Positions 1 through 64,000 of a stretch of 64,000 nucleotides of DNA are shown here, piece by piece. The number at the start of each line of letters is the position of its first letter. The stretch's first letter is position 1. The translations under genes and the position numbers were made by a program. The notes beneath the pieces were generated by a model that made no database searches, was not told the origin of the DNA, and saw only the letters and a program-made list of their open reading frames with translations. Location: the IMG/VR virus record IMGVR_UViG_3300030090_007211, positions 62,001 to 126,000 of that record. One strand, written 5' to 3'. The DNA is from a virus.

Positions 1-1638
1 ATCATCCCCAACTCTATCATAACCCATAAAATTAATCATTGCAATATAATCCTCTAAATTTCTTAGGTTATAATCTTTGTCTACATATGATTCCCAATCT
101 TCTTTATTTATTTGTAAACTAGGAGTGTATTCCAAATCCCAATCACCAATAATTACGGGGTTTAAAGAATTTAATCTTCTCTCTTTTAATATATGATATA
201 AAATATTATTATATAATTCTAACATTTCTTCTTCTCTCAACCCATACATCGCCCCGTAGAAATTTTTAAGTTTTTTATATAACCAATCAGATCTTAATTC
301 ATTATTTAATCCATTTTTTCTCACCATCAAAGGGTAGAATTTATTTCCATACTCTCCTTTAAATGTATCATAAGCTGGGTGAGATATCTCCTTAAAATAA
401 TAATGGTTTTCATCTTCATCTATTGTGTCTACAACTCTTTGGGTAACTTTATCTATAAAGGTAATTTTTTTAGATTCCCCCAATACCCAAGTTTCCTTAT
501 AATCATCCCAATCTTCATCTTCTTGAAATTCTATTACTTTTTCAATAATTACATCACTCAGTATATCTGAAATAATAGGTGTAGTAATATCTTCCTCTCC
601 GGCCGATAGATCATGTTTACTTAAATACCATAAAACCATAGAAGGAACAGAACTTTTTATAACCTCTATACTTTCTCTACTCAACCCAGATTCCCCATAA
701 TAGTATATAATTTTAGGTTTGTCTATAGTTAAACCATAATCCGACACCAAATCAAATACTATTTCATTTAAAGTTAATTCAACCCTTTTTAAGATATCTT
801 TAACTACTCTATTAATAAATCCATTTCTATGATATTCTCTATCTTGATTTTTTCTTATTTTGGATTCATTTAACCCCAGAGTGTCCAGACTATCATATTG
901 AACAAATCCTTTTTCTACGCCCTCCGCGTATATATCTTTAATTAATTTACGAGCAATTGGGTCAACCATAGGGTCATAATTCCCAAAACTGATTTTTTTC
1001 CCAATACCCATTGTTTGAAATAAGTGGTACGCAATAAATCTTTTTAACTCACCTAAAACATAATACGTATCAAATTTACCCACATTACTATGGAAAGGAT
1101 CATAATAAATCTGGGGTTGTGCCATATTAAAATAAGGAAAATGTAACTCAATAGTTTCATCAGTGAGAATTAAATTATTTTTAATTTCGTTATAAACTTT
1201 ATCCACTAGTTTATTAATACTTTTATGTTCTCTCAATACAATTGGTGCATCCGGAGCGTTTTCCCCTTTAAGGTATTTGTTATAAAGTTTAGGTATGAAA
1301 AATCTAGAAAGTATTTGTATTATATCCTCCAAATTAAAATATCCGAATTTATACTCAAACCATTTAAAATAATCTGGTATTAATTGCTGTACTATTTGTT
1401 GAGTGAGATTAATTAAAGGTTGGTAACTTTTTCTCGCTTTTTCTAATTCTTTTAAGGTTATCTCAAAACTAAGAAATATCTCATCATCATGTGTCTTTAT
1501 TCTATCTATCACAAAATACCAAAGACCCTCATCTTCTAAATCAGCCTCTGGTTCAAAAACATCCATTTTTTTTAACATATCATCTGCTACCTTTTCGTAG
1601 AATGAATAAGATGTATTATGTTCAGTTAAAGATTTCAT
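1..1638 (-). CDS. Tandem YGL-module protein, C-terminus beyond window
   Basis: Open frame of 546 codons running off the left edge without a stop; start ATG at 1638, 13 bases after the stop of the gene upstream. It contains at least four YGL modules (for example LVSDYGLTIDKP and FYGAMYGLREEEMLELY). Each module start is preceded by an [L]-x-E site: LTE|H near residue 5, LRE|H, LNE|S and LGE|S. This matches the layout of the genes at 6359-7753 and 43079-45163. Function unknown; I infer a polyprotein of repeated virion modules. No enzymatic motif seen. Confidence 0.8.
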   Translation of the reverse strand, partial: MKSLTEHNTSYSFYEKVADDMLKKMDVFEPEADLEDEGLWYFVIDRIKTHDDEIFLSFEITLKELEKARKSYQPLINLTQQIVQQLIPDYFKWFEYKFGYFNLEDIIQILSRFFIPKLYNKYLKGENAPDAPIVLREHKSINKLVDKVYNEIKNNLILTDETIELHFPYFNMAQPQIYYDPFHSNVGKFDTYYVLGELKRFIAYHLFQTMGIGKKISFGNYDPMVDPIARKLIKDIYAEGVEKGFVQYDSLDTLGLNESKIRKNQDREYHRNGFINRVVKDILKRVELTLNEIVFDLVSDYGLTIDKPKIIYYYGESGLSRESIEVIKSSVPSMVLWYLSKHDLSAGEEDITTPIISDILSDVIIEKVIEFQEDEDWDDYKETWVLGESKKITFIDKVTQRVVDTIDEDENHYYFKEISHPAYDTFKGEYGNKFYPLMVRKNGLNNELRSDWLYKKLKNFYGAMYGLREEEMLELYNNILYHILKERRLNSLNPVIIGDWDLEYTPSLQINKEDWESYVDKDYNLRNLEDYIAMINFMGYDRVGDD

Positions 1639-1651
1639 ATAATGATAAATA

Positions 1652-2080
1652 TTACTTTTTTCTATAAAATATTTGGGGGTTACCTTTATCGTCAATTACT
1701 GTGAATTCTATGTAAGGATTGTTTAAGGAAATATTCGGGTCAGATAATAATTGTTTTTGTATTAGTGTAAATGGTTTTCTTTTAACCCAAGTTTCTATTT
1801 TACTTAATTTATTAATTGTGGTAGTAGTATAATAAAATTGTAGTTTATCTTCTTTAGATAATTTTTTATTTTTAACCCATTCTCCATCTACTAATTTATA
1901 ACCCCTTTTTAAAAGTTGTTCCTTTCTTTCATCATATGTAACTAAATTTCTATATGCGTCTAAAAATTGTTCTTCAGATAAATCATCACTTATTTGGGTA
2001 ATGGGTATAGGTTCGGTTACTATACCATAATATTGTTTGGTGTGTTGTTTTACTATTCCTTTCTTTTTTAATCCACCCAT
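1652..2080 (-). CDS. Hypothetical protein, 142 aa
   Basis: Basic, hydrophilic protein starting MGGLKKKGIVKQ, without signal peptide or membrane segment. A candidate late promoter box lies 14 bases upstream of the ATG, and the tandem YGL gene follows after 13 bases, so the two are probably cotranscribed. The N-terminus GGLKKKGIVKQHTKQYYG looks faintly like the basic tags of neighbouring genes but lacks the [L/I]-x-E site. Function not recognised. Confidence 0.75.
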   Translation of the reverse strand: MGGLKKKGIVKQHTKQYYGIVTEPIPITQISDDLSEEQFLDAYRNLVTYDERKEQLLKRGYKLVDGEWVKNKKLSKEDKLQFYYTTTTINKLSKIETWVKRKPFTLIQKQLLSDPNISLNNPYIEFTVIDDKGNPQIFYRKK

Positions 2081-2091
2081 AATTTCCTTTT

Positions 2092-2104
2092 TATATAAAT
2101 ATAT
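2092..2104 (-). promoter_or_regulatory. Candidate late promoter box (TATTTATA)
   Basis: Minus-strand TATTTATA at 2094-2101, 14 bases before the ATG at 2080. One of the best-conserved copies of the box found upstream of most late-type genes here. Confidence 0.6.
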
Positions 2105-2136
2105 GGATAAATAATTAGTTTAGGGATTAAATAGGC

Positions 2137-2167
2137 AAAAAAAACCCCATAATAAAAATTACGGGGT
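2137..2167 (-). terminator. Rho-independent terminator
   Basis: Minus-strand hairpin with a 10-bp stem (ACCCC…GGGGT plus TAAT/ATTA, one G-T pair) and TTTT loop, followed by eight T residues. It sits just past the stop of the gene at 2194-2841 and should end that transcript. Confidence 0.9.
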
Positions 2168-2193
2168 ACCAAATATGAGGGATAAATGGTTTT

Positions 2194-2841
2194 TTATTTT
2201 ATCAATTTAGAAAGTTTTTTAATTTCACCTTCAGAAAGACTAATTACGTTACCATTTTTCTTAAAAGTAATTTTTCTACCTTCAGCAAAATGAGTACCTT
2301 CTTCGTCTCGGTCTTCATGATCTTCATCATAACCCATATCTTTCTTAAGAGCGTCTAAATGTCTTTCGATTTCTCTTACTCTATCAGCAGGTGCCATTTC
2401 TTCTTCATGTTCTAATTCTTCTTCCTCTTTATGGTCATGACCTTCATCATCTCCATAGTTATAAGTTTCTTCACCTTCAGAATCCTCAAAAATTTCATCT
2501 TTATCGAATTTTTCAAGACCTTCTTCTGATTCAGGTGCCCCAGCTTCATCAGATGCTCCCGTATCACCAGTTCCAATAACATCGTCTTCATTAACTACGT
2601 CACCATGATCTTCTTCATCTTTTTTAAGTGCTTCCGCTGATTCAGGTGCATCTACACCTTCAACATCTTCTTTTTCATCGATGTATTCACCTTCCTTAAT
2701 TTCTTTTTCTTTTAATGCTCTAGCTTCTGCCATTTTTTGAGCATTTTCTATTTGAGTCATTGCCTCTTCACCTTCTGCAATTAACTCCAAACCCATAAGT
2801 CTTCTCATGGCATTTGTTTCTTTTAATTGTTGTTTTTTCAT
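2194..2841 (-). CDS. Acidic LxE-tagged protein, 215 aa
   Basis: The N-terminus MKKQQLKETNAMRRLMGLELIAE ends in I-A-E at residues 21-23, an LxE tag. The middle (residues 25-165) is extremely acidic low-complexity sequence rich in E, D and H. The last 28 residues, including FKKNGNVISLSEGEIKKL, repeat a motif found twice in the adjacent gene (2848-3243) and resemble the xITESQFKKI tag type, so a tag-like helix is present at both ends. Strong negative charge is typical of scaffolding or DNA-mimicking internal proteins, but no function can be assigned. Ends at a clear terminator. Confidence 0.8.
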   Translation of the reverse strand: MKKQQLKETNAMRRLMGLELIAEGEEAMTQIENAQKMAEARALKEKEIKEGEYIDEKEDVEGVDAPESAEALKKDEEDHGDVVNEDDVIGTGDTGASDEAGAPESEEGLEKFDKDEIFEDSEGEETYNYGDDEGHDHKEEEELEHEEEMAPADRVREIERHLDALKKDMGYDEDHEDRDEEGTHFAEGRKITFKKNGNVISLSEGEIKKLSKLIK

Positions 2842-2847
2842 AACTTT

Positions 2848-3243
2848 CTATTTTAAGTCTTTTGATAATTGTTTTGCCTTTTCACCCTCTATTTTGTCCT
2901 CAAAGTCTTCAATTTGTTTTTCTAAGAATTCTTCGATTTTATGTAAAGTAGCAATTGATTCTAAATTATACTTAGTGGATTTTAACATATTACTCAAGGT
3001 ACTAAGTTTAGCGATTATAGAGCCCACTTTTACTTTTTTGTCTTCCGCTCTACGAGATTCTCTATCTTCAGTTAAAAATTGATTGATTTTATGTTTATTT
3101 ACAATCTTTTTAATTTCAGATTCTTTTAATGAAATTACTTCACCATCTTTTTTAAACTTAGTTACTTCTTTTTTATTCTGTAGGATTTTTTTTATTTCAC
3201 CTTCAGTTAAAGTAATTGTTTTTCCATTTTTTCTAATTTTCAT
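2848..3243 (-). CDS. LxE-tagged helical protein with duplicated tag motif, 131 aa
   Basis: Residues 1-20 (KNGKTITLTEGEIKKIL) and 29-46 (KKDGEVISLKESEIKKIV) are two copies of the same tag motif. The sequence then reaches NQFLTE|D near residue 57, an [L]-x-E site. The remainder is a predicted charged alpha-helical region (DKIEGEKAKQLSKDL). Candidate late box 18 bases upstream; next gene downstream starts 7 bases on. Inferred packaged internal protein; function unknown. Confidence 0.75.
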   Translation of the reverse strand: MKIRKNGKTITLTEGEIKKILQNKKEVTKFKKDGEVISLKESEIKKIVNKHKINQFLTEDRESRRAEDKKVKVGSIIAKLSTLSNMLKSTKYNLESIATLHKIEEFLEKQIEDFEDKIEGEKAKQLSKDLK

Positions 3244-3260
3244 TTTATTAGTTTTTTTTA

Positions 3261-3268
3261 TATAAATA
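3261..3268 (-). promoter_or_regulatory. Candidate late promoter box (TATTTATA)
   Basis: Perfect minus-strand TATTTATA, 18 bases before the ATG at 3243. Confidence 0.6.
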
Positions 3269-3289
3269 TATCATTTTAAATAAAAATTC

Positions 3290-4750
3290 TTATTTAGTGG
3301 TTTTATCTCTTTTTCTCTTTTTACCTTTTCTACCAATCTTAAACCATTTAAACACTTGTTTTATTTTAGATTCATCTCCTTGTGTCATAACTTTAACAAC
3401 ATTTTCACATGCTGGGAAATCTGCTAGGGTTTTAATTTCACCAAAAGTATTAGGTGTTTTTACAATAACTTCTTCCTTCATATTATTAAGGGTAGGTAAA
3501 GTAATAGTTATTTTCCCCACACCTCTATGGCAATCAGAACTAGGATTCCATTTACCTGCCCCTTTGTTAACACATTTAGCACTAATAACCATTTTTCCTT
3601 CATGTTTCCCCACAGTATCTGCATTAAAGAATTCATTATTAACACCATCAATACTTAATAAAAAAGTATTTCTTCTCCCCATTTCGTAGGTACCACCTTT
3701 TTTAGTTTTTTTGGCTTTTTGGTTAGATTTTATAATTTCTGCATCATCATATTTGTCTTTCCAAGGAGATTTATTATTAAGACTTGCATAATTTACTAAA
3801 TCTCCATTTCTATTTTCTCTTTTAAGTTGGTACCCATTTGCAAATACTTCGTAAACTGCGTGATCACAATTATGATCACCTTTATCATATATTACCTCAA
3901 TCACTGAATTATTAAAACACTCGTATAATACTTCTGTCTGTTCATCATCATTAGTGTCATCATCATTAGTGTCATCATCATTAGTGTCATCATCATTAGT
4001 ATTATCGTCATTAGTGTCATCATCATTGGTATTATCATCATTAGTGTCATCATCTTGCGTTTGATCTAAAATAGGGTCATAACAAAGAGTGATAATAATA
4101 TTAACAATTTGACCTGGTTTAAAAGTTTCACCACTAGGAATCTTCCAACCAGTAGTATTTACATCATTAGTGCCGCCAGTATCGATAACAAATCCTTCTG
4201 CTTTATTTAAAGTATCTTGTAATACCCCTTCTTTAAATTTAACATTAATAGTAGATAACCCTTCTTTTCCACCAAGTTGTGCTGCAACTCCTTTAGCTCT
4301 ATTTTTCGCCAATTCTTTATTCTTAGTGTATTCGGGAGAGTTTTTATCTTTTGTATATTTTTTAGCTTCCGGTGCTGTGGCATTAAATGGTGTTTTTCTA
4401 TCATTTTTTAAATCAGGAACTACTGAATATTTACGCCAAAAATTACTAGCACCCCCCATTACTTTAAATTCTGTTACATATACTAAATTTTCTTTAACTT
4501 TAGAAGATAAAGTAACATCATTTTTAATGGTACTTTTTACTTTTTCAATAAATCCTTTAAAAGAGTTGGATTTCTCTGCATTTTGTATGGGGAACGTCCC
4601 TGTATAACTTATAGTTTTACAGACAGGTTTCTTCTCAACTTTAGTTTCTTCTTGTTCTCTAATAATCGGATTTTTATATTGTCCATTTTTATAAGACATT
4701 AAACCCTGCATTCTTTGAATCTCCTCAATTAAGGTTTGTTTCTTTTTCAT
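3290..4750 (-). CDS. LxE-tagged protein with Asp/Asn/Thr repeat, OmpA-like segment, 486 aa
   Basis: The N-terminus KKKQTLIEEIQRMQGLMSY runs to NPIIRE|QEE (I-R-E near residue 37), a variant LxE tag. Residues about 110-165, with ASNFWRKY and ELAKNRAKGVAAQL, resemble the C-terminal helix region of OmpA-type peptidoglycan-binding domains (weak). Residues about 230-268 are a DDDTN pentapeptide repeat encoded by a 15-bp tandem repeat. The C-terminal half contains several cysteines and ends in a lysine/arginine-rich tail. A structural or cell-wall-contacting virion protein is plausible; function not established. Confidence 0.75.
   Translation of the reverse strand: MKKKQTLIEEIQRMQGLMSYKNGQYKNPIIREQEETKVEKKPVCKTISYTGTFPIQNAEKSNSFKGFIEKVKSTIKNDVTLSSKVKENLVYVTEFKVMGGASNFWRKYSVVPDLKNDRKTPFNATAPEAKKYTKDKNSPEYTKNKELAKNRAKGVAAQLGGKEGLSTINVKFKEGVLQDTLNKAEGFVIDTGGTNDVNTTGWKIPSGETFKPGQIVNIIITLCYDPILDQTQDDDTNDDNTNDDDTNDDNTNDDDTNDDDTNDDDTNDDEQTEVLYECFNNSVIEVIYDKGDHNCDHAVYEVFANGYQLKRENRNGDLVNYASLNNKSPWKDKYDDAEIIKSNQKAKKTKKGGTYEMGRRNTFLLSIDGVNNEFFNADTVGKHEGKMVISAKCVNKGAGKWNPSSDCHRGVGKITITLPTLNNMKEEVIVKTPNTFGEIKTLADFPACENVVKVMTQGDESKIKQVFKWFKIGRKGKKRKRDKTTK
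3942..4056. repeat. 15-bp in-frame tandem repeat
   Basis: About seven and a half copies of a 15-bp unit (tcatcatcattagtg and close variants) inside the gene 3290-4750. It encodes the acidic D/N/T linker and is a likely site of copy-number slippage. Confidence 0.9.
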
Positions 4751-4805
4751 AAATTTTATTTATATTAATAAATATCTATTTTTTAATAAAAAAAACCTTT
4801 ATTTA

Positions 4806-4837
4806 TTTGGTAAATTGCGTTTTTTATTGTATATTTG
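4806..4837 (+). promoter_or_regulatory. Bacteroidota-type promoter
   Basis: TTTG at 4806-4809, 20-base spacer, TATATTTG at 4830-4837. Drives the DUF2927-like gene whose ATG is 16 bases beyond the box. Confidence 0.75.
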
Positions 4838-4852
4838 TATAAATCAAACACT

Positions 4853-5455
4853 ATGAAAAAGTTAATTACCATATTATTAGTATTCTTAAATGTAGGAATT
4901 TTCGCACAAATAAATGATTCTATTGTTAATGCGTATTATGACACTATTGTTCATTATACTGAATTTTCTAATAATAGATGGGAAAAACAAACATATGATG
5001 ATAATATTAAATTATATGTAACAGGAGATAAAGAAGATTATTTAATGGAGGAATTAAGCATCATCATTAATGATTTAAATGAATTAATTTACCCATTAAC
5101 TATCACTATTACTTATGATTCACTGGAACATAATATGTTACTGTTTATGGGGGAGCGCAAAGATTTTAGAAAAATTTGTAATGAGGTTGATAGAATTGAT
5201 TATAAGATACGTGGGTATGGTGTCACTTATACTTTATGGGGAACCACAATAACTAAGTCTAAATGTTTTGTAGAAACTAAAGGTAGTAGTCAAAAATTCA
5301 AAAAACATACATTAAGAGAAGAAATAACCCAATGTTTAGGTTTCCATAATGATACTCAACAATATGAAAATAGTATTTTTTATCAAGGTTATTCTATAAC
5401 TAATGAATTTTCAGAATTAGATAAAGCAATTATTAGAAAACATTATAGTAATTAG
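4853..5455 (+). CDS. Secreted DUF2927-like protein
   Basis: 200 residues. The start is ATG 4853: an upstream in-frame TTG lies inside the promoter -7 box and is not usable. The signal peptide MKKLITILLVFLNVGIFAQ is cleaved after AQ. The C-terminal part (TLREEITQCLGFHND, then NSIFYQGYS and LDKAIIRKHY) matches the DUF2927 pattern, a family thought related to zinc peptidases but lacking a clear HExxH here. Monocistronic, with its own promoter. Role unknown; it would act in the periplasm or outside the host cell. Confidence 0.7.
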   Translation: MKKLITILLVFLNVGIFAQINDSIVNAYYDTIVHYTEFSNNRWEKQTYDDNIKLYVTGDKEDYLMEELSIIINDLNELIYPLTITITYDSLEHNMLLFMGERKDFRKICNEVDRIDYKIRGYGVTYTLWGTTITKSKCFVETKGSSQKFKKHTLREEITQCLGFHNDTQQYENSIFYQGYSITNEFSELDKAIIRKHYSN

Positions 5456-5613
5456 TTTATTTTTTTTAATTCTGAAAGAGGTACAGGTTTAATCAAATGG
5501 GTTCCAATACTGAAGTTTTGTTTTAGCATAGCACCACCCTTTACAATATCAACAATAAAATAAGTAGAGTGCCACCATTTTACTAAGTCCCCAATTTTTA
5601 ATTCTTCTTCCAT
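5452..5613 (-). CDS. Small hypothetical protein, 53 aa
   Basis: Starts MEEELKIGDLVKWW and continues STYFIVDIVKGGAMLK, a pattern of short beta strands typical of SH3-like small phage proteins. Stop codon overlaps the stop of the convergent gene 4853-5455 by three bases. No promoter recognised on this strand. Function unknown. Confidence 0.6.
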   Translation of the reverse strand: MEEELKIGDLVKWWHSTYFIVDIVKGGAMLKQNFSIGTHLIKPVPLSELKKIN

Positions 5614-5667
5614 AAAAGTAATATACCATTATAAATACGATACCCATAAAAACAAATGATAAAATAA

Positions 5668-5698
5668 TTTGTTTTTTAATTTTTTTTTATTATATTTG
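5668..5698 (+). promoter_or_regulatory. Bacteroidota-type promoter
   Basis: TTTG at 5668-5671, 19-base spacer, TATATTTG at 5691-5698; the lipoprotein ATG is 18 bases downstream. Likely drives the three plus-strand genes up to 6356. Confidence 0.75.
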
Positions 5699-5715
5699 TT
5701 GTATAAAGAACTTTT

Positions 5716-5844
5716 ATGAAAAAAATGAAATTATATCTGATAATAATCACAATTTTAATATTAACAGGGTGTGCGTCTAGTGCTCATTGTGATGCCTATG
5801 GTGACAATACACACCCACAAAACTTAGAAAGAAATGATTCTTAA
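5716..5844 (+). CDS. Tiny lipoprotein, 42 aa
   Basis: MKKMKLYLIIITILILTGC is a complete lipoprotein signal peptide with lipobox LTGC at residues 16-19. The mature part, CASSAHCDAYGDNTH…, is only 24 residues. It resembles very short Bacteroidota cell lipoproteins. First gene after a strong promoter, overlapping the next ATG by 11 bases. Early expression plus envelope location fits superinfection exclusion, but that is inference only. Confidence 0.75.
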   Translation: MKKMKLYLIIITILILTGCASSAHCDAYGDNTHPQNLERNDS

Positions 5845-6088
5845 TGACATATGTGAAATAAGAAAAGATTTTAGGGGTGCTGATTTCTGGTTGAAAACTG
5901 ATCCTATAGAAAAAGGTAAACCGACAAAAACTTACCATAAAGATTATATTGGTGTGAAAGTCCAAAGAGAAGATATTTTATTACCTGATTATCTTTTTTA
6001 TTTATTAACGTATCAATATAGTATGGGGGTGTTTAAAAATTTTGATATTAACACCATTAATGATATACAATTAACTTTAACAAATTAA
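5834..6088 (+). CDS. Small protein resembling a type I restriction specificity (HsdS) segment
   Basis: 84 residues. DICEIRKDFRGADFWL and then IGVKVQREDILLPDYLFYLL resemble the target-recognition half-domain of type I restriction S subunits (LPxYLxYxL motif). It is far shorter than a full S subunit (about 400 aa) and no HsdM or HsdR gene is nearby. It could be a stand-alone DNA-binding domain or a decoy. Second gene of the early-type transcript. Family call tentative. Confidence 0.5.
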   Translation: MILNDICEIRKDFRGADFWLKTDPIEKGKPTKTYHKDYIGVKVQREDILLPDYLFYLLTYQYSMGVFKNFDINTINDIQLTLTN

Positions 6089-6092
6089 AATT

Positions 6093-6356
6093 ATGAGTAG
6101 TAGACTTTTAGAAGGAATAATAGAATATTATGAAGAGGAAGAAATTCTAATGGCCAATGGTTTTGATGAGGCAGTAATTGGTATTGATGATAAAACTATG
6201 CGATTAATCTATTCGGTAACTAAATGTATAGAAATATTAATGGTCGAGATGGAAATGGATATAGAAGAAGCCGTAGAATTCTTTGAGTTTAACGTTAAAG
6301 GATCGGAATTGGGTGATAAAACACCAATATGGTGTGAAGATATGTTAATACAATAA
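6093..6356 (+). CDS. Conserved phage hypothetical protein, 87 aa
   Basis: Contains NGFDEAVIGIDDKTMRLIYSV and EEAVEFFEFNVKGS…KTPIWC, a pattern I associate with a common small phage protein of unknown function. Acidic, no membrane segment. Last gene of the plus-strand group; its stop is 2 bases from the convergent gene. Confidence 0.7.
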   Translation: MSSRLLEGIIEYYEEEEILMANGFDEAVIGIDDKTMRLIYSVTKCIEILMVEMEMDIEEAVEFFEFNVKGSELGDKTPIWCEDMLIQ

Positions 6357-6358
6357 TA

Positions 6359-7753
6359 TTAAGTATGTCTCTTTTTTAACGTCTTATCCAGACGTTTAAA
6401 TTCATTTATTAAATAAGAAGTGAATTTCATATAGACATATTCTCTTTCCAAAGGGTTAAGACCATATACATCTTCCATTTCTTTTTTAAATGAATCTTTA
6501 AAACCAAACCCTGATTCTATATTTTTACCAAACCATTCTATAACCCAATTATTACCCCCAGTAAATGGTACCTTTGCAATATAAAAGTTTGTCCACCCAT
6601 TAAAGGCAGTCTGTTTAATAAAAGTAGTGTAGTGTTTAAGTTTATCCACAACTTTATCCAGATAAGGTTTATTCTTCTCTATCATATCCACAGATTCATT
6701 TAGATAACTCAAATTCAACCTTTTAATATGTGGTGGTAAATATTCTTTCTTACTGATTAACATATAAATTATATGTTCCCCATACCACTCCCAAAAAAAT
6801 CTATCCATTTCAGAATAGGTTAAACCATAAACATTCGTTAATAAATCTTCTATGCAAGGAGGAATGACATAAAAATATGCCCCTGAGGATCCCCACTCTA
6901 TATAGGAATTAATTTTATTACACACACCATCTACATCAATTTCTCTATAACTATCATCTCTCCATTTGGTTTTTTTAACTAAATTTCTATATACCTTTTC
7001 CCTATAATTTTTTGATTTTTCTTCTCTGGTTGATTCATTTAAATTAAATGTTTGATTATCACTACCCTCCCAGTTTAAAGCCCTATGTAAAACATTTTTT
7101 ATCACCTTATCATTAATTTCTTTATAGATAGGATCATCTGCCTGAGTAATCCCAAAACCTAATATTTTTTTAATGTATTGTCGACCCATTTTTCTTATGT
7201 CCTGTTCTAAGTGATGTCGACCCATACTTTTATCATTATGGATCCATTCTGAAAATACATCTAAATGGATAGGGGCGTGTCGACTATCGCTAGAATATAC
7301 TGGAGGGAGAAAATATAATTGTTCCCTATCTGCGTCAATTACAGTAGAATTTATAATTTCTTGTGCAATTTTTTCCACTAACTTTCTCTGATTGGTAGAC
7401 TCATCTAACCGATTAACATCCTTACTATCCTTAAACTCATCAGAAATATGATAACTATTCTCATTATTATCATACTCTCTAATTTTATTTCTATAGTAAT
7501 TCCACACCCTCTCTGCCTCATCAGTCCCTAAACCAAATATCTCTTCTAGGTAATCTTTTAACTCCCCCAAAAAATTATGATAAAGGGTGAAGTCCATAGA
7601 AGATCTAATTGCAACCCCACGAACAAATACCGGACTTACAATAGCATCAAGGTTTCTATCATATAAGGTATTCTTATATAGGTGATCAGCAATCTTATTT
7701 AAATGATTGTATGACTGATTTGTAGATTCACTTAATATATTGTCCTTCTCCAT
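6359..7753 (-). CDS. Four-module YGL protein with LxE|S site before each module
   Basis: 464 residues. Modules end at about 92 (FGLGTDEAERVWNYYRNKI), 225, 330 (YGLTYSEMDRFFWEWY) and 455 (YGLNPLEREYVYMKF). Each module is introduced by the same site: L7-S-E9|S, L117-D-E119|S, L238-N-E240|S and L351-N-E353|S, each followed by a helix of the type KxVxxLxxxT. The regular spacing is the clearest example in the window of modules bounded by prohead-protease-like sites. Function unknown. Confidence 0.85.
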   Translation of the reverse strand: MEKDNILSESTNQSYNHLNKIADHLYKNTLYDRNLDAIVSPVFVRGVAIRSSMDFTLYHNFLGELKDYLEEIFGLGTDEAERVWNYYRNKIREYDNNENSYHISDEFKDSKDVNRLDESTNQRKLVEKIAQEIINSTVIDADREQLYFLPPVYSSDSRHAPIHLDVFSEWIHNDKSMGRHHLEQDIRKMGRQYIKKILGFGITQADDPIYKEINDKVIKNVLHRALNWEGSDNQTFNLNESTREEKSKNYREKVYRNLVKKTKWRDDSYREIDVDGVCNKINSYIEWGSSGAYFYVIPPCIEDLLTNVYGLTYSEMDRFFWEWYGEHIIYMLISKKEYLPPHIKRLNLSYLNESVDMIEKNKPYLDKVVDKLKHYTTFIKQTAFNGWTNFYIAKVPFTGGNNWVIEWFGKNIESGFGFKDSFKKEMEDVYGLNPLEREYVYMKFTSYLINEFKRLDKTLKKRHT

Positions 7754-7788
7754 TATAGTTATAAATATTCCCTATTACGAATAAGCAT

Positions 7789-7816
7789 AAAAAACCCCTC
7801 ATTTAAATGAAGGGTT
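7789..7816 (-). terminator. Rho-independent terminator
   Basis: Minus-strand AACCCTTCATTT/AAATGAGGGGTT palindrome followed by six T residues, just downstream of the gene 7831-8145. Confidence 0.85.
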
Positions 7817-7830
7817 AGTTATAATATTTT

Positions 7831-8145
7831 TTAATCTTTTAAAGTAATATTGTATTTTGCAAAACTACCTTCAGTAACTTGTTCTAAAGGGGATTCTCCC
7901 TCACCTTCAGCACCATCACCAAAATCCTCTTGTTCTTCAACAACATCATTAACTTCTTCACCAGTACCTTCCTCTTCTACTTCTTCCGCTTCAGTAGTTT
8001 CAGTAATTTCTTCTTCTTGAATAGTTAATCCTCCGTTATTCGCAAACCCTAATGAAAAACCTGCATGATTTTCTTCTATGATTCCAAGATTTTTCTTATT
8101 AGCCTCTTGAATAGCTTGTCTCTTTAATTTTCCTAATCTTCCCAT
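7831..8145 (-). CDS. LxE-tagged acidic protein, 104 aa
   Basis: Tag MGRLGKLKRQAIQEANKK followed by LGIIEE, close to the tags of four other genes here. Residues 40-90 are almost entirely E, T, V and G. Cotranscribed with the peptidoglycan-binding protein upstream (15-base gap) and ended by a terminator. Probably a packaged filler or scaffold-like protein; function unknown. Confidence 0.75.
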   Translation of the reverse strand: MGRLGKLKRQAIQEANKKNLGIIEENHAGFSLGFANNGGLTIQEEEITETTEAEEVEEEGTGEEVNDVVEEQEDFGDGAEGEGESPLEQVTEGSFAKYNITLKD

Positions 8146-8160
8146 AATTTCTTTTATTTA

Positions 8161-9039
8161 TTATTTTGTTTTATTTTTTACCCAATCGAAATAAAGTTTT
8201 TCATTCCTAGTGAATATTGAACAATTATTTTTAACACAATTGTCTTCGAATTTCTTCTTTGCCCAATATTCTGGACCACCTCCCGCAACTTGAGCGCCAC
8301 CCCATACATATTTAGGGCATCCTGCACATTTACCTTTACGTTTGTCAGGGAAAGTAATTGGTGGAAGTCCTTTAATTTTTTTAATACAATTTAAAAATTG
8401 TTCCCATTTATTATTGGTACTAATCAGACCAGGATATTCAAACGAAACATAACGAATACATTTAACAATGGATCCACATTGTTTATCACTTACTTTATCT
8501 ACAATGTCTACTATTTCAATATCGTCTATTATATCACCAGCATTAGGTAGATCACCAATAGGTTCACCTACACCTCTCTTTTGATCTTTTTTTATGTCAT
8601 CACATTGACATTTTTTACACATTCCTGAATCTGCAGCATTAATAGTAAATAAATCTGTGTTTCTTAATACCTCACACATTTTATTTAAGGTATCTGGACC
8701 AACTATTCCATCTACACTTAATTTATATTTACTTTGGAATTCTTTTACTGCATCTTTAGTATGGTTACGAAATTTACCATCACAATATTGCCATTTCTGA
8801 CTACAATTATCATTCATCCCCCCACCTTCGTATTTGGGATTAAAATCATTATTTCCTAATACAAATTGTATGAATTTTACTATGTCTCCTGATGAACCAT
8901 TTTTTGCGTGTTTAATATTACATTTAATTAAACACCAGTCTCTATCATTTTTCCCTATGATTCCTGTTACAACCTCGTTAAGGACTCTCTTATTAGCCTC
9001 TTCGATTAATTGTCTTTTAATTTTTTCTATTCTTCCCAC
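8161..9039 (-). CDS. LxE-tagged peptidoglycan-binding protein
   Basis: The likely start is GTG 9039: translation from it gives VGRIEKIKRQLIEEANKRVLNE, matching the tag of the neighbours exactly, whereas the longer frame would cross the promoter box. After L-N-E comes a cysteine-rich segment and a PG_binding_1-type domain at roughly residues 45-125 (AVKEFQSKYKLSVDGIVGPDTL). The C-terminal 150 residues have many cysteines (CAGCPKYVWGG) and no recognised catalytic motif. Likely a virion protein contacting the cell wall. Confidence 0.75.
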   Translation of the reverse strand: MGRIEKIKRQLIEEANKRVLNEVVTGIIGKNDRDWCLIKCNIKHAKNGSSGDIVKFIQFVLGNNDFNPKYEGGGMNDNCSQKWQYCDGKFRNHTKDAVKEFQSKYKLSVDGIVGPDTLNKMCEVLRNTDLFTINAADSGMCKKCQCDDIKKDQKRGVGEPIGDLPNAGDIIDDIEIVDIVDKVSDKQCGSIVKCIRYVSFEYPGLISTNNKWEQFLNCIKKIKGLPPITFPDKRKGKCAGCPKYVWGGAQVAGGGPEYWAKKKFEDNCVKNNCSIFTRNEKLYFDWVKNKTK

Positions 9040-9054
9040 AATATTATTTTTATA

Positions 9055-9062
9055 TATAAATA
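9055..9062 (-). promoter_or_regulatory. Candidate late promoter box (TATTTATA)
   Basis: Perfect box 16 bases before the GTG at 9039; its position supports the GTG start over the upstream ATG. Confidence 0.6.
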
Positions 9063-9086
9063 TAAGGAACAATTAAAAAAAAATAG

Positions 9087-9124
9087 TAAAGAGGGGGCTG
9101 GGGGTGATTTAGACGATTCAGTCG
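9087..9124. repeat. G-rich intergenic repeat, copy 1
   Basis: Plus-strand core AGAGGGGGCTGGGGG followed by a small GAC…GTC hairpin. It recurs at 10386-10423 and 11357-11394, each time between a YGL-type gene or remnant and the next minus-strand gene. Confidence 0.85.
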
Positions 9125-9133
9125 GGTACCCTA

Positions 9134-9508
9134 TCACCATGGCATTACATCAGCATCCCAGTTTACCACTTGTCTTCCATAAGTAATGATATCCATTTGT
9201 ATTTTATCCTGTAAGGCACTATAATAATTTTTCCACACATAAGGAAGCTCTTCTCTTATTACCCCATACCTCTCATAACAATACCTATCAAATAGATGAT
9301 TTATAATAGTCTCTTCAGTGGCATGGGGAAGTGTTAATTTAACTTCTTTTAATAGCGACCTAAGATTACAATTAACAAAAGGAAATTTTATTAATACTGT
9401 CCCCCCATAAATCCCTTTACACATGAAACTCATCTCAACCTCCTTATCTATAGGAGTATCCTCAATGAGCCACTCAACAACCTTATCCAAAAACTCTTTA
9501 TTCATCAC
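9134..9508 (-). CDS. Single YGL-module protein, 124 aa
   Basis: Begins with the module helix MNKEFLDKVVEWLIEDTPID, has a central strand LIKFPFVNCNL, and ends with RYGVIREELPYVWKNYYSAL. No tag and no LxE site. Overlaps the next YGL gene upstream by four bases (ATGA). Function unknown. Confidence 0.8.
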   Translation of the reverse strand: MMNKEFLDKVVEWLIEDTPIDKEVEMSFMCKGIYGGTVLIKFPFVNCNLRSLLKEVKLTLPHATEETIINHLFDRYCYERYGVIREELPYVWKNYYSALQDKIQMDIITYGRQVVNWDADVMPW

Positions 9509-9849
9509 TCACCGCCTTCCCCCATAAATATAGAACGCTGTTTCATAAGGATAATTTGTAGTGTATAGACAACATGAAATGTTTCTTCTGGGGTTAACCC
9601 AAACATGTCTGTAATATTTTTACTTAACTGTGGTAGGTGAAGTGCTACCATGGTCACAGTTGAGGGTTCATCAAAAGGATTAAGACTACCATTAACCTTA
9701 CCATTTTTATCTACGGGATTCTCCTGAAGTAGTCGATCAATAATCTTTTGGCAATAAGGGATGTTTATACAACCTTTCTTAAAGTCCATGTATAACTTTT
9801 TCTGTACGTTGTTGGGTACAATTAGATGGCACGATCTTCTAATTTTCAT
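9505..9849 (-). CDS. Divergent single YGL-module protein, 114 aa
   Basis: Shares MFGLTPEETFHVVYTLQIIL near residues 83-102 and the middle LHLPQL strand with other members, but the final Trp/Tyr positions are replaced. Translationally coupled to the gene 9134-9508. Starts MKIRRSCHLIVPNN. Function unknown. Confidence 0.75.
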   Translation of the reverse strand: MKIRRSCHLIVPNNVQKKLYMDFKKGCINIPYCQKIIDRLLQENPVDKNGKVNGSLNPFDEPSTVTMVALHLPQLSKNITDMFGLTPEETFHVVYTLQIILMKQRSIFMGEGGE

Positions 9850-9855
9850 CTTCTT

Positions 9856-10119
9856 TTAGTTATTAAGGTAAATATTAAGTCCAATATAGGTGTAAAATAA
9901 AAATGCAATCATGTAAGAAAGTGAGGGAGGGTATAGATTGTCAATATAATTATTAAGTTCTACATTATTATCCCAATCTTCTTTTGTTGTCATACTAAAT
10001 TCAGTTATACCTGTCTCCTTAATTACTTTTACCAGAATATATATAAGACTCATCATTCTGAAAGGGAAGTTGGGTATCTCAATTATCCAGTTTACTATTT
10101 TTCTAATTATTTTTTTCAT
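9856..10119 (-). CDS. Membrane protein, 87 aa
   Basis: Hydrophobic segments at about residues 15-33 and 66-84 (LSYMIAFLFYTYIGL) flank a polar loop. Coupled by ATGA to the 42-residue membrane gene upstream. Part of a set of three tiny membrane proteins (9856-10372). Function unknown. Confidence 0.65.
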   Translation of the reverse strand: MKKIIRKIVNWIIEIPNFPFRMMSLIYILVKVIKETGITEFSMTTKEDWDNNVELNNYIDNLYPPSLSYMIAFLFYTYIGLNIYLNN

Positions 10120-10244
10120 CTTTGTTTTAGTTTTTGTTTAATCCTTTTTTTCAACTCATAGGTTTTTCTGGTTGACCAACCAGCCCAAAACCATAAAATA
10201 AATCCTATGTAATACACCCAAGGTGTTAATAATTCTTCACTCAT
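10116..10244 (-). CDS. Tiny membrane protein, 42 aa
   Basis: MSEELLTPWVYYIGFILWFWAG… with one membrane helix and a basic tail (ELKKRIKQKLKQR). Its stop overlaps the ATG of 9856-10119 (ATGA), which supports it as a real coupled gene. Confidence 0.6.
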   Translation of the reverse strand: MSEELLTPWVYYIGFILWFWAGWSTRKTYELKKRIKQKLKQR

Positions 10245-10255
10245 CTTCTTTTGGT

Positions 10256-10372
10256 TTATAGTTTAATTATAAATGTTATTAAAATACTTATGAGAATTCC
10301 TATAATAATACCAATAGTAATTCCTCTTGATAAAGCCCAGTTCATATCTCTAATATAATCTTCGTCTCTCAT
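10256..10372 (-). CDS. Tiny membrane protein, 38 aa
   Basis: MRDEDYIRDMNWALSRG followed by a continuous hydrophobic helix of about 18 residues (ITIGIIIGILISILITFI). Charged N-terminus and single C-terminal helix. First of three consecutive membrane ORFs; the G-rich repeat lies 14 bases before its ATG. Confidence 0.6.
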   Translation of the reverse strand: MRDEDYIRDMNWALSRGITIGIIIGILISILITFIIKL

Positions 10373-10385
10373 CTTTGTTTTTTTA

Positions 10386-10423
10386 TAAAGAGGGGGCTGG
10401 GGGAGATTCCGACAATTCGGTCG
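10386..10423. repeat. G-rich intergenic repeat, copy 2
   Basis: AGAGGGGGCTGGGGG plus a CGAC…GTCG hairpin, immediately 5' of the gene 10256-10372 on the minus strand. Confidence 0.85.
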
Positions 10424-10550
10424 ATCAACTCCATGTCTCTTTTAATTTGTAAGGGGTAAGAAGGAGAGCAGGTTTATATTACTCTCCTTAAAAAATTCAG
10501 ATACGATTTTTAGACTTTCTAAATAATCATTCCGATAATTGTTGTCAAAA
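10424..10550 (-). other. Leader or gene remnant
   Basis: Between the promoter at 10551-10582 and the G-rich repeat. The minus-strand frame following the stop of 10583-10888 stays open for another 46 codons (…SLKIVSEFFKESNINLLSF…), and a second frame runs through the repeat to the next ATG. Neither has a start codon. Probably a transcribed leader containing a decayed coding fragment. Confidence 0.4.
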
Positions 10551-10582
10551 CAAATATAGGGATAAAATATTAAATAACCAAA
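10551..10582 (-). promoter_or_regulatory. Bacteroidota-type promoter
   Basis: Minus-strand TTTG (10579-10582), 20-base spacer, TATATTTG (10551-10558). It directs transcription through the leader and repeat into the three small membrane genes. Confidence 0.7.
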
Positions 10583-10888
10583 TTAATTTGCTAATTTTTT
10601 CAGTTTGTCGTAAACTATAGTCTTGTATACGTCTACAAGGTCATACATTTCATGTTCAGCCACACCATATAATTTGTTTACATAATATGTTAAATCATTT
10701 CGTATAACTGCGTTACCATGTTCCAAAGTACCTACATAGTAAATGTCTTCACTATCTAGAAAAGGATAAATCAAACCATACGCACCATATTCGTACCTAT
10801 CATATACCTTATTACTTAAAGGGACAATTTTAGTGTGTGATGCCAGATGTTTAGCAACCTTTAAAATATATTTTTCTTTTTTATTCAT
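10583..10888 (-). CDS. Single YGL-module protein, 101 aa
   Basis: MNKKEKYILKVAKHLASHT is the module's first helix, LIYPFL its strand, and LYGVAEHEMYDLVDVYKTIV its terminal motif. Starts with a one-base overlap (TAATG) on the tagged gene upstream. Function unknown. Confidence 0.8.
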   Translation of the reverse strand: MNKKEKYILKVAKHLASHTKIVPLSNKVYDRYEYGAYGLIYPFLDSEDIYYVGTLEHGNAVIRNDLTYYVNKLYGVAEHEMYDLVDVYKTIVYDKLKKLAN

Positions 10889-11319
10889 TAATGTGCTGAG
10901 TTAAATGATAAAGGAATGGTTACCCCTGCACTAATAACACTACTAGGGATAGTAGGGGTGTTATGATGAGAATCATGATGGCCCAATGATCCTTCCAGAT
11001 CTAATTTAATATCATGATGTTTACCAAGATGGGGAAACTGCAATGAAAGGTGTTTAGAATGAGGATTATAATGTGCGTGTACATTGTGTGCCAAAGAATC
11101 CATAATACTCTTTTCATCCGAATGTATATCTAAAGATAAAGAATGTTTTAATTTCTCATCTTTATGGATCTTCTCTATTATCTCGTCCATATCATGATTA
11201 CTTAAATGTAATATATCTGATTTTAACTTTCCTATTCTTTCTTCAGAATCAGATTGTTCTAATAATCTCTTATTAGCGTCTTCTATTAATAACCTTTTAA
11301 TTTTTGCAATCCTTCCCAT
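10888..11319 (-). CDS. LxE-tagged His-rich protein, 143 aa
   Basis: Tag MGRIAKIKRLLIEDANKRLLE|QSDSEE (L-L-E). The middle is rich in histidine (LSNHDMDEIIEKIH, HYNPHSKHL, HHDSHHNTP), suggesting metal binding, though no enzyme signature is visible. Candidate late box 17 bases upstream. Coupled to the YGL gene downstream. Function unknown. Confidence 0.75.
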   Translation of the reverse strand: MGRIAKIKRLLIEDANKRLLEQSDSEERIGKLKSDILHLSNHDMDEIIEKIHKDEKLKHSLSLDIHSDEKSIMDSLAHNVHAHYNPHSKHLSLQFPHLGKHHDIKLDLEGSLGHHDSHHNTPTIPSSVISAGVTIPLSFNSAH

Positions 11320-11335
11320 TATATTTAATTTATTA

Positions 11336-11343
11336 TATAAATA
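11336..11343 (-). promoter_or_regulatory. Candidate late promoter box (TATTTATA)
   Basis: Perfect box 17 bases before the ATG at 11319. Confidence 0.6.
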
Positions 11344-11356
11344 TACCCACCAAAAG

Positions 11357-11394
11357 AAAAGAGGGGGCTGGGGGAGTTTCGACAGTTCCGTGGG
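11357..11394. repeat. G-rich intergenic repeat, copy 3
   Basis: AGAGGGGGCTGGGGG followed by a degenerate CGAC…GTGG dyad; located between the stop of 11400-11735 and the late box of 10888-11319. Confidence 0.85.
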
Positions 11395-11399
11395 TCATT

Positions 11400-11735
11400 T
11401 CAATATAACCCCCATTGTCGTTTTAATTTATTTCTATATAAATCCCATAACTGATTAAACTCATCTCCCTGCACTCCATATGTATCTCTTACATAAAGTG
11501 AAAAAAGATTTGCAAAAGAAAACTCCTGGGGACAAGAAACATTCCAATTAAGTCCTTCATCCAATATACTCATGTAGTATCCATCAAAATGTTTCTCATC
11601 ATTTATAAAAGGTAAATATAAAACCATACAAGTTTCCATGTTACCAATAATCATGGGGTTTACACAATACTGAGTATCGTCACATAACCATTGAGCAACC
11701 TTATCAAGATATTTCTTTTGTTTAGTGTGGGTCAC
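11400..11735 (-). CDS. Single YGL-module protein, 111 aa
   Basis: Opens with KYLDKVAQWLCDDTQ, then strand LYLPFIND, then the terminal YGVQGDEFNQLWDLYRNKL. A canonical member with both Trp and Tyr conserved. ATGA overlap with the membrane gene upstream. Function unknown. Confidence 0.8.
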   Translation of the reverse strand: MTHTKQKKYLDKVAQWLCDDTQYCVNPMIIGNMETCMVLYLPFINDEKHFDGYYMSILDEGLNWNVSCPQEFSFANLFSLYVRDTYGVQGDEFNQLWDLYRNKLKRQWGLY

Positions 11736-11911
11736 ACTGATTTATTTTCATCTATACGTTCAAAAATCTGAGTGGCCCCTAACGATATATAATTAAATAA
11801 TAATAATACACTCCAAAATATTAAATTGTTTGTATCCTCTATTACCCATGAATATATGAACATAATGAAAGACAATATCACTGTTAATAGCGTTATAATT
11901 TTTCCTACCAT
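11732..11911 (-). CDS. Small membrane protein, 59 aa
   Basis: Start ATG 11911 (MVGKIITLLTVILSFIMF) chosen because the longer frame reaches into the -7 box. Two membrane helices, a polar turn with EDTN, and a charged tail. Leader about 15 bases. Function unknown. Confidence 0.65.
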   Translation of the reverse strand: MVGKIITLLTVILSFIMFIYSWVIEDTNNLIFWSVLLLFNYISLGATQIFERIDENKSV

Positions 11912-11926
11912 AATTTTTAGTTTACA

Positions 11927-11958
11927 CAAATATAAGGCAAAAAAATTGGATTTCCAAA
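11927..11958 (-). promoter_or_regulatory. Bacteroidota-type promoter
   Basis: Minus-strand TTTG (11955-11958), 20-base spacer, TATATTTG (11927-11934), serving the membrane/YGL pair. Confidence 0.75.
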
Positions 11959-11990
11959 AAAGGAATATAAAAAAAGGTATTTCAATAAAC

Positions 11991-12143
11991 CTATTGGTTA
12001 TTTAATATACCTTCCTTCAGTTTCCTTAACTCTCTAATCCGATCAAATATAATCTTAGTTAATTCTTGAAAGTCTGCAGTTGGATTCTTTAAGACGTGGT
12101 ATTCTAATTCGTTTAGTCTAATATCAATTTCCTCAATAGTCAT
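11991..12143 (-). CDS. Small coiled-coil protein, 50 aa
   Basis: MTIEEIDIRLNELEYHVLKN… with heptad-like leucine spacing. A TTCCTGGAA dyad lies about 20 bases before its start, so it may be autoregulated or controlled through that site. Could be a small regulator; no DNA-binding motif is recognisable. Confidence 0.55.
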   Translation of the reverse strand: MTIEEIDIRLNELEYHVLKNPTADFQELTKIIFDRIRELRKLKEGILNNQ

Positions 12144-12154
12144 ATATACTAAAT

Positions 12155-12180
12155 ACTAAAAATTTCCTGGAAAAATTTTA
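12155..12180. promoter_or_regulatory. Candidate operator dyad, copy 1
   Basis: AAAATTTCCTGGAAAAATTT, an inverted repeat centred on TTCC-T-GGAA (12164-12172). The same core recurs at 12453-12470, and a half-conserved copy at 14932-14952. Confidence 0.5.
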
Positions 12181-12223
12181 CTCGTTGAAGGTGTTTCCCA
12201 GAAATGGGTGTTGTTTCTCAGAA

Positions 12224-12397
12224 TTACTTATCTTTGTGTTCACAATCCTTTTTGTGTTTAAACCATCCACCACATTTACACTTCACATAATATACCACAG
12301 GTGCAACTATCGGCGCCGACGCAACTACTGTCCATACATTAGGATGCCAATGATCCCCACAAAAACCGAATAAGTGTTTTATAAATTCTATTACCAT
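12224..12397 (-). CDS. Small membrane protein with Cys-rich tail, 57 aa
   Basis: MVIEFIKHLFGFCGDHWHPN, a membrane helix (WTVVASAPIVAPVVYY), then CKCGGWFKHKKDC, a zinc-ribbon-like C-terminus. The pattern is common in small Bacteroidota phage genes. Preceded by a leader of about 240 bases with an attenuator-like hairpin. Function unknown. Confidence 0.65.
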   Translation of the reverse strand: MVIEFIKHLFGFCGDHWHPNVWTVVASAPIVAPVVYYVKCKCGGWFKHKKDCEHKDK

Positions 12398-12452
12398 TCT
12401 TTTTTATTCTATATATACTAACGAATTAAAAAAAGTCTATAATAGATACTCT

Positions 12453-12470
12453 AAAAATTCCTGGAAAATT
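12453..12470. promoter_or_regulatory. Candidate operator dyad, copy 2
   Basis: AAAAATTCCTGGAAAATT; same dyad core as 12155-12180, about 60 bases upstream of the gene 12224-12397. Confidence 0.5.
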
Positions 12471-12567
12471 TATGGACAACATCGCCGCCCCCTAAAACTT
12501 CGTTTACCCCGAGGAGGGAAGGGGGGATACAGTGGGTACCCGGAGGGGGGGACCCCCCAGAGGGGTT

Positions 12568-12615
12568 AAAAAGGGGGGAGGTTTACTATGGTTCTAGTCA
12601 TAGGTCCTCCCTCCC
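12568..12615 (-). terminator. Attenuator-like hairpin in leader
   Basis: On the minus strand GGGAGG pairs with CCTCCC around an inner CTATG/CATAG stem, followed by CCC and five T residues. It lies 28 bases after a promoter and about 170 bases before the gene 12224-12397, the position of an attenuator. More G/C-run hairpins follow at 12480-12565. Confidence 0.55.
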
Positions 12616-12642
12616 TAATAACAACATTTAAATTTAATACTA

Positions 12643-12674
12643 TAAAGATACGAATAATAAATGAGAATGTCAAA
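12643..12674 (-). promoter_or_regulatory. Bacteroidota-type promoter (variant -7)
   Basis: Minus-strand TTTG (12671-12674), 20-base spacer, TATCTTTA (12643-12650). The final G of the -7 box is replaced by A, as in the promoter at 14107-14138. Confidence 0.6.
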
Positions 12675-12685
12675 TAATAAGGCAT

Positions 12686-12949
12686 AAAAAAAAGGGGGGT
12701 AAATACTTTGTATGAAACTCTGTATTCCCTTCCCCTTTATCGGGATCTTGGGATAAAACTCTTGGGGAATTGTTCTACCACTTCACCCTTCTGATAGTAT
12801 TTGTAATTTAAATATGCGTGTAACCAATCTACTTTTTATAACAACCAAACTATCGAGAGACTATCTCCTTCCCCCTGAGGGTCTGGGATAATCGTAAAGA
12901 TAAAGACTGTGTTACTTTAAATTATTCATACCATCATATCAAACAACTA
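12686..12949 (-). ncRNA. Candidate structured noncoding RNA
   Basis: No coding frame on either strand between 12675 and 12950. It is bounded by a promoter (12955-12986) and a terminator-like 3' end (AAAGGGG … CCCCCC and eight T residues, 12686-12733). Internal hairpins include CCC-TCA-GGG and GAGA-TAG-TCTC. No resemblance to a known RNA family was recognised. Confidence 0.5.
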
Positions 12950-12954
12950 TACAA

Positions 12955-12986
12955 CAAATATAATGAACTTATTTGTATTAGTCAAC
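12955..12986 (-). promoter_or_regulatory. Bacteroidota-type promoter
   Basis: Minus-strand GTTG (12983-12986), 20-base spacer, TATATTTG (12955-12962). No gene follows for over 500 bases, so it should make a noncoding transcript. Confidence 0.6.
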
Positions 12987-12988
12987 AT

Positions 12989-13282
12989 TTATATAAAAGT
13001 CTTTTTATCTAACTCTTTATGTAGATCGAATATATATCTACTATAGTCTCTCCAGAGCTCATCTACCTCATCACTTAATATACCATAGTTATTAGTTACA
13101 TAATTATAGAATTGTTCATAGTGTGAAGGTTTACCACCATACCCATATAAATCTTTTGTATTCATAAATGGTAACTTAAGATTGTGCCAATTAATCTTTT
13201 CGTGATATTGTATCTCTATTTCATTAATAAGTTTAGATAACACTTGTTGTCTATACTGTTCCTGTCTTGTCATTGTATTCAT
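12989..13282 (-). CDS. Single YGL-module protein, 97 aa
   Basis: RQEQYRQQVLSKLINEIE…, strand LKLPFMNTKD, and NYGILSDEVDELWRDYSRYI at the end. A complete canonical module. Overlaps the gene upstream by 32 bases. Function unknown. Confidence 0.8.
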   Translation of the reverse strand: MNTMTRQEQYRQQVLSKLINEIEIQYHEKINWHNLKLPFMNTKDLYGYGGKPSHYEQFYNYVTNNYGILSDEVDELWRDYSRYIFDLHKELDKKTFI

Positions 13283-13436
13283 CTAATTTCTTTTTTTTAT
13301 ATTCTTCCCAATACGCATCATTATAATAGTTGAGGTATATCTTTTCCATCTCTATATCCTTTTTGGTTATCATTACAGGGAGTCTATACTTCTCATGGTA
13401 ATCGAATGGATTAATTTCCTTCTTGTTGTTCATCAT
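13251..13436 (-). CDS. Hypothetical protein, 61 aa
   Basis: Charged, tyrosine-rich, starting MMNNKKEINPFDYHEKYRLP. Overlaps both neighbours (26 bases with the membrane gene upstream, 32 with the YGL gene downstream), typical of compact phage operons. Function unknown. Confidence 0.55.
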   Translation of the reverse strand: MMNNKKEINPFDYHEKYRLPVMITKKDIEMEKIYLNYYNDAYWEEYKKKKLDEYNDKTGTV

Positions 13437-13536
13437 CCTTTTGTTTTTCTAATTTAGAAATATTCCTTCCGAATCGTACTCCCAGTACAAAAAAGAAAAA
13501 ATATAGTAATGCGTTAATAATAACCGTTTCATTCAT
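13411..13536 (-). CDS. Tiny membrane protein, 41 aa
   Basis: MNETVIINALLYFFFFVLGVRFG… one membrane helix, then a polar C-terminus KLEKQKDDEQQEGN. First gene of the three-gene group 12989-13536. Function unknown. Confidence 0.6.
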   Translation of the reverse strand: MNETVIINALLYFFFFVLGVRFGRNISKLEKQKDDEQQEGN

Positions 13537-13583
13537 ATGTTTAAATATAAAGAAAAAAAATGATAAAAAAAAGGGGTCTTATA

Positions 13584-13615
13584 TTTGGTGGTCTAAAAAA
13601 TTTTTTGTATCTTTG
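13584..13615 (+). promoter_or_regulatory. Bacteroidota-type promoter without a sense gene
   Basis: TTTG (13584-13587), 20-base spacer, TATCTTTG (13608-13615). Reads toward and antisense to the YGL gene 13667-13945; the first 45 bases include an 8-bp CCTATATA hairpin (13659-13678). Confidence 0.65.
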
Positions 13616-13666
13616 TATAAAGGGTCTGGTTCTGAAATATAACCGAAAGAGTATACTCCACCCTGC

Positions 13667-13945
13667 CTATATATTTTTATATAGGAAATCTATATACCTC
13701 TCCCATAACTCATCTATCTCCTTTGGTCTTGCACCATATAACCTTTTACAATGTGCATCGAACAATTGTTTATACGCCAACACATATTCTATATACGTTT
13801 TAACATAATCACTACAACGCTCAGAGTGAAGGAATGGTAATTCTATCTGTCTATCCTCCTTTATGATCGTTGTCGCCTTAAGATCCTTTAGAAATATCTC
13901 TATTAACTCTTTGTCCATTCCCCTATTAAATAAATTTTTAAACAT
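13667..13945 (-). CDS. Single YGL-module protein, 92 aa
   Basis: MFKNLFNRGMDKELIEIFLKDLKATTI, strand IELPFLHSE, end LYGARPKEIDELWERYIDFL. Its stop codon lies within a perfect 8-bp hairpin. Transcribed with a structured leader of about 150 bases and opposed by an antisense promoter. Function unknown. Confidence 0.75.
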   Translation of the reverse strand: MFKNLFNRGMDKELIEIFLKDLKATTIIKEDRQIELPFLHSERCSDYVKTYIEYVLAYKQLFDAHCKRLYGARPKEIDELWERYIDFLYKNI

Positions 13946-14106
13946 TGTTACATAAAATAAATAATAAAAAATTTGGAAATGTCAAATATTTTTCGTAACT
14001 TTATATTATAGATGAGGTGAGAGACCATAAGGCCACCCCCTGGGCGTATGTGTAATATTTGACATCGGACCACAGTGGGGTCTTCTACCCTGATGTAAAT
14101 CTAATA
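13946..14106 (-). promoter_or_regulatory. Structured 5' leader
   Basis: No coding frame. Contains a perfect 12-bp inverted repeat, ATGTCAAATATT (13979-13990) with AATATTTGACAT (14054-14065), enclosing GGTG…CACC and GGCC/GGTC stems, plus a GACC…GGTC hairpin beyond it. It separates the promoter at 14107-14138 from the YGL gene. Confidence 0.5.
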
Positions 14107-14138
14107 TAAAGATACGCCTTTTTTTTGACAATACCAAA
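14107..14138 (-). promoter_or_regulatory. Bacteroidota-type promoter (variant -7)
   Basis: Minus-strand TTTG (14135-14138), 20-base spacer, TATCTTTA (14107-14114). Confidence 0.6.
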
Positions 14139-14197
14139 TAAAAACACATTTATTTTTAAAAAGATTTCCACAAAAGGATGAGGTATTATAAATTAAA

Positions 14198-14229
14198 TTT
14201 GTATATGTTAATTATTTTTTGTATCTTTG
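14198..14229 (+). promoter_or_regulatory. Bacteroidota-type promoter
   Basis: TTTG (14198-14201), 20-base spacer, TATCTTTG (14222-14229). The ATG at 14234 is only 4 bases past the box, implying a leaderless or nearly leaderless mRNA. Confidence 0.75.
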
Positions 14230-14233
14230 TTAT

Positions 14234-14437
14234 ATGGAAACTGAAAATATATACTTAGATCATGATGGTGTTAAGATGAAAATCGCATCACAAGTAGATT
14301 TCTTATTAAGAAAATATGATAAGTGGTATGTAACAGAAGGTCAATATTTATCACTACCTCATCACGTATTATTATATTGTATACGTAAAGGTTTAATACC
14401 ACCATCAATTAGAAAAGAAATTATACATGGAAAATAA
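14234..14437 (+). CDS. Hypothetical protein, 67 aa
   Basis: METENIYLDHDGVKMKIASQVDFLLRKYDKWYV… ; start moved to ATG 14234 because an upstream in-frame TTG lies in the promoter. Basic C-terminus. Overlaps the next gene by 11 bases. First gene of an early-type three-gene transcript. Function unknown. Confidence 0.7.
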   Translation: METENIYLDHDGVKMKIASQVDFLLRKYDKWYVTEGQYLSLPHHVLLYCIRKGLIPPSIRKEIIHGK

Positions 14438-14774
14438 ATTCAAATCATTCACTCCAAGAGTAGATACCAAACGTAGACTCGTTATGACACGATGGTATGC
14501 AGGTGTACGTGGTGAGAATTCATTCTGTTACATGATTCATCGTATTACTAAAAAGAATACTATAGATAAAAGATTTAAAAACCTCTACTCTTACGGTACC
14601 GATGACTATAGTAGTATAAAAGAATTTCATCACGCAGTAACAGGGGATCCTGTTCGTGTTTTTAAATCCTCTTTCAAGGGTGTATTTAAAATTAAAAATA
14701 AATTAAACCCTATAGAGATATGGAACACTTCACAACATTCCTCGAAAACCTTGACACAACAGACCTCTTTATAA
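14427..14774 (+). CDS. Basic hypothetical protein, 115 aa
   Basis: Lys/Arg-rich (VDTKRRLVMTRWYAGVRGENSF, ITKKNTIDKRFKNLY), suggesting nucleic-acid or membrane-surface contact. Its 3' end overlaps the 41-residue membrane gene in another frame by 55 bases. Function unknown. Confidence 0.65.
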   Translation: MENKFKSFTPRVDTKRRLVMTRWYAGVRGENSFCYMIHRITKKNTIDKRFKNLYSYGTDDYSSIKEFHHAVTGDPVRVFKSSFKGVFKIKNKLNPIEIWNTSQHSSKTLTQQTSL

Positions 14775-14845
14775 TGACTCTTCTGGGTCTGGTCTTTGTG
14801 GGTATAGTAATATACATTAACAACGATGACCAACGCTGGTGGTAA
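14720..14845 (+). CDS. Tiny membrane protein, 41 aa
   Basis: MEHFTTFLENLDTTDLFIM followed by a helix TLLGLVFVGIVIYI and the tail NNDDQRWW. Nested over the end of the preceding gene. One membrane segment; function unknown. Confidence 0.5.
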   Translation: MEHFTTFLENLDTTDLFIMTLLGLVFVGIVIYINNDDQRWW

Positions 14846-14892
14846 AGAGTGGGAAAGGTACAGTTCTTTGACATCTTTTTTTAACCGAAATG

Positions 14893-14924
14893 TTTGATTT
14901 TGTCATAAAAAATCAGTATATTTG
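14893..14924 (+). promoter_or_regulatory. Bacteroidota-type promoter
   Basis: TTTG (14893-14896), 20-base spacer, TATATTTG (14917-14924); a perfect consensus match with no coding sequence downstream on this strand. Confidence 0.75.
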
Positions 14925-14929
14925 TAGTA

Positions 14930-15000
14930 TCTGAAAAATTCCTGAAACCGAAATTACGAAGGAATTTACGGACTAGGCAATGTTTTCCTAGGGTTTCACA
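14930..15000 (+). ncRNA. Candidate structured RNA with three-way junction
   Basis: Starts at the expected +1 of the promoter at 14893-14924. Outer stem TGAAACC (14943-14949) pairs with GGTTTCA (14992-14998). It encloses two hairpins, AAATT/AATTT (14951-14955, 14963-14967) and CTAGG/CCTAG (14973-14977, 14987-14991). No open frame from here to 15217, where a bidirectional hairpin could end transcription. Not a family I recognise. Confidence 0.55.
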
Positions 15001-15217
15001 GTAAACAAACACTAAAAATCCCACTTTTTCCCACCATATACCACATTTATACTAAAACCTTATAATATAATGAGGCACAGGGTTTTTTACACTTGTACTC
15101 AGTATTATTATTTTATTGTGAGGGTATCCTGTACGTCAGGTTAAACGATCTTTTCTCATTCATCATAGGACATTACAATAACCTTAGAAGGTCTTAGAGA
15201 GGATATATTTAGGTCAT
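15001..15217. other. Noncoding stretch
   Basis: Downstream of the candidate RNA, with no coding frame and no promoter seen on either strand. Probably the 3' part of the same transcript, or spacer. Confidence 0.4.
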
Positions 15218-15244
15218 AAAAAAACCCCTATGTATATAGAGGTT
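15218..15244 (-). terminator. Rho-independent terminator
   Basis: Minus-strand AACCTCTAT/ATAGGGGTT 9-bp stem with ATAC loop and seven T residues, downstream of 15272-15574. The reverse strand also has a T-rich flank, so it may work in both directions. Confidence 0.85.
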
Positions 15245-15271
15245 TAAATATTTTTTAGTATAGGGAATTTA

Positions 15272-15574
15272 CTATTTACACATTTTATCTATCTTCATTT
15301 TTCCTACACCTTTATAACCACTTTTATAAATAACATTTTGTTTTAGACATGCACAAATCTCTTCTTTAGTGGTATCTATTTCCTTAACATTTTTCATGTT
15401 AACAATTATGTTATTCCAAAACTCATCCCAACTTTTTGTTTTACCATTATTATCTCCTATGGTATTAATGTCGTTATAATATTCTTTTGATGTATCGCAT
15501 TGATGTGTATCTTCTGTGATAACCCTTTTTACTATACGTTGAATGTCTGATTCTTTTAATTTAATTACTTTCAT
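15272..15574 (-). CDS. LxE-tagged protein, 100 aa
   Basis: Tag MKVIKLKESDIQRIVKRVITE|D (I-T-E at residues 19-21), of the xITESQFKKI type. The mature part has five cysteines and the segment WDEFWNNIIVNMKNVKEID. Preceded by the 53-bp repeat at 15591-15643 and followed by a terminator. Function unknown. Confidence 0.75.
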   Translation of the reverse strand: MKVIKLKESDIQRIVKRVITEDTHQCDTSKEYYNDINTIGDNNGKTKSWDEFWNNIIVNMKNVKEIDTTKEEICACLKQNVIYKSGYKGVGKMKIDKMCK

Positions 15575-15590
15575 TTCTTTATGTGTTTCT

Positions 15591-15643
15591 ATATAAGTAT
15601 CACAATGATCATGAAATGTAAACCATCATCCTTTTTGATTTTA
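15591..15643. repeat. Upstream direct repeat, copy 1
   Basis: Shares 24 identical bases (15620-15643) plus a flanking CATGATC…ACT…ATAG pattern with 16265-16306. It sits 17 bases before the ATG at 15574 and overlaps the stop of 15641-15916. Confidence 0.8.
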
Positions 15644-15916
15644 TAATGCTTTAATATAGTAACCTTCCATCCCATTAAATGAGGTAAATGAGAATCCTTC
15701 TTTTTTCAAACGATATATCATCTTATCTTTAAGTTTACGATCATAGAAATAATCATCTATATGTTTTTCTTCGTGTGGGAATACTCTAACCATTACAGAT
15801 GTACCTTCTATATTATTTAACATCTCATAAAGTTTTTTCGTGGTGATATCGTTACAGAAACTTAGATTGTGTTTACTAAGTTCTTCATTAAGTAAATCGG
15901 ATTTAAATGTATACAT
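15641..15916 (-). CDS. Hypothetical protein, 91 aa
   Basis: MYTFKSDLLNEELSKHNLSF… with a possible L-N-E at residues 9-11, and VMVRVFPHEEKHIDDYFYDRKL. One base from the gene upstream, so likely cotranscribed with it. Mixed alpha/beta; function unknown. Confidence 0.65.
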   Translation of the reverse strand: MYTFKSDLLNEELSKHNLSFCNDITTKKLYEMLNNIEGTSVMVRVFPHEEKHIDDYFYDRKLKDKMIYRLKKEGFSFTSFNGMEGYYIKAL

Positions 15917-15917
15917 C

Positions 15918-16223
15918 TTATTTTTTATTTCCTATTACTTTTTCATATAGGTTTTGTAATACGGCTTGTCCAGATAAATTACAATATATCTCATTCCATA
16001 ATCTTTTTATTAAACTATAGTCATCCGTTACTGCATTACCCATTCCATCCATACCTTCTTCATAATCTATTACATCTCCGTTTTCATCCAAATACCATTT
16101 GTATATTCGGGATTCTATTGAATATTCTATTCTGTGTGTATTCTTAGGTTGTATAAAGTCGTCTTGGATACCCTCAAATTTATCTCTATGTGGGTGTAGT
16201 GATTCTAATTTAAATTCTTTCAT
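15918..16223 (-). CDS. Hypothetical protein, 101 aa
   Basis: Starts MKEFKLESLHPHRDKFEGIQDD; the middle YKWYLDENGDVIDYEEGMDG and the C-terminus are hydrophilic. Preceded by the repeat at 16265-16306. Function unknown. Confidence 0.65.
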   Translation of the reverse strand: MKEFKLESLHPHRDKFEGIQDDFIQPKNTHRIEYSIESRIYKWYLDENGDVIDYEEGMDGMGNAVTDDYSLIKRLWNEIYCNLSGQAVLQNLYEKVIGNKK

Positions 16224-16264
16224 TTTAATAGTTTTTTATTTTCTACTAATATAAAGAAATTTTT

Positions 16265-16306
16265 CTATAGTGTCAAATCGATCATGATTATTAAACCATC
16301 ATCCTT
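16265..16306. repeat. Upstream direct repeat, copy 2
   Basis: Second copy of the element at 15591-15643, with 24 bases identical (16283-16306). It lies 42 bases before the ATG at 16223. Confidence 0.8.
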
Positions 16307-16317
16307 TTTGATTTTAA

Positions 16318-17157
16318 TTATTCAGTTTTTAATACAACAAACCAATAGTTACCAACTTTAACAATATCCGACATTGCCTCATATCCATACTTATTTTTCA
16401 TATCGGTTAATCTTTGATTTAAATTATCTTCGGAGGGATCAAATATACCACTAATACCAGTAGTTGTATCACCATCTTTAGAAATAGTAATAGTATTCCC
16501 ATCTATAGTTGCATTACCATAATTATCTTTAGGTAACGCTAATAACTGATCTCTCGCATCTCCCAAATCATTAAATGTTATGGTAATGGGTTTTGATTTG
16601 TTACCACCACAGTGAGATTGATAATTAGGGTTTTTCCATTGGGCAAAATATTCTACTAACCCTTCAGGTGTTTTTTTCATATCACTAATATCTAAACTTG
16701 TACCTTTAGTTGGTAGGTGACCTACCTCATCTTTAAGGTGGTCTAACTTATATCCTTCACCATGACCCCAACCTCCTCTACGATCAAAAGAAGTGTATGC
16801 ATCACATGCATTGTTAACCTGAATAAAAGGTATGTCTACTTTAAATTCTACTTGTCCGGTATTATTATCTATTCTATTCCCTAATGTTTTATCTATAATA
16901 GTCTCTAATTTAATCCCATCTAAATCCACTATTGTCCATTGTCCCTTATTATATAACTTTTTTAATTCGTCCCCAACTATAGTAGTGATAGTATTAATAA
17001 ATCTATGTGTGTTATCATTAGGGTTTTGGGAAGGACCAATATAGGTACCACTCACACCATTACTACTAATATTGATGGAGGGAGAAGATTGTTCACCTAA
17101 TAATCTTTTATTGGCTTCCTCTATTAACTGTCTTTTTAATTTCCCTAGTCTACTCAT
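16318..17157 (-). CDS. LxE-tagged protein, 279 aa
   Basis: The tag MSRLGKLKRQLIEEANKRLLGE|Q is nearly identical to that of 17172-17678, yet the mature sequences are unrelated. The mature part is beta-rich (INISSNGVSGTYIGPS, VDLDGIKLETIIDK, ITITFNDLGDARDQLLALP). No catalytic motif recognised. Candidate packaged protein of unknown function. Confidence 0.8.
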   Translation of the reverse strand: MSRLGKLKRQLIEEANKRLLGEQSSPSINISSNGVSGTYIGPSQNPNDNTHRFINTITTIVGDELKKLYNKGQWTIVDLDGIKLETIIDKTLGNRIDNNTGQVEFKVDIPFIQVNNACDAYTSFDRRGGWGHGEGYKLDHLKDEVGHLPTKGTSLDISDMKKTPEGLVEYFAQWKNPNYQSHCGGNKSKPITITFNDLGDARDQLLALPKDNYGNATIDGNTITISKDGDTTTGISGIFDPSEDNLNQRLTDMKNKYGYEAMSDIVKVGNYWFVVLKTE

Positions 17158-17171
17158 AATTTTTGATTAGT

Positions 17172-17678
17172 CTATATTAATTTTACTTTTACCCCATTAC
17201 TGTTGGTTAAGGTAATAGGTTTGTCTCCCTCTATGGCTTTTGCAATACCGGTTCGTGTGTCTTTATTTTTATCTGTATGAATAGTAAATACTATTCTATC
17301 ACTGCTCGTTACCCCACCTGAAATAAATCTATAATCAATACCTTTTTGTTGCATGGCAGTTTTCGCTTTTGATAAACGGGATTTAACAATACTACCAGTC
17401 CCGTATGTTAATTTTATTTTTAATTGTAAATAATCATTTGGGACTAACTTAATAGATTCTATATTTGGGTTAAAGGTTCGACCATCCGCAATTATTTGTA
17501 GTTTATATGAGTGTGCAATATCTTTTTCTTGGGATGTAACCATTATACTATTATCTCCCCCTAAAGGAACTTTTACTATTGTAGTATCTGAAGGTATTTC
17601 ATCTATTCTCTGTTCACCCAATATCCTTTTATTGGCTTCCTCTATTAACTGTCTTTTTAATTTTCCTAGTCTACTCAT
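17172..17678 (-). CDS. LxE-tagged protein, 168 aa
   Basis: Tag MSRLGKLKRQLIEEANKRILGE|Q; mature part with IKLVPNDYLQLKIKLTYGTGSIVKSRL and FTIHTDKNKDTRTG. Likely alpha/beta, no recognised family. Follows the YGL gene upstream by 9 bases and precedes another tagged gene by 14 bases. Confidence 0.8.
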   Translation of the reverse strand: MSRLGKLKRQLIEEANKRILGEQRIDEIPSDTTIVKVPLGGDNSIMVTSQEKDIAHSYKLQIIADGRTFNPNIESIKLVPNDYLQLKIKLTYGTGSIVKSRLSKAKTAMQQKGIDYRFISGGVTSSDRIVFTIHTDKNKDTRTGIAKAIEGDKPITLTNSNGVKVKLI

Positions 17679-17687
17679 AATTTTTTT

Positions 17688-18218
17688 TTAGTCTATATTA
17701 GATTTATCTTCTTGCGAATATGTACATAAGATATTCTGTATGAATCTAAGATAAGTATTATTAACATCTAAATCCGCTGAGAGTTTTTTATTAGTTTTAT
17801 CCATTTCCTTAATATAGTTATTTATCTTATCTTTATCTTTTTTAGGGATTGACATTCCTCTCATTTTACTTTTGAGTTCTTTTACTGAATTGATGGTAAG
17901 TTCATCACATAGGTCATTATTATCTTTACCGGATTTATCTACATCCTTTATGTAGTTTTTACCTTTACCATCTATATGACTTTCATTCATTGATTGTTGT
18001 TTACTAAGATATTGTACCATCGCCTGATCTGCCTCCCATTTATCCAACCCATAGTGTTTCATAAAATATCTGGTAATTTTATGTTGTCCTTTTAACCCTT
18101 TGTTTTTACGAAACGTACTACTAACGGCATCATGTATTTTACTATTTAAGTTTTCATTTAAACGTCTAATTGTTTTTTCAACCAAACTATTTAATATATT
18201 TTCTTCTTCTCTTTCCAT
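17688..18218 (-). CDS. YGL-module protein with extra C-terminal domain, 176 aa
   Basis: Residues 1-94 form a divergent module ending MKHYGLDKWEADQAMVQYLS. Then SMNE|SHIDGKGK ([M]-x-E|S) and a helical C-terminal part (LKSKMRGMSIPKKDKDKINNYI). R-L-N-E also occurs near residue 20. Candidate late box 5 bases upstream of the ATG. Function unknown. Confidence 0.75.
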   Translation of the reverse strand: MEREEENILNSLVEKTIRRLNENLNSKIHDAVSSTFRKNKGLKGQHKITRYFMKHYGLDKWEADQAMVQYLSKQQSMNESHIDGKGKNYIKDVDKSGKDNNDLCDELTINSVKELKSKMRGMSIPKKDKDKINNYIKEMDKTNKKLSADLDVNNTYLRFIQNILCTYSQEDKSNID

Positions 18219-18222
18219 TATA

Positions 18223-18230
18223 TATAAATA
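18223..18230 (-). promoter_or_regulatory. Candidate late promoter box (TATTTATA)
   Basis: Perfect box ending 5 bases before the ATG at 18218, close enough that the mRNA would be leaderless. Confidence 0.6.
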
Positions 18231-18244
18231 TCTATTACTTTTTA

Positions 18245-18276
18245 TTTGTAAATATCAATAATTTTTTGTATATTTG
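18245..18276 (+). promoter_or_regulatory. Bacteroidota-type promoter
   Basis: TTTG (18245-18248), 20-base spacer, TATATTTG (18269-18276); ATG at 18281 only 4 bases on. Confidence 0.75.
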
Positions 18277-18280
18277 TCTT

Positions 18281-18580
18281 ATGAAACAATTATTTTATTA
18301 TATCATCATTCGTCTTACAACCAGACATGCAATTAACGCAGTGAAAATTTATGAAACTCTATATCATAAATCCACTTCACCTGAAGTTAAAAAAAAATCT
18401 CCTCTGAAAACGGAAGGTAAAACTAAACCCACCAAACGTAAGAATCATCCTAAATTTTCAGTTAACCCTAAAAAACAAGAAATATTAGATTCTTTAGAAT
18501 ATCTAAAAAGGAAAGAAGTAAAATCTAAACAGGATAAGAGTTCCATTTCAATGTTAGAGGGAATTTTGGCAACAATGTAG
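18281..18580 (+). CDS. Basic hypothetical protein, 99 aa
   Basis: Start ATG 18281 from promoter position. N-terminal hydrophobic stretch (MKQLFYYIIIRL), then a long Lys/Pro/Thr-rich linker (KKKSPLKTEGKTKPTKRKNH) and a helical end. Convergent with 18586-19263, leaving only 5 bases between stops. Function unknown. Confidence 0.6.
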   Translation: MKQLFYYIIIRLTTRHAINAVKIYETLYHKSTSPEVKKKSPLKTEGKTKPTKRKNHPKFSVNPKKQEILDSLEYLKRKEVKSKQDKSSISMLEGILATM

Positions 18581-18585
18581 TGATA

Positions 18586-19263
18586 TTAAAATTTTCTACG
18601 TTTTTTCTGTAAATCATCCATCATATCATGTGGTTGATCCCACCAACCATCACCTTTCTTTCTGAACTCATCTTCACTTTTTCTATTACCCTCTTTATCC
18701 ACATCCACTAATTTGATTCTTCTATGTTGTCCACCTGAAAAATCTGAATTAACTGCAATATCATTTATTTTTTGTTTATAGTCTGCAAACAATTTTTGTA
18801 TATTCTTTTTAAATTCTACTGTAAGTTTTTCCGCTTCTTCACTATATGTTTTTACACTATTAATTGCTTCTTCTATATCATATAGTTCATAATCACCTTT
18901 ATCTCTATCAGTATGTGCCAATTTTTCAGTTTTGGGATTATAATAAGGTGTATAGTATCCTTCTTTTTGTTCTTCACTATGATTTAATAAATCATATGAT
19001 ATATAATCAGGATGAGAGTCATCACCAAAAGAACCATGCCCCCTACTTTCTATGTCTCTTTCACTAACACCTGCGGAAAAATTCCACGCTTCAGGATTCA
19101 ACCGAAAGTATATACGTTTTTTTATTTCTGGGATATATGTACTCCAACCATATTTAGATTTTGCAATATGTAGTTCTGTATCTGGTGATCTATTAATCTC
19201 TGGCGATGTTAAATCATCAGGATTAAATTCTTCTTTAAGTATCTTTTGTATAATATGTTTCAT
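18586..19263 (-). CDS. LxE-tagged protein, 225 aa
   Basis: Short tag MKHIIQKILKE|EFNP (L-K-E at residues 9-11). Mature part: KSKYGWSTYIPEIKKRIYFRLNPEAW, an acidic/aromatic middle, and a helical C-terminus. Two bases from the NlpC/P60 gene upstream, so coexpressed with the cell-wall enzymes. Function unknown. Confidence 0.75.
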   Translation of the reverse strand: MKHIIQKILKEEFNPDDLTSPEINRSPDTELHIAKSKYGWSTYIPEIKKRIYFRLNPEAWNFSAGVSERDIESRGHGSFGDDSHPDYISYDLLNHSEEQKEGYYTPYYNPKTEKLAHTDRDKGDYELYDIEEAINSVKTYSEEAEKLTVEFKKNIQKLFADYKQKINDIAVNSDFSGGQHRRIKLVDVDKEGNRKSEDEFRKKGDGWWDQPHDMMDDLQKKRRKF

Positions 19264-19265
19264 TT

Positions 19266-20249
19266 TTAACTCATTGCATGATGATGGTGCATAAAATATT
19301 CGTAAGGGATATAACCGATATATTTTCTACGATAATAATTATTATTAAACACATCTTTTATTATGTTAACTCCTTTAGAACCTGAGGCATGAATCATATC
19401 TACTTTATTACCATCTCTATTATGGACAAATCCTGTGTGTCTTGCGTTTTTACCTCTACCGGATCTCCCAAACAATAAAATATCTCCTTTTTTGGTTTCG
19501 CCCCAATTCTTTTTTCCTTTTCTAAATCCTTTTTCTCTCAATAGACTTCCCGTAGTATCACGACCAGGAGAATCTAATTCCTCAACGTGCCTAAATGTCC
19601 AATCTACTAACCCACTACAATCTCCACCTTCACCATCAAACTCGTCTCCCCACTTATATGGTTCCCCTAATCTTTCTTCTGCAGTTTTTACAATTTTATC
19701 CCCAATAGTTAAATCTACTTCTTCATGATCATAAACACCATCACTTTCTTCATCATCATATTCAATTTCATGGTGCTCTACCTCTTCCTCATCACTTACT
19801 ACTCCTTCTTCTACTGAATTAATTAATTCTTCTACCCCTTTATCATGAAACTTAGCTTCTTTAGTGATTTCCTCATATAATTTGGTATAGGTGTGTGGTC
19901 CTACAATTTTATCCCATTCCATTGAATCTTTAAATACGTCTTTTTGAAATTTCAGAACCGCATCAGCAGTATCAGGACCATATACCCCATCTATTCCATG
20001 TGGTCCAACATCATATCCTAATGCAACCAACATTTTTTGAACTCTTTTTACATGACTTTTTTCATTAGATTTATATCTTTTTAAATATCTACCGTCAATA
20101 TCTCTTTGCCATTCATCCGCATTTTTACTTAAACTTTGATTGGCTGCGGTGGCAACACCACCTATCGTCTTACCTAATTTACTAATAATACTTTCATCTT
20201 CACGTAAGATTATTTTCTTAAATTGGCTTTCCGTAATTTTAATTAACAT
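19266..20249 (-). CDS. LxE-tagged NlpC/P60 endopeptidase with peptidoglycan-binding domain
   Basis: Three parts. Tag MLIKITESQFKKIILRE|D (residues 1-18). PG_binding_1-type domain, about 62-128 (VKRVQKMLVALGYD…GVYGPDTADAVLKFQ). NlpC/P60 domain, about 185-318, with Cys211 (GGDCSGLVDW), His271 (RHTGFVHNRDG) and His287 as catalytic triad candidates. Such enzymes cut stem-peptide bonds in peptidoglycan. A very acidic linker joins the domains. The C-terminus MHHHHAMS is natural here. Likely a virion-associated lysin used at entry, or an endolysin. Confidence 0.85.
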   Translation of the reverse strand: MLIKITESQFKKIILREDESIISKLGKTIGGVATAANQSLSKNADEWQRDIDGRYLKRYKSNEKSHVKRVQKMLVALGYDVGPHGIDGVYGPDTADAVLKFQKDVFKDSMEWDKIVGPHTYTKLYEEITKEAKFHDKGVEELINSVEEGVVSDEEEVEHHEIEYDDEESDGVYDHEEVDLTIGDKIVKTAEERLGEPYKWGDEFDGEGGDCSGLVDWTFRHVEELDSPGRDTTGSLLREKGFRKGKKNWGETKKGDILLFGRSGRGKNARHTGFVHNRDGNKVDMIHASGSKGVNIIKDVFNNNYYRRKYIGYIPYEYFMHHHHAMS

Positions 20250-20268
20250 ATTTTTTTAGTTTTTTTAT

Positions 20269-20276
20269 TATAAATA
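20269..20276 (-). promoter_or_regulatory. Candidate late promoter box (TATTTATA)
   Basis: Box 19 bases before the ATG at 20249, directly abutting the divergent promoter at 20277-20308. Confidence 0.55.
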
Positions 20277-20308
20277 TTTGGTTTTTTAATAAAAATGTTG
20301 TATATTTG
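20277..20308 (+). promoter_or_regulatory. Bacteroidota-type promoter
   Basis: TTTG (20277-20280), 20-base spacer, TATATTTG (20301-20308); ATG of the lipoprotein at 20333. Confidence 0.75.
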
Positions 20309-20332
20309 ATGAAATATCTAAAAAAATACGCT

Positions 20333-20965
20333 ATGTTAACCAAAATCAATCTACTTTCTATAATATTAATAATTGTCTTGGGGTGTGAAAAAGACAAACC
20401 TTCTAATCAGGTGACGACACCAACATATACCTATAATATCTTATTACAACCCTTAGATGATAAAATAAGTGAAGTTTACTTAACCAGTGCAGAAAGAAGC
20501 TTAAAAGAGTATTTTCCGGAAGTTACCATAAAGGTGGCAGAACCTCTTGTTTTACCTGATAAATGTTTTAATGGGAAAAGATATAGGGCTGATTCCATTA
20601 TTAGATATTTGAGGTCTATAAAGACTAACGAATATCAAACTATTGTGGGTATAACCTCCCAAGACATTTCCAATACTAGAACATTAACTAAAAATGGAAA
20701 GAAAATAGTTTATGATGATTATGGGATTTTAGGGTTGGGGTTTAAACCGGGTCCTAGCTGCGTTATTTCTTATTACAGAATGGCTCGCAATATTCCTATG
20801 TTTAGTAGGACTGTGGTTCATGAATATATGCATACTTTGGGTGTACCTCATTGTGAACATAAACATTGTTTGATGCAAGATGGGAAAGGTTCAGGAAAAA
20901 ATATGAGAGAATCTACCCACGTACATGCAGAGTGTAAACACATCGCACTAAAAGGATTACATTAA
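20333..20965 (+). CDS. Lipoprotein metalloprotease, archaemetzincin-like
   Basis: 210 residues. Start ATG 20333 gives a perfect lipoprotein signal, MLTKINLLSIILIIVLGC; an earlier in-frame ATG would abut the -7 box. Near residues 162-180 is HEYMHTLGVPHC followed by x4-C-L-M. This fits the archaemetzincin (M54) pattern HExxHxxGx3Cx4CxM, with another Cys about 20 residues later. Unusual for a phage; it would be an envelope-anchored zinc peptidase. Its stop overlaps the convergent gene by 4 bases. Confidence 0.75.
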   Translation: MLTKINLLSIILIIVLGCEKDKPSNQVTTPTYTYNILLQPLDDKISEVYLTSAERSLKEYFPEVTIKVAEPLVLPDKCFNGKRYRADSIIRYLRSIKTNEYQTIVGITSQDISNTRTLTKNGKKIVYDDYGILGLGFKPGPSCVISYYRMARNIPMFSRTVVHEYMHTLGVPHCEHKHCLMQDGKGSGKNMRESTHVHAECKHIALKGLH

Positions 20966-22470
20966 GTAATTTGAACACCGAATTCTTTAGTTAACGAAGA
21001 AGGGGATGGACAAAATTCATCTTGTCCCACACCACCTAATTTTATAAAGTAATCTCCTTCTTTTCCAGGTTCTACTTTTACTAAATAATCTTTAGGGTTT
21101 TCAGACATTAAAAATACTTGTGTCCCTATGTTTGCCATTGCTTGTACTTTTGGGTTTTGAATGAATTGTGGATCCACATTAAAACATCCAGCACTTAAAT
21201 CATATTTGCTTGTCATACTTTCTACTGCCTCAATATATTCTGGTGGAATATTTCCGTATTGTAAATCCTTTTTTAATAATTTACTTAATTCTGCATCTGC
21301 TACCAATCTATTTTTGACAGGTACTATTGCATGTATTGCAGTACCTAAATCCACTCCATCAAGTGTACCTAATCCCAATGTGTTAGGTATACCTTTTTTA
21401 CCCCTATAACCTTTTTTATAATATTTACTATTGATTTTATAAATACCTGGTGCTTGATATCGTTTATGTTTTTTGGCGAGAATAGAATAATTATATACTT
21501 TTCCTTTAGTATATTCTGGTTTATCTGAAGCAACCGAGTTACTTGAAACTATATTCCCTTTTACACAGGTTTTTATAAATTTTTTATTCTTTAATCGAAT
21601 TGCTTTCCATTCCCCTCCTGATAATTGACACCATTCTGCACGTGTAAATACTACATCTTGTTGTTTATCTGCACTAGCAACCGATTGGGAATAATCAATT
21701 AATTTATAGTCTTTAGTAAATGCTAACACTAAATTTAAACGTGGATCCACAATAAAAAATGGTTTACCATTATTTGCGTTTCTCACTTGTATATAAGCTA
21801 ATTCCTTATTAATTCTATCTGCGCCTGGTACAGTATCTTTTACTGCAAATCCTCTCTCAATAGCATCTTTTTTATCTTTAACATAATCCCAATAAGTTGG
21901 ATTATTATAACGATTAAATATAGAATATAAATTTTCACCATCTACAATATAATTTAATGCGGTTAAAATATATTTATTATCATGTTTACCCTTCGGATCT
22001 AATTTCAATTTCTCCGCAATTTTTTTATATTCATTATTAACAAATTGTCTAAATTTATTACCTTCTATTGTATTTTTAAAAGGTGAAACAACAATTCGTT
22101 CATCACCAGAAATGTTTTTATAATTTCTTAATAAGTTAGCTCGTCTACCACCAATTGGTGCGGTTTTCTGATTTGATTGGTGTTTAGTATCTACCTCCAT
22201 AGAAGTTAGGGTTTCAGGCCCCACTATCCCATCAATCTTTAATTTATTTTTACTCTGGTAATCTCTAACTGCCTTATAGGTTTTATCTCCATATTTACCA
22301 TCTACACCATCTTTATTAGGACCAGAAGTCCCCAAATCATACCCATTATTTTTTAAAATTTGTTGTATTTCTTTTACTTTTTCTCCTTTACTACCTCTTT
22401 TATAAAGAGTTGTTGTCTGCTCTTTAAGTATTAATTTTTTAAATTGACTTTCTGTTACTAATATTTTCAT
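20962..22470 (-). CDS. LxE-tagged L,D-transpeptidase-like cell-wall enzyme
   Basis: 502 residues. Tag MKILVTESQFKKLILKE|Q. PG_binding_1 domain, about 22-92 (VKEIQQILKNNGYDLG…GIVGPETL). Then a long middle and a YkuD-like C-terminal part. PFFIVDPRLNLVLAFTKDYK (about 237-256) resembles the family's first strand, and H380 (TAIHAI) with C429 (LSAGCFNVD) resemble its catalytic His and Cys. The usual SxGCxR motif is altered, so activity is uncertain. Substrate would be peptidoglycan cross-links. Confidence 0.65.
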   Translation of the reverse strand: MKILVTESQFKKLILKEQTTTLYKRGSKGEKVKEIQQILKNNGYDLGTSGPNKDGVDGKYGDKTYKAVRDYQSKNKLKIDGIVGPETLTSMEVDTKHQSNQKTAPIGGRRANLLRNYKNISGDERIVVSPFKNTIEGNKFRQFVNNEYKKIAEKLKLDPKGKHDNKYILTALNYIVDGENLYSIFNRYNNPTYWDYVKDKKDAIERGFAVKDTVPGADRINKELAYIQVRNANNGKPFFIVDPRLNLVLAFTKDYKLIDYSQSVASADKQQDVVFTRAEWCQLSGGEWKAIRLKNKKFIKTCVKGNIVSSNSVASDKPEYTKGKVYNYSILAKKHKRYQAPGIYKINSKYYKKGYRGKKGIPNTLGLGTLDGVDLGTAIHAIVPVKNRLVADAELSKLLKKDLQYGNIPPEYIEAVESMTSKYDLSAGCFNVDPQFIQNPKVQAMANIGTQVFLMSENPKDYLVKVEPGKEGDYFIKLGGVGQDEFCPSPSSLTKEFGVQIT

Positions 22471-22474
22471 ATAA

Positions 22475-22482
22475 TATAAATA
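22475..22482 (-). promoter_or_regulatory. Candidate late promoter box (TATTTATA)
   Basis: Perfect box 5 bases before the ATG at 22470. Confidence 0.6.
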
Positions 22483-22503
22483 TAAAGAAAATGTAAAATA
22501 AAC

Positions 22504-23079
22504 CTATTTTTCCATATCAATAAACACATAATGGATAGGATCTATAGGTTTACAAAATTTAAGAATTTCATAGTGTAAATGACTACCAGTGCTGTGACCA
22601 CTACTACCTATCTTACCAATAGGAGTTTTATCTTTTATAAATTCCCCTTCTTTACATAATAATTTACTTAGATGTGCGTATTTTGTTTTATATCCTCCAC
22701 CATGATCAATAATCACACATTTCCCATATCCACCAGAATATTTTGCCAATTCAATAAAACCACTACCAGTGGCATAGACAGTATCTTTTTTATTACCTCT
22801 AAAATCTATACCATCATGATGTCTCCATCTTCTACTAAACGGATCTTTCCTCACCCCAAATTTACTACTTACTTCAATACATTTAACTGGTGAACCAAAA
22901 GGTATATAATCCCACATATCATTAAAAAGAGAATCTTGTAAAATCTGTTCATTGCGTAGTTGGTTGAGTTGGGTATTTTGTTCCTGTACTAGAGAAGATA
23001 AATTATTATAAGAAATCATAAAGTATAAACCCAATATACCTATGATTATACCGCTAAATAGGAATAGAAAATTTCTCAT
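22504..23079 (-). CDS. Membrane-anchored M23 (LytM) peptidase
   Basis: N-terminal membrane anchor (residues 3-24, FLFLFSGIIIGILGLYF), a short coiled coil, then an M23 domain from about residue 65. Zinc ligands H88 and D92 (RHHDGIDFRG), and H167-x-H169 (GSHLHYE), are all present, so it should be an active endopeptidase on peptide bridges. Unlike the other wall enzymes here it lacks an LxE tag and is membrane-anchored, fitting a lysis role. Ten bases downstream of the methyltransferase pair. Confidence 0.85.
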   Translation of the reverse strand: MRNFLFLFSGIIIGILGLYFMISYNNLSSLVQEQNTQLNQLRNEQILQDSLFNDMWDYIPFGSPVKCIEVSSKFGVRKDPFSRRWRHHDGIDFRGNKKDTVYATGSGFIELAKYSGGYGKCVIIDHGGGYKTKYAHLSKLLCKEGEFIKDKTPIGKIGSSGHSTGSHLHYEILKFCKPIDPIHYVFIDMEK

Positions 23080-23088
23080 AGATTTAAT

Positions 23089-23661
23089 CTATTCTTTAAT
23101 AAACCAATATAAATCTTTTTGATGGTAGGTCCTATCAATACATTTTAGTCGTTCTTGTTTTTCTATGATTGTGTCAGGTTTAAATTTTTTCTTATAGAGA
23201 AAGAGACATCCTGGTTTAATAGTGTTATAAATATATAAATTGGTTTTAACTTCATATCCCGTATTATCTGCGTATACTACCGTAGCATCTGAAAAATCCT
23301 TATTTTCAATCTTATCACAATAAAATTCTATATTTGTTTTATCTTTTCCATACTCTTCTAATAAATCTATTGCCCCTTGATGTCTTTCTTTACTATATTC
23401 TATACCCACACTTTTTTTTATACCATATTGTAAACCATAGTGTAATACTGTTTTTCCTAACCCACTACCTAAATCATAAAAAATGGTGTCCTCATTAAAA
23501 TATTTTTTAAAATTTTCCACAATCTGATTTCCACCTTTTTGAGTTAATTCACCATATACCCCTTGATCTCTTACACTAGGCCAAATACTTGTAAAATTAG
23601 TTTTATTTTTATATTTTGAGTAAGGGCTGGTTTTATAAATTTTTTTTATTATTTCATTCAT
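23089..23661 (-). CDS. DOT1-like SAM methyltransferase, paralog 1
   Basis: 190 residues. FYDLGSGLGKTVLHYGLQYG, then VGIEYSKERHQGA, is the SAM-binding motif I and post-I pattern of DOT1/histone-methylase-like enzymes. DATVVYADNTG marks motif IV. The substrate in a phage is unknown. Adjacent to a second copy (23666-24235) with about 35-40% identity by eye. Confidence 0.7.
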   Translation of the reverse strand: MNEIIKKIYKTSPYSKYKNKTNFTSIWPSVRDQGVYGELTQKGGNQIVENFKKYFNEDTIFYDLGSGLGKTVLHYGLQYGIKKSVGIEYSKERHQGAIDLLEEYGKDKTNIEFYCDKIENKDFSDATVVYADNTGYEVKTNLYIYNTIKPGCLFLYKKKFKPDTIIEKQERLKCIDRTYHQKDLYWFIKE

Positions 23662-23665
23662 AGTT

Positions 23666-24235
23666 TTATTCTTTTATTAACCAATAAATGAAATCGTGTA
23701 GATAAGTTCTAGGAATCCCATTTTCTTGGTGGATAGTTTCTGTTATTTCATCAGGATTATAACCTAATCTCTTAAATAAATATAGACAATTTTTAGGAAC
23801 TTTATCATAAACTTCTTTACATACTTCACCTGGCAATAAAGTATTATCACAATAAACTACTGTTGCATCACTAATATCACATTCTTGAAAAGCCATATTA
23901 AAAAATTCAATGTTATCTGTGGAAGGTGCGTACTGATTTTTTAAATGAATTGCCCCCTTATGACGAGGGGGACTATACTCAATACCAATAGATTTGCGAG
24001 GATTAACGGTTAATCCTACATGTAAAACCATTTTACCTAATCCACTTCCTATATCATAAAACACCATATCTTTATTAAAGTAATCACTAAATTTATCCAT
24101 CAGTATTTCTGTACCTCTTTGAGATATTTCTCCATAATGTGATGACCCAATTTTCCTATCAATATACTTTCTATTTTTCCAAGGATATACGTTTGGGTTT
24201 AGTTTATAAATTTTTTTAAGATTTTCTTCTACCAT
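23666..24235 (-). CDS. DOT1-like SAM methyltransferase, paralog 2
   Basis: 189 residues. FYDIGSGLGKMVLHVGL, IGIEYSPPRHKGAIHL and DATVVYCDN align with paralog 1 over the full length, and both end in LYWFIKE or IYWLIKE. Four-base spacing shows a recent tandem duplication followed by divergence. Possibly different targets or a heterodimer; inference only. Confidence 0.7.
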   Translation of the reverse strand: MVEENLKKIYKLNPNVYPWKNRKYIDRKIGSSHYGEISQRGTEILMDKFSDYFNKDMVFYDIGSGLGKMVLHVGLTVNPRKSIGIEYSPPRHKGAIHLKNQYAPSTDNIEFFNMAFQECDISDATVVYCDNTLLPGEVCKEVYDKVPKNCLYLFKRLGYNPDEITETIHQENGIPRTYLHDFIYWLIKE

Positions 24236-24365
24236 TTTTAATTTTTAATCTTACCCACATAATAGGATATGCGATTATTGCAAAGATAAGGAATCCTATC
24301 ATTTTTAATACCATATTACCAAAGGTATAAATGTGTTCCCATATATTTTTTAATAGTTTTTTCAT
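24216..24365 (-). CDS. Tiny membrane protein, 49 aa
   Basis: MKKLLKNIWEHIYTFGNMVLKMIGFLIFAI… one long membrane helix with a basic tail (RLKIKNGRRKS). Overlaps the start of 23666-24235 by 20 bases. Function unknown. Confidence 0.6.
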   Translation of the reverse strand: MKKLLKNIWEHIYTFGNMVLKMIGFLIFAIIAYPIMWVRLKIKNGRRKS

Positions 24366-24470
24366 ACACATACAATTAAAATGGAGGGAGGGATAGAAAA
24401 ATCTGAGATAGGGGCTTTAACCCACTTGGCTTTTCTCTTTCTCTATGAAACTTTTCTTCTCCCAACCTTC
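24366..24470. other. Noncoding spacer
   Basis: GGAGGGAGGG-containing stretch without a coding frame; no repeat of it found elsewhere. Nothing else recognised. Confidence 0.3.
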
Positions 24471-24563
24471 TCATTTATTTTTATTTACTATGTGACTATA
24501 TACCATCCATACTGCATAAGTCAGTATAAGGATCTGAAATTCTAATAACAAAGTAAAGTCCAT
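24471..24563 (-). CDS. Possible tiny membrane protein, 30 aa
   Basis: MDFTLLLEFQILILTYAVWMVY… nearly all one membrane helix, ending VNKNK. Supported only by a clean frame and start; may be spurious. Confidence 0.4.
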   Translation of the reverse strand: MDFTLLLEFQILILTYAVWMVYSHIVNKNK

Positions 24564-24624
24564 ATTAATAAATAGTAGAATATATAATAAACATTTTATC
24601 TTTTTATATTTAACTTCATCGGTT

Positions 24625-24649
24625 AAAATACCCTATTCATCGGTATTTT
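24625..24649. terminator. Perfect 8-bp hairpin, possible terminator
   Basis: AAAATACC (24625-24632) and GGTATTTT (24642-24649) with a 9-base loop, T-rich on the plus side. Upstream of the gene at 24712; could be a terminator or a leader structure. Confidence 0.4.
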
Positions 24650-24711
24650 CTTACTTTTCCCTAAGATTATTGGTATAATAGGTTACTTATTAAAAAGAAA
24701 ATTATAAAATT

Positions 24712-25485
24712 ATGAATATCGAAAAAAGAAAAGACAGATTAGCAGACTTATCAATGATCCTTATATTGATAATATTTTTATTTTTAGGTGTAACTATGTT
24801 ATCCGCACAATCAACTCCATACCCCCAATTTCAAAACCCATCTTTAGAGGATGCAATTGGTGTAGGTGTTTCACCTTGGGGATATTCAAAATGTACTACT
24901 GGTGGTCCCTCCTCACCAGATATTCAACCAGGTATTTGGAATGTATTTTTACAACCTTCAGATGGTTTTAGTTATGTTGGGTTTATTTGTAGAGGAAATA
25001 ATACGTGGGAAAGTTTCACAACTCAATTAAATGCTCCGTTATGGGGTGGAACTCAATATGCATTTCTTGTAGATCTTGCCTCTTCAGATAAATATTTTGG
25101 TTATAATGATTCTGCTGCAACTTTAAAAATATGGGGTGGAAACTCCAACTGCGATAAACAATATTTGTTATGGGAATCAACCCCAGTTACTAATGTAAAC
25201 TATTGGAAAACAGATACAGTAATATTTACAACAAGTGAAAAATCAATAACCCATCTAACATTCGAACCAGGCTATACAACTTCATTACCATATAAGGGAA
25301 ATGTATTAATAGATAACATACGCCCTTATAATGGTACTGTTGTAGGAATAGAAGATATTAGAATGGATGAAAAAGAAACTAAAATATATGATCTATTAGG
25401 TAGAGAGATAGAAAATTGGGAATCCATACCTCTTAATACTCTTTATATTGAAGGTGGTGAAAAGAAAGTTAAATATTCTTTTTAA
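24712..25485 (+). CDS. Secreted jelly-roll protein with T9SS-like C-terminus
   Basis: 257 residues. Signal-anchor and cleavage site around residues 14-34 (MILILIIFLFLGVTMLSAQ). A beta-sandwich region resembling carbohydrate-binding domains follows (NPSLEDAIGVGVSPWG, PGIWNVFLQPSDGFSYVGF, ATLKIWGGNSNCD). The last 38 residues, including TKIYDLLGREIENWESIPL and YIEGGEKKVKYSF, resemble the C-terminal part of the Bacteroidota type IX sorting domain. It would be exported across the outer membrane by the host. Role perhaps glycan binding. Confidence 0.65.
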   Translation: MNIEKRKDRLADLSMILILIIFLFLGVTMLSAQSTPYPQFQNPSLEDAIGVGVSPWGYSKCTTGGPSSPDIQPGIWNVFLQPSDGFSYVGFICRGNNTWESFTTQLNAPLWGGTQYAFLVDLASSDKYFGYNDSAATLKIWGGNSNCDKQYLLWESTPVTNVNYWKTDTVIFTTSEKSITHLTFEPGYTTSLPYKGNVLIDNIRPYNGTVVGIEDIRMDEKETKIYDLLGREIENWESIPLNTLYIEGGEKKVKYSF

Positions 25486-25486
25486 G

Positions 25487-25855
25487 TCATCTTGCAAAAT
25501 TTCTAGTTCCGTTTTCTTCTATTATTACCACTTTCTTCAGTTTATTCATTACTGCGCAAACTCTTTCCATTTTGGATTGTCTATCTGTATCGTAGGATCC
25601 GTATTTTTGTCTTTGGGCAATTTCTGTTCTATCATCTACCACTACCCCATATAGGTCAATAAATTCCCTGATCAACTCCGCCATAGTAGATTTACCACTT
25701 CCACTTAATCCTGTTATGGTTATTAATAACTCATCCTGTTGAAGTGTTTCTATGGGTATTTCCCTACATGGATTAATCCATGTTAGTGATACATCACCTG
25801 TATTGTTAGATGTGGTAATGATATGATCCCGTAATGTTGTTAGTTTTTGTGCCAT
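25487..25855 (-). CDS. Small P-loop NTPase/kinase-like protein
   Basis: 122 residues. ITITGLSGSGKSTMAELIREF near residues 46-66 is a Walker A like that of adenylylsulfate/zeta-toxin-type kinases. Later motifs are short (VVDDRTEIAQRQ, KKVVIIEENG) and the protein is smaller than full kinases (about 170-200 aa), so substrate binding may be reduced. Function unassigned. Confidence 0.6.
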   Translation of the reverse strand: MAQKLTTLRDHIITTSNNTGDVSLTWINPCREIPIETLQQDELLITITGLSGSGKSTMAELIREFIDLYGVVVDDRTEIAQRQKYGSYDTDRQSKMERVCAVMNKLKKVVIIEENGTRNFAR

Positions 25856-25874
25856 TCGTATATCTTTTTAATTG

Positions 25875-26201
25875 TTATTTATGATTGAATAACCAGCGAG
25901 TAAATTCATTATCGCGGTTAACTTCTATTTTATAATTAGGATACTTTGTATGCATAAATTTAATTATTTCTATTACATCTTTATCTCTAGTTTGGGGGTC
26001 ACAGATAGTCAGAGTTATTTCTCTAACTAACTTTCCTTCATAGAGTTCCCATTCCATTTCCCTTATATTAGCGATACATTCTCCTTTTTTAAGTACGTCC
26101 CATCCATCGACCTCATAACCTTTCTCCACAATTTGTTTCCCTGTTAACTTATAACATGTACAACTACTTAGAATAATAATCAATAACAGTATCTTACTCA
26201 T
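25875..26201 (-). CDS. Lipoprotein, 108 aa
   Basis: MSKILLLIIILSSC carries a lipobox (LSSC) at residues 11-14. The mature domain has GECIANIREMEWELYEGKLVREITLTICD, a likely small beta sheet. ATGA overlap with the secreted gene upstream. Function unknown; envelope location. Confidence 0.65.
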   Translation of the reverse strand: MSKILLLIIILSSCTCYKLTGKQIVEKGYEVDGWDVLKKGECIANIREMEWELYEGKLVREITLTICDPQTRDKDVIEIIKFMHTKYPNYKIEVNRDNEFTRWLFNHK

Positions 26202-26440
26202 CTTTGTTGTTTTAATCTTTCTTCTATTACCCAGTTATGTTTTTTAAATATTATTACTGGTTTTTCTTCATTAGATATATTATCCCATGATTTATATATC
26301 ATATAACCCATATGTGTCTTTGCAAGAAATAGGGTATCTCTGTTTGGACTTATGTGTGAGAATATCACACTACTATCTACACTTTGTGCTCCGATGGTTT
26401 GGGTAATTAATAACCCCATCATTAAAACTATTTTTTTCAT
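26198..26440 (-). CDS. Secreted protein, 80 aa
   Basis: Signal peptide MKKIVLMMGLLITQTIGAQ cleaved after AQ; mature part of 61 residues including DTLFLAKTHMGYMIYKSWDN. Coupled to the lipoprotein downstream. Function unknown. Confidence 0.65.
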   Translation of the reverse strand: MKKIVLMMGLLITQTIGAQSVDSSVIFSHISPNRDTLFLAKTHMGYMIYKSWDNISNEEKPVIIFKKHNWVIEERLKQQR

Positions 26441-26457
26441 CTATTTTGTCTATATTG

Positions 26458-26961
26458 TTAATTTTTATTTGTTAAAATTTTTCTAATACTCCATTTTGCT
26501 CTATGGTAAGTAGATTTGGAGGTACCTTCAGTAATATTCAATTCATCCGCCACTTCTTTATGTTTATATCCGTTAAGTACCATATCAAAAACCTTTAATT
26601 TAACTGGGGATAACTGATTTTTAACTTTTAATACATCTTCAATAGTAAATCCATATTCCTCATGAATATTATCATCTTTACATAAAGCACGATCACCTAT
26701 AATTTCTAAAGGTATTTCCGTATTAACTGGTAAAGTTTTTTTACGTTTAGCGTCAAGAATTGTGTTAATTATTATTCTCCTCACCCATCCCTCAAATGAA
26801 CCTTTTTCCTCGTAGTTAGATAAATTATGATATACTTTTATAAACCCTTGTTGACACCATTCCTGTGCTTGATCCAAATCTTGTGTGTATTTCATCCCTA
26901 CTTGGTATAACATTTTTTCCCATAGTGCGGAATACACTTCTTCCATTCGTATTTCACCCAT
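26458..26961 (-). CDS. ECF-type RNA polymerase sigma factor
   Basis: 167 residues. Region 2: YTQDLDQAQEWCQQGFIKVY, then GSFEGWVRRIIINTILDAKRKK, the classic Bacteroidota ECF pattern. Region 4: LSPVKLKVFDMVLNGYKHKEVADELNITEGTSKS, a helix-turn-helix for -35 recognition. No anti-sigma gene is adjacent. A phage-encoded sigma factor is a natural candidate for recognising the TATTTATA boxes, but no sequence evidence ties the two. The DNA methyltransferase gene lies upstream. Confidence 0.85.
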   Translation of the reverse strand: MGEIRMEEVYSALWEKMLYQVGMKYTQDLDQAQEWCQQGFIKVYHNLSNYEEKGSFEGWVRRIIINTILDAKRKKTLPVNTEIPLEIIGDRALCKDDNIHEEYGFTIEDVLKVKNQLSPVKLKVFDMVLNGYKHKEVADELNITEGTSKSTYHRAKWSIRKILTNKN

Positions 26962-27012
26962 ATTATTAAATTTAATATAAAAATAATAATAATATATGAG
27001 AAAAACAAATCT

Positions 27013-27738
27013 TTATACCATATTTTCTTTAATAGATAATCTTTCCCTACTAGGTTGGCAATCTCCAATCTCACTCCCAATATATCTTCTATTGGTTTGT
27101 TGACATGCTAATGCAGTAGTTCCGCTACCCATAAATGGATCGTAAACTATATCGTTCTCATCTGTGCACGATAGAATACAATTTAAAGGTAATTCTATAG
27201 GGAAAGGTGCAGGAAATTTATTATCCTTATCAGGATTAAATGTCCATACCACCTTATTAAAAATACTATTCTTCCTATTAAATTTAACTCTACTATCTTT
27301 AGTTTTTTGTAACCAAAAAATATATTCTATTGTTGGGAAGAAATAAGATTTATCTAATTTAGGGGTATTTTTTCTATCCCATATTATAGTTTGTTTTAAA
27401 GGAAAATCAAATATATAAGTAGGAAATATTTCTTGATGTAATTTTTGTATTGGTTGGTGGTTATAGAAAAATGATCCTGTAGGTTTTAAAACCCTTAAAC
27501 ACTCTGTTATAACCTTACGTTGCCATTCATCATATTCGTGAGGTAACAAACAATCATTATAACCATCATATTCTATTCTTCTAGATTTGGTACCGAAACC
27601 ATTTTTCATATTTCTATTACTACTCCAGTACCCTTTATTATACGGTGGTGAGGTAACTATCAAGTCAATAGAACTATCTTCCATTCTTGATAGGGTTACT
27701 AAACAATCCTCATTATAAATTGTATCTTTTTCAATCAT
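27013..27738 (-). CDS. DNA methyltransferase (beta class, N4-C or N6-A)
   Basis: 241 residues. Motif IV is TSPPYN at 29-34; motif I near the C-terminus is DPFMGSGTTALACQQTNRRYIGSE. Motif order IV…I is that of beta-class enzymes. SPPY favours N4-cytosine, but N6-adenine is possible. No cognate nuclease nearby, so it is probably an orphan that protects phage DNA from host restriction. Overlaps the gene upstream by 8 bases. Confidence 0.85.
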   Translation of the reverse strand: MIEKDTIYNEDCLVTLSRMEDSSIDLIVTSPPYNKGYWSSNRNMKNGFGTKSRRIEYDGYNDCLLPHEYDEWQRKVITECLRVLKPTGSFFYNHQPIQKLHQEIFPTYIFDFPLKQTIIWDRKNTPKLDKSYFFPTIEYIFWLQKTKDSRVKFNRKNSIFNKVVWTFNPDKDNKFPAPFPIELPLNCILSCTDENDIVYDPFMGSGTTALACQQTNRRYIGSEIGDCQPSRERLSIKENMV

Positions 27739-27997
27739 CTCTTAATAAATCAAATTCTTCACATTTAACTTTTTCTCTAACCCAGTCTTCTTGTAACGCA
27801 TCCGCCAATGTCATAGAATATTTTTCACCTTCTTCTTTCTTCATTTCCAACTCCCACATATTCTCACTTAAATATTCAAAGGCTTCTTCGTCACTCATTC
27901 CTTTTAATTCTTCGTAATCATCAGTATCTATCTCAATAGTATGACTATTCCGATAAGTGTACCAACTTTCTGCCATATATACTTTTAATTTACTCAT
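27731..27997 (-). CDS. Acidic hypothetical protein, 88 aa
   Basis: MSKLKVYMAESWYTYRNSHTIEIDTDDYEELKG…; very acidic C-terminal half (MWELEMKKEEGEKY). Coupled to the methyltransferase, perhaps an accessory. Function unknown. Confidence 0.65.
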   Translation of the reverse strand: MSKLKVYMAESWYTYRNSHTIEIDTDDYEELKGMSDEEAFEYLSENMWELEMKKEEGEKYSMTLADALQEDWVREKVKCEEFDLLRDD

Positions 27998-28009
27998 CTT
28001 TGTTTTGGT

Positions 28010-28177
28010 TTATATACAATGATCCACTATTGGACCATCAGTGTTAGTATTTAATAATCCTTTAATCAAATGAACGTCTCCTTTGATGGTATGGGTATTA
28101 TTATCTTCATAAGTGATATAAATTATACCCTTTTCTATTTTAATTTCTTTTATATTGTCTAAGGATAATTTATTCAT
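28010..28177 (-). CDS. Small hypothetical protein, 55 aa
   Basis: MNKLSLDNIKEIKIEKGIIYITYEDNNTHT… short beta-hairpin pattern. Overlaps the next gene upstream by 8 bases. Function unknown. Confidence 0.55.
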   Translation of the reverse strand: MNKLSLDNIKEIKIEKGIIYITYEDNNTHTIKGDVHLIKGLLNTNTDGPIVDHCI

Positions 28178-28316
28178 CTAACTCTTTTAAAATTTCTTTT
28201 AATTCAAAACACCATATTTCTACCATATCTGGTTCGGTCGAAATAGCACAGCATGCACTATTATTTTCTTCTATCTCTTCTACTATTTCAAGTGCTCTTT
28301 TAATATTGGATTTCAT
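28170..28316 (-). CDS. Small acidic protein, 48 aa
   Basis: MKSNIKRALEIVEEIEENNSACC… helical, with three cysteines. Overlaps both neighbouring small genes (8 and 17 bases). Function unknown. Confidence 0.55.
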   Translation of the reverse strand: MKSNIKRALEIVEEIEENNSACCAISTEPDMVEIWCFELKEILKELDE

Positions 28317-28440
28317 CTTCTAAAATATTACCTATCTCCACTATATCACTTACTACACTATTATAAAATTGTATTAACATCATAATAATAAACAAAAAAA
28401 TTATAATACTCAATAATATTTTAATTTTATTATCCTTCAT
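28300..28440 (-). CDS. Tiny membrane protein, 46 aa
   Basis: MKDNKIKILLSIIIFLFIIMMLI… one N-terminal membrane helix and an acidic tail (VEIGNILEDEIQ). Starts inside the end of the GH16 gene (11-base overlap). Function unknown. Confidence 0.6.
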   Translation of the reverse strand: MKDNKIKILLSIIIFLFIIMMLIQFYNSVVSDIVEIGNILEDEIQY

Positions 28441-29146
28441 ACTTAAAATAATCTACAATGAATTCAGAATAGGTAGGATTGTTAATATCCACCCCATCAT
28501 CTACTGCATTGTTAATGATAACATTCATATGTTTATCATTGAGCTCGTCTAGTATTTTTTTATCTTTTATTACTCTAACTTTCTTTTCGTTATAATAGAT
28601 ACTTACTTTATTAGGTGTCCATTCACAAGCATACTTTAAAAAATGTTTAGAGGGATTCTTAAACCCCATCCAGTGAGATTTTGCACCTATACTATAGTTA
28701 TTGGGGGTAATACCTAAATGAACATTAGTATTAACATGCCAAAATCCTAATGGATTAGTAATGTCAAACCTAAAATAACCTTTTCTATTTCTCGTATATC
28801 CCTCAAATACATCAATTTCTGGTGGCCAACTATCAAATGACCACATCCAAAATGCTGGCCATAAATGTTTACCCGCAGGTAATTTAGCTTTTATCTCAAA
28901 ATAACCATGTTTAAATTTAGTAGTATTCGAAACCAAACCTACCCCTATCTCACTCTTTACACCTAAATGTGGAAAATATTGTGAATTTTTATGTGTCTTT
29001 AAAACTAATTGTTCTTTTCCATCCGCACAATATATCATTTCTACCGCACTAGGATCATACCAACAAAACGATTTATTGGGATGTATCTGACCCCATCTTT
29101 CTTGAGTTATCCATTCATACCCCGACCATTGAAACCTGTCTTTCAT
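28430..29146 (-). CDS. Glycoside hydrolase family 16 enzyme
   Basis: 238 residues. The catalytic ExDxxE motif is PPEIDVFE (E110, D112, E115); GYFEIKAKLPAGKHLWPAFWMW and KYACEWTPNKVSIYYNEKKV are typical GH16 strands. The family cuts beta-1,3/1,4-glucans and galactans (laminarin, agar, carrageenan), which fits an aquatic host coated in or feeding on such glycans. No signal peptide, so it may be virion-associated or released at lysis. Confidence 0.85.
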   Translation of the reverse strand: MKDRFQWSGYEWITQERWGQIHPNKSFCWYDPSAVEMIYCADGKEQLVLKTHKNSQYFPHLGVKSEIGVGLVSNTTKFKHGYFEIKAKLPAGKHLWPAFWMWSFDSWPPEIDVFEGYTRNRKGYFRFDITNPLGFWHVNTNVHLGITPNNYSIGAKSHWMGFKNPSKHFLKYACEWTPNKVSIYYNEKKVRVIKDKKILDELNDKHMNVIINNAVDDGVDINNPTYSEFIVDYFKYEG

Positions 29147-29289
29147 TATCTATGATTTCTTTTTCTTTTAAATTTATTTATAATTTCATCCGCCTCCTCA
29201 ATTTGTGATTGTAATTCATCATGGAGAAATATCACCCCCATAATTGCAATAATAACACCACATGACCCAAAAATAATAATAAATTCCAT
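29146..29289 (-). CDS. Tiny membrane protein, 47 aa
   Basis: MEFIIIFGSCGVIIAIMGVIFL followed by a charged helix (EEADEIINKFKRKRNHR). TAATG overlap with the GH16 start. Could help release the glycosidase, but function unknown. Confidence 0.6.
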   Translation of the reverse strand: MEFIIIFGSCGVIIAIMGVIFLHDELQSQIEEADEIINKFKRKRNHR

Positions 29290-29295
29290 ATATTT

Positions 29296-29688
29296 TTATT
29301 CAGGTAAATGTTCCCACTTACCGTTATTTAATAATTTAAAACTCCCAACATATTTTTGTTTCCATTCATTAGGGGAGATAATACTTAAAAAATCACCACC
29401 ATCTTTTCTTTCATACAAAAAATAAATTTCACCCACTATTGGGTCAAAAGCACATTGTGCCTCATATACCCTATTATTCCATTTATACTCTTCCACTAGT
29501 TTGTCATATTCATTTTTAATTTCTGTTAGTTTACTTTTAAAATATTGGGTTGCTTTAATACAATTTTCATCATCAATTACTAAAGGTTTAAAATTAGGGG
29601 AACCAATCGTAGTAGGATATTCTTTTTTAGAAGCATCATACTGATGTGTTTCTTCATTATAAACTATGTAATCCGGTTTCTTCTCCAT
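29296..29688 (-). CDS. DUF2452-like protein, 130 aa
   Basis: KPDYIVYNEETHQYDASKKEYP, then YKWNNRVYEAQCAFDPIVGEIYFLYERKDGGDFLSIISPNEW and VGSFKLLNNGKWE, closely follows the pattern I know as DUF2452 in Bacteroidota. Soluble, function unknown. A host-derived gene is likely. Confidence 0.65.
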   Translation of the reverse strand: MEKKPDYIVYNEETHQYDASKKEYPTTIGSPNFKPLVIDDENCIKATQYFKSKLTEIKNEYDKLVEEYKWNNRVYEAQCAFDPIVGEIYFLYERKDGGDFLSIISPNEWKQKYVGSFKLLNNGKWEHLPE

Positions 29689-29700
29689 GAAGTATCTTCT

Positions 29701-29829
29701 TCATATATCAATTGTTATTTTTATAAGTGCAATTATAATTAAAAAGGGTAATATACATAGGGTACCAATAAAAGTACCTGTTAAATACGCCAAAGTCCAA
29801 ATAAGAGACCCAATTTTTTTAATAGTCAT
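29701..29829 (-). CDS. Tiny membrane protein, 42 aa
   Basis: MTIKKIGSLIWTLAYLTGTFIG… two short hydrophobic stretches. Late box immediately upstream (29831-29838). Function unknown. Confidence 0.6.
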   Translation of the reverse strand: MTIKKIGSLIWTLAYLTGTFIGTLCILPFLIIIALIKITIDI

Positions 29830-29830
29830 A

Positions 29831-29838
29831 TATAAATA
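29831..29838 (-). promoter_or_regulatory. Candidate late promoter box (TATTTATA)
   Basis: Perfect box whose end is 1 base from the ATG at 29829. Confidence 0.5.
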
Positions 29839-29859
29839 TAATATAATAAAATTAAAGTG

Positions 29860-30477
29860 TCAATATTGTTTTTTAAACAACGTAATGGGCATTTCAGACG
29901 CTTGTTTATTATCCCACAATTCTTTTCTTTCAGGATGCCATTGTACCAACACTACTTTCTCACCTATTGCCGCCTCTATTGTGTCATCATACGCCCATAA
30001 AATTTTCTCTAATCCCTTACCTAATTCTTTACAATGTTGGTGATGTCTGGAATTGATCATAAATTCATTACCTTCTTTATCATATACCTCATGATATAAA
30101 CTTCGTAAATTATGGGTTTTAGTTTCTCCTTTCACTAACAGACTAGGACAATGATCCCCTTCCACTTTTAAATCTTCTACTACACCCCCTAAGTATATAT
30201 TTACTAATTGCATTCCTCTACATATCCCTAAAATGGGTAACCTCCGCATAAACGCTTGTTCAGTTAATTGTAATTCAAAAGTATCCCTTTTTGGTTTTGT
30301 TCCTACGTCTGCACCCCCACAAAGTAATAATCCACCTTCAATTATATCATCTAATGTAGTAAGAATTTTATAAGAAAAATTATGTTTAACTACCCAATCA
30401 ATATAACTTTGGGTTTTTTCTTTGGAGCTAGCAGGTGCAATACTAATGACATAATTAAATTCATCCAAGTCCCTCAT
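29860..30477 (-). CDS. Class I glutamine amidotransferase-like (C26) hydrolase
   Basis: 205 residues. Catalytic Cys86 (LGICRGMQ), His181 and Glu183 (VQWHPE) are all present. The fold matches gamma-glutamyl hydrolases that release ammonia or cleave gamma-glutamyl bonds. No synthetase partner is adjacent; the ATP-grasp/PP-loop protein at 39706-41328 is a possible distant partner. Overlaps the gene upstream by 17 bases. Confidence 0.8.
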   Translation of the reverse strand: MRDLDEFNYVISIAPASSKEKTQSYIDWVVKHNFSYKILTTLDDIIEGGLLLCGGADVGTKPKRDTFELQLTEQAFMRRLPILGICRGMQLVNIYLGGVVEDLKVEGDHCPSLLVKGETKTHNLRSLYHEVYDKEGNEFMINSRHHQHCKELGKGLEKILWAYDDTIEAAIGEKVVLVQWHPERKELWDNKQASEMPITLFKKQY

Positions 30478-30985
30478 AATTTTGTTCCACAGTTATCCAC
30501 GTACCTAAGGCTTTTAATAAAGGAGATTCTGCCCGTAGAATATCTCTAATTACCTCCTTAATTTCACTTTCTATTTCCCACCCAATGTCTGGATTGTCTA
30601 TGGCGTCCCATAATTTCTCTTCTTCTCCTGTAGTAAATAAAGTAACAGTTGCCCCATCTAAATTAACGTAGGCATCTATTTCCCATAATATTTCTTTTAC
30701 ATAAACATCCTGTTCCAGTACATCTGTTAGGGTATAAGTTACATCGGTAATACTAAATTTAAAATCATAACCACCACTACTTGGATAGTCAGCCGTATTA
30801 AACTCTATTCCTTTAAATCTCTCTAGAATTTCTCCCTCTACCTCATATAAATAATCTACTTCTTCGTCAGTTAGGGCGTAGGCAGCAACTAAATTATGTT
30901 TATTAGGTATATATTTGAGACTTTTGGCTTCTCTTCCCAACGCATTTATAACTTTATTAATATATTCCCTACGTTTTTCTTCCAT
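30461..30985 (-). CDS. Protein with N-terminal YGL-like helix, 174 aa
   Basis: Starts MEEKRREYINKVINALGREAK and continues ALTDEEVDYLYEVEGEIL, a degenerate YGL module. Residues 60-174 form a separate beta/alpha part (YDFKFSITDVTYTLTDVLEQ). A TATTTATTA variant box lies just upstream. Function unknown. Confidence 0.65.
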   Translation of the reverse strand: MEEKRREYINKVINALGREAKSLKYIPNKHNLVAAYALTDEEVDYLYEVEGEILERFKGIEFNTADYPSSGGYDFKFSITDVTYTLTDVLEQDVYVKEILWEIDAYVNLDGATVTLFTTGEEEKLWDAIDNPDIGWEIESEIKEVIRDILRAESPLLKALGTWITVEQNYEGLG

Positions 30986-31013
30986 ATTAATAAATATAAA
31001 GAAATATACTTAC

Positions 31014-31229
31014 TTACCAACCCCTCTTTTTAATATCACGATATAACCATATCAAAGTTCCAATAAATCCACCATAAGCAGCAATCCCTACAGCAATTTT
31101 TAAATACCAAGTAGTCAAATACCCTTCTTTTACCCAACCAGGATATAATATACAAAACATTAAATTTAAGAGAAGTGCAAAGATATCAACTCCACGTAAA
31201 AAAGGTGATTTCTTATTTTTTATACTCAT
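31014..31229 (-). CDS. Membrane protein, 71 aa
   Basis: Two membrane helices (residues about 14-31 and 42-62, IAVGIAAYGGFIGTLIWLY) and a KKRGW end. Preceded by a long AT-only stretch with overlapping TATTTATA-like boxes. Function unknown. Confidence 0.65.
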   Translation of the reverse strand: MSIKNKKSPFLRGVDIFALLLNLMFCILYPGWVKEGYLTTWYLKIAVGIAAYGGFIGTLIWLYRDIKKRGW

Positions 31230-31289
31230 ATTTATATTTTTTATATAATATTATTTTATATATATAAATATGAACAAAATATTATTTTG

Positions 31290-31670
31290 TTATAACCACT
31301 TATGTTTTTTAAAATAAAACCACATTCCTGCTGCGGTACCTATAGTTAAAAGAGTAAATATCCAAAATCCATGATGATTACTAAGAAAAGGTACATCATC
31401 AAAGTTCATCCCAAAAATTCCAGTATAAAAAGAAAGGGGTAAAAAGATAGTTGACCAAATAGTTAAAAGGTTTAATCTTTTATTCATTAAATCATTATTA
31501 GATTTCTCAATCATTGCCTCCAATATTAAATGTAATTCTAATAAATCTTTATGGGCTTGTCTGTTATCTATTAATTCTTTTTTTAATTTATAAAATTCTT
31601 TAACATCTATTTCTTTCCCTGCAAATATATCCTCCTCAAACTCAGTTAATTTTTTCTCTAATTTATTCAT
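31290..31670 (-). CDS. Minimal CorA-like magnesium channel fragment
   Basis: 126 residues. A helical N-terminus is followed by NKRLNLLTIWSTIFLPLSFYTGIFGMNFDD and a second membrane helix. The GMN signature after TM1 is diagnostic of CorA transporters. Full CorA is about 320 aa; the cytoplasmic funnel is largely missing, so this keeps only the stalk helix and pore. It could form a pore or interfere with host CorA. Overlaps the next gene upstream by 8 bases. Confidence 0.75.
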   Translation of the reverse strand: MNKLEKKLTEFEEDIFAGKEIDVKEFYKLKKELIDNRQAHKDLLELHLILEAMIEKSNNDLMNKRLNLLTIWSTIFLPLSFYTGIFGMNFDDVPFLSNHHGFWIFTLLTIGTAAGMWFYFKKHKWL

Positions 31671-32649
31671 GAAACATTTCTTTTTTCCACATTCTTATTA
31701 AACAATCTTTATCTAATTGATTATATTTTAAATATTTATCTTTCCATTCTTGTGACATCTCTCCATTATAATTAGGCCAACTTCCATCCAAATACGCTTG
31801 CCATCGGAAACCTTCTCTTGGTTCATATCCATCAATTTCTTCTGCAGTTACCGTTTTATCGCCTAATAAAATTCTTAATAAGTAATTTTCTTTCTCACAA
31901 TAATTTAATAATATTTTTCTTAATATTTTTTTAGTAATAGGGTTATAACCTGCAGGTAAAGTATAATATTGCCAACAGGTTAAATGAAAGGCATAACCAG
32001 AATAATATGCCATCGCTAATTGTTTTTGAAACCAATTATGTTTTTGTTTAATATTATAATGAACTCGGGAAGTATAATCATTATTTTTAATAGAATTTCT
32101 TTTATATCCGTTTATTTTTGCAATAATTTTATTTAAGGTAAGTGCAATACTTTTTTCTGCAATTTGGGCTAAACAAAAAATATTGGTCCAAAACTTTTTA
32201 TTTGTTTTAAATTGGAAAGTTTTAATCCACGCAAACATATCAGGAGTCATATTAAATTTTCTTGATAATTTATAGGGGAGATTTTTACTTAATTCATCCA
32301 ACTCATGTAGATTGTTATTAACATGTAATGCCGCTAATGACATTAATACTTGATCTCGCGAAACATCATCTTCACCATATCTACCAGTGTGTCTCATTGC
32401 TTGATAAAAAGGTTTTTTAAAATGGTGACCAGCAGGTATATATCTATAACATTCTAATATACCTTCTTTCATCAGAGGTTCTTTCCACGTTATATAAGCT
32501 AATGCTGTTCTCCATAAGGCGTCTCCCTCACCTACATTAAGTGCACCTTCTTTTTTTGCCCACTCCCATGCATGTTCGCACATCATTTTACTTTTAGTAT
32601 CAAAATATTTTTTTGACGTTATCCGTTTACCAGATTTAAAACTATTCAT
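31663..32649 (-). CDS. Hypothetical protein, 328 aa
   Basis: Large soluble protein rich in Trp, Tyr and His (ALWRTALAYITWKEPL, YRYIPAGHHFKKPFYQAMRHTGRYGEDDVSRDQ, AYYSGYAFHLTCWQYYTLPAG). The conserved-looking HTGRYGEDDVSRDQ might be part of an active site in an alpha-helical fold, as in (alpha/alpha)-barrel glycan enzymes, but no family was recognised. Flanked by membrane-protein genes with 8-base overlaps. Confidence 0.65.
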   Translation of the reverse strand: MNSFKSGKRITSKKYFDTKSKMMCEHAWEWAKKEGALNVGEGDALWRTALAYITWKEPLMKEGILECYRYIPAGHHFKKPFYQAMRHTGRYGEDDVSRDQVLMSLAALHVNNNLHELDELSKNLPYKLSRKFNMTPDMFAWIKTFQFKTNKKFWTNIFCLAQIAEKSIALTLNKIIAKINGYKRNSIKNNDYTSRVHYNIKQKHNWFQKQLAMAYYSGYAFHLTCWQYYTLPAGYNPITKKILRKILLNYCEKENYLLRILLGDKTVTAEEIDGYEPREGFRWQAYLDGSWPNYNGEMSQEWKDKYLKYNQLDKDCLIRMWKKEMFHE

Positions 32650-32842
32650 CTTTTTTCCATAAATCTAATGTCCACAAAACTGATTCTATAAAATATAAAA
32701 CACCAACCATTATCATCCCATAATGTGTCCAACTACCTTGATGCCCATAAGTAATATCTTGATATATAGAAGGGATTGCAGACCCCATAATTGAGATACT
32801 GAAGAGTAATTTTACCCATTTATTATCTAAAAACTTTTTCAC
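32642..32842 (-). CDS. Membrane protein, 66 aa
   Basis: Two hydrophobic helices (VKLLFSISIMGSAIPSIY and MIMVGVLYFIESVLWTL). Coupled to 31663-32649. Function unknown. Confidence 0.6.
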   Translation of the reverse strand: MKKFLDNKWVKLLFSISIMGSAIPSIYQDITYGHQGSWTHYGMIMVGVLYFIESVLWTLDLWKKDE

Positions 32843-32856
32843 TATAATAAATAAAT

Positions 32857-33105
32857 TTAATTATATGCGTAAAGTGCTTCTTCATGTACTTCTTTAACGC
32901 CCTCAACCGTTTCAAATCTTTCAGCGTTATATCCTTGCCAGGGTAAACCATATTTAGTTCTACCTAAATTTCTCACACCAACTAACATATAGGCTCTTTG
33001 ATCGAAAGTATTGACAAACGCTTCTCTCACTACGTAAATCTCTCCTTCAATTACTTCTGCACCTGCAGGTAATTGTTTATCATTTATACAAACTACTTTT
33101 TTCAT
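32857..33105 (-). CDS. Conserved phage small protein, 82 aa
   Basis: MKKVVCINDKQLPAGAEVIEGEIYVV… then GRTKYGLPWQGYNAERFE. The pattern VCINDxxxPxGAEVxEGExYxV is one I associate with Bacteroidota and phage SH3-like proteins. Function unknown. Confidence 0.7.
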   Translation of the reverse strand: MKKVVCINDKQLPAGAEVIEGEIYVVREAFVNTFDQRAYMLVGVRNLGRTKYGLPWQGYNAERFETVEGVKEVHEEALYAYN

Positions 33106-33603
33106 CTATTTTTTAGATTTCTTCTTTTTCTTACTAGTTCGTTTATTTAATTGACAATCAGAAATCGTTTCATAAACACAATTTGTGCTATCATATTTCA
33201 AGTTACCACCTTTTTGATCATCATCACATTGATGTTTGAATTTACCATTCTTACATTTTTTACAACACATTGGTGATCTTCCTAATTTAGCTTCGTAAGA
33301 TCCTGGTTTAGGATATCGATTAGGGTCATCAGGATCATATGGATCATATGGATCAGGGTTATCTTCTTCATATGGATCCGGATAATCATCATCGTCTTGT
33401 GATAATACTAACGCTGTTGGTGTAACATATGCCCCCGCACTGGCAGTGCTAGTTCCCCCTCTTGCGATATTGTTAGATGTGGTAGGATTAGAAGGAGGAG
33501 TAGGTGTTTGTTCTTGTAAAGACTCTTTTTTACTCTCTTCTTCTATTACTTGTTGTATAATACGATTTAATTGACTTTCAGTTAATTTTATTGTCCTTCC
33601 CAT
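33106..33603 (-). CDS. LxE-tagged low-complexity protein, 165 aa
   Basis: Tag MGRTIKLTESQLNRIIQQVIEE|E (I-E-E), with a further L-Q-E|Q a few residues on. Then a Thr/Pro/Ser stretch, a DPYDPYDPDDPN repeat (about 78-95), a cysteine cluster (CCKKCKNGKFKHQC) and a poly-Lys tail. Likely packaged; the basic tail may contact DNA. Late box 16 bases upstream. Confidence 0.75.
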   Translation of the reverse strand: MGRTIKLTESQLNRIIQQVIEEESKKESLQEQTPTPPSNPTTSNNIARGGTSTASAGAYVTPTALVLSQDDDDYPDPYEEDNPDPYDPYDPDDPNRYPKPGSYEAKLGRSPMCCKKCKNGKFKHQCDDDQKGGNLKYDSTNCVYETISDCQLNKRTSKKKKKSKK

Positions 33604-33619
33604 TATATATTATTTAATA

Positions 33620-33627
33620 TATAAATA
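33620..33627 (-). promoter_or_regulatory. Candidate late promoter box (TATTTATA)
   Basis: Perfect box 17 bases before the ATG at 33603. Confidence 0.6.
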
Positions 33628-33646
33628 TAGGAAAAATAATAAAAAA

Positions 33647-33874
33647 TTACTCATTAGTAGTTAAACGGCGTATTATTTCTTCGTAATATTTTTGTTTATC
33701 GTCACCAAGTAATATTAAGTCTAATAATTTATCTATTTGTTCTTCTAAAGGTAACCAACCACCAATGTAAATTACTAACCCCTCATGTAGATACCTATCA
33801 TAAGGATCAATCCCAGTTTCTAATATCCAAATATCGTAAGCTTTATGATATACTATTTTATAATCTTTTTTCAT
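33647..33874 (-). CDS. Hypothetical protein, 75 aa
   Basis: MKKDYKIVYHKAYDIWILETGIDPYDRYLHEG… acidic C-terminal helix. One base from the next small gene. Function unknown. Confidence 0.65.
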   Translation of the reverse strand: MKKDYKIVYHKAYDIWILETGIDPYDRYLHEGLVIYIGGWLPLEEQIDKLLDLILLGDDKQKYYEEIIRRLTTNE

Positions 33875-33875
33875 T

Positions 33876-34052
33876 TTAATAATCTAAATCTAAATCAGTG
33901 AGTGGAAACTCATCATCGTTATAAGTTTCTAGTAATTTTTCAATCTCATATTTCCAAGATCGATAAAATTCAATGTCTTCGGCTGAATCCATAACTTCCC
34001 CAGCCATCAATCTTAATACAAACATCCTAATTTCTAAAAATGTGTCTTCCAT
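33876..34052 (-). CDS. Small protein, paralog of 34117-34290, 58 aa
   Basis: MEDTFLEIRMFVLRLMAGEVMDSAEDIEFYRSWKYEIE… shares VLRxxAGxxMDSxEDxxFYxxW with the gene just upstream. Local duplication. Function unknown. Confidence 0.65.
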   Translation of the reverse strand: MEDTFLEIRMFVLRLMAGEVMDSAEDIEFYRSWKYEIEKLLETYNDDEFPLTDLDLDY

Positions 34053-34116
34053 ACTGATAAGTACAGAGGAGAGTAGAGGTAATTAAGTTGATTATGTAAG
34101 AGTTTTGTAATTAATT

Positions 34117-34290
34117 TTAGTCGTCTTTGGGAATATCATCAAAAGGGTTTTCCCCTTCATGATAAAGTAAAAGGTATTCTTCTATCGTAGTTCGCCAATT
34201 CATATAAAATTGTAAATCTTCAGGAGAATCCATTTTATCTCCAGCAATAATACGTAAAACAAACTCCCTTATATTGTTTTCATCACTCAT
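34117..34290 (-). CDS. Small protein, paralog of 33876-34052, 57 aa
   Basis: MSDENNIREFVLRIIAGDKMDSPEDLQFYMNWRTTIE…; the two copies align end to end and both end in acidic tails. The shared pattern confirms both as real genes. Function unknown. Confidence 0.65.
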   Translation of the reverse strand: MSDENNIREFVLRIIAGDKMDSPEDLQFYMNWRTTIEEYLLLYHEGENPFDDIPKDD

Positions 34291-34350
34291 CTTTAATAAA
34301 TAAGTGAAACAAGGGGAAATAAGTAATAAGAAATGTAAAATAAATGTAAA

Positions 34351-34791
34351 TTAGTCAGGAGTAACTTCAAAATCCTCACCCAATACTAATTCTCCTGATT
34401 GGGCTTCTTTCATAGAAATTTCTTCTCCTTTAAATCTATCGCCCACATCTTTTATTAAATGCTCTCGGATTGCATTAGATTTAGAAAATTTTTCTTTTTT
34501 CATTATCTTATCGTAAATATTCTTTTTATGAGTATCCTCTAATTTTAAAGGAGATGGTTCTTCTCCTTCACATAAAGAAGAATTAATTTCTTCATACTCC
34601 GCACCCTCAAAACTATAGGTAACACTATCGATAGGGTCACCTTCTTCTAAACGTGCCTCTAATGAAGCAAAAGTAATTACGTTTACTTTTATTCTATTAT
34701 TAATTAAATCTACTCTATAGTCACTAATCATACTATATGCTTCACTATGTATAGATTTAAATCTTGTAATAAGGTTTGATATAATTGCCAT
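34351..34791 (-). CDS. Hypothetical protein, 146 aa
   Basis: Begins MAIISNLITRFKSIHSEAYSMISDYRVD, an amphipathic helix; then IKVNVITFASLEARLEEGDPID, and IREHLIKDVGDRFKGEEI near the C-terminus. Late box 14 bases upstream. No LxE tag. Could be a structural protein; function unknown. Confidence 0.65.
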   Translation of the reverse strand: MAIISNLITRFKSIHSEAYSMISDYRVDLINNRIKVNVITFASLEARLEEGDPIDSVTYSFEGAEYEEINSSLCEGEEPSPLKLEDTHKKNIYDKIMKKEKFSKSNAIREHLIKDVGDRFKGEEISMKEAQSGELVLGEDFEVTPD

Positions 34792-34804
34792 AATATTTTT
34801 TTAT

Positions 34805-34812
34805 TATAAATA
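34805..34812 (-). promoter_or_regulatory. Candidate late promoter box (TATTTATA)
   Basis: Perfect box 14 bases before the ATG at 34791. Confidence 0.6.
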
Positions 34813-34817
34813 TATTT

Positions 34818-35879
34818 TTATTTCCAATAACTTTCTGTTAAAGTATCTCTTTTAGTCATTGCCCATACAGGAGCACTAGTTTTACCCCCATCACTTCCAT
34901 GAATAACCACAATATCAAAGAAATCTTCTAAAATTTCTTTAGCATCTTGCGCAGTTTCAAAGTTATATCTAGGTGATCCGGGAAAGTTAGCAATAAATAC
35001 CCCATCATCTTTTAGGGCTGTCATCACATCTTGTATAGTTCTTCTCATCATTAAAGGGGATCCTTGTACGTTTAAAACATTACTAGCAAATATGATATCA
35101 TATTCTCTATTCAATGCATTCGGATCATGATGTTCATCATTTACATTACTATGAAAATCATGGGCAGTAACATCTAAACCTAACTCTCTCAAAGCGTAGG
35201 TATGTTTTGCATCTTTACCTGAACCAAAATCTAAAATTTTAACATCTCTATTACCACTATCTTTTATATATTGGAGAACCATTCTAGGGGTAACTGCATT
35301 TGGTCCAACTGCCCCACTACTCCTACTGGATCGATTTGCTTTTTCAATTTCTTCTGGAGAAATTGACTCATAACTCATTTCTAATATTGTTTCTTTCATT
35401 TTACTTTCTATTAAAGGAATTATATTATTTTCCCAATAATTTTTATAACCTATTTTATTAAATTCTATATTGGGAATTTTTAACCATTTTTTACTTCTAG
35501 TTTTAGCATCCTCAACATTAAATCCACCGTAATTATCGTTTACGAATAACCATTTATGATGATATATTTGTGGGGAAGACTTTTGTTTCATATATCTCAT
35601 ACTCCCATCCCCTCGTATAAGAATTGCGTCTCCTACTATAGGTTCATCGGAAGTATCCCAATCTGGGGAAGAAATAAAAGTTACGTTCCCATTTTTTACA
35701 TCATATTTTATGATATCATAAATAAAATCAGAAGGTATCTCACGTTTAGCAAACTCTAAAACGGCATGGGGTAGTTTATCTTCTACAGATTTATGTAGAT
35801 ATATTGTATTACCTACCTGTTTCCCAACACCATATTTAGGTGACCTTTTTATAATACTACCTTTCTCGGTTTTAATCAT
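34818..35879 (-). CDS. SAM methyltransferase fusion with LxE sites
   Basis: 353 residues. Residues 1-160 are an uncharacterised N-terminal domain. I165-L-E167|M separates it from a Rossmann methyltransferase, about 195-340: motif I is ILDFGSGKDAKHTYAL at 215-230, acidic post-I VTAHDFHS, motif IV IIFASNVLNV. A second L347-T-E349|S lies four residues from the end. Substrate unknown. The domain layout resembles packaged multi-domain effectors; inference. Confidence 0.75.
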   Translation of the reverse strand: MIKTEKGSIIKRSPKYGVGKQVGNTIYLHKSVEDKLPHAVLEFAKREIPSDFIYDIIKYDVKNGNVTFISSPDWDTSDEPIVGDAILIRGDGSMRYMKQKSSPQIYHHKWLFVNDNYGGFNVEDAKTRSKKWLKIPNIEFNKIGYKNYWENNIIPLIESKMKETILEMSYESISPEEIEKANRSSRSSGAVGPNAVTPRMVLQYIKDSGNRDVKILDFGSGKDAKHTYALRELGLDVTAHDFHSNVNDEHHDPNALNREYDIIFASNVLNVQGSPLMMRRTIQDVMTALKDDGVFIANFPGSPRYNFETAQDAKEILEDFFDIVVIHGSDGGKTSAPVWAMTKRDTLTESYWK

Positions 35880-35892
35880 TATTTGTTTATTA

Positions 35893-35900
35893 TATAAATA
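35893..35900 (-). promoter_or_regulatory. Candidate late promoter box (TATTTATA)
   Basis: Perfect box 14 bases before the ATG at 35879. Confidence 0.6.
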
Positions 35901-35905
35901 TATTA

Positions 35906-36088
35906 CTATTTCTTATTACCCCATTTTATAATAAACAAAATATTATATTTTTTTATCCATGATAATTTTTCACCACCTTTAGTAGTATTAATCTTTTCTT
36001 TGATATCACTTTTAAGTTTAAAGTGTTGAGAGAAGGTTTTTAAAAGACTTTTATATAGTTTATTACTATTATGGTGGTCAAATAACAT
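35906..36088 (-). CDS. Basic hypothetical protein, 60 aa
   Basis: MLFDHHNSNKLYKSLLKTFSQHFKLK… very Lys-rich. One-base TAATG overlap with the LOG gene upstream supports it. Function unknown. Confidence 0.55.
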   Translation of the reverse strand: MLFDHHNSNKLYKSLLKTFSQHFKLKSDIKEKINTTKGGEKLSWIKKYNILFIIKWGNKK

Positions 36089-36750
36089 TAGAAGTTAGGT
36101 GCATTAGTATTAAGTTTAGAAAGGATATATTCCATAGCTTCTTCAGGCGAATCTACTAATTTATACATTTCTAAATCTTCTTTACTAATTTTACCCTGAC
36201 TCAACATCGTATTTTTTATCCATTCGAATAATCCACCCCAAAAATTAGAATCCATAAATACTATAGGTACTGATCTCATATGTCCGGTTTGAATTAGGGT
36301 TAAGGTTTCAAATATTTCATCAAATGTACCAAATCCACCCGGAAACGCGACAAATGCTTGGGAATATTTTAAGAAGAATACTTTACGAGTAAAGAAATAT
36401 CTACAACTTACTAATTTATCTACATATTCATTTGCAGAAGATTCGAAGGGTAACTCTATTTGTAACCCTACAGAATTACCATTTAAATTACTCGCCCCTA
36501 AATTAGCGGCTTCCATTATCCCCGGTCCACCACCAGTTATTATACCATATCCGTTTGAAACTATTAACTCTGATAATTTAGTTGCTTTTTGATAAAACTC
36601 ATCATCCGGTTGCGTACGAGCAGATCCAAAGATGGAGATACAGGGACCGATAGTAGTTAATTCATCAAATCCTTTAATAAATTCTCCATGTATACGTAAT
36701 GCTTGCCACGCGTCTGTAGCTTTATCGTGTTTCCATAATTGATTTTTCAT
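36088..36750 (-). CDS. LOG family / TIGR00730-type Rossmann protein
   Basis: 220 residues. GGGPGIMEAANLGA near 74-87 and PGGFGTFDEIFETLTLIQ near 137-154 are the two signature motifs of LOG (cytokinin riboside 5'-monophosphate phosphoribohydrolase-like) proteins. These hydrolyse N-glycosidic bonds of nucleoside monophosphates. In a phage this could serve nucleotide recycling or nucleotide-signal degradation; inference. Confidence 0.85.
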   Translation of the reverse strand: MKNQLWKHDKATDAWQALRIHGEFIKGFDELTTIGPCISIFGSARTQPDDEFYQKATKLSELIVSNGYGIITGGGPGIMEAANLGASNLNGNSVGLQIELPFESSANEYVDKLVSCRYFFTRKVFFLKYSQAFVAFPGGFGTFDEIFETLTLIQTGHMRSVPIVFMDSNFWGGLFEWIKNTMLSQGKISKEDLEMYKLVDSPEEAMEYILSKLNTNAPNF

Positions 36751-36965
36751 AATCCTCCAATTCCTGTTTTAGTGCGTAAATGTGTGTCCATCTCATTATA
36801 TTTTTTTTCTTCCGCTTTTTTCCATTCATAATATGCATGTAAAATATCCGGCATATCTAATTCATAATACATTTTAAATTCGCTATTACCATTGTAGCTC
36901 ATATACTCAGTCTCATAATCTTGTTTCTTCAACCAAGCCCATATTTCCATTTTATTTATTTTCAT
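36747..36965 (-). CDS. Hypothetical protein, 72 aa
   Basis: MKINKMEIWAWLKKQDYETEYMSYNGNSEFKMYYELD… then HAYYEWKKAEEKKYNEMD. ATGA overlap with the LOG gene. Function unknown. Confidence 0.65.
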   Translation of the reverse strand: MKINKMEIWAWLKKQDYETEYMSYNGNSEFKMYYELDMPDILHAYYEWKKAEEKKYNEMDTHLRTKTGIGGL

Positions 36966-37113
36966 TTCTTAAATTTTTATTGCCTTTGTTATGGGAAGGA
37001 ATGTAAGGACAATTTCTACATCCTGAACCACAACAAAAACCTCTTTTAATTAAAAACTTTTCTGTTAGTACCATTTTACCATTTTCTAAATAATAATCAC
37101 TATTGTTTTTCAC
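36952..37113 (-). CDS. DUF5522-like Cys-rich protein, 53 aa
   Basis: GTG start at 37113. DYYLENGKMVLTEKFLIKRGFCCGSGCRNCPY is the DUF5522 pattern, with Cys ligands CCxxxCxxC likely binding a metal or Fe-S cluster. Overlaps neighbours by 14 bases on each side. Function unknown, but common in Bacteroidota, suggesting host origin. Confidence 0.7.
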   Translation of the reverse strand: MKNNSDYYLENGKMVLTEKFLIKRGFCCGSGCRNCPYIPSHNKGNKNLRNENK

Positions 37114-37468
37114 ATTTCTTTTCTAAATCTACTATCCTCATTAAAACTTCATCATTAATGAAAGTTAAACTATATTTCTCCCCCCATTTTTTCTGCAGAG
37201 CTTTAATAATATTTTCTAATTCATCATATTTTAATCCATGATGCTCAATTAAATAAGTATGTAATCTCCTCATAGGATTATATAATTTAAACATATTACA
37301 AATTCCTTGACCACCATTATATTGGATGGTATGATATCTCTCTTCACCAAAGTTAAACGAGAACCAAGTGTCTGTAACCCCATATACATTAGTAGTAGTA
37401 TGAAAAATAGTTTTTTCATCCACATCTTCAATAATATAATTATAATATTTAGTGTGGTCTTTACCCAT
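37100..37468 (-). CDS. Single YGL-module-like protein, 122 aa
   Basis: MGKDHTKYYNYIIEDVDEKT… then YLIEHHGLKYDELENIIKALQKKWG, a divergent module with HHGL in place of xYGL, followed by a 25-residue tail. TAATG overlap with the gene upstream. Function unknown. Confidence 0.65.
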   Translation of the reverse strand: MGKDHTKYYNYIIEDVDEKTIFHTTTNVYGVTDTWFSFNFGEERYHTIQYNGGQGICNMFKLYNPMRRLHTYLIEHHGLKYDELENIIKALQKKWGEKYSLTFINDEVLMRIVDLEKKCEKQ

Positions 37469-37758
37469 TATTTAATCCAATCGTTGTATGCATGATTATA
37501 TGCGGTAACTATATCAACTTTTGTTGAGTTATTTAAATAATTCTGTGCGGTTACTTCTACTTCTTCCCTTAACCCATATTTATCGGCATCTTGTAATATT
37601 AAATCTACATGGTCGTAGTCTTTACTGGTGGGAGAATTGTTAACTTTACAAAAATGGTAGTAATGGGCGTAATCTTCCATTAATTTACTGGTAGGTGTGG
37701 CATTCCCATATACTCTCTCGTTATGATTCAACCAATCTTTCGCATCTAAAATTTTCAT
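37468..37758 (-). CDS. Hypothetical protein, 96 aa
   Basis: MKILDAKDWLNHNERVYGNATPTSKLMEDYAHYYHFCKV… then ADKYGLREEVEVTAQNYL. A small soluble protein of a type common in Bacteroidota phages. Function unknown. Confidence 0.65.
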   Translation of the reverse strand: MKILDAKDWLNHNERVYGNATPTSKLMEDYAHYYHFCKVNNSPTSKDYDHVDLILQDADKYGLREEVEVTAQNYLNNSTKVDIVTAYNHAYNDWIK

Positions 37759-37819
37759 TATCTTTTGAATTTAAGATAAATATAAATAATAAATTTTAAA
37801 AAATCTACCCTTTTTTTAA

Positions 37820-37942
37820 CTATCTTCCTTGACCTCTATATTTTTTTGCGTAAAATTTAGATTGTTTGTTGTTAGAAGTACGTTTTTTAGAGTGAATTCC
37901 TTTACGTTTCTTTGGTTTACTTTCGGTTGCTTTTGATCTCAT
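37820..37942 (-). CDS. Highly basic small protein, 40 aa
   Basis: MRSKATESKPKKRKGIHSKKRTSNNKQSKFY… about 45% Lys/Arg and no membrane segment. Likely binds nucleic acid. Small proteins with KRKGIHSKK are recurrent in Bacteroidota and their phages. Function unknown. Confidence 0.6.
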   Translation of the reverse strand: MRSKATESKPKKRKGIHSKKRTSNNKQSKFYAKKYRGQGR

Positions 37943-38006
37943 AAGTAGGTTGTTATAAGAATAAATAGATCATTCTTTTAACCTACTTTTAAAAGTTATG
38001 TCTTTT

Positions 38007-38408
38007 TTATGTAAGGATTTTTTTAACTACTTGAGAAACTAGTTTATTATCTGCTTTACCACCATATTCTTTATTAAAATCTCCCATAATTTTTCCCATA
38101 TCTTTCATAGTAGAATAATTATTGGTTACAATGATAGACTGAATGACTTTTTCTATATCACTTTCTGACATTTGAATTGGTAAATATTCATCTAATATTT
38201 TTATTTCCTCTTTGGATTTATCATCATTTACTGTCTCCAAATTCTTTTTAAATTTTTGTAATAACTTAATAACTTCGGTTTCTGTTAATATTGTCGTACC
38301 ATCTTCCAATCTCCCTATTTCTCCCTTAATTACTCTTAATAAATTTAATCTTACTTTATCTCCATTCCGTAAAGATGTCTTTATTTCTTCATTTATTCTC
38401 TCTTTCAT
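38007..38408 (-). CDS. YqeY/GatB-related protein
   Basis: 133 residues (host YqeY about 150). MKERINEEIKTSLRNGDKVRLNLLRVIKGEI, LDEYLPIQMSESDIEK and MKDMGKIMGDFNKEYGGKADNKLVSQVVKKIL match the YqeY family, a tRNA-amidotransferase-related tRNA-binding domain. Probably acquired from a host. Role in phage unknown. Confidence 0.85.
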   Translation of the reverse strand: MKERINEEIKTSLRNGDKVRLNLLRVIKGEIGRLEDGTTILTETEVIKLLQKFKKNLETVNDDKSKEEIKILDEYLPIQMSESDIEKVIQSIIVTNNYSTMKDMGKIMGDFNKEYGGKADNKLVSQVVKKILT

Positions 38409-38413
38409 TGAAC

Positions 38414-38668
38414 CTATTTTTTATATTTCTTTTTTATTTTTTTTATGTCTTTAGTCATTTTCTTTTCCCATAACGTTTCATGGGTATAATATAAAAATAA
38501 TTTTACGATTGTGTCCACTGCACCAATACTTAACGCAATATAAGGATTACCGGTTACTAACCACCCCACTAAAACCGTTACTAAAGTACTTATTACTCTT
38601 GCACTAATCGCTCGTTTAATCCTAGTTATGGTTAAATATTTTTTTATTTTTTCTCTTCTTTGCTTCAT
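38414..38668 (-). CDS. DUF2061-type membrane protein
   Basis: 84 residues. RAISARVISTLVTVLVGWLVTGNPYIALSIGAVDTIVKLFLYYTHETLWEK fits DUF2061 (two membrane helices with a conserved YxHExxW). Basic ends face the cytoplasm. Cotranscribed with YqeY. Function unknown. Confidence 0.75.
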   Translation of the reverse strand: MKQRREKIKKYLTITRIKRAISARVISTLVTVLVGWLVTGNPYIALSIGAVDTIVKLFLYYTHETLWEKKMTKDIKKIKKKYKK

Positions 38669-38669
38669 A

Positions 38670-38771
38670 TTAACTATTAAAAATAAAGTACAACAATCCC
38701 CACCATAGAAGTTTATAAATAAGAAAATAAAACCAATACTTCTTACTTAACTCCCATAATCTTTTATTTAT
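38670..38771 (-). CDS. Possible ATA-initiated membrane peptide, 33 aa
   Basis: The frame reads [ATA]NKRLWELSKKYWFYFLIYK… up to a TAA. It has a good membrane helix and no ATG, GTG or TTG at its beginning. The ATA codon overlaps the stop of the upstream gene as ATAA, just where ATG would be in an ATGA coupling. Either a rare ATA start or a mutated start codon. Confidence 0.3.
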   Translation of the reverse strand: MNKRLWELSKKYWFYFLIYKLLWWGLLYFIFNS

Positions 38772-39091
38772 ACTGAGAAACTTTCGCCACACCCACATGT
38801 TCTTACTGCGTTTGGATTTTTAAATTGGAATCCTTTCCCATTTATTCCACCTGAAAAATCTAAGGTGGTATCCATTAAATACAGTAAGCTTCTTACGTCA
38901 CATACTATTTTTATTCCTTTATCTTCAAAAATCTCGTCCCCTTCTTGATGTTTATCATCAAAAGTTAAATCATATGATAAACCAGAGCATCCTCCTGCTT
39001 TTACCGCCACTCTTACAAAATGTGACTCTTTACCCTCCTCTTTTAATAAAGAAAGTATCTTTTTTTCTGCAGTTTCCGTAATAGTAATCAT
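38768..39091 (-). CDS. A-type iron-sulfur carrier (IscA/ErpA-like)
   Basis: 107 residues, full length. The three cluster-binding cysteines are C35 (GGCSG), C99 and C101 (CGCGESF). These proteins deliver Fe-S clusters to apo-enzymes. Candidate late box 19 bases upstream. Likely horizontally acquired from a Bacteroidota host. Confidence 0.9.
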   Translation of the reverse strand: MITITETAEKKILSLLKEEGKESHFVRVAVKAGGCSGLSYDLTFDDKHQEGDEIFEDKGIKIVCDVRSLLYLMDTTLDFSGGINGKGFQFKNPNAVRTCGCGESFSV

Positions 39092-39104
39092 CTAATGGTG
39101 TTAT

Positions 39105-39317
39105 TTATTTATAAATATCTAGTAATAGAGTATCTACTACGACAATATGAAAAGTGTCTGGTGGGACACAATAAAAATTATCAAAATGCATATGTTCAAT
39201 ATAAACAGTTATTGTATCTTTTATAATCATAGGATGAGTAGTATAAGGAACAGGTTTAATTGTTTTACACCCAATACATACTAATAATAGTAATATTAAT
39301 TTACCTACTTTTATCAT
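39105..39317 (-). CDS. Lipoprotein, 70 aa
   Basis: Start ATG 39317: MIKVGKLILLLLVCIGC has a lipobox (CIGC); the longer frame adds a non-signal segment. Mature part has two short strands (IIKDTITVYIE, FHIVVVDTLLL). Function unknown. Confidence 0.65.
   Translation of the reverse strand: MIKVGKLILLLLVCIGCKTIKPVPYTTHPMIIKDTITVYIEHMHFDNFYCVPPDTFHIVVVDTLLLDIYK
39110..39117 (-). promoter_or_regulatory. Candidate late promoter box (TATTTATA)
   Basis: Perfect box 19 bases before the ATG at 39091, inside the end of the lipoprotein gene. Confidence 0.55.
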
Positions 39318-39492
39318 GGGCGAATAAATTTCTTTGGGAGGAGGAAATATACCGACCACCCCAATTAACTAACCCTAATGCGGCATGAATTAAATCCTTT
39401 TCTAACTCGCTGAGCATTACATTTTCTTTAGGATTGGTGTAATACTTTTTAAAGTGACGATCTAACCCATAATATGAATCTGTATTTTTCAT
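39301..39492 (-). CDS. Hypothetical protein, 63 aa
   Basis: MKNTDSYYGLDRHFKKYYTNPKENVM… then LEKDLIHAALGLVNWGG. Four-base overlap with the gene upstream and 17 bases with the lipoprotein. Function unknown. Confidence 0.6.
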   Translation of the reverse strand: MKNTDSYYGLDRHFKKYYTNPKENVMLSELEKDLIHAALGLVNWGGRYISSSQRNLFAHDKSR

Positions 39493-39662
39493 AAATGTGC
39501 CAACTCCTTTCGCATATCTAACCTCATCTGTTTACCAAATGATTGATCATTAGGATGATTTCTAAAATTAGAGATTAAAAAATAAAGTAATTTATCTTTT
39601 TGTTCCTCACTTAACCCCTTAATTAGTGTTTTAATATCCTTTTTATACATAACTTCTTTCAT
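39489..39662 (-). CDS. Small basic protein, 57 aa
   Basis: Start ATG 39662 (MKEVMYKKDIKTLIKGLSEE) is set by the promoter at 39670-39701; the longer frame runs through it. The mRNA would be nearly leaderless. FGKQMRLDMRKELAHL at the end. Function unknown. Confidence 0.65.
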   Translation of the reverse strand: MKEVMYKKDIKTLIKGLSEEQKDKLLYFLISNFRNHPNDQSFGKQMRLDMRKELAHL

Positions 39663-39669
39663 TTTTAGG

Positions 39670-39701
39670 TAAAGATAGTAAAAAAAAATTAAAAAAACAA
39701 A
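39670..39701 (-). promoter_or_regulatory. Bacteroidota-type promoter (variant -7)
   Basis: Minus-strand TTTG (39698-39701), 20-base spacer, TATCTTTA (39670-39677). Confidence 0.65.
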
Positions 39702-39705
39702 TATT

Positions 39706-41328
39706 TTATTTAATCTCTCCCGGTTTTTTAGATTGATTTCTTTCACCACACATTTTACATTTACCACAGGGTTGATTAGTAACTGGATTAGGGTACCAAC
39801 ATGTCCAAGTTATATTAAGAACATCCACAAATCCTCCATTGTGTGCTAACCACCACATATCAAATTTATTCATGTGGATAACAGGGAATATAAAATCTTT
39901 AAAAATATCTAATTTATGATCTAATTCGGTTTTAAATAAGGAAGGATCTATATGTGCTGCTCCTGACTTACCTTTTATAAGATGTTTTATTAATTTTTCA
40001 AAACGACCCCCTATTTCAACACCTATTTCTATTTTAGCACCAAAAGTTTTTATAAAATGTGCAAAATTTCTATATTGGACACCCATCCTCTCTTTAATTA
40101 AATGGGTACCATATTTAATAAATTCACATTTTTTTTCTATTTCAGGATCAATCTTTATATAATGGGGGTACACATAAATAGTAGGTAATATTTTATCTTT
40201 ATATCGTGGGTATTTTTCATTTATAAAATGTTTAATTCTAATCATTGCTTCTATTTCATGACCAATATTCTGTCTCACATCAATATTGGTAAAATAAAGT
40301 GGTTGGACTGTAAAACCATATTGTAATAATTCCATCACCCTAAAGGTCGAATCAAATCCGCCAGTCCATAAAATATGTTTAATTTTTCCTTCATTTCTTT
40401 TATTCCATATGTATTGAGTTACATTTATAGCAGAACGAAGTATTTCTTTATCTTCTTCTGGGGTTAAGTACGTGGGGGTTGATCCCTTAGAAAGATTAGT
40501 GAGAAATCTTCCGTTTTCATTTAGTGGGACCCTTCCTTCATTAAGAGAAATAGGAAGAGGGGACTGGGTAACCCTTTTTACAGAAAAAAGGGGGTACCAT
40601 TTACCGTTAGTAATTGCAATAGTATATCTTACATCCGCCAAATGTGTATTCTCTAGATTTTTTATTTCATATTTTCCATCCCCTAAATAAGTTTTAATTG
40701 TTTTAACTTCTTTACTTTTCACAAAAGTTTCTGCGAATTTATCTTTTATTATAATCCCATCTATATTACCAGTAAGTTTTAAATTTTTAAGAAAAAATAT
40801 TTTTTCTCCACACGTTCCTCTAAGAGGTTTCATAACTACATTTGGGCAATTTTCATAAACTTTATTTTTAAAAATAACATCGGAAGGTTGTTTAATATCT
40901 CCCTCATAATTTTCTAATTCTTTTAGAAGTGCCATTTTATCTGACAACAATTCAAAAATAGCGGTGGGAGCGCCAGTTTTTTCATACCGCATCCAATTAT
41001 CTAATATTTCTTTATTATTAAGACTTTTAGTTGATATCATCACCGGTATATTATAAGATTCTAAAAATTCTTTTAACATTTTAACCTGTGGGTGATCAAT
41101 ATCATGGTGTATAATAGCAATCCCTTTTTTATCCTCACCATTTTCTTCCCATATTTTTTTTAAATTTTTACTAGTAGTGAGTGCTCGTTCTTCTGAGGCT
41201 AATAAAAAACTTTTTTCATCATTAAAATTTGTAGATTCCATATATAATGCAGGACCAGAATTTATTTCCAATAAACATAATCCTTCATCAGTTATAATAA
41301 AATCACATCCATAACTATCAATTAACAT
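39706..41328 (-). CDS. ATP-grasp/QueC-like PP-loop fusion
   Basis: 540 residues. Residues 1-30, CDFIITDEGLCLLEINSGPAL, look like the final metal-binding strand of an ATP-grasp domain. About 65-310 look like the rest of such a domain (NVVMKPLRGTCGEK, KDKFAE, ADVRYTIAITNGKW) but lack that final strand, suggesting circular permutation. From 318 a PP-loop ATPase follows (WTGGFDST), ending in a QueC-like zinc site C510, C521, C524, C527 (PCGKCKMCGER). QueC makes preQ0, used by some Cellulophaga phages to modify DNA. No other preQ0 gene is in the window. Confidence 0.7.
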   Translation of the reverse strand: MLIDSYGCDFIITDEGLCLLEINSGPALYMESTNFNDEKSFLLASEERALTTSKNLKKIWEENGEDKKGIAIIHHDIDHPQVKMLKEFLESYNIPVMISTKSLNNKEILDNWMRYEKTGAPTAIFELLSDKMALLKELENYEGDIKQPSDVIFKNKVYENCPNVVMKPLRGTCGEKIFFLKNLKLTGNIDGIIIKDKFAETFVKSKEVKTIKTYLGDGKYEIKNLENTHLADVRYTIAITNGKWYPLFSVKRVTQSPLPISLNEGRVPLNENGRFLTNLSKGSTPTYLTPEEDKEILRSAINVTQYIWNKRNEGKIKHILWTGGFDSTFRVMELLQYGFTVQPLYFTNIDVRQNIGHEIEAMIRIKHFINEKYPRYKDKILPTIYVYPHYIKIDPEIEKKCEFIKYGTHLIKERMGVQYRNFAHFIKTFGAKIEIGVEIGGRFEKLIKHLIKGKSGAAHIDPSLFKTELDHKLDIFKDFIFPVIHMNKFDMWWLAHNGGFVDVLNITWTCWYPNPVTNQPCGKCKMCGERNQSKKPGEIK

Positions 41329-41332
41329 TTTA

Positions 41333-41905
41333 TTATTTTTTTTTAATATTTTTATGTTTTAAAGAACTATCAATAAATTTTTTCATAAATTCATCCTTTT
41401 CTTTATCAGTTTTTAAGTTATACCAATAATAGGAACTTCTTTTACAAAATTCATCGATCTGTTCTTTAATCTTATTACAGGTGATATTAATTTCCTCAAT
41501 CTCATCCTTAAAGTCTTCTACATCTATACCTAATTCAATTGCAATTATTATCAATACACCTTTTTCACCATCTTGTGAAGCATTAACTGCCGTTTCGTAC
41601 ATAGTCCGAAGTTCTAATATTGTTTTTTCATCCTCATCCTTTAATTTGTCAGGATGGGTTAAAGAAACTATCTTTCTAAAAAGTTTTTTAAATTTAGTGG
41701 GTAATTGATCACTAACTGCAGCTTCTTCACTTTGAGTGTCCCCTGAAGAAATAATAGGTATTATAAATTCATACCCAGATTCTATGATATTTTGTTTAAA
41801 ATCTCTTTCGTATTCTCCACGCAACTCATTAAAATATTCTAATTCTTGTTGTAAATATTTGTATTTACTTACTAATCGCTTAAGTTCAATAGAGTTGGTT
41901 GACAT
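41333..41905 (-). CDS. J-domain-like protein, 190 aa
   Basis: Coiled-coil N-terminus (about 5-45). Near residues 68-105 is FKKLFRKIVSLTHPDKLKDEDEKTILELRTMYETA, containing the HPD tripeptide that J-domains use to stimulate DnaK ATPase. An acidic helical C-terminus follows. Could recruit host DnaK for assembly; inference. Four bases upstream of the ATP-grasp fusion. Confidence 0.65.
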   Translation of the reverse strand: MSTNSIELKRLVSKYKYLQQELEYFNELRGEYERDFKQNIIESGYEFIIPIISSGDTQSEEAAVSDQLPTKFKKLFRKIVSLTHPDKLKDEDEKTILELRTMYETAVNASQDGEKGVLIIIAIELGIDVEDFKDEIEEINITCNKIKEQIDEFCKRSSYYWYNLKTDKEKDEFMKKFIDSSLKHKNIKKK

Positions 41906-41971
41906 TTATAGTGTTTAACCATAAATATCTGAAGATTGTAATAAAAAGGTATAATTCTAGTAATAGAAATG

Positions 41972-42199
41972 TCATTTTTTAGTAAGTGCGATTAATAACT
42001 CCTCTACCAAGTCTAACACTTCTCTTCTATTGGAGTCTTTGTAGTTACCAAATAGATCATTATGAATATTCAGTAGATTATCTGTTACTCTTTCTATACA
42101 ATTAATTGTACGTTGTTTTTCATGTGATAGAGGTGCATAATAAACTGAATCTTTTACTTGACGTAATTCCGCCATACTGCGCTTTTTTACTTTTGCCAT
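41972..42199 (-). CDS. Hypothetical protein, 75 aa
   Basis: MAKVKKRSMAELRQVKDSVYYAPLSHEKQRTINCIERV… helical and basic at the N-terminus, acidic near the end. Own promoter (42217-42248). Function unknown. Confidence 0.65.
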   Translation of the reverse strand: MAKVKKRSMAELRQVKDSVYYAPLSHEKQRTINCIERVTDNLLNIHNDLFGNYKDSNRREVLDLVEELLIALTKK

Positions 42200-42216
42200 A
42201 ATACTTTGATTTTATT

Positions 42217-42248
42217 TAAAGATAAGGAAATTATATTTTAAAATCAAC
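42217..42248 (-). promoter_or_regulatory. Bacteroidota-type promoter (variant)
   Basis: Minus-strand GTTG (42245-42248), 20-base spacer, TATCTTTA (42217-42224), overlapping the 3' end of the aminopeptidase gene. Confidence 0.5.
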
Positions 42249-43010
42249 AGATGTAAGCACATTATATCCCTTTTCTGTGATTACTACCGTATGTTCCCAT
42301 GAAGTTCCCACACTTAAATCTTCATTTACTACACTCCATCCATCTTGTGTGGTTATTAAAACATCATTAGTTACTAAACCAGGTTCAATTGCTAAAACAT
42401 TACCCACTTTTAATTTATAATCATTGTAAGGGTTATCTTCTTTAACGTAGTAAGGTATTGCAGGAGGTTCGTGTAAATTTCTTCCTACACCATGCCCTTG
42501 AAAATCTTTTATTACTTTAAAACCATTTTCATTCGCATATTGTTGTTGTCTTTCACATATTTCTCTTATGGTAACTCCCGGTTTTAAAATTTCTAAAGTT
42601 TTATAAAGACATTTTTTACTAACTTCATTTAAACGTTTTTTATCTTCACTTACTTCACCCACTTCTACATTAATGGCGCCATCTGCATACATTCCTTGAT
42701 AAATGACCGGACAATCTATACCTACTAACATCCCGTTTTTAATGACTTGATCAGAAGGGATACCATGTAATAATACTTCATCTATAGAAATACTACAATG
42801 CCCTGGAAATCCATTATATTGATATGAAGCGGATATTCCACCCCATTTTGCAATGTATTTTGCGGCTAATTCGTCTAATTGTTTAGTAGTAATTCCTTCC
42901 TTACATTGGATTGAAAGTCCTGCCAATACTCTTGCCACTATATCTCCGGCAGCACGAATTTTTTTAATTTGATTTTTACTATAGATTTTAGGATGTTTTG
43001 GCTTCTTCAT
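42231..43010 (-). CDS. map: Type I methionine aminopeptidase
   Basis: 259 residues, normal length. All five metal ligands are visible: D99 (GIDCPV), D110 (YADGA), H173 (GHGVG), E209 (AIEPG) and E239 (SWEHTV), plus H82 in the substrate pocket. Removes initiator Met from nascent proteins. Presence in a phage is unusual; it may assist processing of abundant phage proteins. Variant late box (TATTTATTA) just upstream. Confidence 0.92.
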   Translation of the reverse strand: MKKPKHPKIYSKNQIKKIRAAGDIVARVLAGLSIQCKEGITTKQLDELAAKYIAKWGGISASYQYNGFPGHCSISIDEVLLHGIPSDQVIKNGMLVGIDCPVIYQGMYADGAINVEVGEVSEDKKRLNEVSKKCLYKTLEILKPGVTIREICERQQQYANENGFKVIKDFQGHGVGRNLHEPPAIPYYVKEDNPYNDYKLKVGNVLAIEPGLVTNDVLITTQDGWSVVNEDLSVGTSWEHTVVITEKGYNVLTSVDFKI

Positions 43011-43048
43011 TTTATAATAAATATACTTTACTCTTATTAAATGGTAAG

Positions 43049-43056
43049 TATTTATA
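43049..43056 (+). promoter_or_regulatory. Candidate late promoter box (TATTTATA)
   Basis: Perfect plus-strand box 22 bases before the ATG at 43079, divergent from the aminopeptidase. Confidence 0.6.
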
Positions 43057-43078
43057 GTAATAAAATATTTATTAATAG

Positions 43079-45163
43079 ATGGAAGAGGATAAACAAGAAA
43101 AATATCTTAATCGTGTAATTCAAGAGTTGGTGGATAATACTTATGCAGATGTTAGAGATCAAAAAATATGGCATCCATATGATGAACATTATTCTCGTCA
43201 TCTAATTGGTGGTGCTCCATTGCAATTTTTTGATTTTGTTCATGACTCTTATGGTATTTTTCCGGAAGAAGTGGAATCATTATGGTCACAATATAAACAT
43301 AGGATTAAAAAGGAAAATGGATGGGTACAAATTTATCCATTCGATAGTCGTGGTGAAGCAGTTAGATTTGCAATGAATGAAGATTACGATAAGTTTAAAA
43401 AAATAGATAATCCTAAACAACATAAATTTTATCATAAAATCGCAGATAAAATAGTAGACTTAATTGAGGTGAGAGAAACAAGAGACTATGGGTATGATGA
43501 AATGGTAGAAGAAATATTTTTAACGGATTTATTAAATCCTAAATTTCCACGTCAAGGAATGAGTTTACCCCCTAATATTAATATTCCAGATTATGATACA
43601 TTCCACGACAGAATATTACGTAGGGTATCAGATTTTTTCCCTATGTTGGAAAACTATTGGTTTATAGATGATATATTTACCCAACTATTTATTCTAACTA
43701 AATTTGTATTCCCTAAAATATGGAATAAATTTTATAAAGGAGAAGATCAACCAGAAGAATCTACAGATTATGGTGAACATGTGTTAGATTATGAAGAAAA
43801 GAAGAAAGAAATAAATGAATCTACTTCTTTAATAGACGTAGTAGTTAAAGATATGATTAAAAATACTACTACTGAGGTAAGTAAATTTAGTACTCGTACT
43901 GTCTATGTCCCTACTAATAATGCAATTTATAATTTTGGTTTACTCAATAATTTAGAGCGTTGCCCTAACTATCTTTACAATTACATACAAGATACTTATG
44001 GGTTAACTCCCCAAGAAATTGAGGAGGTGTGGATACATTATAAAGACGCAATTATGAATATGTTAGAGGATACGGATAGTAATAATCCCTTTGCTATTAG
44101 AGAAGCAGAAGGAAACATCATTCCTCACTTAACTGAAAAAGAGAAGGAAGACCTTTATTCCTTTGCGTGGCATCCCGACCCAAAGAAAGGAAAATTTTAC
44201 GAAGCTATATTACGGGATGTGATAGGTGCATCTGCAATAAGTTGGGATGGAGTAATAACTGTGGGGGATCCTAATCTAGCTCCCGGTAGAGGCTTGGAAT
44301 TTCATAATATTTCTCTCGCTTATGATGTCAATCCCTTCTTCCGCTATTTAAAAGATACTTATGCGTTATTAGATAACGAGATCCACCCTATTTGGTCCCG
44401 CTGGGAACATATTATGGAAGAGAAGATAAAGAAATGGTTAGAGGAGAAAAATATTTCGTGGAATGATGGTCATTATGCTATTGGTGTTGACTATACTGAT
44501 GACCATATCTGGGATGCTAATAATTTACCCCCACCTGACCACCCAGACTGGGTGGAGGAATCGACTATTAAAGTAGATGATGAAACGGGAGAGTTTTATG
44601 GTTGGAAATCTAACGAACAAATAGATAAAGAATATAGTGAAAAATCCAAATTACAAAAAGGTTACTTACAATGGGCAGTAGAAGAAATAAGAGATCAAAT
44701 AGAAAGTGATCCCATATCCAAAAATCCTTATCGATATGGGTCTGCAGATAGTTTACCACCAGCTTGGATACGCATACGTTGGCAAAATTTAGGTTTAGAC
44801 GCAGATGAGATGGATTGGGCGTGGAGACAAGTGTTAAACCATTTTAAACCTATCCCTTTAACTGAAAATTTTCCACGTTTAAATAAAAATAAATTTAATT
44901 ATATATTTAAAGATTTACATAATAAAACAGTAAAATTACATGGGAGTAATAAACCTCTATGTACAGGAGGTATGTCACCCACATTATCCGATGGTAAAGC
45001 AGTACAAATTTATTTCCCCTCTTCCGATTTTCCTTATTATGTAGAACTAGATGAAAAAGTAAGATCACCTTTTTATCATTATTTAGAAACCACTTACAAT
45101 CTAAGTGAAGACGAAATAGATGAAGTATGGGAGAAATATAGACGATATATCTGTCACACATAA
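43079..45163 (+). CDS. Six-module YGL protein
   Basis: 694 residues. Modules end at about 77 (YGIFPEEVESLWSQYKHRI), 220, 326 (YGLTPQEIEEVWIHYKDAI), 450 (YALLDNEIHPIWSRWEHIM), 588 (LGLDADEMDWAWRQV) and 691 (YNLSEDEIDEVWEKYRRYI). Sites of the [L/I]-x-E type fall between modules: I245-N-E247|S, I340-R-E342|A, L351-T-E353|K and L594-T-E596|N. The largest intact tandem member and the only one on the plus strand apart from the ParB fusion. Function unknown. Confidence 0.85.
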   Translation: MEEDKQEKYLNRVIQELVDNTYADVRDQKIWHPYDEHYSRHLIGGAPLQFFDFVHDSYGIFPEEVESLWSQYKHRIKKENGWVQIYPFDSRGEAVRFAMNEDYDKFKKIDNPKQHKFYHKIADKIVDLIEVRETRDYGYDEMVEEIFLTDLLNPKFPRQGMSLPPNINIPDYDTFHDRILRRVSDFFPMLENYWFIDDIFTQLFILTKFVFPKIWNKFYKGEDQPEESTDYGEHVLDYEEKKKEINESTSLIDVVVKDMIKNTTTEVSKFSTRTVYVPTNNAIYNFGLLNNLERCPNYLYNYIQDTYGLTPQEIEEVWIHYKDAIMNMLEDTDSNNPFAIREAEGNIIPHLTEKEKEDLYSFAWHPDPKKGKFYEAILRDVIGASAISWDGVITVGDPNLAPGRGLEFHNISLAYDVNPFFRYLKDTYALLDNEIHPIWSRWEHIMEEKIKKWLEEKNISWNDGHYAIGVDYTDDHIWDANNLPPPDHPDWVEESTIKVDDETGEFYGWKSNEQIDKEYSEKSKLQKGYLQWAVEEIRDQIESDPISKNPYRYGSADSLPPAWIRIRWQNLGLDADEMDWAWRQVLNHFKPIPLTENFPRLNKNKFNYIFKDLHNKTVKLHGSNKPLCTGGMSPTLSDGKAVQIYFPSSDFPYYVELDEKVRSPFYHYLETTYNLSEDEIDEVWEKYRRYICHT

Positions 45164-45262
45164 TTACAAAACTATTACACAACTTTTTTTTTACGTAGTT
45201 TTTAGAAAATATTTATGTATAGGATAACACCTATAATAACAACTAAATAAAAACTAATAACT

Positions 45263-45598
45263 ATGAGTCGAGACGAATTATTTGAATTATTGGATAATAC
45301 TGCGGAAGAATGGACAATAGATTACGTACAAAAGTTAAGAGGCGTAGCTAGAGACATTCTAAATGGTTTATCAGATTCAATCATTACACAAGAAGAGATA
45401 GAAGAATATCTCAGAAAACAAGAAGCACTTTTTGTTGAAAGAATGGAATCATCAATAGATGACATTAAAGCAGAAATTGAAAACTTGATCGAAAATGGTG
45501 GAGATCAAAAAGAGGGAATCCTATCTCAACTATCGGAAACATTTAACGATATCTACCATAAAATGGTTGCGAATTTACGCAAGCTAGTCAATAAATAA
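45263..45598 (+). CDS. Coiled-coil hypothetical protein, 111 aa
   Basis: MSRDELFELLDNTAEEWTIDYVQKLRG… helical throughout with heptad-like patterns (IEEYLRKQEALFVERMESSIDD). Soluble, acidic. A TATTTATG variant of the late box lies about 45 bases upstream. Function unknown. Confidence 0.65.
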   Translation: MSRDELFELLDNTAEEWTIDYVQKLRGVARDILNGLSDSIITQEEIEEYLRKQEALFVERMESSIDDIKAEIENLIENGGDQKEGILSQLSETFNDIYHKMVANLRKLVNK

Positions 45599-45668
45599 TT
45601 TCCCATTTTTTTTCGACCACGTACTTGTAAATTGATTTTGTAAAAAATATTAATTATTATTATTAATA

Positions 45669-46061
45669 ATGAAAACAGAAAATTTTTATACGTATGTGGT
45701 CGAATCTTTATTTAACTCCACACATTTAATTGAAAAAGGAACTCGACCCTCTGAAATTGTTATTGGGGGTAATTTCCACACGTCACCTACCAACTATAAT
45801 GAAAATTACTCACTATCCTTTGATTTTATTAACGGTGAAGTGCCTGATCTTACTTATTCCTTAGCACTATTACAACGATATCATACCTCTAGCATGAGTT
45901 TCATATGTTTCCATTCTCAATTTCCTAAGTATGTTATGGATAACTTCGGAGTACTAGAAGACGAAGTAGAATTTATATGGGAAAGATTAAGGAAAAGAAT
46001 AATTGCTACTATTCTCCAAGATCCGGCAAAGTGCCCAATGCTGGGATCGCTCTCCGCCTAA
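45669..46061 (+). CDS. Single YGL-module protein, 130 aa
   Basis: MKTENFYTYVVESLFNSTHLIEKG… with strand LSFDFING and end NFGVLEDEVEFIWERLRKRI. Its last 53 bases overlap the convergent tagged gene 46009-46230. Function unknown. Confidence 0.75.
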   Translation: MKTENFYTYVVESLFNSTHLIEKGTRPSEIVIGGNFHTSPTNYNENYSLSFDFINGEVPDLTYSLALLQRYHTSSMSFICFHSQFPKYVMDNFGVLEDEVEFIWERLRKRIIATILQDPAKCPMLGSLSA

Positions 46062-46230
46062 CACCACCATATCCACCAGCAGAACCACCTCTTACTACCA
46101 CATCATAAATACGTGTTAACATTTCTCTATCTTCTGCAGTAAACGATACAGGTTTATTGTCTATTTCTTCTGCCCAAGATTGTTCGGCAATTACTTCTTT
46201 AATTATATTTCTGATTTCTTTTTTTTGCAT
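46009..46230 (-). CDS. LxE-tagged small protein, 73 aa
   Basis: Tag MQKKEIRNIIKEVIAE|Q (I-A-E at residues 14-16), then SWAEEIDNKPVSFTAEDREML and a Gly/Arg-rich end (GGSAGGYGGVRRRA). A perfect late box upstream supports it despite the 53-base overlap. Function unknown. Confidence 0.7.
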   Translation of the reverse strand: MQKKEIRNIIKEVIAEQSWAEEIDNKPVSFTAEDREMLTRIYDVVVRGGSAGGYGGVRRRAIPALGTLPDLGE

Positions 46231-46245
46231 TAGAATTCTTTTTTA

Positions 46246-46253
46246 TATAAATA
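46246..46253 (-). promoter_or_regulatory. Candidate late promoter box (TATTTATA)
   Basis: Perfect box 16 bases before the ATG at 46230. Confidence 0.6.
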
Positions 46254-46263
46254 TATTCTATTA

Positions 46264-46683
46264 TTAAAAACGAATTAAAAACGTAGCATTAACTCTAGTT
46301 TCAGGAAAATTAGGTGGTATAGATAATTCCAAATCTACCCCAAAGTAATCTTTAGCAAAAGGATACATACATATCCCTATAGGAATTACTTCATAATAAT
46401 AGTAAAGATTTCCAAATACACCCCAGTAAGTAATTTGTGCACTACTACGTATCCCACCCCTTTCTGCCAAATACCAAACATACCCTAATTGTGATGTACT
46501 ACTCCATGCAGTAATACTTGGCATCACACTAGTTATGGACACTTTACTATGAGCATATACATGCCATTCGTGAGGTGTCTGAATTCCAATGGAAGATTCA
46601 GTAGGATCAAAACGTAATATCTGAGCATTACATACTAAGGCACTAAATATCAGTACACATAGAAATAAATTTTTAAAAAACAT
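46264..46683 (-). CDS. Small outer-membrane-type beta protein
   Basis: 139 residues. Signal peptide MFFKNLFLCVLIFSALVCNAQ, then alternating aromatic/polar strands (LGYVWYLAERGG, AQITYWGVFGNLYYYYEVI, VNATFLIRF) ending in a terminal Phe, as outer-membrane barrels do. Too short for a standard 8-strand barrel with long loops, but possible. Might alter host surface receptors; inference. Confidence 0.6.
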   Translation of the reverse strand: MFFKNLFLCVLIFSALVCNAQILRFDPTESSIGIQTPHEWHVYAHSKVSITSVMPSITAWSSTSQLGYVWYLAERGGIRSSAQITYWGVFGNLYYYYEVIPIGICMYPFAKDYFGVDLELSIPPNFPETRVNATFLIRF

Positions 46684-46701
46684 AATGATTGTATTCTATT
46701 A

Positions 46702-46709
46702 TATAAATA
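46702..46709 (-). promoter_or_regulatory. Candidate late promoter box (TATTTATA)
   Basis: Perfect box 19 bases before the ATG at 46683. Confidence 0.6.
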
Positions 46710-46720
46710 TGTGGAAATAA

Positions 46721-46915
46721 TCAATTCATCTTACAACGCTCCGAATACTCTTCCTCATATAGTAGTATCGCATCTAACAATTCATACTTTTCGAAATCAT
46801 ACTCATTCGCATATTCCCCAATCACATCAATGTGAACATCCAACATTCCACATTCCATTCGTTTAATTTTTCCCGTTTCTATCAATTCTTTCGCAATTTC
46901 GTTTGGTTGTTTCAT
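46721..46915 (-). CDS. Hypothetical protein, 64 aa
   Basis: MKQPNEIAKELIETGKIKRMECGMLDVHIDVIGEYANEYDFEKYELL… mixed alpha/beta, acidic. ATGA overlap with the gene upstream. Function unknown. Confidence 0.6.
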   Translation of the reverse strand: MKQPNEIAKELIETGKIKRMECGMLDVHIDVIGEYANEYDFEKYELLDAILLYEEEYSERCKMN

Positions 46916-47091
46916 AACTTTTCAATGTTTCGATATGCCTTAAAAGACATTTTATTTTTGTGTAACCATCTTTCAGCGTTTTTCCAATCACGTCTGTAAC
47001 AATATTTCATTACTTCTTTGTTTTCCTCTTTCATCAGTAATAACAAACGTCTCTGTCTAAACACCTTTTTAAAACATTTCAACATAGTCAT
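46912..47091 (-). CDS. Basic hypothetical protein, 59 aa
   Basis: MTMLKCFKKVFRQRRLLLLMKEENKEVMKYCYRRDWKNAERWL… Arg/Lys-rich helices. Late box 5 bases before the ATG. Function unknown. Confidence 0.6.
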   Translation of the reverse strand: MTMLKCFKKVFRQRRLLLLMKEENKEVMKYCYRRDWKNAERWLHKNKMSFKAYRNIEKL

Positions 47092-47095
47092 CTTT

Positions 47096-47103
47096 TATAA
47101 ATA
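47096..47103 (-). promoter_or_regulatory. Candidate late promoter box (TATTTATA)
   Basis: Perfect box for 46912-47091; divergent partner of 47141-47148. Confidence 0.6.
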
Positions 47104-47140
47104 TATAAAAATTATTTAAGAAAATCTACCACTTCCTTTA

Positions 47141-47148
47141 TATTTATA
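47141..47148 (+). promoter_or_regulatory. Candidate late promoter box (TATTTATA)
   Basis: Perfect plus-strand box 17 bases before the ATG at 47166; shows the motif has one orientation relative to genes on both strands. Confidence 0.65.
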
Positions 47149-47165
47149 ATAAAAGGTTATTTAAA

Positions 47166-48443
47166 ATGAGACAATCTAAAAAACATAATATTATGGATTC
47201 GGTTAATGAATCAATGAAAATGATTATTTCTGAGGGTATTGTAAATGAAATTTTTAAGAAGGAAAAAATTAAATACCCCGATAATTTCATAAATAAAATA
47301 ATAGAGTATATTAAACGTAACTACCCAGAGGTAGTGAAGATAGAAAAAGATAAAGACTCTTGGTTTTCAAGATCATCGAAAGAATTTCTTCACATCTATG
47401 TAGATGAAGATGATGGACAACCTACTAATCTAGTGCAACATCCTTTAGAATGGACAATACACTGGGATTTAACAGATAATCTATTATCAGGATTACCACA
47501 CCCCATAGATATAAAGGTGACTAATCTTAATAAGGATACTAAATTAAGAGGGCATACAGGTGAAGGTATAAATGAAGTTTTTAGTCCTCTCGATGATCGT
47601 ATACCCAACGAAGATATTAAAAAATTTATAGATAGGGTAGTTAAAAGGATGGTGGATAGAACTGAAATTAATTTATATATGGAGGATTATGATCCTTGGA
47701 AAACGGGTAGTCCTTGGTTTGGTGATTTTATCACCCCACAATTCCCTAACGATAAAAAATATAAATTTAATATATCTTGGTTACTACAAGAACATTTTGA
47801 AAAAAATTTTACTTTTGTTAAATACTTTGCCAGTGAATTAATTGAGGCTTATGGTTTCTCTACTAGAGGGGAATTAGAGTATTTCGATTATGAATACCTT
47901 AAAAAATTAAAAGAAAAAGTAAAGTTGTTACAAATCCCTTTTATAAAAGAGAGACAAAAACAAAAGGAAGAATATCATAAAAGATATAATTTAAGTGAAT
48001 CAAGAAAAGATATAAAAAAGGAGAGAGATGATATTGAAAGGGCAGTGCAAGATCTGAATAGATTACATAATTTTGATGTATCATATGAGGAAATGACCCG
48101 CGGAATTGAAAACTCCTCTCCCCAGCCCCTCTCCTCTGATATATGGGATGAATTAGAGAATACTGAATCTAATGAAATATCTGTAGGAGACTTCGATAAA
48201 GTATTCGACATCTCTAACAAATATAATAAAAGTAACCCACTTAAACTTAAAAAGAAACTAAGTGATGGTACCTACAATTATCCTATCATAGTAAGATTCG
48301 ATGATAGATACTGGTTAGTCGCAGGTAACACAAGATTATGTACTGCAGCAGCAATGGGAATAACTCCTGAAGTAATAATTGCAGATATTAATAAACCATA
48401 CCCTGTAGATGAATCATTAAAACATAAAAATAAAAGATTATGA
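47166..48443 (+). CDS. YGL-module/ParB-like fusion with LxE sites
   Basis: 425 residues. I21-S-E23|G gives a tag-like start. A YGL-type module spans about 150-255 (IDRVVKRMVDRTEIN … EAYGFSTRGELEYFDYEYL). L276-S-E278|S marks a boundary. The C-terminal part, about 335-412, contains YPIIVRFDDRYWLVAGNTRLCTAAAMG, a ParB/sulfiredoxin-fold pattern (GNxRxxAA, binding a nucleotide). ParB-like domains can be CTP-dependent switches or nucleases. Overlaps the metalloprotease gene by 4 bases. Confidence 0.75.
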   Translation: MRQSKKHNIMDSVNESMKMIISEGIVNEIFKKEKIKYPDNFINKIIEYIKRNYPEVVKIEKDKDSWFSRSSKEFLHIYVDEDDGQPTNLVQHPLEWTIHWDLTDNLLSGLPHPIDIKVTNLNKDTKLRGHTGEGINEVFSPLDDRIPNEDIKKFIDRVVKRMVDRTEINLYMEDYDPWKTGSPWFGDFITPQFPNDKKYKFNISWLLQEHFEKNFTFVKYFASELIEAYGFSTRGELEYFDYEYLKKLKEKVKLLQIPFIKERQKQKEEYHKRYNLSESRKDIKKERDDIERAVQDLNRLHNFDVSYEEMTRGIENSSPQPLSSDIWDELENTESNEISVGDFDKVFDISNKYNKSNPLKLKKKLSDGTYNYPIIVRFDDRYWLVAGNTRLCTAAAMGITPEVIIADINKPYPVDESLKHKNKRL

Positions 48444-48979
48444 AAGTACTAGCTTTACCATTCATATTACTATTCTTAAATTTTAATTTAATATCACAAC
48501 ATTTAATGTCACCCCCTAATGCCTCGAGAAAAGAAGTGAAACTTATTAAAAGTATTTTAAAAGATTACGTAAATGATGAAGAAGCTTTACTAATATATAA
48601 TCCTTATGCCCCACTATACTTTGGGATATATGGTATAACCTACCAATATACTCCTAATATGTGTTTGATTAGTATCTCTGCCTCCATTGCAGATAGAGAT
48701 AAACGATACTACGTTATATTACATGAACTGGGACATGTATTAGATATTTTCTATGGTGATCTAAGTGAATACCCTCCAATGTGGAAAGGTAAAAGAATGG
48801 ATCACACATTAGATTGGAATGAAAGACCTTGGGAAATACATGCAGATGAATGGGCAAATAGATTATGGAAAAAATATTTACCAGGAGATCCACCACCAAA
48901 TGATTTATTTGATAATGTTAGTTTCCCTCATGATTGTATTTTCCAAAGATGGGGTTCCATCAAATTTAAAAGTGAGTAA
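48440..48979 (+). CDS. Secreted zinc metalloprotease
   Basis: 179 residues. Signal peptide MKVLALPFILLFLNFNLISQ. HExxH at 95-99 (ILHELGHVLD) and a downstream EIHADEWA (132-139) that could supply the third ligand, as in gluzincins. About 160 residues mature, so a compact enzyme. Coupled to the ParB fusion gene. Target unknown; likely periplasmic or surface. Confidence 0.75.
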   Translation: MKVLALPFILLFLNFNLISQHLMSPPNASRKEVKLIKSILKDYVNDEEALLIYNPYAPLYFGIYGITYQYTPNMCLISISASIADRDKRYYVILHELGHVLDIFYGDLSEYPPMWKGKRMDHTLDWNERPWEIHADEWANRLWKKYLPGDPPPNDLFDNVSFPHDCIFQRWGSIKFKSE

Positions 48980-49165
48980 TTAAGTATTAATATCCCCTCT
49001 ATGTGCCACCCTATAATTATTGGGATTTAAATAGATAAGTTGTTTATGAACTTTCCTAATATAAAGAAAAACTTTATCTGCTTCTTTATCATACACTAAA
49101 GTTTTATCTTTAAAAATATCATCTATCTTATAATATGCTGGTTTTGCAGGAAATGGGGACATCAT
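48980..49165 (-). CDS. Hypothetical protein, 61 aa
   Basis: MMSPFPAKPAYYKIDDIFKDKTLVYDKEADKVFLYIRKVH… small beta pattern. ATGA overlap with the membrane gene upstream. Function unknown. Confidence 0.6.
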   Translation of the reverse strand: MMSPFPAKPAYYKIDDIFKDKTLVYDKEADKVFLYIRKVHKQLIYLNPNNYRVAHRGDINT

Positions 49166-49332
49166 AAATCATTTTGTTTATCTTTAATCCCTTGTATGAA
49201 TCCCTTAGTAAAATTAAAAAGAAACCCAATAATCAACGGCAATAATACTACACCAAAAGATAAATGGGGATATAAAGTAAGTTTAAAAATTAATAAAACT
49301 AATACGATACTTAAATCTATTCGTATATCCAT
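49162..49332 (-). CDS. Small membrane protein, 56 aa
   Basis: Start ATG 49332 (MDIRIDLSIVLVLLIFKL) because the longer frame runs through the -7 box. Two hydrophobic segments separated by a Pro/His turn. Nearly leaderless. Function unknown. Confidence 0.6.
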   Translation of the reverse strand: MDIRIDLSIVLVLLIFKLTLYPHLSFGVVLLPLIIGFLFNFTKGFIQGIKDKQNDL

Positions 49333-49336
49333 ATTA

Positions 49337-49368
49337 CAAAGATACACAAAATAAATGACTAAAACAAA
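49337..49368 (-). promoter_or_regulatory. Bacteroidota-type promoter
   Basis: Minus-strand TTTG (49365-49368), 20-base spacer, TATCTTTG (49337-49344); ATG 4 bases on. Confidence 0.75.
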
Positions 49369-49821
49369 CTAAAGAGATTTAATATCAATAAGGGTGGTAC
49401 CTTTTCCTTTATTTTGAAGAGTAATTTCTTGTTCGTGGGGATAATAAATATTATTATGTAAAGTATTAAAAATATCAATTTGATCCTTATTAACACCCAC
49501 AGTTATCAACACTACTTTATCTCCCGCATCACTATATATTGATCCTTTATTATAGTGATTATATAATAGTTCTTTTTTATTGGGGGAATAATGATCACCT
49601 AGGGATTCTGTGTCTATTTCCTCTCCCTCATGTAAATATAATAAACGATAGAGGGTAATAGTCTCAGGTAGAGTATTTAACCACTCTAAGAGTCTATTTA
49701 AGTCTTCCATACCCCACTCATTATCTAACCCCATTTCTTCATAGGCATTAGACAATTGAGTTAGTTCGTCACCAGTTAAAGTAACTTCTTCGTTTAATAA
49801 TTTTATAAATGATATCATCAC
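49369..49821 (-). CDS. LxE-tagged ADP-ribosyltransferase-like protein
   Basis: 150 residues. Tag MMISFIKLLNE|E (L9-N-E11). The rest has the order of an R-S-E ADP-ribosyltransferase: R59 (TLYRLLYL), S79 (DHYSPNKKEL), then VVLITVGV and E130-Q-E132 (YYPHEQEITL), an ExE motif. T4 packages the ADP-ribosyltransferase Alt with a gp21-cleaved N-terminus, so tag and enzyme type fit each other. The fold call is by eye. Possible substrate: host RNA polymerase or translation proteins. Confidence 0.6.
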   Translation of the reverse strand: MMISFIKLLNEEVTLTGDELTQLSNAYEEMGLDNEWGMEDLNRLLEWLNTLPETITLYRLLYLHEGEEIDTESLGDHYSPNKKELLYNHYNKGSIYSDAGDKVVLITVGVNKDQIDIFNTLHNNIYYPHEQEITLQNKGKGTTLIDIKSL

Positions 49822-49822
49822 T

Positions 49823-49830
49823 TATAAATA
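49823..49830 (-). promoter_or_regulatory. Candidate late promoter box (TATTTATA)
   Basis: Perfect box only one base from the ATG at 49821, so translation may start at the second ATG (49818). Confidence 0.5.
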
Positions 49831-49844
49831 TATAAAAAATATGT

Positions 49845-50006
49845 TTAATCCCAATTAGGTATAGAGTAATACCTTTGTACCATTATTTTTTTTATCTGTG
49901 ATAAATGTCTTGCATTGTTGAGTTTTAATCCGTATTCGAAACATATTTGTTTCATGTGTGGTAACAATTCACTAATTGTATGTTCACCTAAAGTTTTAAT
50001 TGCCAT
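49845..50006 (-). CDS. Small hypothetical protein, 53 aa
   Basis: MAIKTLGEHTISELLPHMKQICFEYGLKLNNARHLS… short helices. Overlaps the next gene by 11 bases. Function unknown. Confidence 0.55.
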   Translation of the reverse strand: MAIKTLGEHTISELLPHMKQICFEYGLKLNNARHLSQIKKIMVQRYYSIPNWD

Positions 50007-50151
50007 TCTTTTTTCCTTTTTCTATTAATAAATGTATTATTTCTTTATAATCCAAATAAATTTGGTAATCGCTGGAGGAATCTAAAGGTTTACCGTCTTG
50101 TATACGTTGCACTATCAATTTTATTACTTCAAACGGTACTTCCTCCTTCAT
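49996..50151 (-). CDS. Small hypothetical protein, 51 aa
   Basis: MKEEVPFEVIKLIVQRIQDGKPLDSSSDYQIYLDYKE… helical. Overlaps both neighbours (11 and 23 bases). AAGGAGG over the ATG resembles a ribosome-binding site but encodes its own second codon. Function unknown. Confidence 0.55.
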   Translation of the reverse strand: MKEEVPFEVIKLIVQRIQDGKPLDSSSDYQIYLDYKEIIHLLIEKGKKNGN

Positions 50152-50743
50152 TGTGTGTTAAAAAATTTTCTCTCTTCTCTAAATAACTATCAAAAGATTT
50201 ACCAGTGGTATCAGAATCCCACATTATTTCTTCCCCATCATAAATGATGTCGGTTATCAAAGACTCTTCATAATTTTTAAATAAAATATCTTTTATTTTT
50301 ATATGTAATTTCTTTAAATCCAATTCTTCATCGTCTTCTAAATTCCAACCCCCATACATTATCCATCCTTTTTCATAAGATATAGAAGTGATTATATTAC
50401 TGTTAGGATCAAAAGAATCAAATTCCTCACTCTCTACACTTCCTAAATGTGGCTCGTCTTCTAAATCCCATACATTGTCTAACATAATTTCTCTCTCACC
50501 ATCCACTATTTTTACGTGACAATTAAATGCAGATGCACCATAGACATGAGTAATGTCATCACATTCATACCAATCAAATTTATCAGGTAAAATAGAATTA
50601 AGATCATAAGACATAATAACCCCTATAGGTTCGTCTCGGTTCTCCATTTCCTTTTCTAAAATGTCTATTTCTTCATCAGTAAATGTGCCCTGCACTAATT
50701 CTTGACCATACCCAACCACTTGTATACTAATATATCTACTCAT
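50129..50743 (-). CDS. Acidic hypothetical protein, 204 aa
   Basis: MSRYISIQVVGYGQELVQGTFTDEEIDILEKEMENRDE… then VYGASAFNCHVKIVDGEREIMLDNVWDLEDEP. Soluble, about 25% Asp/Glu. Could be a DNA mimic or chaperone-like protein, but nothing specific is recognisable. Confidence 0.65.
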   Translation of the reverse strand: MSRYISIQVVGYGQELVQGTFTDEEIDILEKEMENRDEPIGVIMSYDLNSILPDKFDWYECDDITHVYGASAFNCHVKIVDGEREIMLDNVWDLEDEPHLGSVESEEFDSFDPNSNIITSISYEKGWIMYGGWNLEDDEELDLKKLHIKIKDILFKNYEESLITDIIYDGEEIMWDSDTTGKSFDSYLEKRENFLTHNEGGSTV

Positions 50744-50790
50744 AACTTTTTAGTAAAAATAAGGATTTATAATGATATAATCAAATAAAA

Positions 50791-52068
50791 TTATTTTTCT
50801 TTACCTTCTTCTTTTTCTAATTCCGTACCAAAAGGATTACCCTTAGCAATGGTAATCTTTTGTGAAAATATCTCATCATTTACACCCAAAACGTGTAGAA
50901 GATATAATCCATTAGATAATTTAGATAAATTTATTTTAGTTTCTTTAACCATACCAACAGTAGATGTATGAACAATACTACCTTTCAAATCATAGACTTT
51001 AATAGTTTTTGGGGTTATGTCCTCTCCCCATTGTATATTAACTTCACCACTAGTAATAGTAGGGAATATTTTATAACCTTCTTTTATTAATTCTGGTGTA
51101 TCTACTGGTGGATTGGGTGTAAAAGAATCTATCATAGTTTGTCTGTAAGTATATAGAGAAGCTAACCCTCTTTCTACTTGTCCTTCAGTAAACATAACCA
51201 TACATGAATCACCACAATAATCCATATATATTTTAACTATTTCTCTTTCCGAAGGAGTACAATTACTGAAACTGGTATCGGGACATCCAGCATTAGGAAA
51301 AGTTGGGCCATCCTGTATACCTGTATCATCAACACCGTCATCTCCACACCATGAAGCTCCTCCACCCCACCAAGGATGGTATAAATTTAACCAATGACCA
51401 ATTTCATGAACTAAGACTCTCCCCATTGCGTAATTTGGACCATATGTCCATGGATACATTTTATTTCCGGTTACTGCATAATCAATTACATTACCATCTG
51501 TTAAAATTGGTCCACCAGGGAATTGAGAATATCCTAAAAGTCCACCACCTAACTCAGCAACCCAAATATTTAAATAGAGTTTAGGATCCCAAGCATTTTT
51601 ACCACCTAAAGAATCAAACTTAACTGCATTGTTACTATAACTAAAACTTAAGTTAGATGTATAGGTGCGAGTAATACCATTAGTAGGGTTACCACTTGGG
51701 TCAGTATGGGCTAATTCAAAACGTATTCCAAAATTACCCGGTAAATTTTTTAAGGTGTCTGTTAAAATAGTGGTATCACCATTTTCTAAATTAAAACATT
51801 CATTCAATACTTCTAATTGAGCATGTAATATACTATCATGTAAATTGTGTACAGTATCATGCCATACTACATGATAAACTACAGGTAAAACTATACTACC
51901 ACTTTTTTTATGTCTATACTTTAAAAAATCTTGTAAATCCTTTTCAATTTGTTGATATTTTTTAGGGTTTGCATCGATAAATTTTTGGTTGTATTCATCT
52001 GCTCCACATACATGTTGCCCATTTATTAATAATGGGATAAATAATAAAATAAATAATAGAGATCTCAT
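50791..52068 (-). CDS. Secreted M43 metalloprotease with T9SS sorting domain
   Basis: 425 residues. Signal peptide (1-17, …LLINGQ). M43 (pappalysin-like) catalytic domain, about 55-312: HEIGHWLNLYH at 221-231 supplies three zinc ligands, and the Met-turn is YMDY at 281-284. Several Cys pairs. The C-terminal region, about 333-408, contains YKIFPTITSGEVNIQWG, TIKVYDLKGSIVHT and INLSKLSNGLYLLHV, a typical type A T9SS domain followed by a short charged tail. The host would export and anchor or release it at the surface. Confidence 0.85.
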   Translation of the reverse strand: MRSLLFILLFIPLLINGQHVCGADEYNQKFIDANPKKYQQIEKDLQDFLKYRHKKSGSIVLPVVYHVVWHDTVHNLHDSILHAQLEVLNECFNLENGDTTILTDTLKNLPGNFGIRFELAHTDPSGNPTNGITRTYTSNLSFSYSNNAVKFDSLGGKNAWDPKLYLNIWVAELGGGLLGYSQFPGGPILTDGNVIDYAVTGNKMYPWTYGPNYAMGRVLVHEIGHWLNLYHPWWGGGASWCGDDGVDDTGIQDGPTFPNAGCPDTSFSNCTPSEREIVKIYMDYCGDSCMVMFTEGQVERGLASLYTYRQTMIDSFTPNPPVDTPELIKEGYKIFPTITSGEVNIQWGEDITPKTIKVYDLKGSIVHTSTVGMVKETKINLSKLSNGLYLLHVLGVNDEIFSQKITIAKGNPFGTELEKEEGKEK

Positions 52069-52083
52069 AATAGTTGTTTATTA

Positions 52084-52091
52084 TATAAATA
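52084..52091 (-). promoter_or_regulatory. Candidate late promoter box (TATTTATA)
   Basis: Perfect box 16 bases before the ATG at 52068. Confidence 0.6.
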
Positions 52092-52115
52092 TAACAACAA
52101 CCTAGTTAATCCTAT

Positions 52116-52562
52116 TTATTTCTTCCCATTATGTAAAACTAATGCAATATCAGGATTAGGCATTAACATAAGAAATGAATTTGCACTATCCGTAAATAAT
52201 AAAAATTTATCCGAATAATGTAGGGACTTGAAATTTAATTTATAAACTACGTCTATACTGTCCCTATCTGCTTGTTCCACAGACCCATATTGTTCAAAAG
52301 TGCGAATAGTAGACATATCAAAAACTGCTGAGGGAGAGATCATTTGTAAAATTTTAGGATCTTCGCTATTAATAACTAAAAATTGTTTTTTACAAACTCT
52401 TTGAGTAATTATCTCACTATGGGTTTCACTTTCCCATTTATGTATAGTTTCACCTTCAGCATTAATCAATTCTGCATAACTCCACGCTTGTTTTAAGGAT
52501 TGGGAAAAAATTAAATTACTTGTTAATAAACATAAGAAGACTATTATATTTTTCATATTCAT
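52116..52562 (-). CDS. Secreted protein, 148 aa
   Basis: Signal peptide MKNIIVFLCLLTSNLIFSQ (preceded by M-N from ATG 52562; ATG 52556 is equally possible). The longer frame crosses the promoter. Mature part is probably a beta fold (WSYAELINAEGETIHKWESET, SIDVVYKLNFKSLHYSDKFLLF). Function unknown. Confidence 0.65.
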   Translation of the reverse strand: MNMKNIIVFLCLLTSNLIFSQSLKQAWSYAELINAEGETIHKWESETHSEIITQRVCKKQFLVINSEDPKILQMISPSAVFDMSTIRTFEQYGSVEQADRDSIDVVYKLNFKSLHYSDKFLLFTDSANSFLMLMPNPDIALVLHNGKK

Positions 52563-52573
52563 ACCTTTTTTAA

Positions 52574-52605
52574 CAAAGATACACAAAATATATTATAATA
52601 CCAAA
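52574..52605 (-). promoter_or_regulatory. Bacteroidota-type promoter
   Basis: Minus-strand TTTG (52602-52605), 20-base spacer, TATCTTTG (52574-52581), overlapping the end of the MarC-like gene. Confidence 0.75.
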
Positions 52606-53171
52606 TTAGTCTTTATCATTTTTATTGCAATTGCAATAAGTATGATACCAAAAATCTTTCTTAGCATCATCATACCAGATTTACCTAATAGGTTGGATAG
52701 TTTGTCTGTACTCTTTAATGTTATATAAACTACTAATAAATTTAATACTATACCTATTAAAATACTCCATGTAGAATAAAGAGATTTAAAAGATAATATA
52801 GTAGTTAAACTACCAGGACCAGCAATTAAAGGAAACGCGAGTGGGACAATAGAAGATCCTTTAGTATCTGGTTCAGTTTTAAAAAAAGTTAAACCTAACA
52901 CCAACTCCAAACCCATAAAAAATAATATCAGACCCCCTGCTACTGAAAATGATGCTACATCTATCCCTAAAAAAGATAATGCATGTTCCCCACTTAATAA
53001 AAATATAATCATAATACATAAAGACACGAGGGTTGCTTTAAGACTCTCTATCTTACCAAACCTTTGTCTTAAGTCCATTATAATGGGAATTGACCCAAAT
53101 ATGTCGATGATCGCAAATAGCGTCATACTAATCGTTAATACTTCATTCCACATAATACCACTAATATCCAT
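52593..53171 (-). CDS. MarC-family (UPF0056) membrane protein
   Basis: 192 residues, about six membrane helices. IDIFGSIPIIMDL near 22-34 and PLAFPLIAGPGSLTTIL near 111-127 are family signatures. Family function is unclear (putative transporter). Full length and intact. Rare in phages; probably taken from a host and may change envelope permeability. Confidence 0.85.
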   Translation of the reverse strand: MDISGIMWNEVLTISMTLFAIIDIFGSIPIIMDLRQRFGKIESLKATLVSLCIMIIFLLSGEHALSFLGIDVASFSVAGGLILFFMGLELVLGLTFFKTEPDTKGSSIVPLAFPLIAGPGSLTTILSFKSLYSTWSILIGIVLNLLVVYITLKSTDKLSNLLGKSGMMMLRKIFGIILIAIAIKMIKTNLVL

Positions 53172-53192
53172 ATAAGAATTTTATTACTCTCT

Positions 53193-53396
53193 TTAAATAT
53201 GCATCTCTAGCGGAAAAGTATCTAATTTATTAAGATTTTTTTTAGGTAAAATTATTGTATTTTTAAAAGTCTGAACGTCACCGATAATATAATTAATATA
53301 GGTTTCGTAACCAATTTTGTATCTTAATACAATTTTATCATTAGAAGTTATATAAAAACTATGAAACTCCTTCAGGAATACCGACATTATTTTCAA
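53193..53396 (-). CDS. Hypothetical protein, 67 aa
   Basis: MKIMSVFLKEFHSFYITSNDKIVLRYKIGYETYINYIIGD… beta-rich; true start may be the second Met. Overlaps the kinase gene by 38 bases, more than usual, so start uncertain. Function unknown. Confidence 0.5.
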   Translation of the reverse strand: MKIMSVFLKEFHSFYITSNDKIVLRYKIGYETYINYIIGDVQTFKNTIILPKKNLNKLDTFPLEMHI

Positions 53397-53982
53397 TTAA
53401 GTCAATAATATAATCTTTATCATTGGGGTTATTAACAAAATCTAAATTATCTACATCAATAACTAATAGTTTACTCCAACTATATTCCCCAAAAAATACC
53501 TCATAATTACTATTAAGGTCATACCAGTAATTAATACTTTGTTCTAGTTCATATTTTCTACCTCTACGTTTAATACGCTCAATAACATTTTCTGTTTTGA
53601 TTCTAAGATAAACCATTAGTGTGGGAGGATTTACATGCTCCATCATATTATTAAAAAGATCGACATAGATATCATATTCCTTATCATTTAATTCTCCTTG
53701 ATCCCTTAACATCTTAGCAAATATTCTATCTTCTACAATACTTCTATCCATAATAGAGGCAGGATGATGCATAGAATCTTTATACATTTCAAACCTTTTA
53801 TTGAGAAAAAATATCTGTAAAGGGAAAGCGTATTTTTCCTTATCATAATAAAATTTTTCTAATAATTCATTATCAAATACTGGTTCATGATATACTTTAT
53901 AACCTAATTCATTAAATATGTTGCATAGGGAACTTTTTCCCACTCCAACAACTCCCGCGATATTAATTACTTTATCTCTCAT
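53359..53982 (-). CDS. Deoxynucleoside kinase
   Basis: 207 residues. P-loop GVVGVGKSS at 10-18, DRS motif near 79-81 (IMDRSIVEDRIF), and a LID with RIKRRGRKYE. These match the dNK/dGK-dCK family that phosphorylates deoxynucleosides. Supports nucleotide supply for phage DNA synthesis. Confidence 0.88.
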   Translation of the reverse strand: MRDKVINIAGVVGVGKSSLCNIFNELGYKVYHEPVFDNELLEKFYYDKEKYAFPLQIFFLNKRFEMYKDSMHHPASIMDRSIVEDRIFAKMLRDQGELNDKEYDIYVDLFNNMMEHVNPPTLMVYLRIKTENVIERIKRRGRKYELEQSINYWYDLNSNYEVFFGEYSWSKLLVIDVDNLDFVNNPNDKDYIIDLIENNVGIPEGVS

Positions 53983-54035
53983 AGTTTCTTTTTAATAAAC
54001 CTACACATAAGTTCTCATATTGTCAATTATTAAGC

Positions 54036-54063
54036 ATAAAAAAACCTCAAATAAATGAGGTTT
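54036..54063 (-). terminator. Rho-independent terminator
   Basis: Minus-strand AACCTCA/TGAGGTT hairpin with seven T residues, ending the holin transcript. Confidence 0.85.
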
Positions 54064-54109
54064 TATAAGGCTGGAGCTATCCTCCGAGCATTTAAATCTT
54101 TCGATCACC
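54064..54109 (-). promoter_or_regulatory. Structured 3' region after the holin gene
   Basis: Minus-strand TAAGG pairs with CCTTA around a GGAG-GATAG-CTCC hairpin between the holin stop and the terminator. May stabilise the mRNA; not a tRNA. Confidence 0.4.
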
Positions 54110-54274
54110 TTATTTTTTCTTCGCTTGGTATGACCAAACTACACCTACTAGCGTCATTACCGCACCTACTACTTCAGGTACTACATCCGCATCCAGATAT
54201 CCTTTGGTTACTAATGCACCACCTAATACAGTTAAGGTATGTCTAATTAGTCCATAAATTTGTTCTTTTTCCAT
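54110..54274 (-). CDS. Holin-like protein
   Basis: 54 residues. MEKEQIYGLIRHTLTVLGGALVTKGYLD, then VVPEVVGAVMTLVGVVWSYQAKKK, the pattern of Pam3 gp28-type phage holins: two helices, the second ending in WSxxxKK. It would permeabilise the inner membrane at lysis. Last gene before a strong terminator; cell-wall enzymes are 30 kb away. Confidence 0.75.
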   Translation of the reverse strand: MEKEQIYGLIRHTLTVLGGALVTKGYLDADVVPEVVGAVMTLVGVVWSYQAKKK

Positions 54275-54298
54275 AATTATGATTTTTAATTATTTTTA

Positions 54299-54466
54299 TT
54301 AGTTTAGAGTAACAGGTAAATTATAAAATATTAATTCTTTGGGACCTGTTAACCCAAAAGGTCTTCTATATAATGTTTTACCCTTATCTGGACTCTCATA
54401 TATCCATTTAATATTTGCAATCCAAGTGTGGGGAGTAAACTTCACTTTCTGTTTCTTGTTTTTCAT
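54299..54466 (-). CDS. Small basic protein, 55 aa
   Basis: MKNKKQKVKFTPHTWIANIKWIYESPDKGKTLY… then RRPFGLTGPKELIFYNL. Overlaps the membrane gene upstream by 59 bases in another frame. Between that gene and the holin. Function unknown. Confidence 0.55.
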   Translation of the reverse strand: MKNKKQKVKFTPHTWIANIKWIYESPDKGKTLYRRPFGLTGPKELIFYNLPVTLN

Positions 54467-54539
54467 TAGAAGTAGTTAATTCAATAATAGATGCTATTAC
54501 ACCTATAATAATTAATATCCAGAGTATTTTAAATTTCAC
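54408..54539 (-). CDS. Small membrane-anchored protein, 43 aa (GTG start)
   Basis: VKFKILWILIIIGVIASIIELTT… one N-terminal helix and a polar tail. GTG overlaps the stop of the gene upstream as GTGA. Embedded over the next gene, as spanin pairs often are, but no spanin signature is seen. Confidence 0.5.
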   Translation of the reverse strand: MKFKILWILIIIGVIASIIELTTSNEKQETESEVYSPHLDCKY

Positions 54540-54775
54540 GAGTCATTAAGTTTAGATAATTCAATACATCTTTCAAAATCTTGTTGATCTTTAAAATAAG
54601 TTAATAAACTTTCAATGTCATTATTAGTAGGTGGTAATTCTATATTATGGGCAAATACTAACCCTTCACCACCTTTATTAACCATTAATTCTTCTAAAGT
54701 AGCATTTCCTACAATGACATCATAAGAATTACACATCGCTTCATCTAAACTTTTTAATGCTTGTAACTCATCCAT
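54536..54775 (-). CDS. Hypothetical protein, 79 aa
   Basis: MDELQALKSLDEAMCNSYDVIVGNATLEELMVNKGGEGLVFAH… then LLTYFKDQQDFERCIEL. Near-consensus promoter ATTG-N20-TATATTTG at 54791-54822. Function unknown. Confidence 0.65.
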   Translation of the reverse strand: MDELQALKSLDEAMCNSYDVIVGNATLEELMVNKGGEGLVFAHNIELPPTNNDIESLLTYFKDQQDFERCIELSKLNDS

Positions 54776-54834
54776 AACCTAACTTTTAAACAAATATAAG
54801 ATTATAAAATTATATTATCAATAGTTAATAAAAG

Positions 54835-55197
54835 TTATTTAAATATTGGAGAAAATAATAATACCATTTTATCTTTAATAATAAGGTGTCCACCTCCTCT
54901 TACTTCACACCATTGACCTTCTATATTGATAGAAAATTTTTTATCTTTAAAAATTAAAGGATAACCTTTAGTAATGGGAATAGATGTCTTCCTAAGAAAT
55001 ATACCTTTAGTTGTAGGGTAACTAGGCATCTTATATAATTTACCATGTTCACTTACCCATCCATTTGCAAATCCGTTAATATCTAACTGTTGAAATATTA
55101 CTTGGTGTAGATGTATTTCTTTAGTATAAACGAACGCAGGGGTTTGGTAATTATCCCTTACCAATATTAATCCGTTTTTATATGAAATACTATACAT
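54835..55197 (-). CDS. Hypothetical protein, 120 aa
   Basis: Beta-rich: MYSISYKNGLILVRDNYQTPAFVYTKEIHLH … FLRKTSIPITKGYPLIFKDKKF. Eight-base overlap with the PrsW-like gene. Function unknown. Confidence 0.6.
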   Translation of the reverse strand: MYSISYKNGLILVRDNYQTPAFVYTKEIHLHQVIFQQLDINGFANGWVSEHGKLYKMPSYPTTKGIFLRKTSIPITKGYPLIFKDKKFSINIEGQWCEVRGGGHLIIKDKMVLLFSPIFK

Positions 55198-55939
55198 CTT
55201 TGGAACTCTTTTTCCCTAGAGTCCTTCTGTATTGAGTATTTAAATCACTTATACCAAATTTACATGTTATCAATCCTAAAATAATAAGTAATATCATAAA
55301 TGGTATAGTAGTTTTTCCATATAAAGAAAGGTTAAAGTTCCATAAACCATGAATACTCGCCCCACATATTAAACCTATGAGTGTATAAATTAATTTACGT
55401 ATTTTAGGGTATTTCTCCATAAAAACTCCAAATACCGTTCTACTTCTGTTACCTAAAGAAGTTGCAATGTCTGATAAAGCATACCAGTAACCAACAAACA
55501 TAGAAAATATCATATGCCCTAGTGTAGAAGTGAATGATCTTATTATTAATACATCTTCCCCATATCGATAAGTATAACTTAAGTTTTCATATAACGCAAA
55601 CCCTAATCCTACCATACCTAATGATAACATAGTAGAAACAGGATGTTTACTCGTACTTTTTATACTTAAACTAACTAGTAAGAAAGCTAAAAACTTTGAT
55701 AACTCTTCTCGTGGCCCAACAATAAAGAAATGTTGTTTAAATGCGTCATACGCATTCATTTCAAAAAATGCTGCAAACATAAATACAAAAATAATTGAGA
55801 GTAGTCCACCAGCCACGTAAAATAGAGACTTCTTCAGATCGAAAGTCCCGTAAGGTGTTGTAAGGTATAAAATAAAAGCATAGATTAATGGAGGTAAGAG
55901 TGTCCATAATAATAATCCTATGTGAAATTCAATAAACAT
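55190..55939 (-). CDS. PrsW-like intramembrane protease
   Basis: 249 residues, about seven membrane helices. Conserved motifs: E78-E79-x-x-K82 (GPREELSKF), GFALYEN at 113-119, H142 (TLGHMIFSMFVGYW) and H197 (ASIHGLWNF). PrsW proteases cleave membrane anti-sigma factors or peptides. A link to sigma control of transcription here is possible but unproven. Confidence 0.8.
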   Translation of the reverse strand: MFIEFHIGLLLWTLLPPLIYAFILYLTTPYGTFDLKKSLFYVAGGLLSIIFVFMFAAFFEMNAYDAFKQHFFIVGPREELSKFLAFLLVSLSIKSTSKHPVSTMLSLGMVGLGFALYENLSYTYRYGEDVLIIRSFTSTLGHMIFSMFVGYWYALSDIATSLGNRSRTVFGVFMEKYPKIRKLIYTLIGLICGASIHGLWNFNLSLYGKTTIPFMILLIILGLITCKFGISDLNTQYRRTLGKKSSKDV

Positions 55940-56006
55940 ACGATTATAAATAGGGATAAATGTTACCCTTCTTCTATTGCTTTTGTAAAAGTTTTGTAAG
56001 GAAGAA

Positions 56007-56231
56007 TTATTTTAATTTAATAGAAAGAGTAGTATTAGATAAAAAATTATACGTGGAAGATAACCCATAATCCACTAATGTTTCATCCACTATCTTCTTC
56101 ATAGTGTCACTATGCCCAATTATAATATTAACTTCACCAGTACCTTTCATTAAGTGTTCACCAATAAATTGATCCACTTTGCGAGGTACGTCTCCATGAC
56201 GCACCCCATGCAAATCTAATTTATAACTCAT
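56007..56231 (-). CDS. Smr-domain protein
   Basis: 74 residues. LDLHGVRHGDVPRKVDQFI, then VNIIIGHSDTMKKIVDETL, match the Smr domain of MutS2-type proteins, which nick or cleave RNA/DNA. The usual HGxG motif is GHSD here, so activity is uncertain. Stand-alone Smr is rare in phages. ATGA overlap upstream. Confidence 0.75.
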   Translation of the reverse strand: MSYKLDLHGVRHGDVPRKVDQFIGEHLMKGTGEVNIIIGHSDTMKKIVDETLVDYGLSSTYNFLSNTTLSIKLK

Positions 56232-56476
56232 TTTTTAAGTGTCTGTAAAAAAGATTCTACCTTTTCAATATTCTCGTTCAAAACTTCTGAATATTTTTGA
56301 TTGGTAGTGTCTTTTAATTCATCTAATGACTTAAATAAATCACCCACAATATTTTTTCCTTCAGCATCTACTTGTTTACCTTTCTCTACTAAAGTATTAA
56401 AATTTTCTTTCATTTTGTCTTCTGTATGTTGTGCTAATCCTACACCTGCATACAAAACATTTTTTAAAGTTTCCAT
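56228..56476 (-). CDS. Helical hypothetical protein, 82 aa
   Basis: METLKNVLYAGVGLAQHTEDKMKENFNTLVEKGKQVDAEG… resembles phasin-like or polyhydroxyalkanoate-granule regulator helices in layout only. Thirteen-base overlap upstream. Function unknown. Confidence 0.6.
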   Translation of the reverse strand: METLKNVLYAGVGLAQHTEDKMKENFNTLVEKGKQVDAEGKNIVGDLFKSLDELKDTTNQKYSEVLNENIEKVESFLQTLKK

Positions 56477-56661
56477 TTAATTATTTTTTCTCTTTTGTTA
56501 TTTAATAGAAGTTGTAATTTGGAAAAAGAATATTCATCTCTAAACAAAATTCTAAATCCATCAATAAATTGTTGAGCCGCTTCTAATTGCATTTCATTTT
56601 CACAACTTTCTATTACTGCTACTGATTTATTTTCAGCATCTATTATCTTATATATTTCCAT
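56464..56661 (-). CDS. Hypothetical protein, 65 aa
   Basis: MEIYKIIDAENKSVAVIESCENEMQLEAAQQFIDGF… alpha/beta. Overlaps both neighbours by 13-14 bases. Function unknown. Confidence 0.6.
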   Translation of the reverse strand: MEIYKIIDAENKSVAVIESCENEMQLEAAQQFIDGFRILFRDEYSFSKLQLLLNNKREKIIKWKL

Positions 56662-56959
56662 TTTTAATTTTTTTTCTTAATTTCTCCACAGTATCGCACA
56701 TTTCATAGTCTTCTATAGATACAAAATACTTAACACATTTTTCTAAACTCTCATCCCAATTTTCTTTATCTACCATTAAAACCATCGTATAATCTCTTAA
56801 ATTATTTATGATTTTGAATAATGTTAGATTTTCTATGTCATTTTCATATGCATGATCAATGTTCTTTACTATTTCACTATGTATATGATGTCTATTATTA
56901 GTTAATAAATTCTCCTCTTCTTCTTCAGTATTAATAATAATTGTTGGTACTTTATCCAT
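56648..56959 (-). CDS. Hypothetical protein with UVR-like end, 103 aa
   Basis: Acidic N-terminus (MDKVPTIIINTEEEEENLL). The final helix YFVSIEDYEMCDTVEKLRKKI resembles UVR-motif hairpins that bind UvrC-type partners or kinases. TAATG overlap with the next gene. Function unknown. Confidence 0.6.
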   Translation of the reverse strand: MDKVPTIIINTEEEEENLLTNNRHHIHSEIVKNIDHAYENDIENLTLFKIINNLRDYTMVLMVDKENWDESLEKCVKYFVSIEDYEMCDTVEKLRKKIKNGNI

Positions 56960-57201
56960 TAATTATAAATTGATGTTATTATTTCTATTTTTTTTATAAT
57001 TTCTATACGTGCTTTAGGGTCATCAACTATTAATAATTGTTTTCTTAAATATCGTAAATCTTCCATGACTTTTTTATCACTTACCTTATCTATTTTATTA
57101 TATTTTGGCATACGAATACTATTTAATTTTTTAAATTGTTTAATTATGTATATTACACCAATAAGTATAAGTAAAATTATTGATAAAATAAAATAAATCA
57201 T
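56959..57201 (-). CDS. Membrane-anchored coiled protein, 80 aa
   Basis: N-terminal helix MIYFILSIILLILIGVIYII, then KVMEDLRYLRKQLLIVDDPKARIEIIKKIE. ATGA overlap upstream. Function unknown. Confidence 0.6.
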   Translation of the reverse strand: MIYFILSIILLILIGVIYIIKQFKKLNSIRMPKYNKIDKVSDKKVMEDLRYLRKQLLIVDDPKARIEIIKKIEIITSIYN

Positions 57202-57671
57202 TTAATAATTTTAATTTTAAATAGTTTATAAGTGTAGAGTAAATGGAATAAACATATCAAAAATACTTGAAAGACTTCAAACATCATTAACCCACCAAAA
57301 AATAAAAGATAACCAAATAAAGACACTCTCCCAAATCCACTCACTCTTTTATCATTCCACATAGCATAAGTAGATGTTATAAAAAATATGACAGCACTAC
57401 TATAATGAATAATAGGGAAATCATGCATATTAAATAATGCTAGTAAGATAAGAAAAAAAGAGGGATATTTCCATTCATTATTTCGATGTATCAACAATCC
57501 TATTGCTAATGTATTAAAAATAACTGTGAAAAGGATAGGGGAATGAGTATAATATCTACTATAACTTTGTTCCCACCCAAAATATAAAGGAAACCCAAAC
57601 ATAGCAATTACACCAATAGTGGATAGCACAAATCGGGTAAATAAATTTAAATATGAAGGTAAATTTTTCAT
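57198..57671 (-). CDS. Multispan membrane protein, 157 aa
   Basis: About five helices (FVLSTIGVIAMFGFPLYFG, ILFTVIFNTLAIGLL, and others). Late box 18 bases upstream. First of six overlapping genes leading to the Smr protein. Not a family I recognise. Confidence 0.65.
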   Translation of the reverse strand: MKNLPSYLNLFTRFVLSTIGVIAMFGFPLYFGWEQSYSRYYTHSPILFTVIFNTLAIGLLIHRNNEWKYPSFFLILLALFNMHDFPIIHYSSAVIFFITSTYAMWNDKRVSGFGRVSLFGYLLFFGGLMMFEVFQVFLICLFHLLYTYKLFKIKIIK

Positions 57672-57689
57672 GTAAAACTGGTTGGTTTC

Positions 57690-57697
57690 TATAAATA
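57690..57697 (-). promoter_or_regulatory. Candidate late promoter box (TATTTATA)
   Basis: Perfect box 19 bases before the ATG at 57671. Confidence 0.6.
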
Positions 57698-57725
57698 AAT
57701 ATGGAAAAAAACCAGTTTTTAAATA

Positions 57726-58019
57726 CTACAAAGATAAAATAAAATCTTTATATTCTTGATACTTGATTTTTAAATAATATTTAGATAATTCTTCCGCTTC
57801 TGTCAACCCAAAATACATCTCTTCTTGTAGTGCTCTAGATATCGCTTTTTGTAACATAAAACGGGTTTGTGAAAGAGTTAGAGATAATTTACGAGTATCA
57901 CTCTCTTTCATTAAGGTAGGTCGTCCCTCCATATCATTTACTACAGGATACCTACTATTAAAAAACTTTTCAGATTTTTTAAAAAAATTTTCTAGTTGTA
58001 TGTTGGTATATAAAGACAT
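57726..58019 (-). CDS. YGL-like protein, 97 aa
   Basis: Start ATG 58019 (MSLYTNIQLENFFKKSEKFF); the longer frame runs into the promoter. Ends MYFGLTEAEELSKYYLKIKYQEY, a probable divergent YGL module lacking the Trp. Function unknown. Confidence 0.65.
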   Translation of the reverse strand: MSLYTNIQLENFFKKSEKFFNSRYPVVNDMEGRPTLMKESDTRKLSLTLSQTRFMLQKAISRALQEEMYFGLTEAEELSKYYLKIKYQEYKDFILSL

Positions 58020-58035
58020 ATTTGTTTGATTTAAA

Positions 58036-58067
58036 CAAATATACAACAAATTTATTTATTATCCAAA
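58036..58067 (-). promoter_or_regulatory. Bacteroidota-type promoter
   Basis: Minus-strand TTTG (58064-58067), 20-base spacer, TATATTTG (58036-58043), within the end of the gene upstream. Confidence 0.75.
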
Positions 58068-58474
58068 TTTATCTCATTAATTAATTCAAACACTTGTTGA
58101 TCATTTAACGCAAAAGTTTCTTTAAGATCGGAAATATCCGGAGAATCAAACTCCAAATTTTGAGTATATTGCTCAAATAGTATTAAAAATTTATTAAATT
58201 CTTCAGTAAAATCAAAAAATAATTCTTTATTACGAGTATTTTTAATCATCTTAATTACTTCTTCATTCTCCCCCTTAAATATCCTGTCCACTATTAAATG
58301 TAAATTAGAAGAAATAATATGTTTTTTTAATTCTAATAAACCATTATCTACATCTTCACGTAAAGCATTTAACTGATTCGCATCATTCACTAAACCCGCA
58401 TAATAACTACCATCTAAAGTATTATTCTTTTGTAGATGTTTAGTTATGGCTTCTTTAATTGCATCATTTCCCAT
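58052..58474 (-). CDS. Helical hypothetical protein, 140 aa
   Basis: MGNDAIKEAITKHLQKNNTLDGSYYAGLVNDANQLNALRED… then NRKELFFDFTEEFNKFLILF-type helices. Soluble, acidic. Nearly leaderless from its promoter. Function unknown. Confidence 0.65.
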   Translation of the reverse strand: MGNDAIKEAITKHLQKNNTLDGSYYAGLVNDANQLNALREDVDNGLLELKKHIISSNLHLIVDRIFKGENEEVIKMIKNTRNKELFFDFTEEFNKFLILFEQYTQNLEFDSPDISDLKETFALNDQQVFELINEINLDNK

Positions 58475-58478
58475 ATGA

Positions 58479-58510
58479 TAAAGATAACTATTATTTTTTT
58501 CATTTTCAAT
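58479..58510 (-). promoter_or_regulatory. Bacteroidota-type promoter (variant)
   Basis: Minus-strand ATTG (58507-58510), 20-base spacer, TATCTTTA (58479-58486); ATG at 58474, 4 bases on. Confidence 0.55.
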
Positions 58511-58566
58511 GTTTATTTATTCTTTTTTTTTTCGTATGTTTATAATGATTTTAATCGATAACCATA

Positions 58567-58574
58567 TATTTATA
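58567..58574 (+). promoter_or_regulatory. Candidate late promoter box (TATTTATA)
   Basis: Perfect plus-strand box 21 bases before the ATG at 58596. Confidence 0.6.
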
Positions 58575-58595
58575 AAATAGAGAATGGTTTAAAAA

Positions 58596-58811
58596 ATGGA
58601 TAAACACATTGATAATTTAATACTTGAACTTCAAAACGCCCTTTCAAAGAAATACGGCAGACACTTCAAAAGATTTTATTTAATAAAAAATATGGAAGAG
58701 TCTGAAGATTGGCAAGGATTAATTCATTATTCTGATGAAGGTGAAAGACAAGTGGAGTATTATAATATTGAAAACCAAGAAGTCGTAAAAGACAGTAAAA
58801 TATTTCATTAA
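58596..58811 (+). CDS. Hypothetical protein, 71 aa
   Basis: MDKHIDNLILELQNALSKKYGRHFKRFYLIKNMEE… amphipathic helix then short strands. First of three plus-strand genes with 1-7 base gaps. Function unknown. Confidence 0.65.
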   Translation: MDKHIDNLILELQNALSKKYGRHFKRFYLIKNMEESEDWQGLIHYSDEGERQVEYYNIENQEVVKDSKIFH

Positions 58812-58818
58812 AAAGAAC

Positions 58819-59037
58819 ATGAGAAAAGATAAATTAGTGGGCAAAAATGTCATACTAAAAAATGTATACTGCGTTGATAATCAAAATGGGGTTATTACAG
58901 AAGAATATAAGGACATTACTGGAACATTAGAAAAAATAGGTCCTAATTCTTTTTTTGGATGGGATTTATGTGCATTAGTAAATGGTGTGAATTATAAATT
59001 AGAGTCGTTATCTCAAATTCAGGCTATTTATAGATAA
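58819..59037 (+). CDS. Hypothetical protein, 72 aa
   Basis: MRKDKLVGKNVILKNVYCVDNQNGVITEEYKDITGTLEKIG… SH3-like beta pattern. Function unknown. Confidence 0.65.
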   Translation: MRKDKLVGKNVILKNVYCVDNQNGVITEEYKDITGTLEKIGPNSFFGWDLCALVNGVNYKLESLSQIQAIYR

Positions 59038-59038
59038 G

Positions 59039-59779
59039 ATGAAAGCTATTGTATTTAAGAAAAACGGTGACCTTACCTTATTAAATCGTATAACTAAAGA
59101 AGAGGAGAAAATTAATACTATAATCCATTCTTTAGATTGTCCGACAATACTTGAGGAAGGCATTACTTTTGAGACTTTTTTTAATCATTTAATAAAAGAG
59201 AAAGACTTCTTGAACACTGTCTATAAAGAAACAATGGGAGAAGCTAATTTAGATAATTTCTTAAAAGAATGGAAAAAACTTCCCACTAAAAAATTAAAAG
59301 ATCATGGAATAGAATACTTAAAAACTTATAAAGTGTTTGACTATATAGAATTAGTGGAAGATAATAATTTTATTGATATACGGATTGACTTTGATGGGAT
59401 TGGGGAAGAAGGAGATTTATTTAATGTAGAGTTTATCCCTTTAAATGATTTAAAACCAATACCTTTAGTATTATCTAATAAAATTTCTATTTATCGCACC
59501 GTTTCAAATATAAAAGGTGAGGAGTTATTTTTTGAAGGAAATACTTTTACTTTATTATTTGAACTAATTGGAACAATATTATATGTATTAACTATCCATA
59601 AAACGCCAGAAGGAAGAGAATCTGCAAAACATAAATTTATTAAAATTATAAATGAAACTAATATAATAGAGATGTTAGAAATACAAAAAGAAGAGGCGGT
59701 AGAAGTTCAAAATTACGAGGAGGCAGCACAACTTAAAAAAATATTGGATCGATTACGAAATGGGTTTATTGATGACTGA
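59039..59779 (+). CDS. UVR-motif protein, 246 aa
   Basis: Residues 1-205 are an unrecognised alpha/beta region. The C-terminal 35 residues, IQKEEAVEVQNYEEAAQLKKILDRL, are a UVR (UvrB/UvrC-interaction) helical hairpin. Its 3' end overlaps the convergent gene by 27 bases. Function unknown. Confidence 0.7.
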   Translation: MKAIVFKKNGDLTLLNRITKEEEKINTIIHSLDCPTILEEGITFETFFNHLIKEKDFLNTVYKETMGEANLDNFLKEWKKLPTKKLKDHGIEYLKTYKVFDYIELVEDNNFIDIRIDFDGIGEEGDLFNVEFIPLNDLKPIPLVLSNKISIYRTVSNIKGEELFFEGNTFTLLFELIGTILYVLTIHKTPEGRESAKHKFIKIINETNIIEMLEIQKEEAVEVQNYEEAAQLKKILDRLRNGFIDD

Positions 59780-60067
59780 TCCGACTTCGATATTGGTAAT
59801 CTCAATCCTTTTTAATTTGTGGGTATCAATATAATTATTCCTCATCAATTGGTGAAAATTAAAAATTACTTCATCTTCACTATAACCAGTTAATTGCATC
59901 AACCCTAAAAAATCCACTATATTACCCCATCTATCGTAAGATTCTTTTATGTATTCTGCATAATAAGGATTTAACTCATAATCATACGTAATAGTATACA
60001 ATTGCATAGTAGATAAAATTTCTTGCCTTTTTTCCTTATTTTGTTTTTGAAACGTTTTGGGTAACAT
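59753..60067 (-). CDS. Hypothetical protein, 104 aa
   Basis: MLPKTFQKQNKEKRQEILSTMQLYTITYDYELN… then FLGLMQLTGYSEDEVIFNFHQLMRNNYI, distantly reminiscent of a YGL end. Late box 4 bases upstream. Function unknown. Confidence 0.65.
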   Translation of the reverse strand: MLPKTFQKQNKEKRQEILSTMQLYTITYDYELNPYYAEYIKESYDRWGNIVDFLGLMQLTGYSEDEVIFNFHQLMRNNYIDTHKLKRIEITNIEVGSVINKPIS

Positions 60068-60071
60068 ATTA

Positions 60072-60079
60072 TATAAATA
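60072..60079 (-). promoter_or_regulatory. Candidate late promoter box (TATTTATA)
   Basis: Perfect box 4 bases before the ATG at 60067. Confidence 0.55.
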
Positions 60080-60084
60080 TGTAA

Positions 60085-60255
60085 TTATCCTTCAGGGTTT
60101 GTATTATTCCATTCTTCAAAATAACGCACAATTGGTTCGGGGTATTTTTTTAAAGCACTTTTTAATCCAGATTCCACAATATGTTCTAGTACTTCATAAT
60201 ATAATGCCCACCACCTTAATTGAGTTTCTTGGGGGTATTTGGGGTTATTTAACAT
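60085..60255 (-). CDS. Small hypothetical protein, 56 aa
   Basis: MLNNPKYPQETQLRWWALYYEVLEHIVESGLKSALKKYPEPIV… aromatic helical protein. Function unknown. Confidence 0.55.
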   Translation of the reverse strand: MLNNPKYPQETQLRWWALYYEVLEHIVESGLKSALKKYPEPIVRYFEEWNNTNPEG

Positions 60256-60401
60256 AATCGATAGTTTAGTTGTTAGTGATACTACAATTTACGAAAAAAT
60301 ATTCACAAAAAAAAGTAAATCGGTTGTTATTCATAAATATCTTAATAAATATCAATAACTTTACCAAACTGTCATTGTTATGTAACGTATTTAAAATACG
60401 A

Positions 60402-60578
60402 TTATTTCTTTTTCAATCCATCCAAAAACTTAGGGTCTTTTACCTTATCTTTTCTTTCACAATTAACTACTTCTAACTTGTTATTATAATAAGTAACTAT
60501 AGGGTTACCTAACACGTTATCTTGTGAATAATAAACCGCTTTTGTTTTCCAATCTAAATCTTTTTTATTTTTTCTCAT
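60402..60578 (-). CDS. Small basic protein, 58 aa
   Basis: MRKNKKDLDWKTKAVYYSQDNVLGNPIVTYYNNKLEVVN… beta pattern with Lys-rich ends. A CGTATTTAAAATACG palindrome lies directly past its stop (60386-60400). Function unknown. Confidence 0.6.
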   Translation of the reverse strand: MRKNKKDLDWKTKAVYYSQDNVLGNPIVTYYNNKLEVVNCERKDKVKDPKFLDGLKKK

Positions 60579-60589
60579 TTTATTTTTTT

Positions 60590-60619
60590 AAAAAAAAAAG
60601 AGGGGAATATCCCCTCTCT
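60590..60619 (-). terminator. Rho-independent terminator
   Basis: Minus-strand AGAGGGG/CCCCTCT 7-bp stem with a short AT loop followed by about ten T residues; ends the DUF932 gene transcript. Confidence 0.9.
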
Positions 60620-60640
60620 TCAACCAAATCAAACACTATA

Positions 60641-61432
60641 TTACATCATAGCTTCAGATAAACTCCACAACATTTTGTTAACCTTTAGATTTTCATCTAT
60701 CGACTTAACTGCTCTGGTTTTATTATATTTAATTTTTCCATCTTTCTTAACGTAGGTATTTAAACCTCCTCTAATCATTCCTTCTTGTATTCTGTTGAAT
60801 ACTGTCCACAAATCATTTCCTTTGTCTGCGGCTCTGTTAATGGTTAGTAATTCGTCTAAGTTAACGTGTCTGTCTTTACCCCATCTTTCGATTACCGCTT
60901 GTTGTGCGAAATCTCTTCGTTGTTGAGGTGTTAATTCAACACCCATCATACCTTGTACTTTACCAACCACCTGTGGAATATGGGTAGTAATTTGTCCCAC
61001 AGTTTCTAAAATAGAAGATTTTTTAAATCCTTTATGTCTAATACTGTATTGATCAAAAGTTTTATCTGCCACCACTAAACCATTACTACAAACTAACCTA
61101 AATAATCCTACATGAAATTTAAAAGAAGAGGTACCATTGTGAGAATTAGTCAGTACAATCTCAGGATGTGTATCACCTATTTCTGCAGATAAGTTATCCA
61201 TTTCTTTATTTCTGAATCTTATAATATGTTTTTTATAAGGAATAGTGTTTTCATAACCAGTACGTGTACCAGTTTGTAAGGCTTGAGTTACCCCCCAATT
61301 CTTTTCTTCTAAAATATCTATAATCCTAGTAGTAGGAATATGTTTATAAATATGAGATAAATGTTTAGAAGGTTTTTTAGTAAATACTGAAGGACAACTT
61401 TCTTGAATCTGTTCTAAATTTAAATAATCCAT
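60641..61432 (-). CDS. DUF932 protein
   Basis: 263 residues. TGYENTIPYKKHIIRFRNKE, LVCSNGLVVADKTFDQYSIRHKG and the C-terminal NDLWTVFNRIQEGMIRGGL match the DUF932 phage/plasmid family. Own perfect promoter and terminator, so monocistronic and probably early. Molecular function not established. Confidence 0.85.
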   Translation of the reverse strand: MDYLNLEQIQESCPSVFTKKPSKHLSHIYKHIPTTRIIDILEEKNWGVTQALQTGTRTGYENTIPYKKHIIRFRNKEMDNLSAEIGDTHPEIVLTNSHNGTSSFKFHVGLFRLVCSNGLVVADKTFDQYSIRHKGFKKSSILETVGQITTHIPQVVGKVQGMMGVELTPQQRRDFAQQAVIERWGKDRHVNLDELLTINRAADKGNDLWTVFNRIQEGMIRGGLNTYVKKDGKIKYNKTRAVKSIDENLKVNKMLWSLSEAMM

Positions 61433-61473
61433 AATTTTCTTTTTTTAGTGTTTTTATATTTGATTAACTTATA

Positions 61474-61505
61474 CAAATATACGACAAATATTTTAAACTG
61501 CCAAA
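61474..61505 (-). promoter_or_regulatory. Bacteroidota-type promoter
   Basis: Minus-strand TTTG (61502-61505), 20-base spacer, TATATTTG (61474-61481), with a 41-base leader to the ATG at 61432. Confidence 0.75.
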
Positions 61506-61978
61506 CATTTTTCCATAAAAAATGGAATTTCTCTATTTTTCCACTTACTAAAATGTTTTTTTTCTCTAATATAATACTCTCTGTAAGACTCCACTGCATT
61601 ACCTATCTTACATTCTTGAGGCATCGCCAATTTAAATGGGGTTAGATTACCATTTTCTTTTAATGTAGGATGATTTATTATACACCATTCTATTATATCC
61701 TGTGATTTATGTCTTTTACCATAACGATAGGTATATTCTAAACATAATTCCATACCTAAATCACATAACCATACATAATTTTCTAAACATTCTCTTGCCC
61801 ATATTGAACAAGGATGATTCTTATGAGATAATCTATAAGGTATGTCTAAAGAGGAATGTAACATATGATGTACCCCACATAATAGTTGGGCGGTTTCTAA
61901 TATCATTTTTACTACATGTTTATCATTATGATATTGGGCGCACTTTTTTGGGTCTTCATCTAAAATAAAAATATTCAT
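61493..61978 (-). CDS. Pyr_excise-like conserved phage protein, 161 aa
   Basis: MNIFILDEDPKKCAQYHNDKHVVKMILETAQLLCGVHH… then NHPCSIWAREC and EYTYRYGKRHKSQD. A widespread phage protein whose N-terminus resembles pyrimidine-dimer DNA glycosylases (Pyr_excise). DNA repair role plausible, activity not shown. Follows its own promoter. Confidence 0.75.
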   Translation of the reverse strand: MNIFILDEDPKKCAQYHNDKHVVKMILETAQLLCGVHHMLHSSLDIPYRLSHKNHPCSIWARECLENYVWLCDLGMELCLEYTYRYGKRHKSQDIIEWCIINHPTLKENGNLTPFKLAMPQECKIGNAVESYREYYIREKKHFSKWKNREIPFFMEKCLAV

Positions 61979-62002
61979 ACAATTTTATAATTTATGTTTT
62001 TA

Positions 62003-62034
62003 CAAACATAACATATTTTTTTTAGAAAACCAAT
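62003..62034 (-). promoter_or_regulatory. Bacteroidota-type promoter (variant)
   Basis: Minus-strand ATTG (62031-62034), 20-base spacer, TATGTTTG (62003-62010), 24 bases from the ATG at 61978. Confidence 0.6.
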
Positions 62035-62080
62035 TATTTATTCATTTATTTTTGATATTTATTAGTATAAATTTATCTTT

Positions 62081-63892
62081 ATGAGTAAATTAACAAATTC
62101 AGAAATAAAAATATTACGTTTATTGGATAAGCATGTGGGGACACCAGATAAAGATCGCACTGTTAAATTTTTAAGAGATACCTTAGCATTTAACCATACA
62201 GACTCATTGGATTGGTGGAAGTTATGGTACCTCAATAAAGAAACTCAAGAAACTCCTTATGAACAAATGGAGAACATCAACAGAGGATTTTCCTTTTTAG
62301 TAGATGCTATAAAAGAGATAATATCCAATGAAGAGTTTTCCCCTATGGTAATGGTAGATAAAATGTATGATGATGACATTGAAAAATATGAAAAAATAAT
62401 TGGCCCTTATTTTCGTGAAAGTGGGAAGGACATTACTTTTGACTCCGAGGGGGTACAATTACATCTACCTCGAGAAGAATGGGCGGAATATTTTTCAGGG
62501 ATGGGAGATGACGACATATGGAGATATGAAGGGGCTAAAACCCACCATGATGGACAAGATGATGAAAATTTTGAATATGAGGAATTTGATTATATAAATC
62601 CTAATGAGGAATTATTTGATGAATTCAATAAATTAGGTGAAGCAGTAGGAGATAATAGAAAATGGAGTGTTGATAATAGACCAAATGATACAGACATTAC
62701 TGATTGGTTATACTCAAATTTAACTCGGGAAGATGCTGAAGACATCATACAACAATATATTTGGTCACTTGGTACAGCAGTAACACAAGCTCGCAACAAT
62801 GAGTTACTAGAATGGTATGAGGAAAAGGTGGATTATCCGGAAAGTAGATGTGATTCCTATTCTGATGATGAATGTATAACTATACCCTATGAAGATTTAT
62901 TATTAATGATAAAAGAAAATGAATGGATAACCCTAAGTCAACTAAAGGACGCTGGACTTAACGATGGAGTTGAAAATATTGCTGATGCATATTATGATTC
63001 TTGGTTGGATGATGAGGGATATGAGGAAGTTATGACTCACACGCGTGACACCGTAGAAAACATTATTACAAAAATTGAGGATGATGAAGACTATATGGTA
63101 CTAATTACAAAAAGAAAAGAATTTTTAAAATTACTTGAAAAATTTAAATTTAAAGAAGGTAGCTACGATTGGAAGTGTAAAGATAGTAGTTATGTAAGTG
63201 AAAATGGGAAAATTAGAGTATGTGTTAGAGATTATGACGCACAAAATGAAAAAGTTAAGTTTTTCTACGATGGAGAAGCCCACTTAACCCCCTTAAATGA
63301 TTTCATTGCGTGGGCACAAGGTAGTATATTAGAACTTAGTGAAAATATTAGAATAGGAAAATATAGACTTATAATGGAAAGTATTGCTTCCGATGCAGAA
63401 ATAACTAAAATTGCAATATTTGATTTTGACGGTACACTCATGAATACTCCTCAGGCAGAAGAAGGTAAAAAACAATGGGAAATTAAAACTGGGAAACCTT
63501 ATCCTCATATTGGATGGTGGGGAAGACCAGAATCTTTAGACACTGACGTATTTAACATTAAACCTATAGTCTCTACTATTTTAGATTATAATATAGAAAT
63601 AGATGATCCCAATACTTTAGTTATTATGTTAACTGGTAGATTACCTAAACAAGCACCTCAAGTAGAAAATATATTAAATGATTATAATATAGTATTTGAT
63701 GAATATCACTATAAAGAAGATGGTGATACCTTAAAAAGTAAAATAAATACTATTAAAAGTCTTTTACTTAGATATCCTAATGTGAATTTTATTGAAATGT
63801 ATGAGGATAGAGTCCCTCACGCTATTGCATTTGAAGAATGGGGTGAAGAAAATAATATGCCAATAAAGGTAAATGTAGTTACACCTAGCTAG
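62081..63892 (+). CDS. Large acidic protein with HAD (SAK-type) phosphatase domain
   Basis: 603 residues. Residues 1-415 are very acidic and unrecognised (possible modules at 1-110 and 205-350). L419-S-E421|N and I431-M-E433|S precede a C-terminal HAD domain, about 442-600. That domain has FDFDGTLMNTP (motif I, D448), GWWGRPESL at 478-486, and LTGR at 517-520, the Swiss-army-knife RNA-repair-like HAD pattern. Variant late box upstream. Possible RNA 3'- or 5'-end phosphatase; inference. Confidence 0.8.
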   Translation: MSKLTNSEIKILRLLDKHVGTPDKDRTVKFLRDTLAFNHTDSLDWWKLWYLNKETQETPYEQMENINRGFSFLVDAIKEIISNEEFSPMVMVDKMYDDDIEKYEKIIGPYFRESGKDITFDSEGVQLHLPREEWAEYFSGMGDDDIWRYEGAKTHHDGQDDENFEYEEFDYINPNEELFDEFNKLGEAVGDNRKWSVDNRPNDTDITDWLYSNLTREDAEDIIQQYIWSLGTAVTQARNNELLEWYEEKVDYPESRCDSYSDDECITIPYEDLLLMIKENEWITLSQLKDAGLNDGVENIADAYYDSWLDDEGYEEVMTHTRDTVENIITKIEDDEDYMVLITKRKEFLKLLEKFKFKEGSYDWKCKDSSYVSENGKIRVCVRDYDAQNEKVKFFYDGEAHLTPLNDFIAWAQGSILELSENIRIGKYRLIMESIASDAEITKIAIFDFDGTLMNTPQAEEGKKQWEIKTGKPYPHIGWWGRPESLDTDVFNIKPIVSTILDYNIEIDDPNTLVIMLTGRLPKQAPQVENILNDYNIVFDEYHYKEDGDTLKSKINTIKSLLLRYPNVNFIEMYEDRVPHAIAFEEWGEENNMPIKVNVVTPS

Positions 63893-64000
63893 ATTTCAGA
63901 TATAACCCAAATAGGGTTGCAGCAATACCAAAAATAATTTGTACCACTACCCACACTGTTGTAGACATAGTTTTAAATGTCTTTAAATCACTTACTTCTT
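63885..64000 (-). CDS. Small membrane protein, N-terminus beyond window
   Basis: C-terminal 37 codons: EVSDLKTFKTMSTTVWVVVQ followed by IIFGIAATLFGLYLK, one membrane helix after a charged segment. The layout resembles XhlA-type hemolysin/holin accessory proteins (weak). Stop overlaps the convergent gene by 8 bases. Confidence 0.55.
   Translation of the reverse strand, partial: EVSDLKTFKTMSTTVWVVVQIIFGIAATLFGLYLKSS

What the first reader, a model, noticed from the sequence alone, without database searches (positions are those of the whole stretch)
2194..49821. Family of N-terminal tags ending in [L/I]-x-E on about 15 unrelated proteins
Seen directly: the genes at 2194, 2848, 3290, 7831, 8161, 10888, 15272, 16318, 17172, 18586, 19266, 20962, 33106, 46009 and 49369 start with one of a few related amphipathic, basic peptides. 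Most end in LGE, LNE, LKE, LRE, IAE, ITE or IEE at residues 10-25. The proteins behind the tags are unrelated (wall enzymes, acidic proteins, an ADP-ribosyltransferase-like protein). Known: T4 internal proteins and Alt carry an N-terminal capsid-targeting peptide that prohead protease gp21 removes after [L/I]-x-E. Inference: a large phage of Bacteroidota packages many cargo proteins by this route.
Basis: partly seen in the sequence, partly recalled or inferred. Interest (0 to 1): 0.9.

Follow-up and report, generated by a model that had tools for sequence, protein, structure and literature searches.

The report
Head-packaging tags on phage cargo proteins
A large T4-type virus of bacteria puts one of several short, interchangeable 'address labels' at the front of at least 30 unrelated proteins, most likely so that they are loaded into the virus head, have the label clipped off by the head protease, and are injected into the next host.

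Summary
The window is bases 62001-126000 of a 151,931-base virus record with a T4-type head module: terminase, portal, a gp21 (S77) protease 35% identical to T4 gp21, an acidic scaffold and gp23. Profiles built from the tags find 26 tagged genes in this record; a gene missed by the gene caller and about six short T4-like tags add to these. The same profiles find none in 598 ORFs of randomly chosen viral contigs, and about 6 in 5,318 internal windows.

The tags behave as cassettes. Genes 16318 and 17172 share 62/66 tag nucleotides, and the match ends at the predicted scissile Glu codon. One cargo family carries four different tags in relatives, each ending [LI]-x-E or close to it. The phage's own gp23 has [LIMV]-x-E, with invariant Glu and variable x, at T4's maturation position in 80 of 80 homologues. 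Large tagged contigs without the protease also lack portal and gp23, so they are fragments.

Best explanation: T4-style capsid targeting and gp21 clipping, greatly expanded. Packaging and cleavage are inferred. A Bacteroidota host is likely, not shown.

The parts
17092..17157 (-). class A tag MSRLGKLKRQLIEEANKRLLGE of gene 16318-17157
   Evidence: HMM E 6e-19; 62/66 nt identical to the tag of 17172 and about 20 nt of shared leader, identity ends at the Glu codon
17613..17678 (-). class A tag MSRLGKLKRQLIEEANKRILGE of gene 17172-17678
   Evidence: HMM E 2e-17; cassette duplicate of 16318's tag
8071..8145 (-). class A tag of acidic protein gene 7831-8145
   Evidence: HMM E 7e-17
8974..9039 (-). 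class A tag (VGRIEKIKRQLIEEANKRVLNE, GTG start) of gene 8161; cargo has a PG_binding_1 domain
   Evidence: HMM E 2e-16; Pfam PF01471 6e-12; orthologue in G009 carries a different tag
11257..11319 (-). class A tag (MGRIAKIKRLLIEDANKRLLE) of gene 10888-11319
   Evidence: HMM E 2e-15
15512..15574 (-). class B2 tag MKVIKLKESDIQRIVKRVITE of gene 15272-15574
   Evidence: HMM E 7e-14
33538..33603 (-). class B2 tag MGRTIKLTESQLNRIIQQVIEE of gene 33106-33603
   Evidence: HMM E 2e-11
3070..3243 (-). two tandem B2-like units at the start of gene 2848-3243
   Evidence: HMM E 0.007; read directly
2197..2274 (-). C-terminal tag-like unit (KITFKKNGNVISLSEGEIKKLSKLIK) of acidic protein gene 2194-2841
   Evidence: read directly; same unit as in 2848 and in G008 genes
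2773..2841 (-). weak tag MKKQQLKETNAMRRLMGLELIAE of gene 2194-2841
   Evidence: not scored by the profiles; resembles class E and immuto 'RMQ.LAGIITE' tags by eye
4655..4750 (-). class E tag MKKKQTLIEEIQRMQGLMSYKNGQYKNPIIRE of gene 3290-4750
   Evidence: HMM E 8e-26; the same leader on record gene 48040 with an unrelated body
20199..20249 (-). class B tag MLIKITESQFKKIILRE of gene 19266-20249; cargo NlpC/P60 plus PG_binding_1
   Evidence: HMM E 1e-7; Pfam 3e-10 and 5e-9
22420..22470 (-). class B tag MKILVTESQFKKLILKE of gene 20962-22470; cargo PG_binding_1
   Evidence: HMM E 4e-7; Pfam 9e-18
19231..19263 (-). class C tag MKHIIQKILKE of gene 18586-19263
   Evidence: HMM E 5e-9; tag and cargo both kept in the G008 orthologue
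46183..46230 (-). class C/B2-like tag MQKKEIRNIIKEVIAE of gene 46009-46230
   Evidence: HMM only 0.05, but orthologues in G008 and L450 carry the class B tag MKIRITEKQYKEIISE directly before the same QSW cargo, 95% identical over 40 residues
49789..49821 (-). short T4-like tag (M)MISFIKLLNE of gene 49369-49821, weakly ADP-ribosyltransferase-like cargo
   Evidence: fits the short pattern (0/598 random viral ORFs, matches T4 IPII/IPIII); orthologous domain carries B or C tags elsewhere; model pLDDT <50 over residues 1-11, ART folds top the PDB list only weakly

Best explanation
The tags are capsid-targeting propeptides of a T4-type phage. While the prohead is assembled, a short basic amphipathic N-terminal peptide docks each cargo protein onto the acidic scaffold core. 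The gp21-type protease inside the prohead then cuts after Glu in [LI]-x-E, removing the peptide, digesting the scaffold and maturing gp23. The freed cargo stays in the head with the DNA and is ejected into the next host. Several tag families (A, B, B2, C, E and a short T4-like form) act as interchangeable cassettes that recombination joins to new cargo genes. Shown: the tags, their modularity, the gp21 protease, the head module and the matching gp23 site. Inferred: docking on the scaffold, packaging, cleavage and ejection.
For: Protease present and T4-like. Head gene order terminase-portal-core genes-protease-acidic scaffold-gp23, as in T4's 20-67-68-21-22-23. gp23 homologues have invariant Glu, P3 L/I/M/V and variable P2 in 80/80 at the T4 maturation position; T4 itself reads FLTE|A there. 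Scaffold enriched for [LI]-x-E, 18 against 9.5 expected, P 0.006. 26 tags by profile, against about 6 hits in 5,318 internal windows. In loci selected by gp23, not by tag, 56 of 1,445 ORFs are tagged (without class H), against 0/598 in random viral contigs, P 4e-9. Tag-cargo swaps in several families. Cassette duplication ending at the Glu codon. Ten of ten tested tag-search contigs with gp23 also have the protease; the five large tagged contigs without the protease also lack gp23 and portal, and G039, which shares identical genes with one of them, has all three. A T4-like short tag form occurs in the same genome. Cargo types fit injected proteins: wall hydrolases, and in relatives an InPase/cREC polyvalent-type protein, Mom, sigma factor, nucleotidyltransferase. 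T4 mechanism: PMC9026906.
Against: No virion proteomics. Tag classes A, B, B2, C and E have no sequence similarity to T4's 10-residue targeting peptide beyond charge and the [LI]-x-E end. Some tags lack a clear site at their end (2848; the C-terminal copy in 2194). In class B the Glu sits at one of two neighbouring positions in only about 62% of sequences. Presence of S77 in tag-selected contigs against control contigs is not significant by itself, 12/45 against 2/26, P 0.07, because many contigs are fragments. Rhodothermus phage RM378 has a gp21 but none of these tags.
Confidence: 0.83

Rival explanations
1. The peptides are docking or anchoring helices for something other than the head, such as the membrane, a replication compartment or a host protein, and the [LI]-x-E ending reflects only helix composition.
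For: They are basic amphipathic helices by sequence, and several cargos are wall enzymes that would also work at lysis.
Against: The [LI]-x-E ending is at the tag-cargo boundary in unrelated tag classes and is kept when tags are swapped. The same signature is the conserved gp23 processing site. Tags are common in gp23-selected loci and absent from random viral contigs and from the parts examined of phi38:1 and crAss-like phi14:2.
Confidence: 0.1
2. Targeting without cleavage: the tags dock cargo in the core but most are not removed, and [LI]-x-E is incidental in many.
For: Some tags lack a good site. In T4 the targeting and processing residues are separable: an Asp at position 10 blocks processing but not targeting (PMC9026906).
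Against: 94-96% of tagged N-termini hold a site, against 10-33% in controls. gp23 and scaffold of the same phage carry the same site.
Confidence: 0.05
3. The tags are remnants of recent gene duplication or of mobile 5' gene segments with no shared function.
For: The 16318 and 17172 leaders are near-identical at the DNA level, untranslated leader included.
Against: Most tags are shared at the protein level only and keep hydrophobic, basic and [LI]-x-E positions while diverging. The same cargo keeps some tag, of any class, in different phages.
Confidence: 0.02

Closest known systems
T4 capsid targeting sequences of internal proteins IPI-III and Alt, removed by gp21 (PMC9026906)
   Same: Short N-terminal peptide on unrelated proteins; [LI]-x-E end; gp21-family protease; T4-type head module; the short tags here (MKFLDILNE, MIKFTQILEE) resemble T4's MKTYQEFIAE.
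   Different: About 33 tagged genes in one incomplete record instead of a handful; at least five tag families, mostly longer (11-32 residues) and unlike T4's; cassette exchange visible between genes and between phages; one C-terminal copy.
Phage P1 DarB N-terminal capsid targeting signal (PMC9024508)
   Same: The N-terminal 30 residues are enough to bring a foreign protein into the head; the cargo is thought to enter the cell during infection.
   Different: No sequence relationship was looked for; described for DarB, not as a multi-gene cassette family.
phiKZ / 201phi2-1 / SPN3US prohead protease substrates (PMC9026906, PMC10052503)
   Same: Many head proteins with N-terminal propeptides cut after Glu; at least 19 substrates each in phiKZ and 201phi2-1.
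   Different: The phiKZ motif is S/A-x-E and SPN3US propeptides are mostly long; here the motif is [LI]-x-E with short, related tags.
Polyvalent and virion-packaged effector proteins, MuF fusions (PMC5512222, PMC9503650)
   Same: Head-packaged effectors such as ARTs and other enzymatic domains.
   Different: There, domains are fused in one long chain or to head proteins; here single proteins carry a short, probably removable tag.

Membership tests
T4-type capsid targeting / gp21 processing system | gp21-family (Peptidase_S77) prohead protease in the same genome | tested here: met
   Pfam E 1e-25, PHROG 207 3e-42, 35% identity to T4 gp21, HP and GVSSRG blocks conserved
T4-type capsid targeting / gp21 processing system | T4-type head module with scaffold and gp23 | tested here: met
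   gp23 Pfam 4e-73, portal, terminase and acidic scaffold in T4 order; scaffold assigned by position and acidity only
T4-type capsid targeting / gp21 processing system | protease specificity [LI]-x-E | tested here: met
   indirect: gp23 site [LIMV]-x-E, Glu invariant in 80/80; scaffold enriched
T4-type capsid targeting / gp21 processing system | short N-terminal peptide ending in [LI]-x-E on several unrelated proteins | tested here: met
T4-type capsid targeting / gp21 processing system | sequence similarity of the tag to T4 IPII/IPIII CTS | tested here: inconclusive
   a pattern that fits T4 IPII/IPIII also fits about six short tags here and 0/598 random viral ORFs, but it was written with both in view; the other classes do not match
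T4-type capsid targeting / gp21 processing system | protein is in the mature virion, cut after the Glu | not testable with these tools
   needs N-terminal proteomics
T4-type capsid targeting / gp21 processing system | tag is sufficient to package a foreign protein | not testable with these tools
   needs a reporter fusion
phiKZ-type S/A-x-E processing | S/A-x-E at propeptide ends and in the major capsid protein | tested here: not met
   gp23 site is [LIMV]-x-E in 80/80

The most novel reading that the evidence does not exclude
Several unrelated tag families coexist because they address different docking sites or layers of the prohead core, so they form a small address code setting how much of each cargo is packaged and perhaps the order of ejection. 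The cassettes spread by recombination and turn the head of these T4-type phages into a general protein-delivery device.
Probability: 0.25. Interest if true: 0.88.

Novelty: new variant of a known kind. Interest (0 to 1): 0.74.

Why it matters
It would make the packaged, injected proteome of a large group of uncultured T4-type phages readable from sequence. Profiles of the tags nominate about 14-17 cargo proteins per 100 kb in this phage and its tag-rich relatives, most without any known family, as likely early-infection effectors. It also suggests natural tag cassettes for loading foreign proteins into phage heads outside the T4/E. coli system, and it would explain why many unrelated hypothetical proteins in viral metagenomes begin with LTESQ- or IIKKILKEE-like peptides.

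Tried and rejected
Direct tblastn of 23-24-residue tags in annotated phages gave no match at all, probably because such short queries are beyond that search. The S77 presence test on tag-selected contigs was blunted by fragments and by chance pattern matches (P 0.07). Five big tagged contigs without S77 first looked like a refutation; rejected because gp23 and portal are missing from them too, G009 and G044 end in genes that flank the head module in G000, and G032 shares identical genes with a contig that has all three. Class H 'tags' (MxKRIxISExEK) are partly helix-turn-helix-like N-termini in relatives and were left out of the counts used. The Hsp20 protein at record 44040 looks tagged but its start can be a normal Hsp20 N-terminus; the HesB/IscA-like start at window 38768-39091 resembles a tag, I think by chance. 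PHROG names 'DarB-like' and 'minor head' for the G004 tagged protein rest on a shared InPase domain. Host promoter and Shine-Dalgarno tests were uninformative. Literature searches found no description of such tags in Bacteroidota or cyanobacterial phages in the held library.

Full report
What the window is. The window is bases 62001-126000 of a 151,931-base IMG/VR virus record, G000. The record is probably incomplete: no tail-sheath or replication block was recognised, although not every gene was searched. All numbers are for what is present.

Checking the observation. The 15 ORFs are there and read as described. N-terminal 30-mers of 214 predicted genes were compared with each other, excluding pairs with homologous bodies: 54 genes reach a pairwise score of 40, against 8-14 for internal segments. 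Profiles for tag classes, iterated on N-termini of G000 and related contigs, find 26 tags in G000 with E<0.05, while 5,318 internal windows give about 6 hits in all. Thirteen additional tags lie outside the window, at record positions 32693, 34781, 35257, 38306, 48040, 52500, 54427, 56256, 57489, 58905, 60449, 148906 and 149376. A further tagged gene at L003:14992-15354 was missed by the gene caller, and short tags start the genes at 127833, 129083, 129958, 130923 and 141269. The seeds came from these genomes, so the tag counts in G000 are not independent of the profiles; the controls below are.

Tag anatomy. Class A is [GS]R(L/I)xK(L/I)KRxxIEEANKRLLGE. Class B is MKIxLTESQ[YF]KK(L/I)(L/I)xE. 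B2 is MKx(I/V)I+LTESDLxRIVKRVIxE. Class C is MKxIIxKILKEE. Class E is a longer leader with RMQxLM. The short form is MK(F/L)xxILxE. Mean net charge of the first 18 residues is +2.5, against -1.3 over residues 23-62. The end is [LI]-x-E in 25/26 G000 tags and 94% of 108 tags in seven other contigs, against 33% and 25% of untagged N-termini and 10% and 19% of internal windows. In B2 the Glu sits at one fixed offset in 76%, with a hydrophobic P3 in 80%. In class B it falls at either of two adjacent offsets, each two residues after a mostly hydrophobic position. Many tags hold a second, internal [LI]-x-E (LTE in LTESQ, LIE/IEE in class A); redundant sites are known in phiKZ propeptides (PMC9026906), but here this is only an observation.

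The protease and its site. G000 has Peptidase_S77 (E 1e-25), 35% identical to T4 gp21 over 170 residues, beside portal, terminase, an acidic scaffold-like protein and gp23 in T4-like order. In 80 gp23 sequences (G000, relatives, immuto, RM378) the residue at position 60 is always Glu, P3 is L/I/M/V, and P2 varies (N, T, S, C, A, M), just before a linker of variable length. T4 gp23 has FLTE|A at this place. So [LI]-x-E is written in the phage's own capsid protein, independently of the tags. The scaffold has 18 [LI]-x-E against 9.5 in shuffles (P 0.006).

Modularity. Genes 16318 and 17172 are identical at 62 of the first 66 nucleotides and over about 20 nucleotides of untranslated leader, and the identity collapses within one codon after GAA, the predicted P1 Glu. 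One cargo family (YMFF...QMRRQ) is preceded in relatives by MKIKLTEKQYKKIIKE, MKKIKLTEKDLMRIVKKTISE, MKQIIKLNETHLTKLIKKVLSE and MRNIEHKITRLLREE; in L104 the leader of the neighbouring DUF5824 gene is fused to it. The 46009 product has MQKKEIRNIIKEVIAE|QSW here and MKIRITEKQYKEIISE|QSW in two relatives, with the G008 cargo 95% identical over 40 residues. The 8161 and 49369 cargos also occur with other tag classes.

Distribution. Selected by gp23 only, 80 related loci hold 56 tagged ORFs of 1,445 (class H left out; 74 with it), spread over 38 loci. Random viral contigs hold 0/598 (P 4e-9), and the segments examined of phi38:1, crAss-like phi14:2 and T4 hold none of the long tags. G000, G008, G009 and G044 have about 14-17 tags per 100 kb, immuto about 4, RM378 none. 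In bacterial genome contigs the only contig with several real tags is a phage contig in a Prochlorococcus single-cell assembly. Tagged contigs G008, G009, G023, G032 and G044 lack S77 but also gp23 and portal. G009 and G044 end in genes that flank the head module in G000, and G032 shares identical genes with G039, which has all three. All ten tested contigs with gp23 have the protease; two of them (G030, G040) were brought in by chance matches to the pattern, not by a real tag.

Cargo. In G000: PG_binding_1, NlpC/P60, Hydrolase_2 (cell wall), DUF5824, DUF4314, most others unknown. In relatives: also glucosaminidase, tRNA nucleotidyltransferase, Mom, sigma-70, endonuclease VII, InPase with cREC. 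The 49369 product folds with mean pLDDT 82, with its first 11 residues below 50. The best PDB hit is ParT, an ADP-ribosyltransferase toxin (E 0.15, probability 0.82), and many ART folds follow, so 'ART-like' is a lead, not a result. T4 Alt is a packaged ART, and ARTs are enriched in myoviruses (PMC9503650).

Mechanism and standing. T4 IP propeptides of 10-19 residues target proteins to the core, and gp21 cuts after L/I-x-E (PMC9026906). The system here agrees with that in every defining feature that sequence could test, apart from the tag sequences themselves. Packaging, cleavage and ejection remain inference. What is new is scale (about 33 tagged genes), several unrelated tag families in one genome, and visible cassette exchange. 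I found no description of it in the held library.

Doubts. Some tags lack a clean site. Class H was contaminated. The short-tag pattern was written with T4 in view. The host phylum is inferred from distant cultured relatives (29-41% gp23 identity) and could be wrong for some relatives.

Noticed in passing
window 9134-9508, 10583-10888, 11400-11735, 12989-13282, 30461-30985, 43079-45163, 45669-46061: Seven genes share an N-terminal 'kYLnkV..L..dT'-like segment or homologous bodies; it looks like a small protein family, not a tag.
   Followed up: partly
L104 (IMGVR_UViG_3300009488_000837): The leader of a DUF5824 gene is fused in frame to the neighbouring YMFF cargo: a recombination product caught in the act, or an assembly artefact.
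   Followed up: partly
L316/L323, contigs QCKH01000009.1 and QCKH01000014.1: Contigs filed under Prochlorococcus single cell AG-409-L21 look like phage relatives of this record, one carrying four tags; either an infected cell or an attached virus.
   Followed up: partly
window 2194-2841 and 2848-3243: The tag-like unit K-[IF]-x-K-[ND]-G-x-x-I-x-L-[ST]-E-x-[DE]-[LI]-K-K occurs twice in tandem at the start of one protein and once at the C-terminus of its acidic neighbour; relatives use it as an ordinary N-terminal tag.
   Followed up: partly
window 22504-24235: An M23-like peptidase with an N-terminal membrane segment (by eye), followed by two paralogous methyltransferase-like genes (bodies homologous).
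   Followed up: no
record 127833-131825 and 141269-143572 (right of the window): Two blocks of adjacent genes with short T4-like leaders (MKFLDILNE, MIKFTQILEE, MKLFKLIKEE); two of the bodies have DnaJ-like zinc motifs.
   Followed up: partly
window 20306-20965, 4835-5455, 24712-25485: Proteins with lipoprotein or Sec-type signals, some ending in AQ/SQ, a style common in Bacteroidota (own knowledge); weak support for a Bacteroidota host.
   Followed up: no
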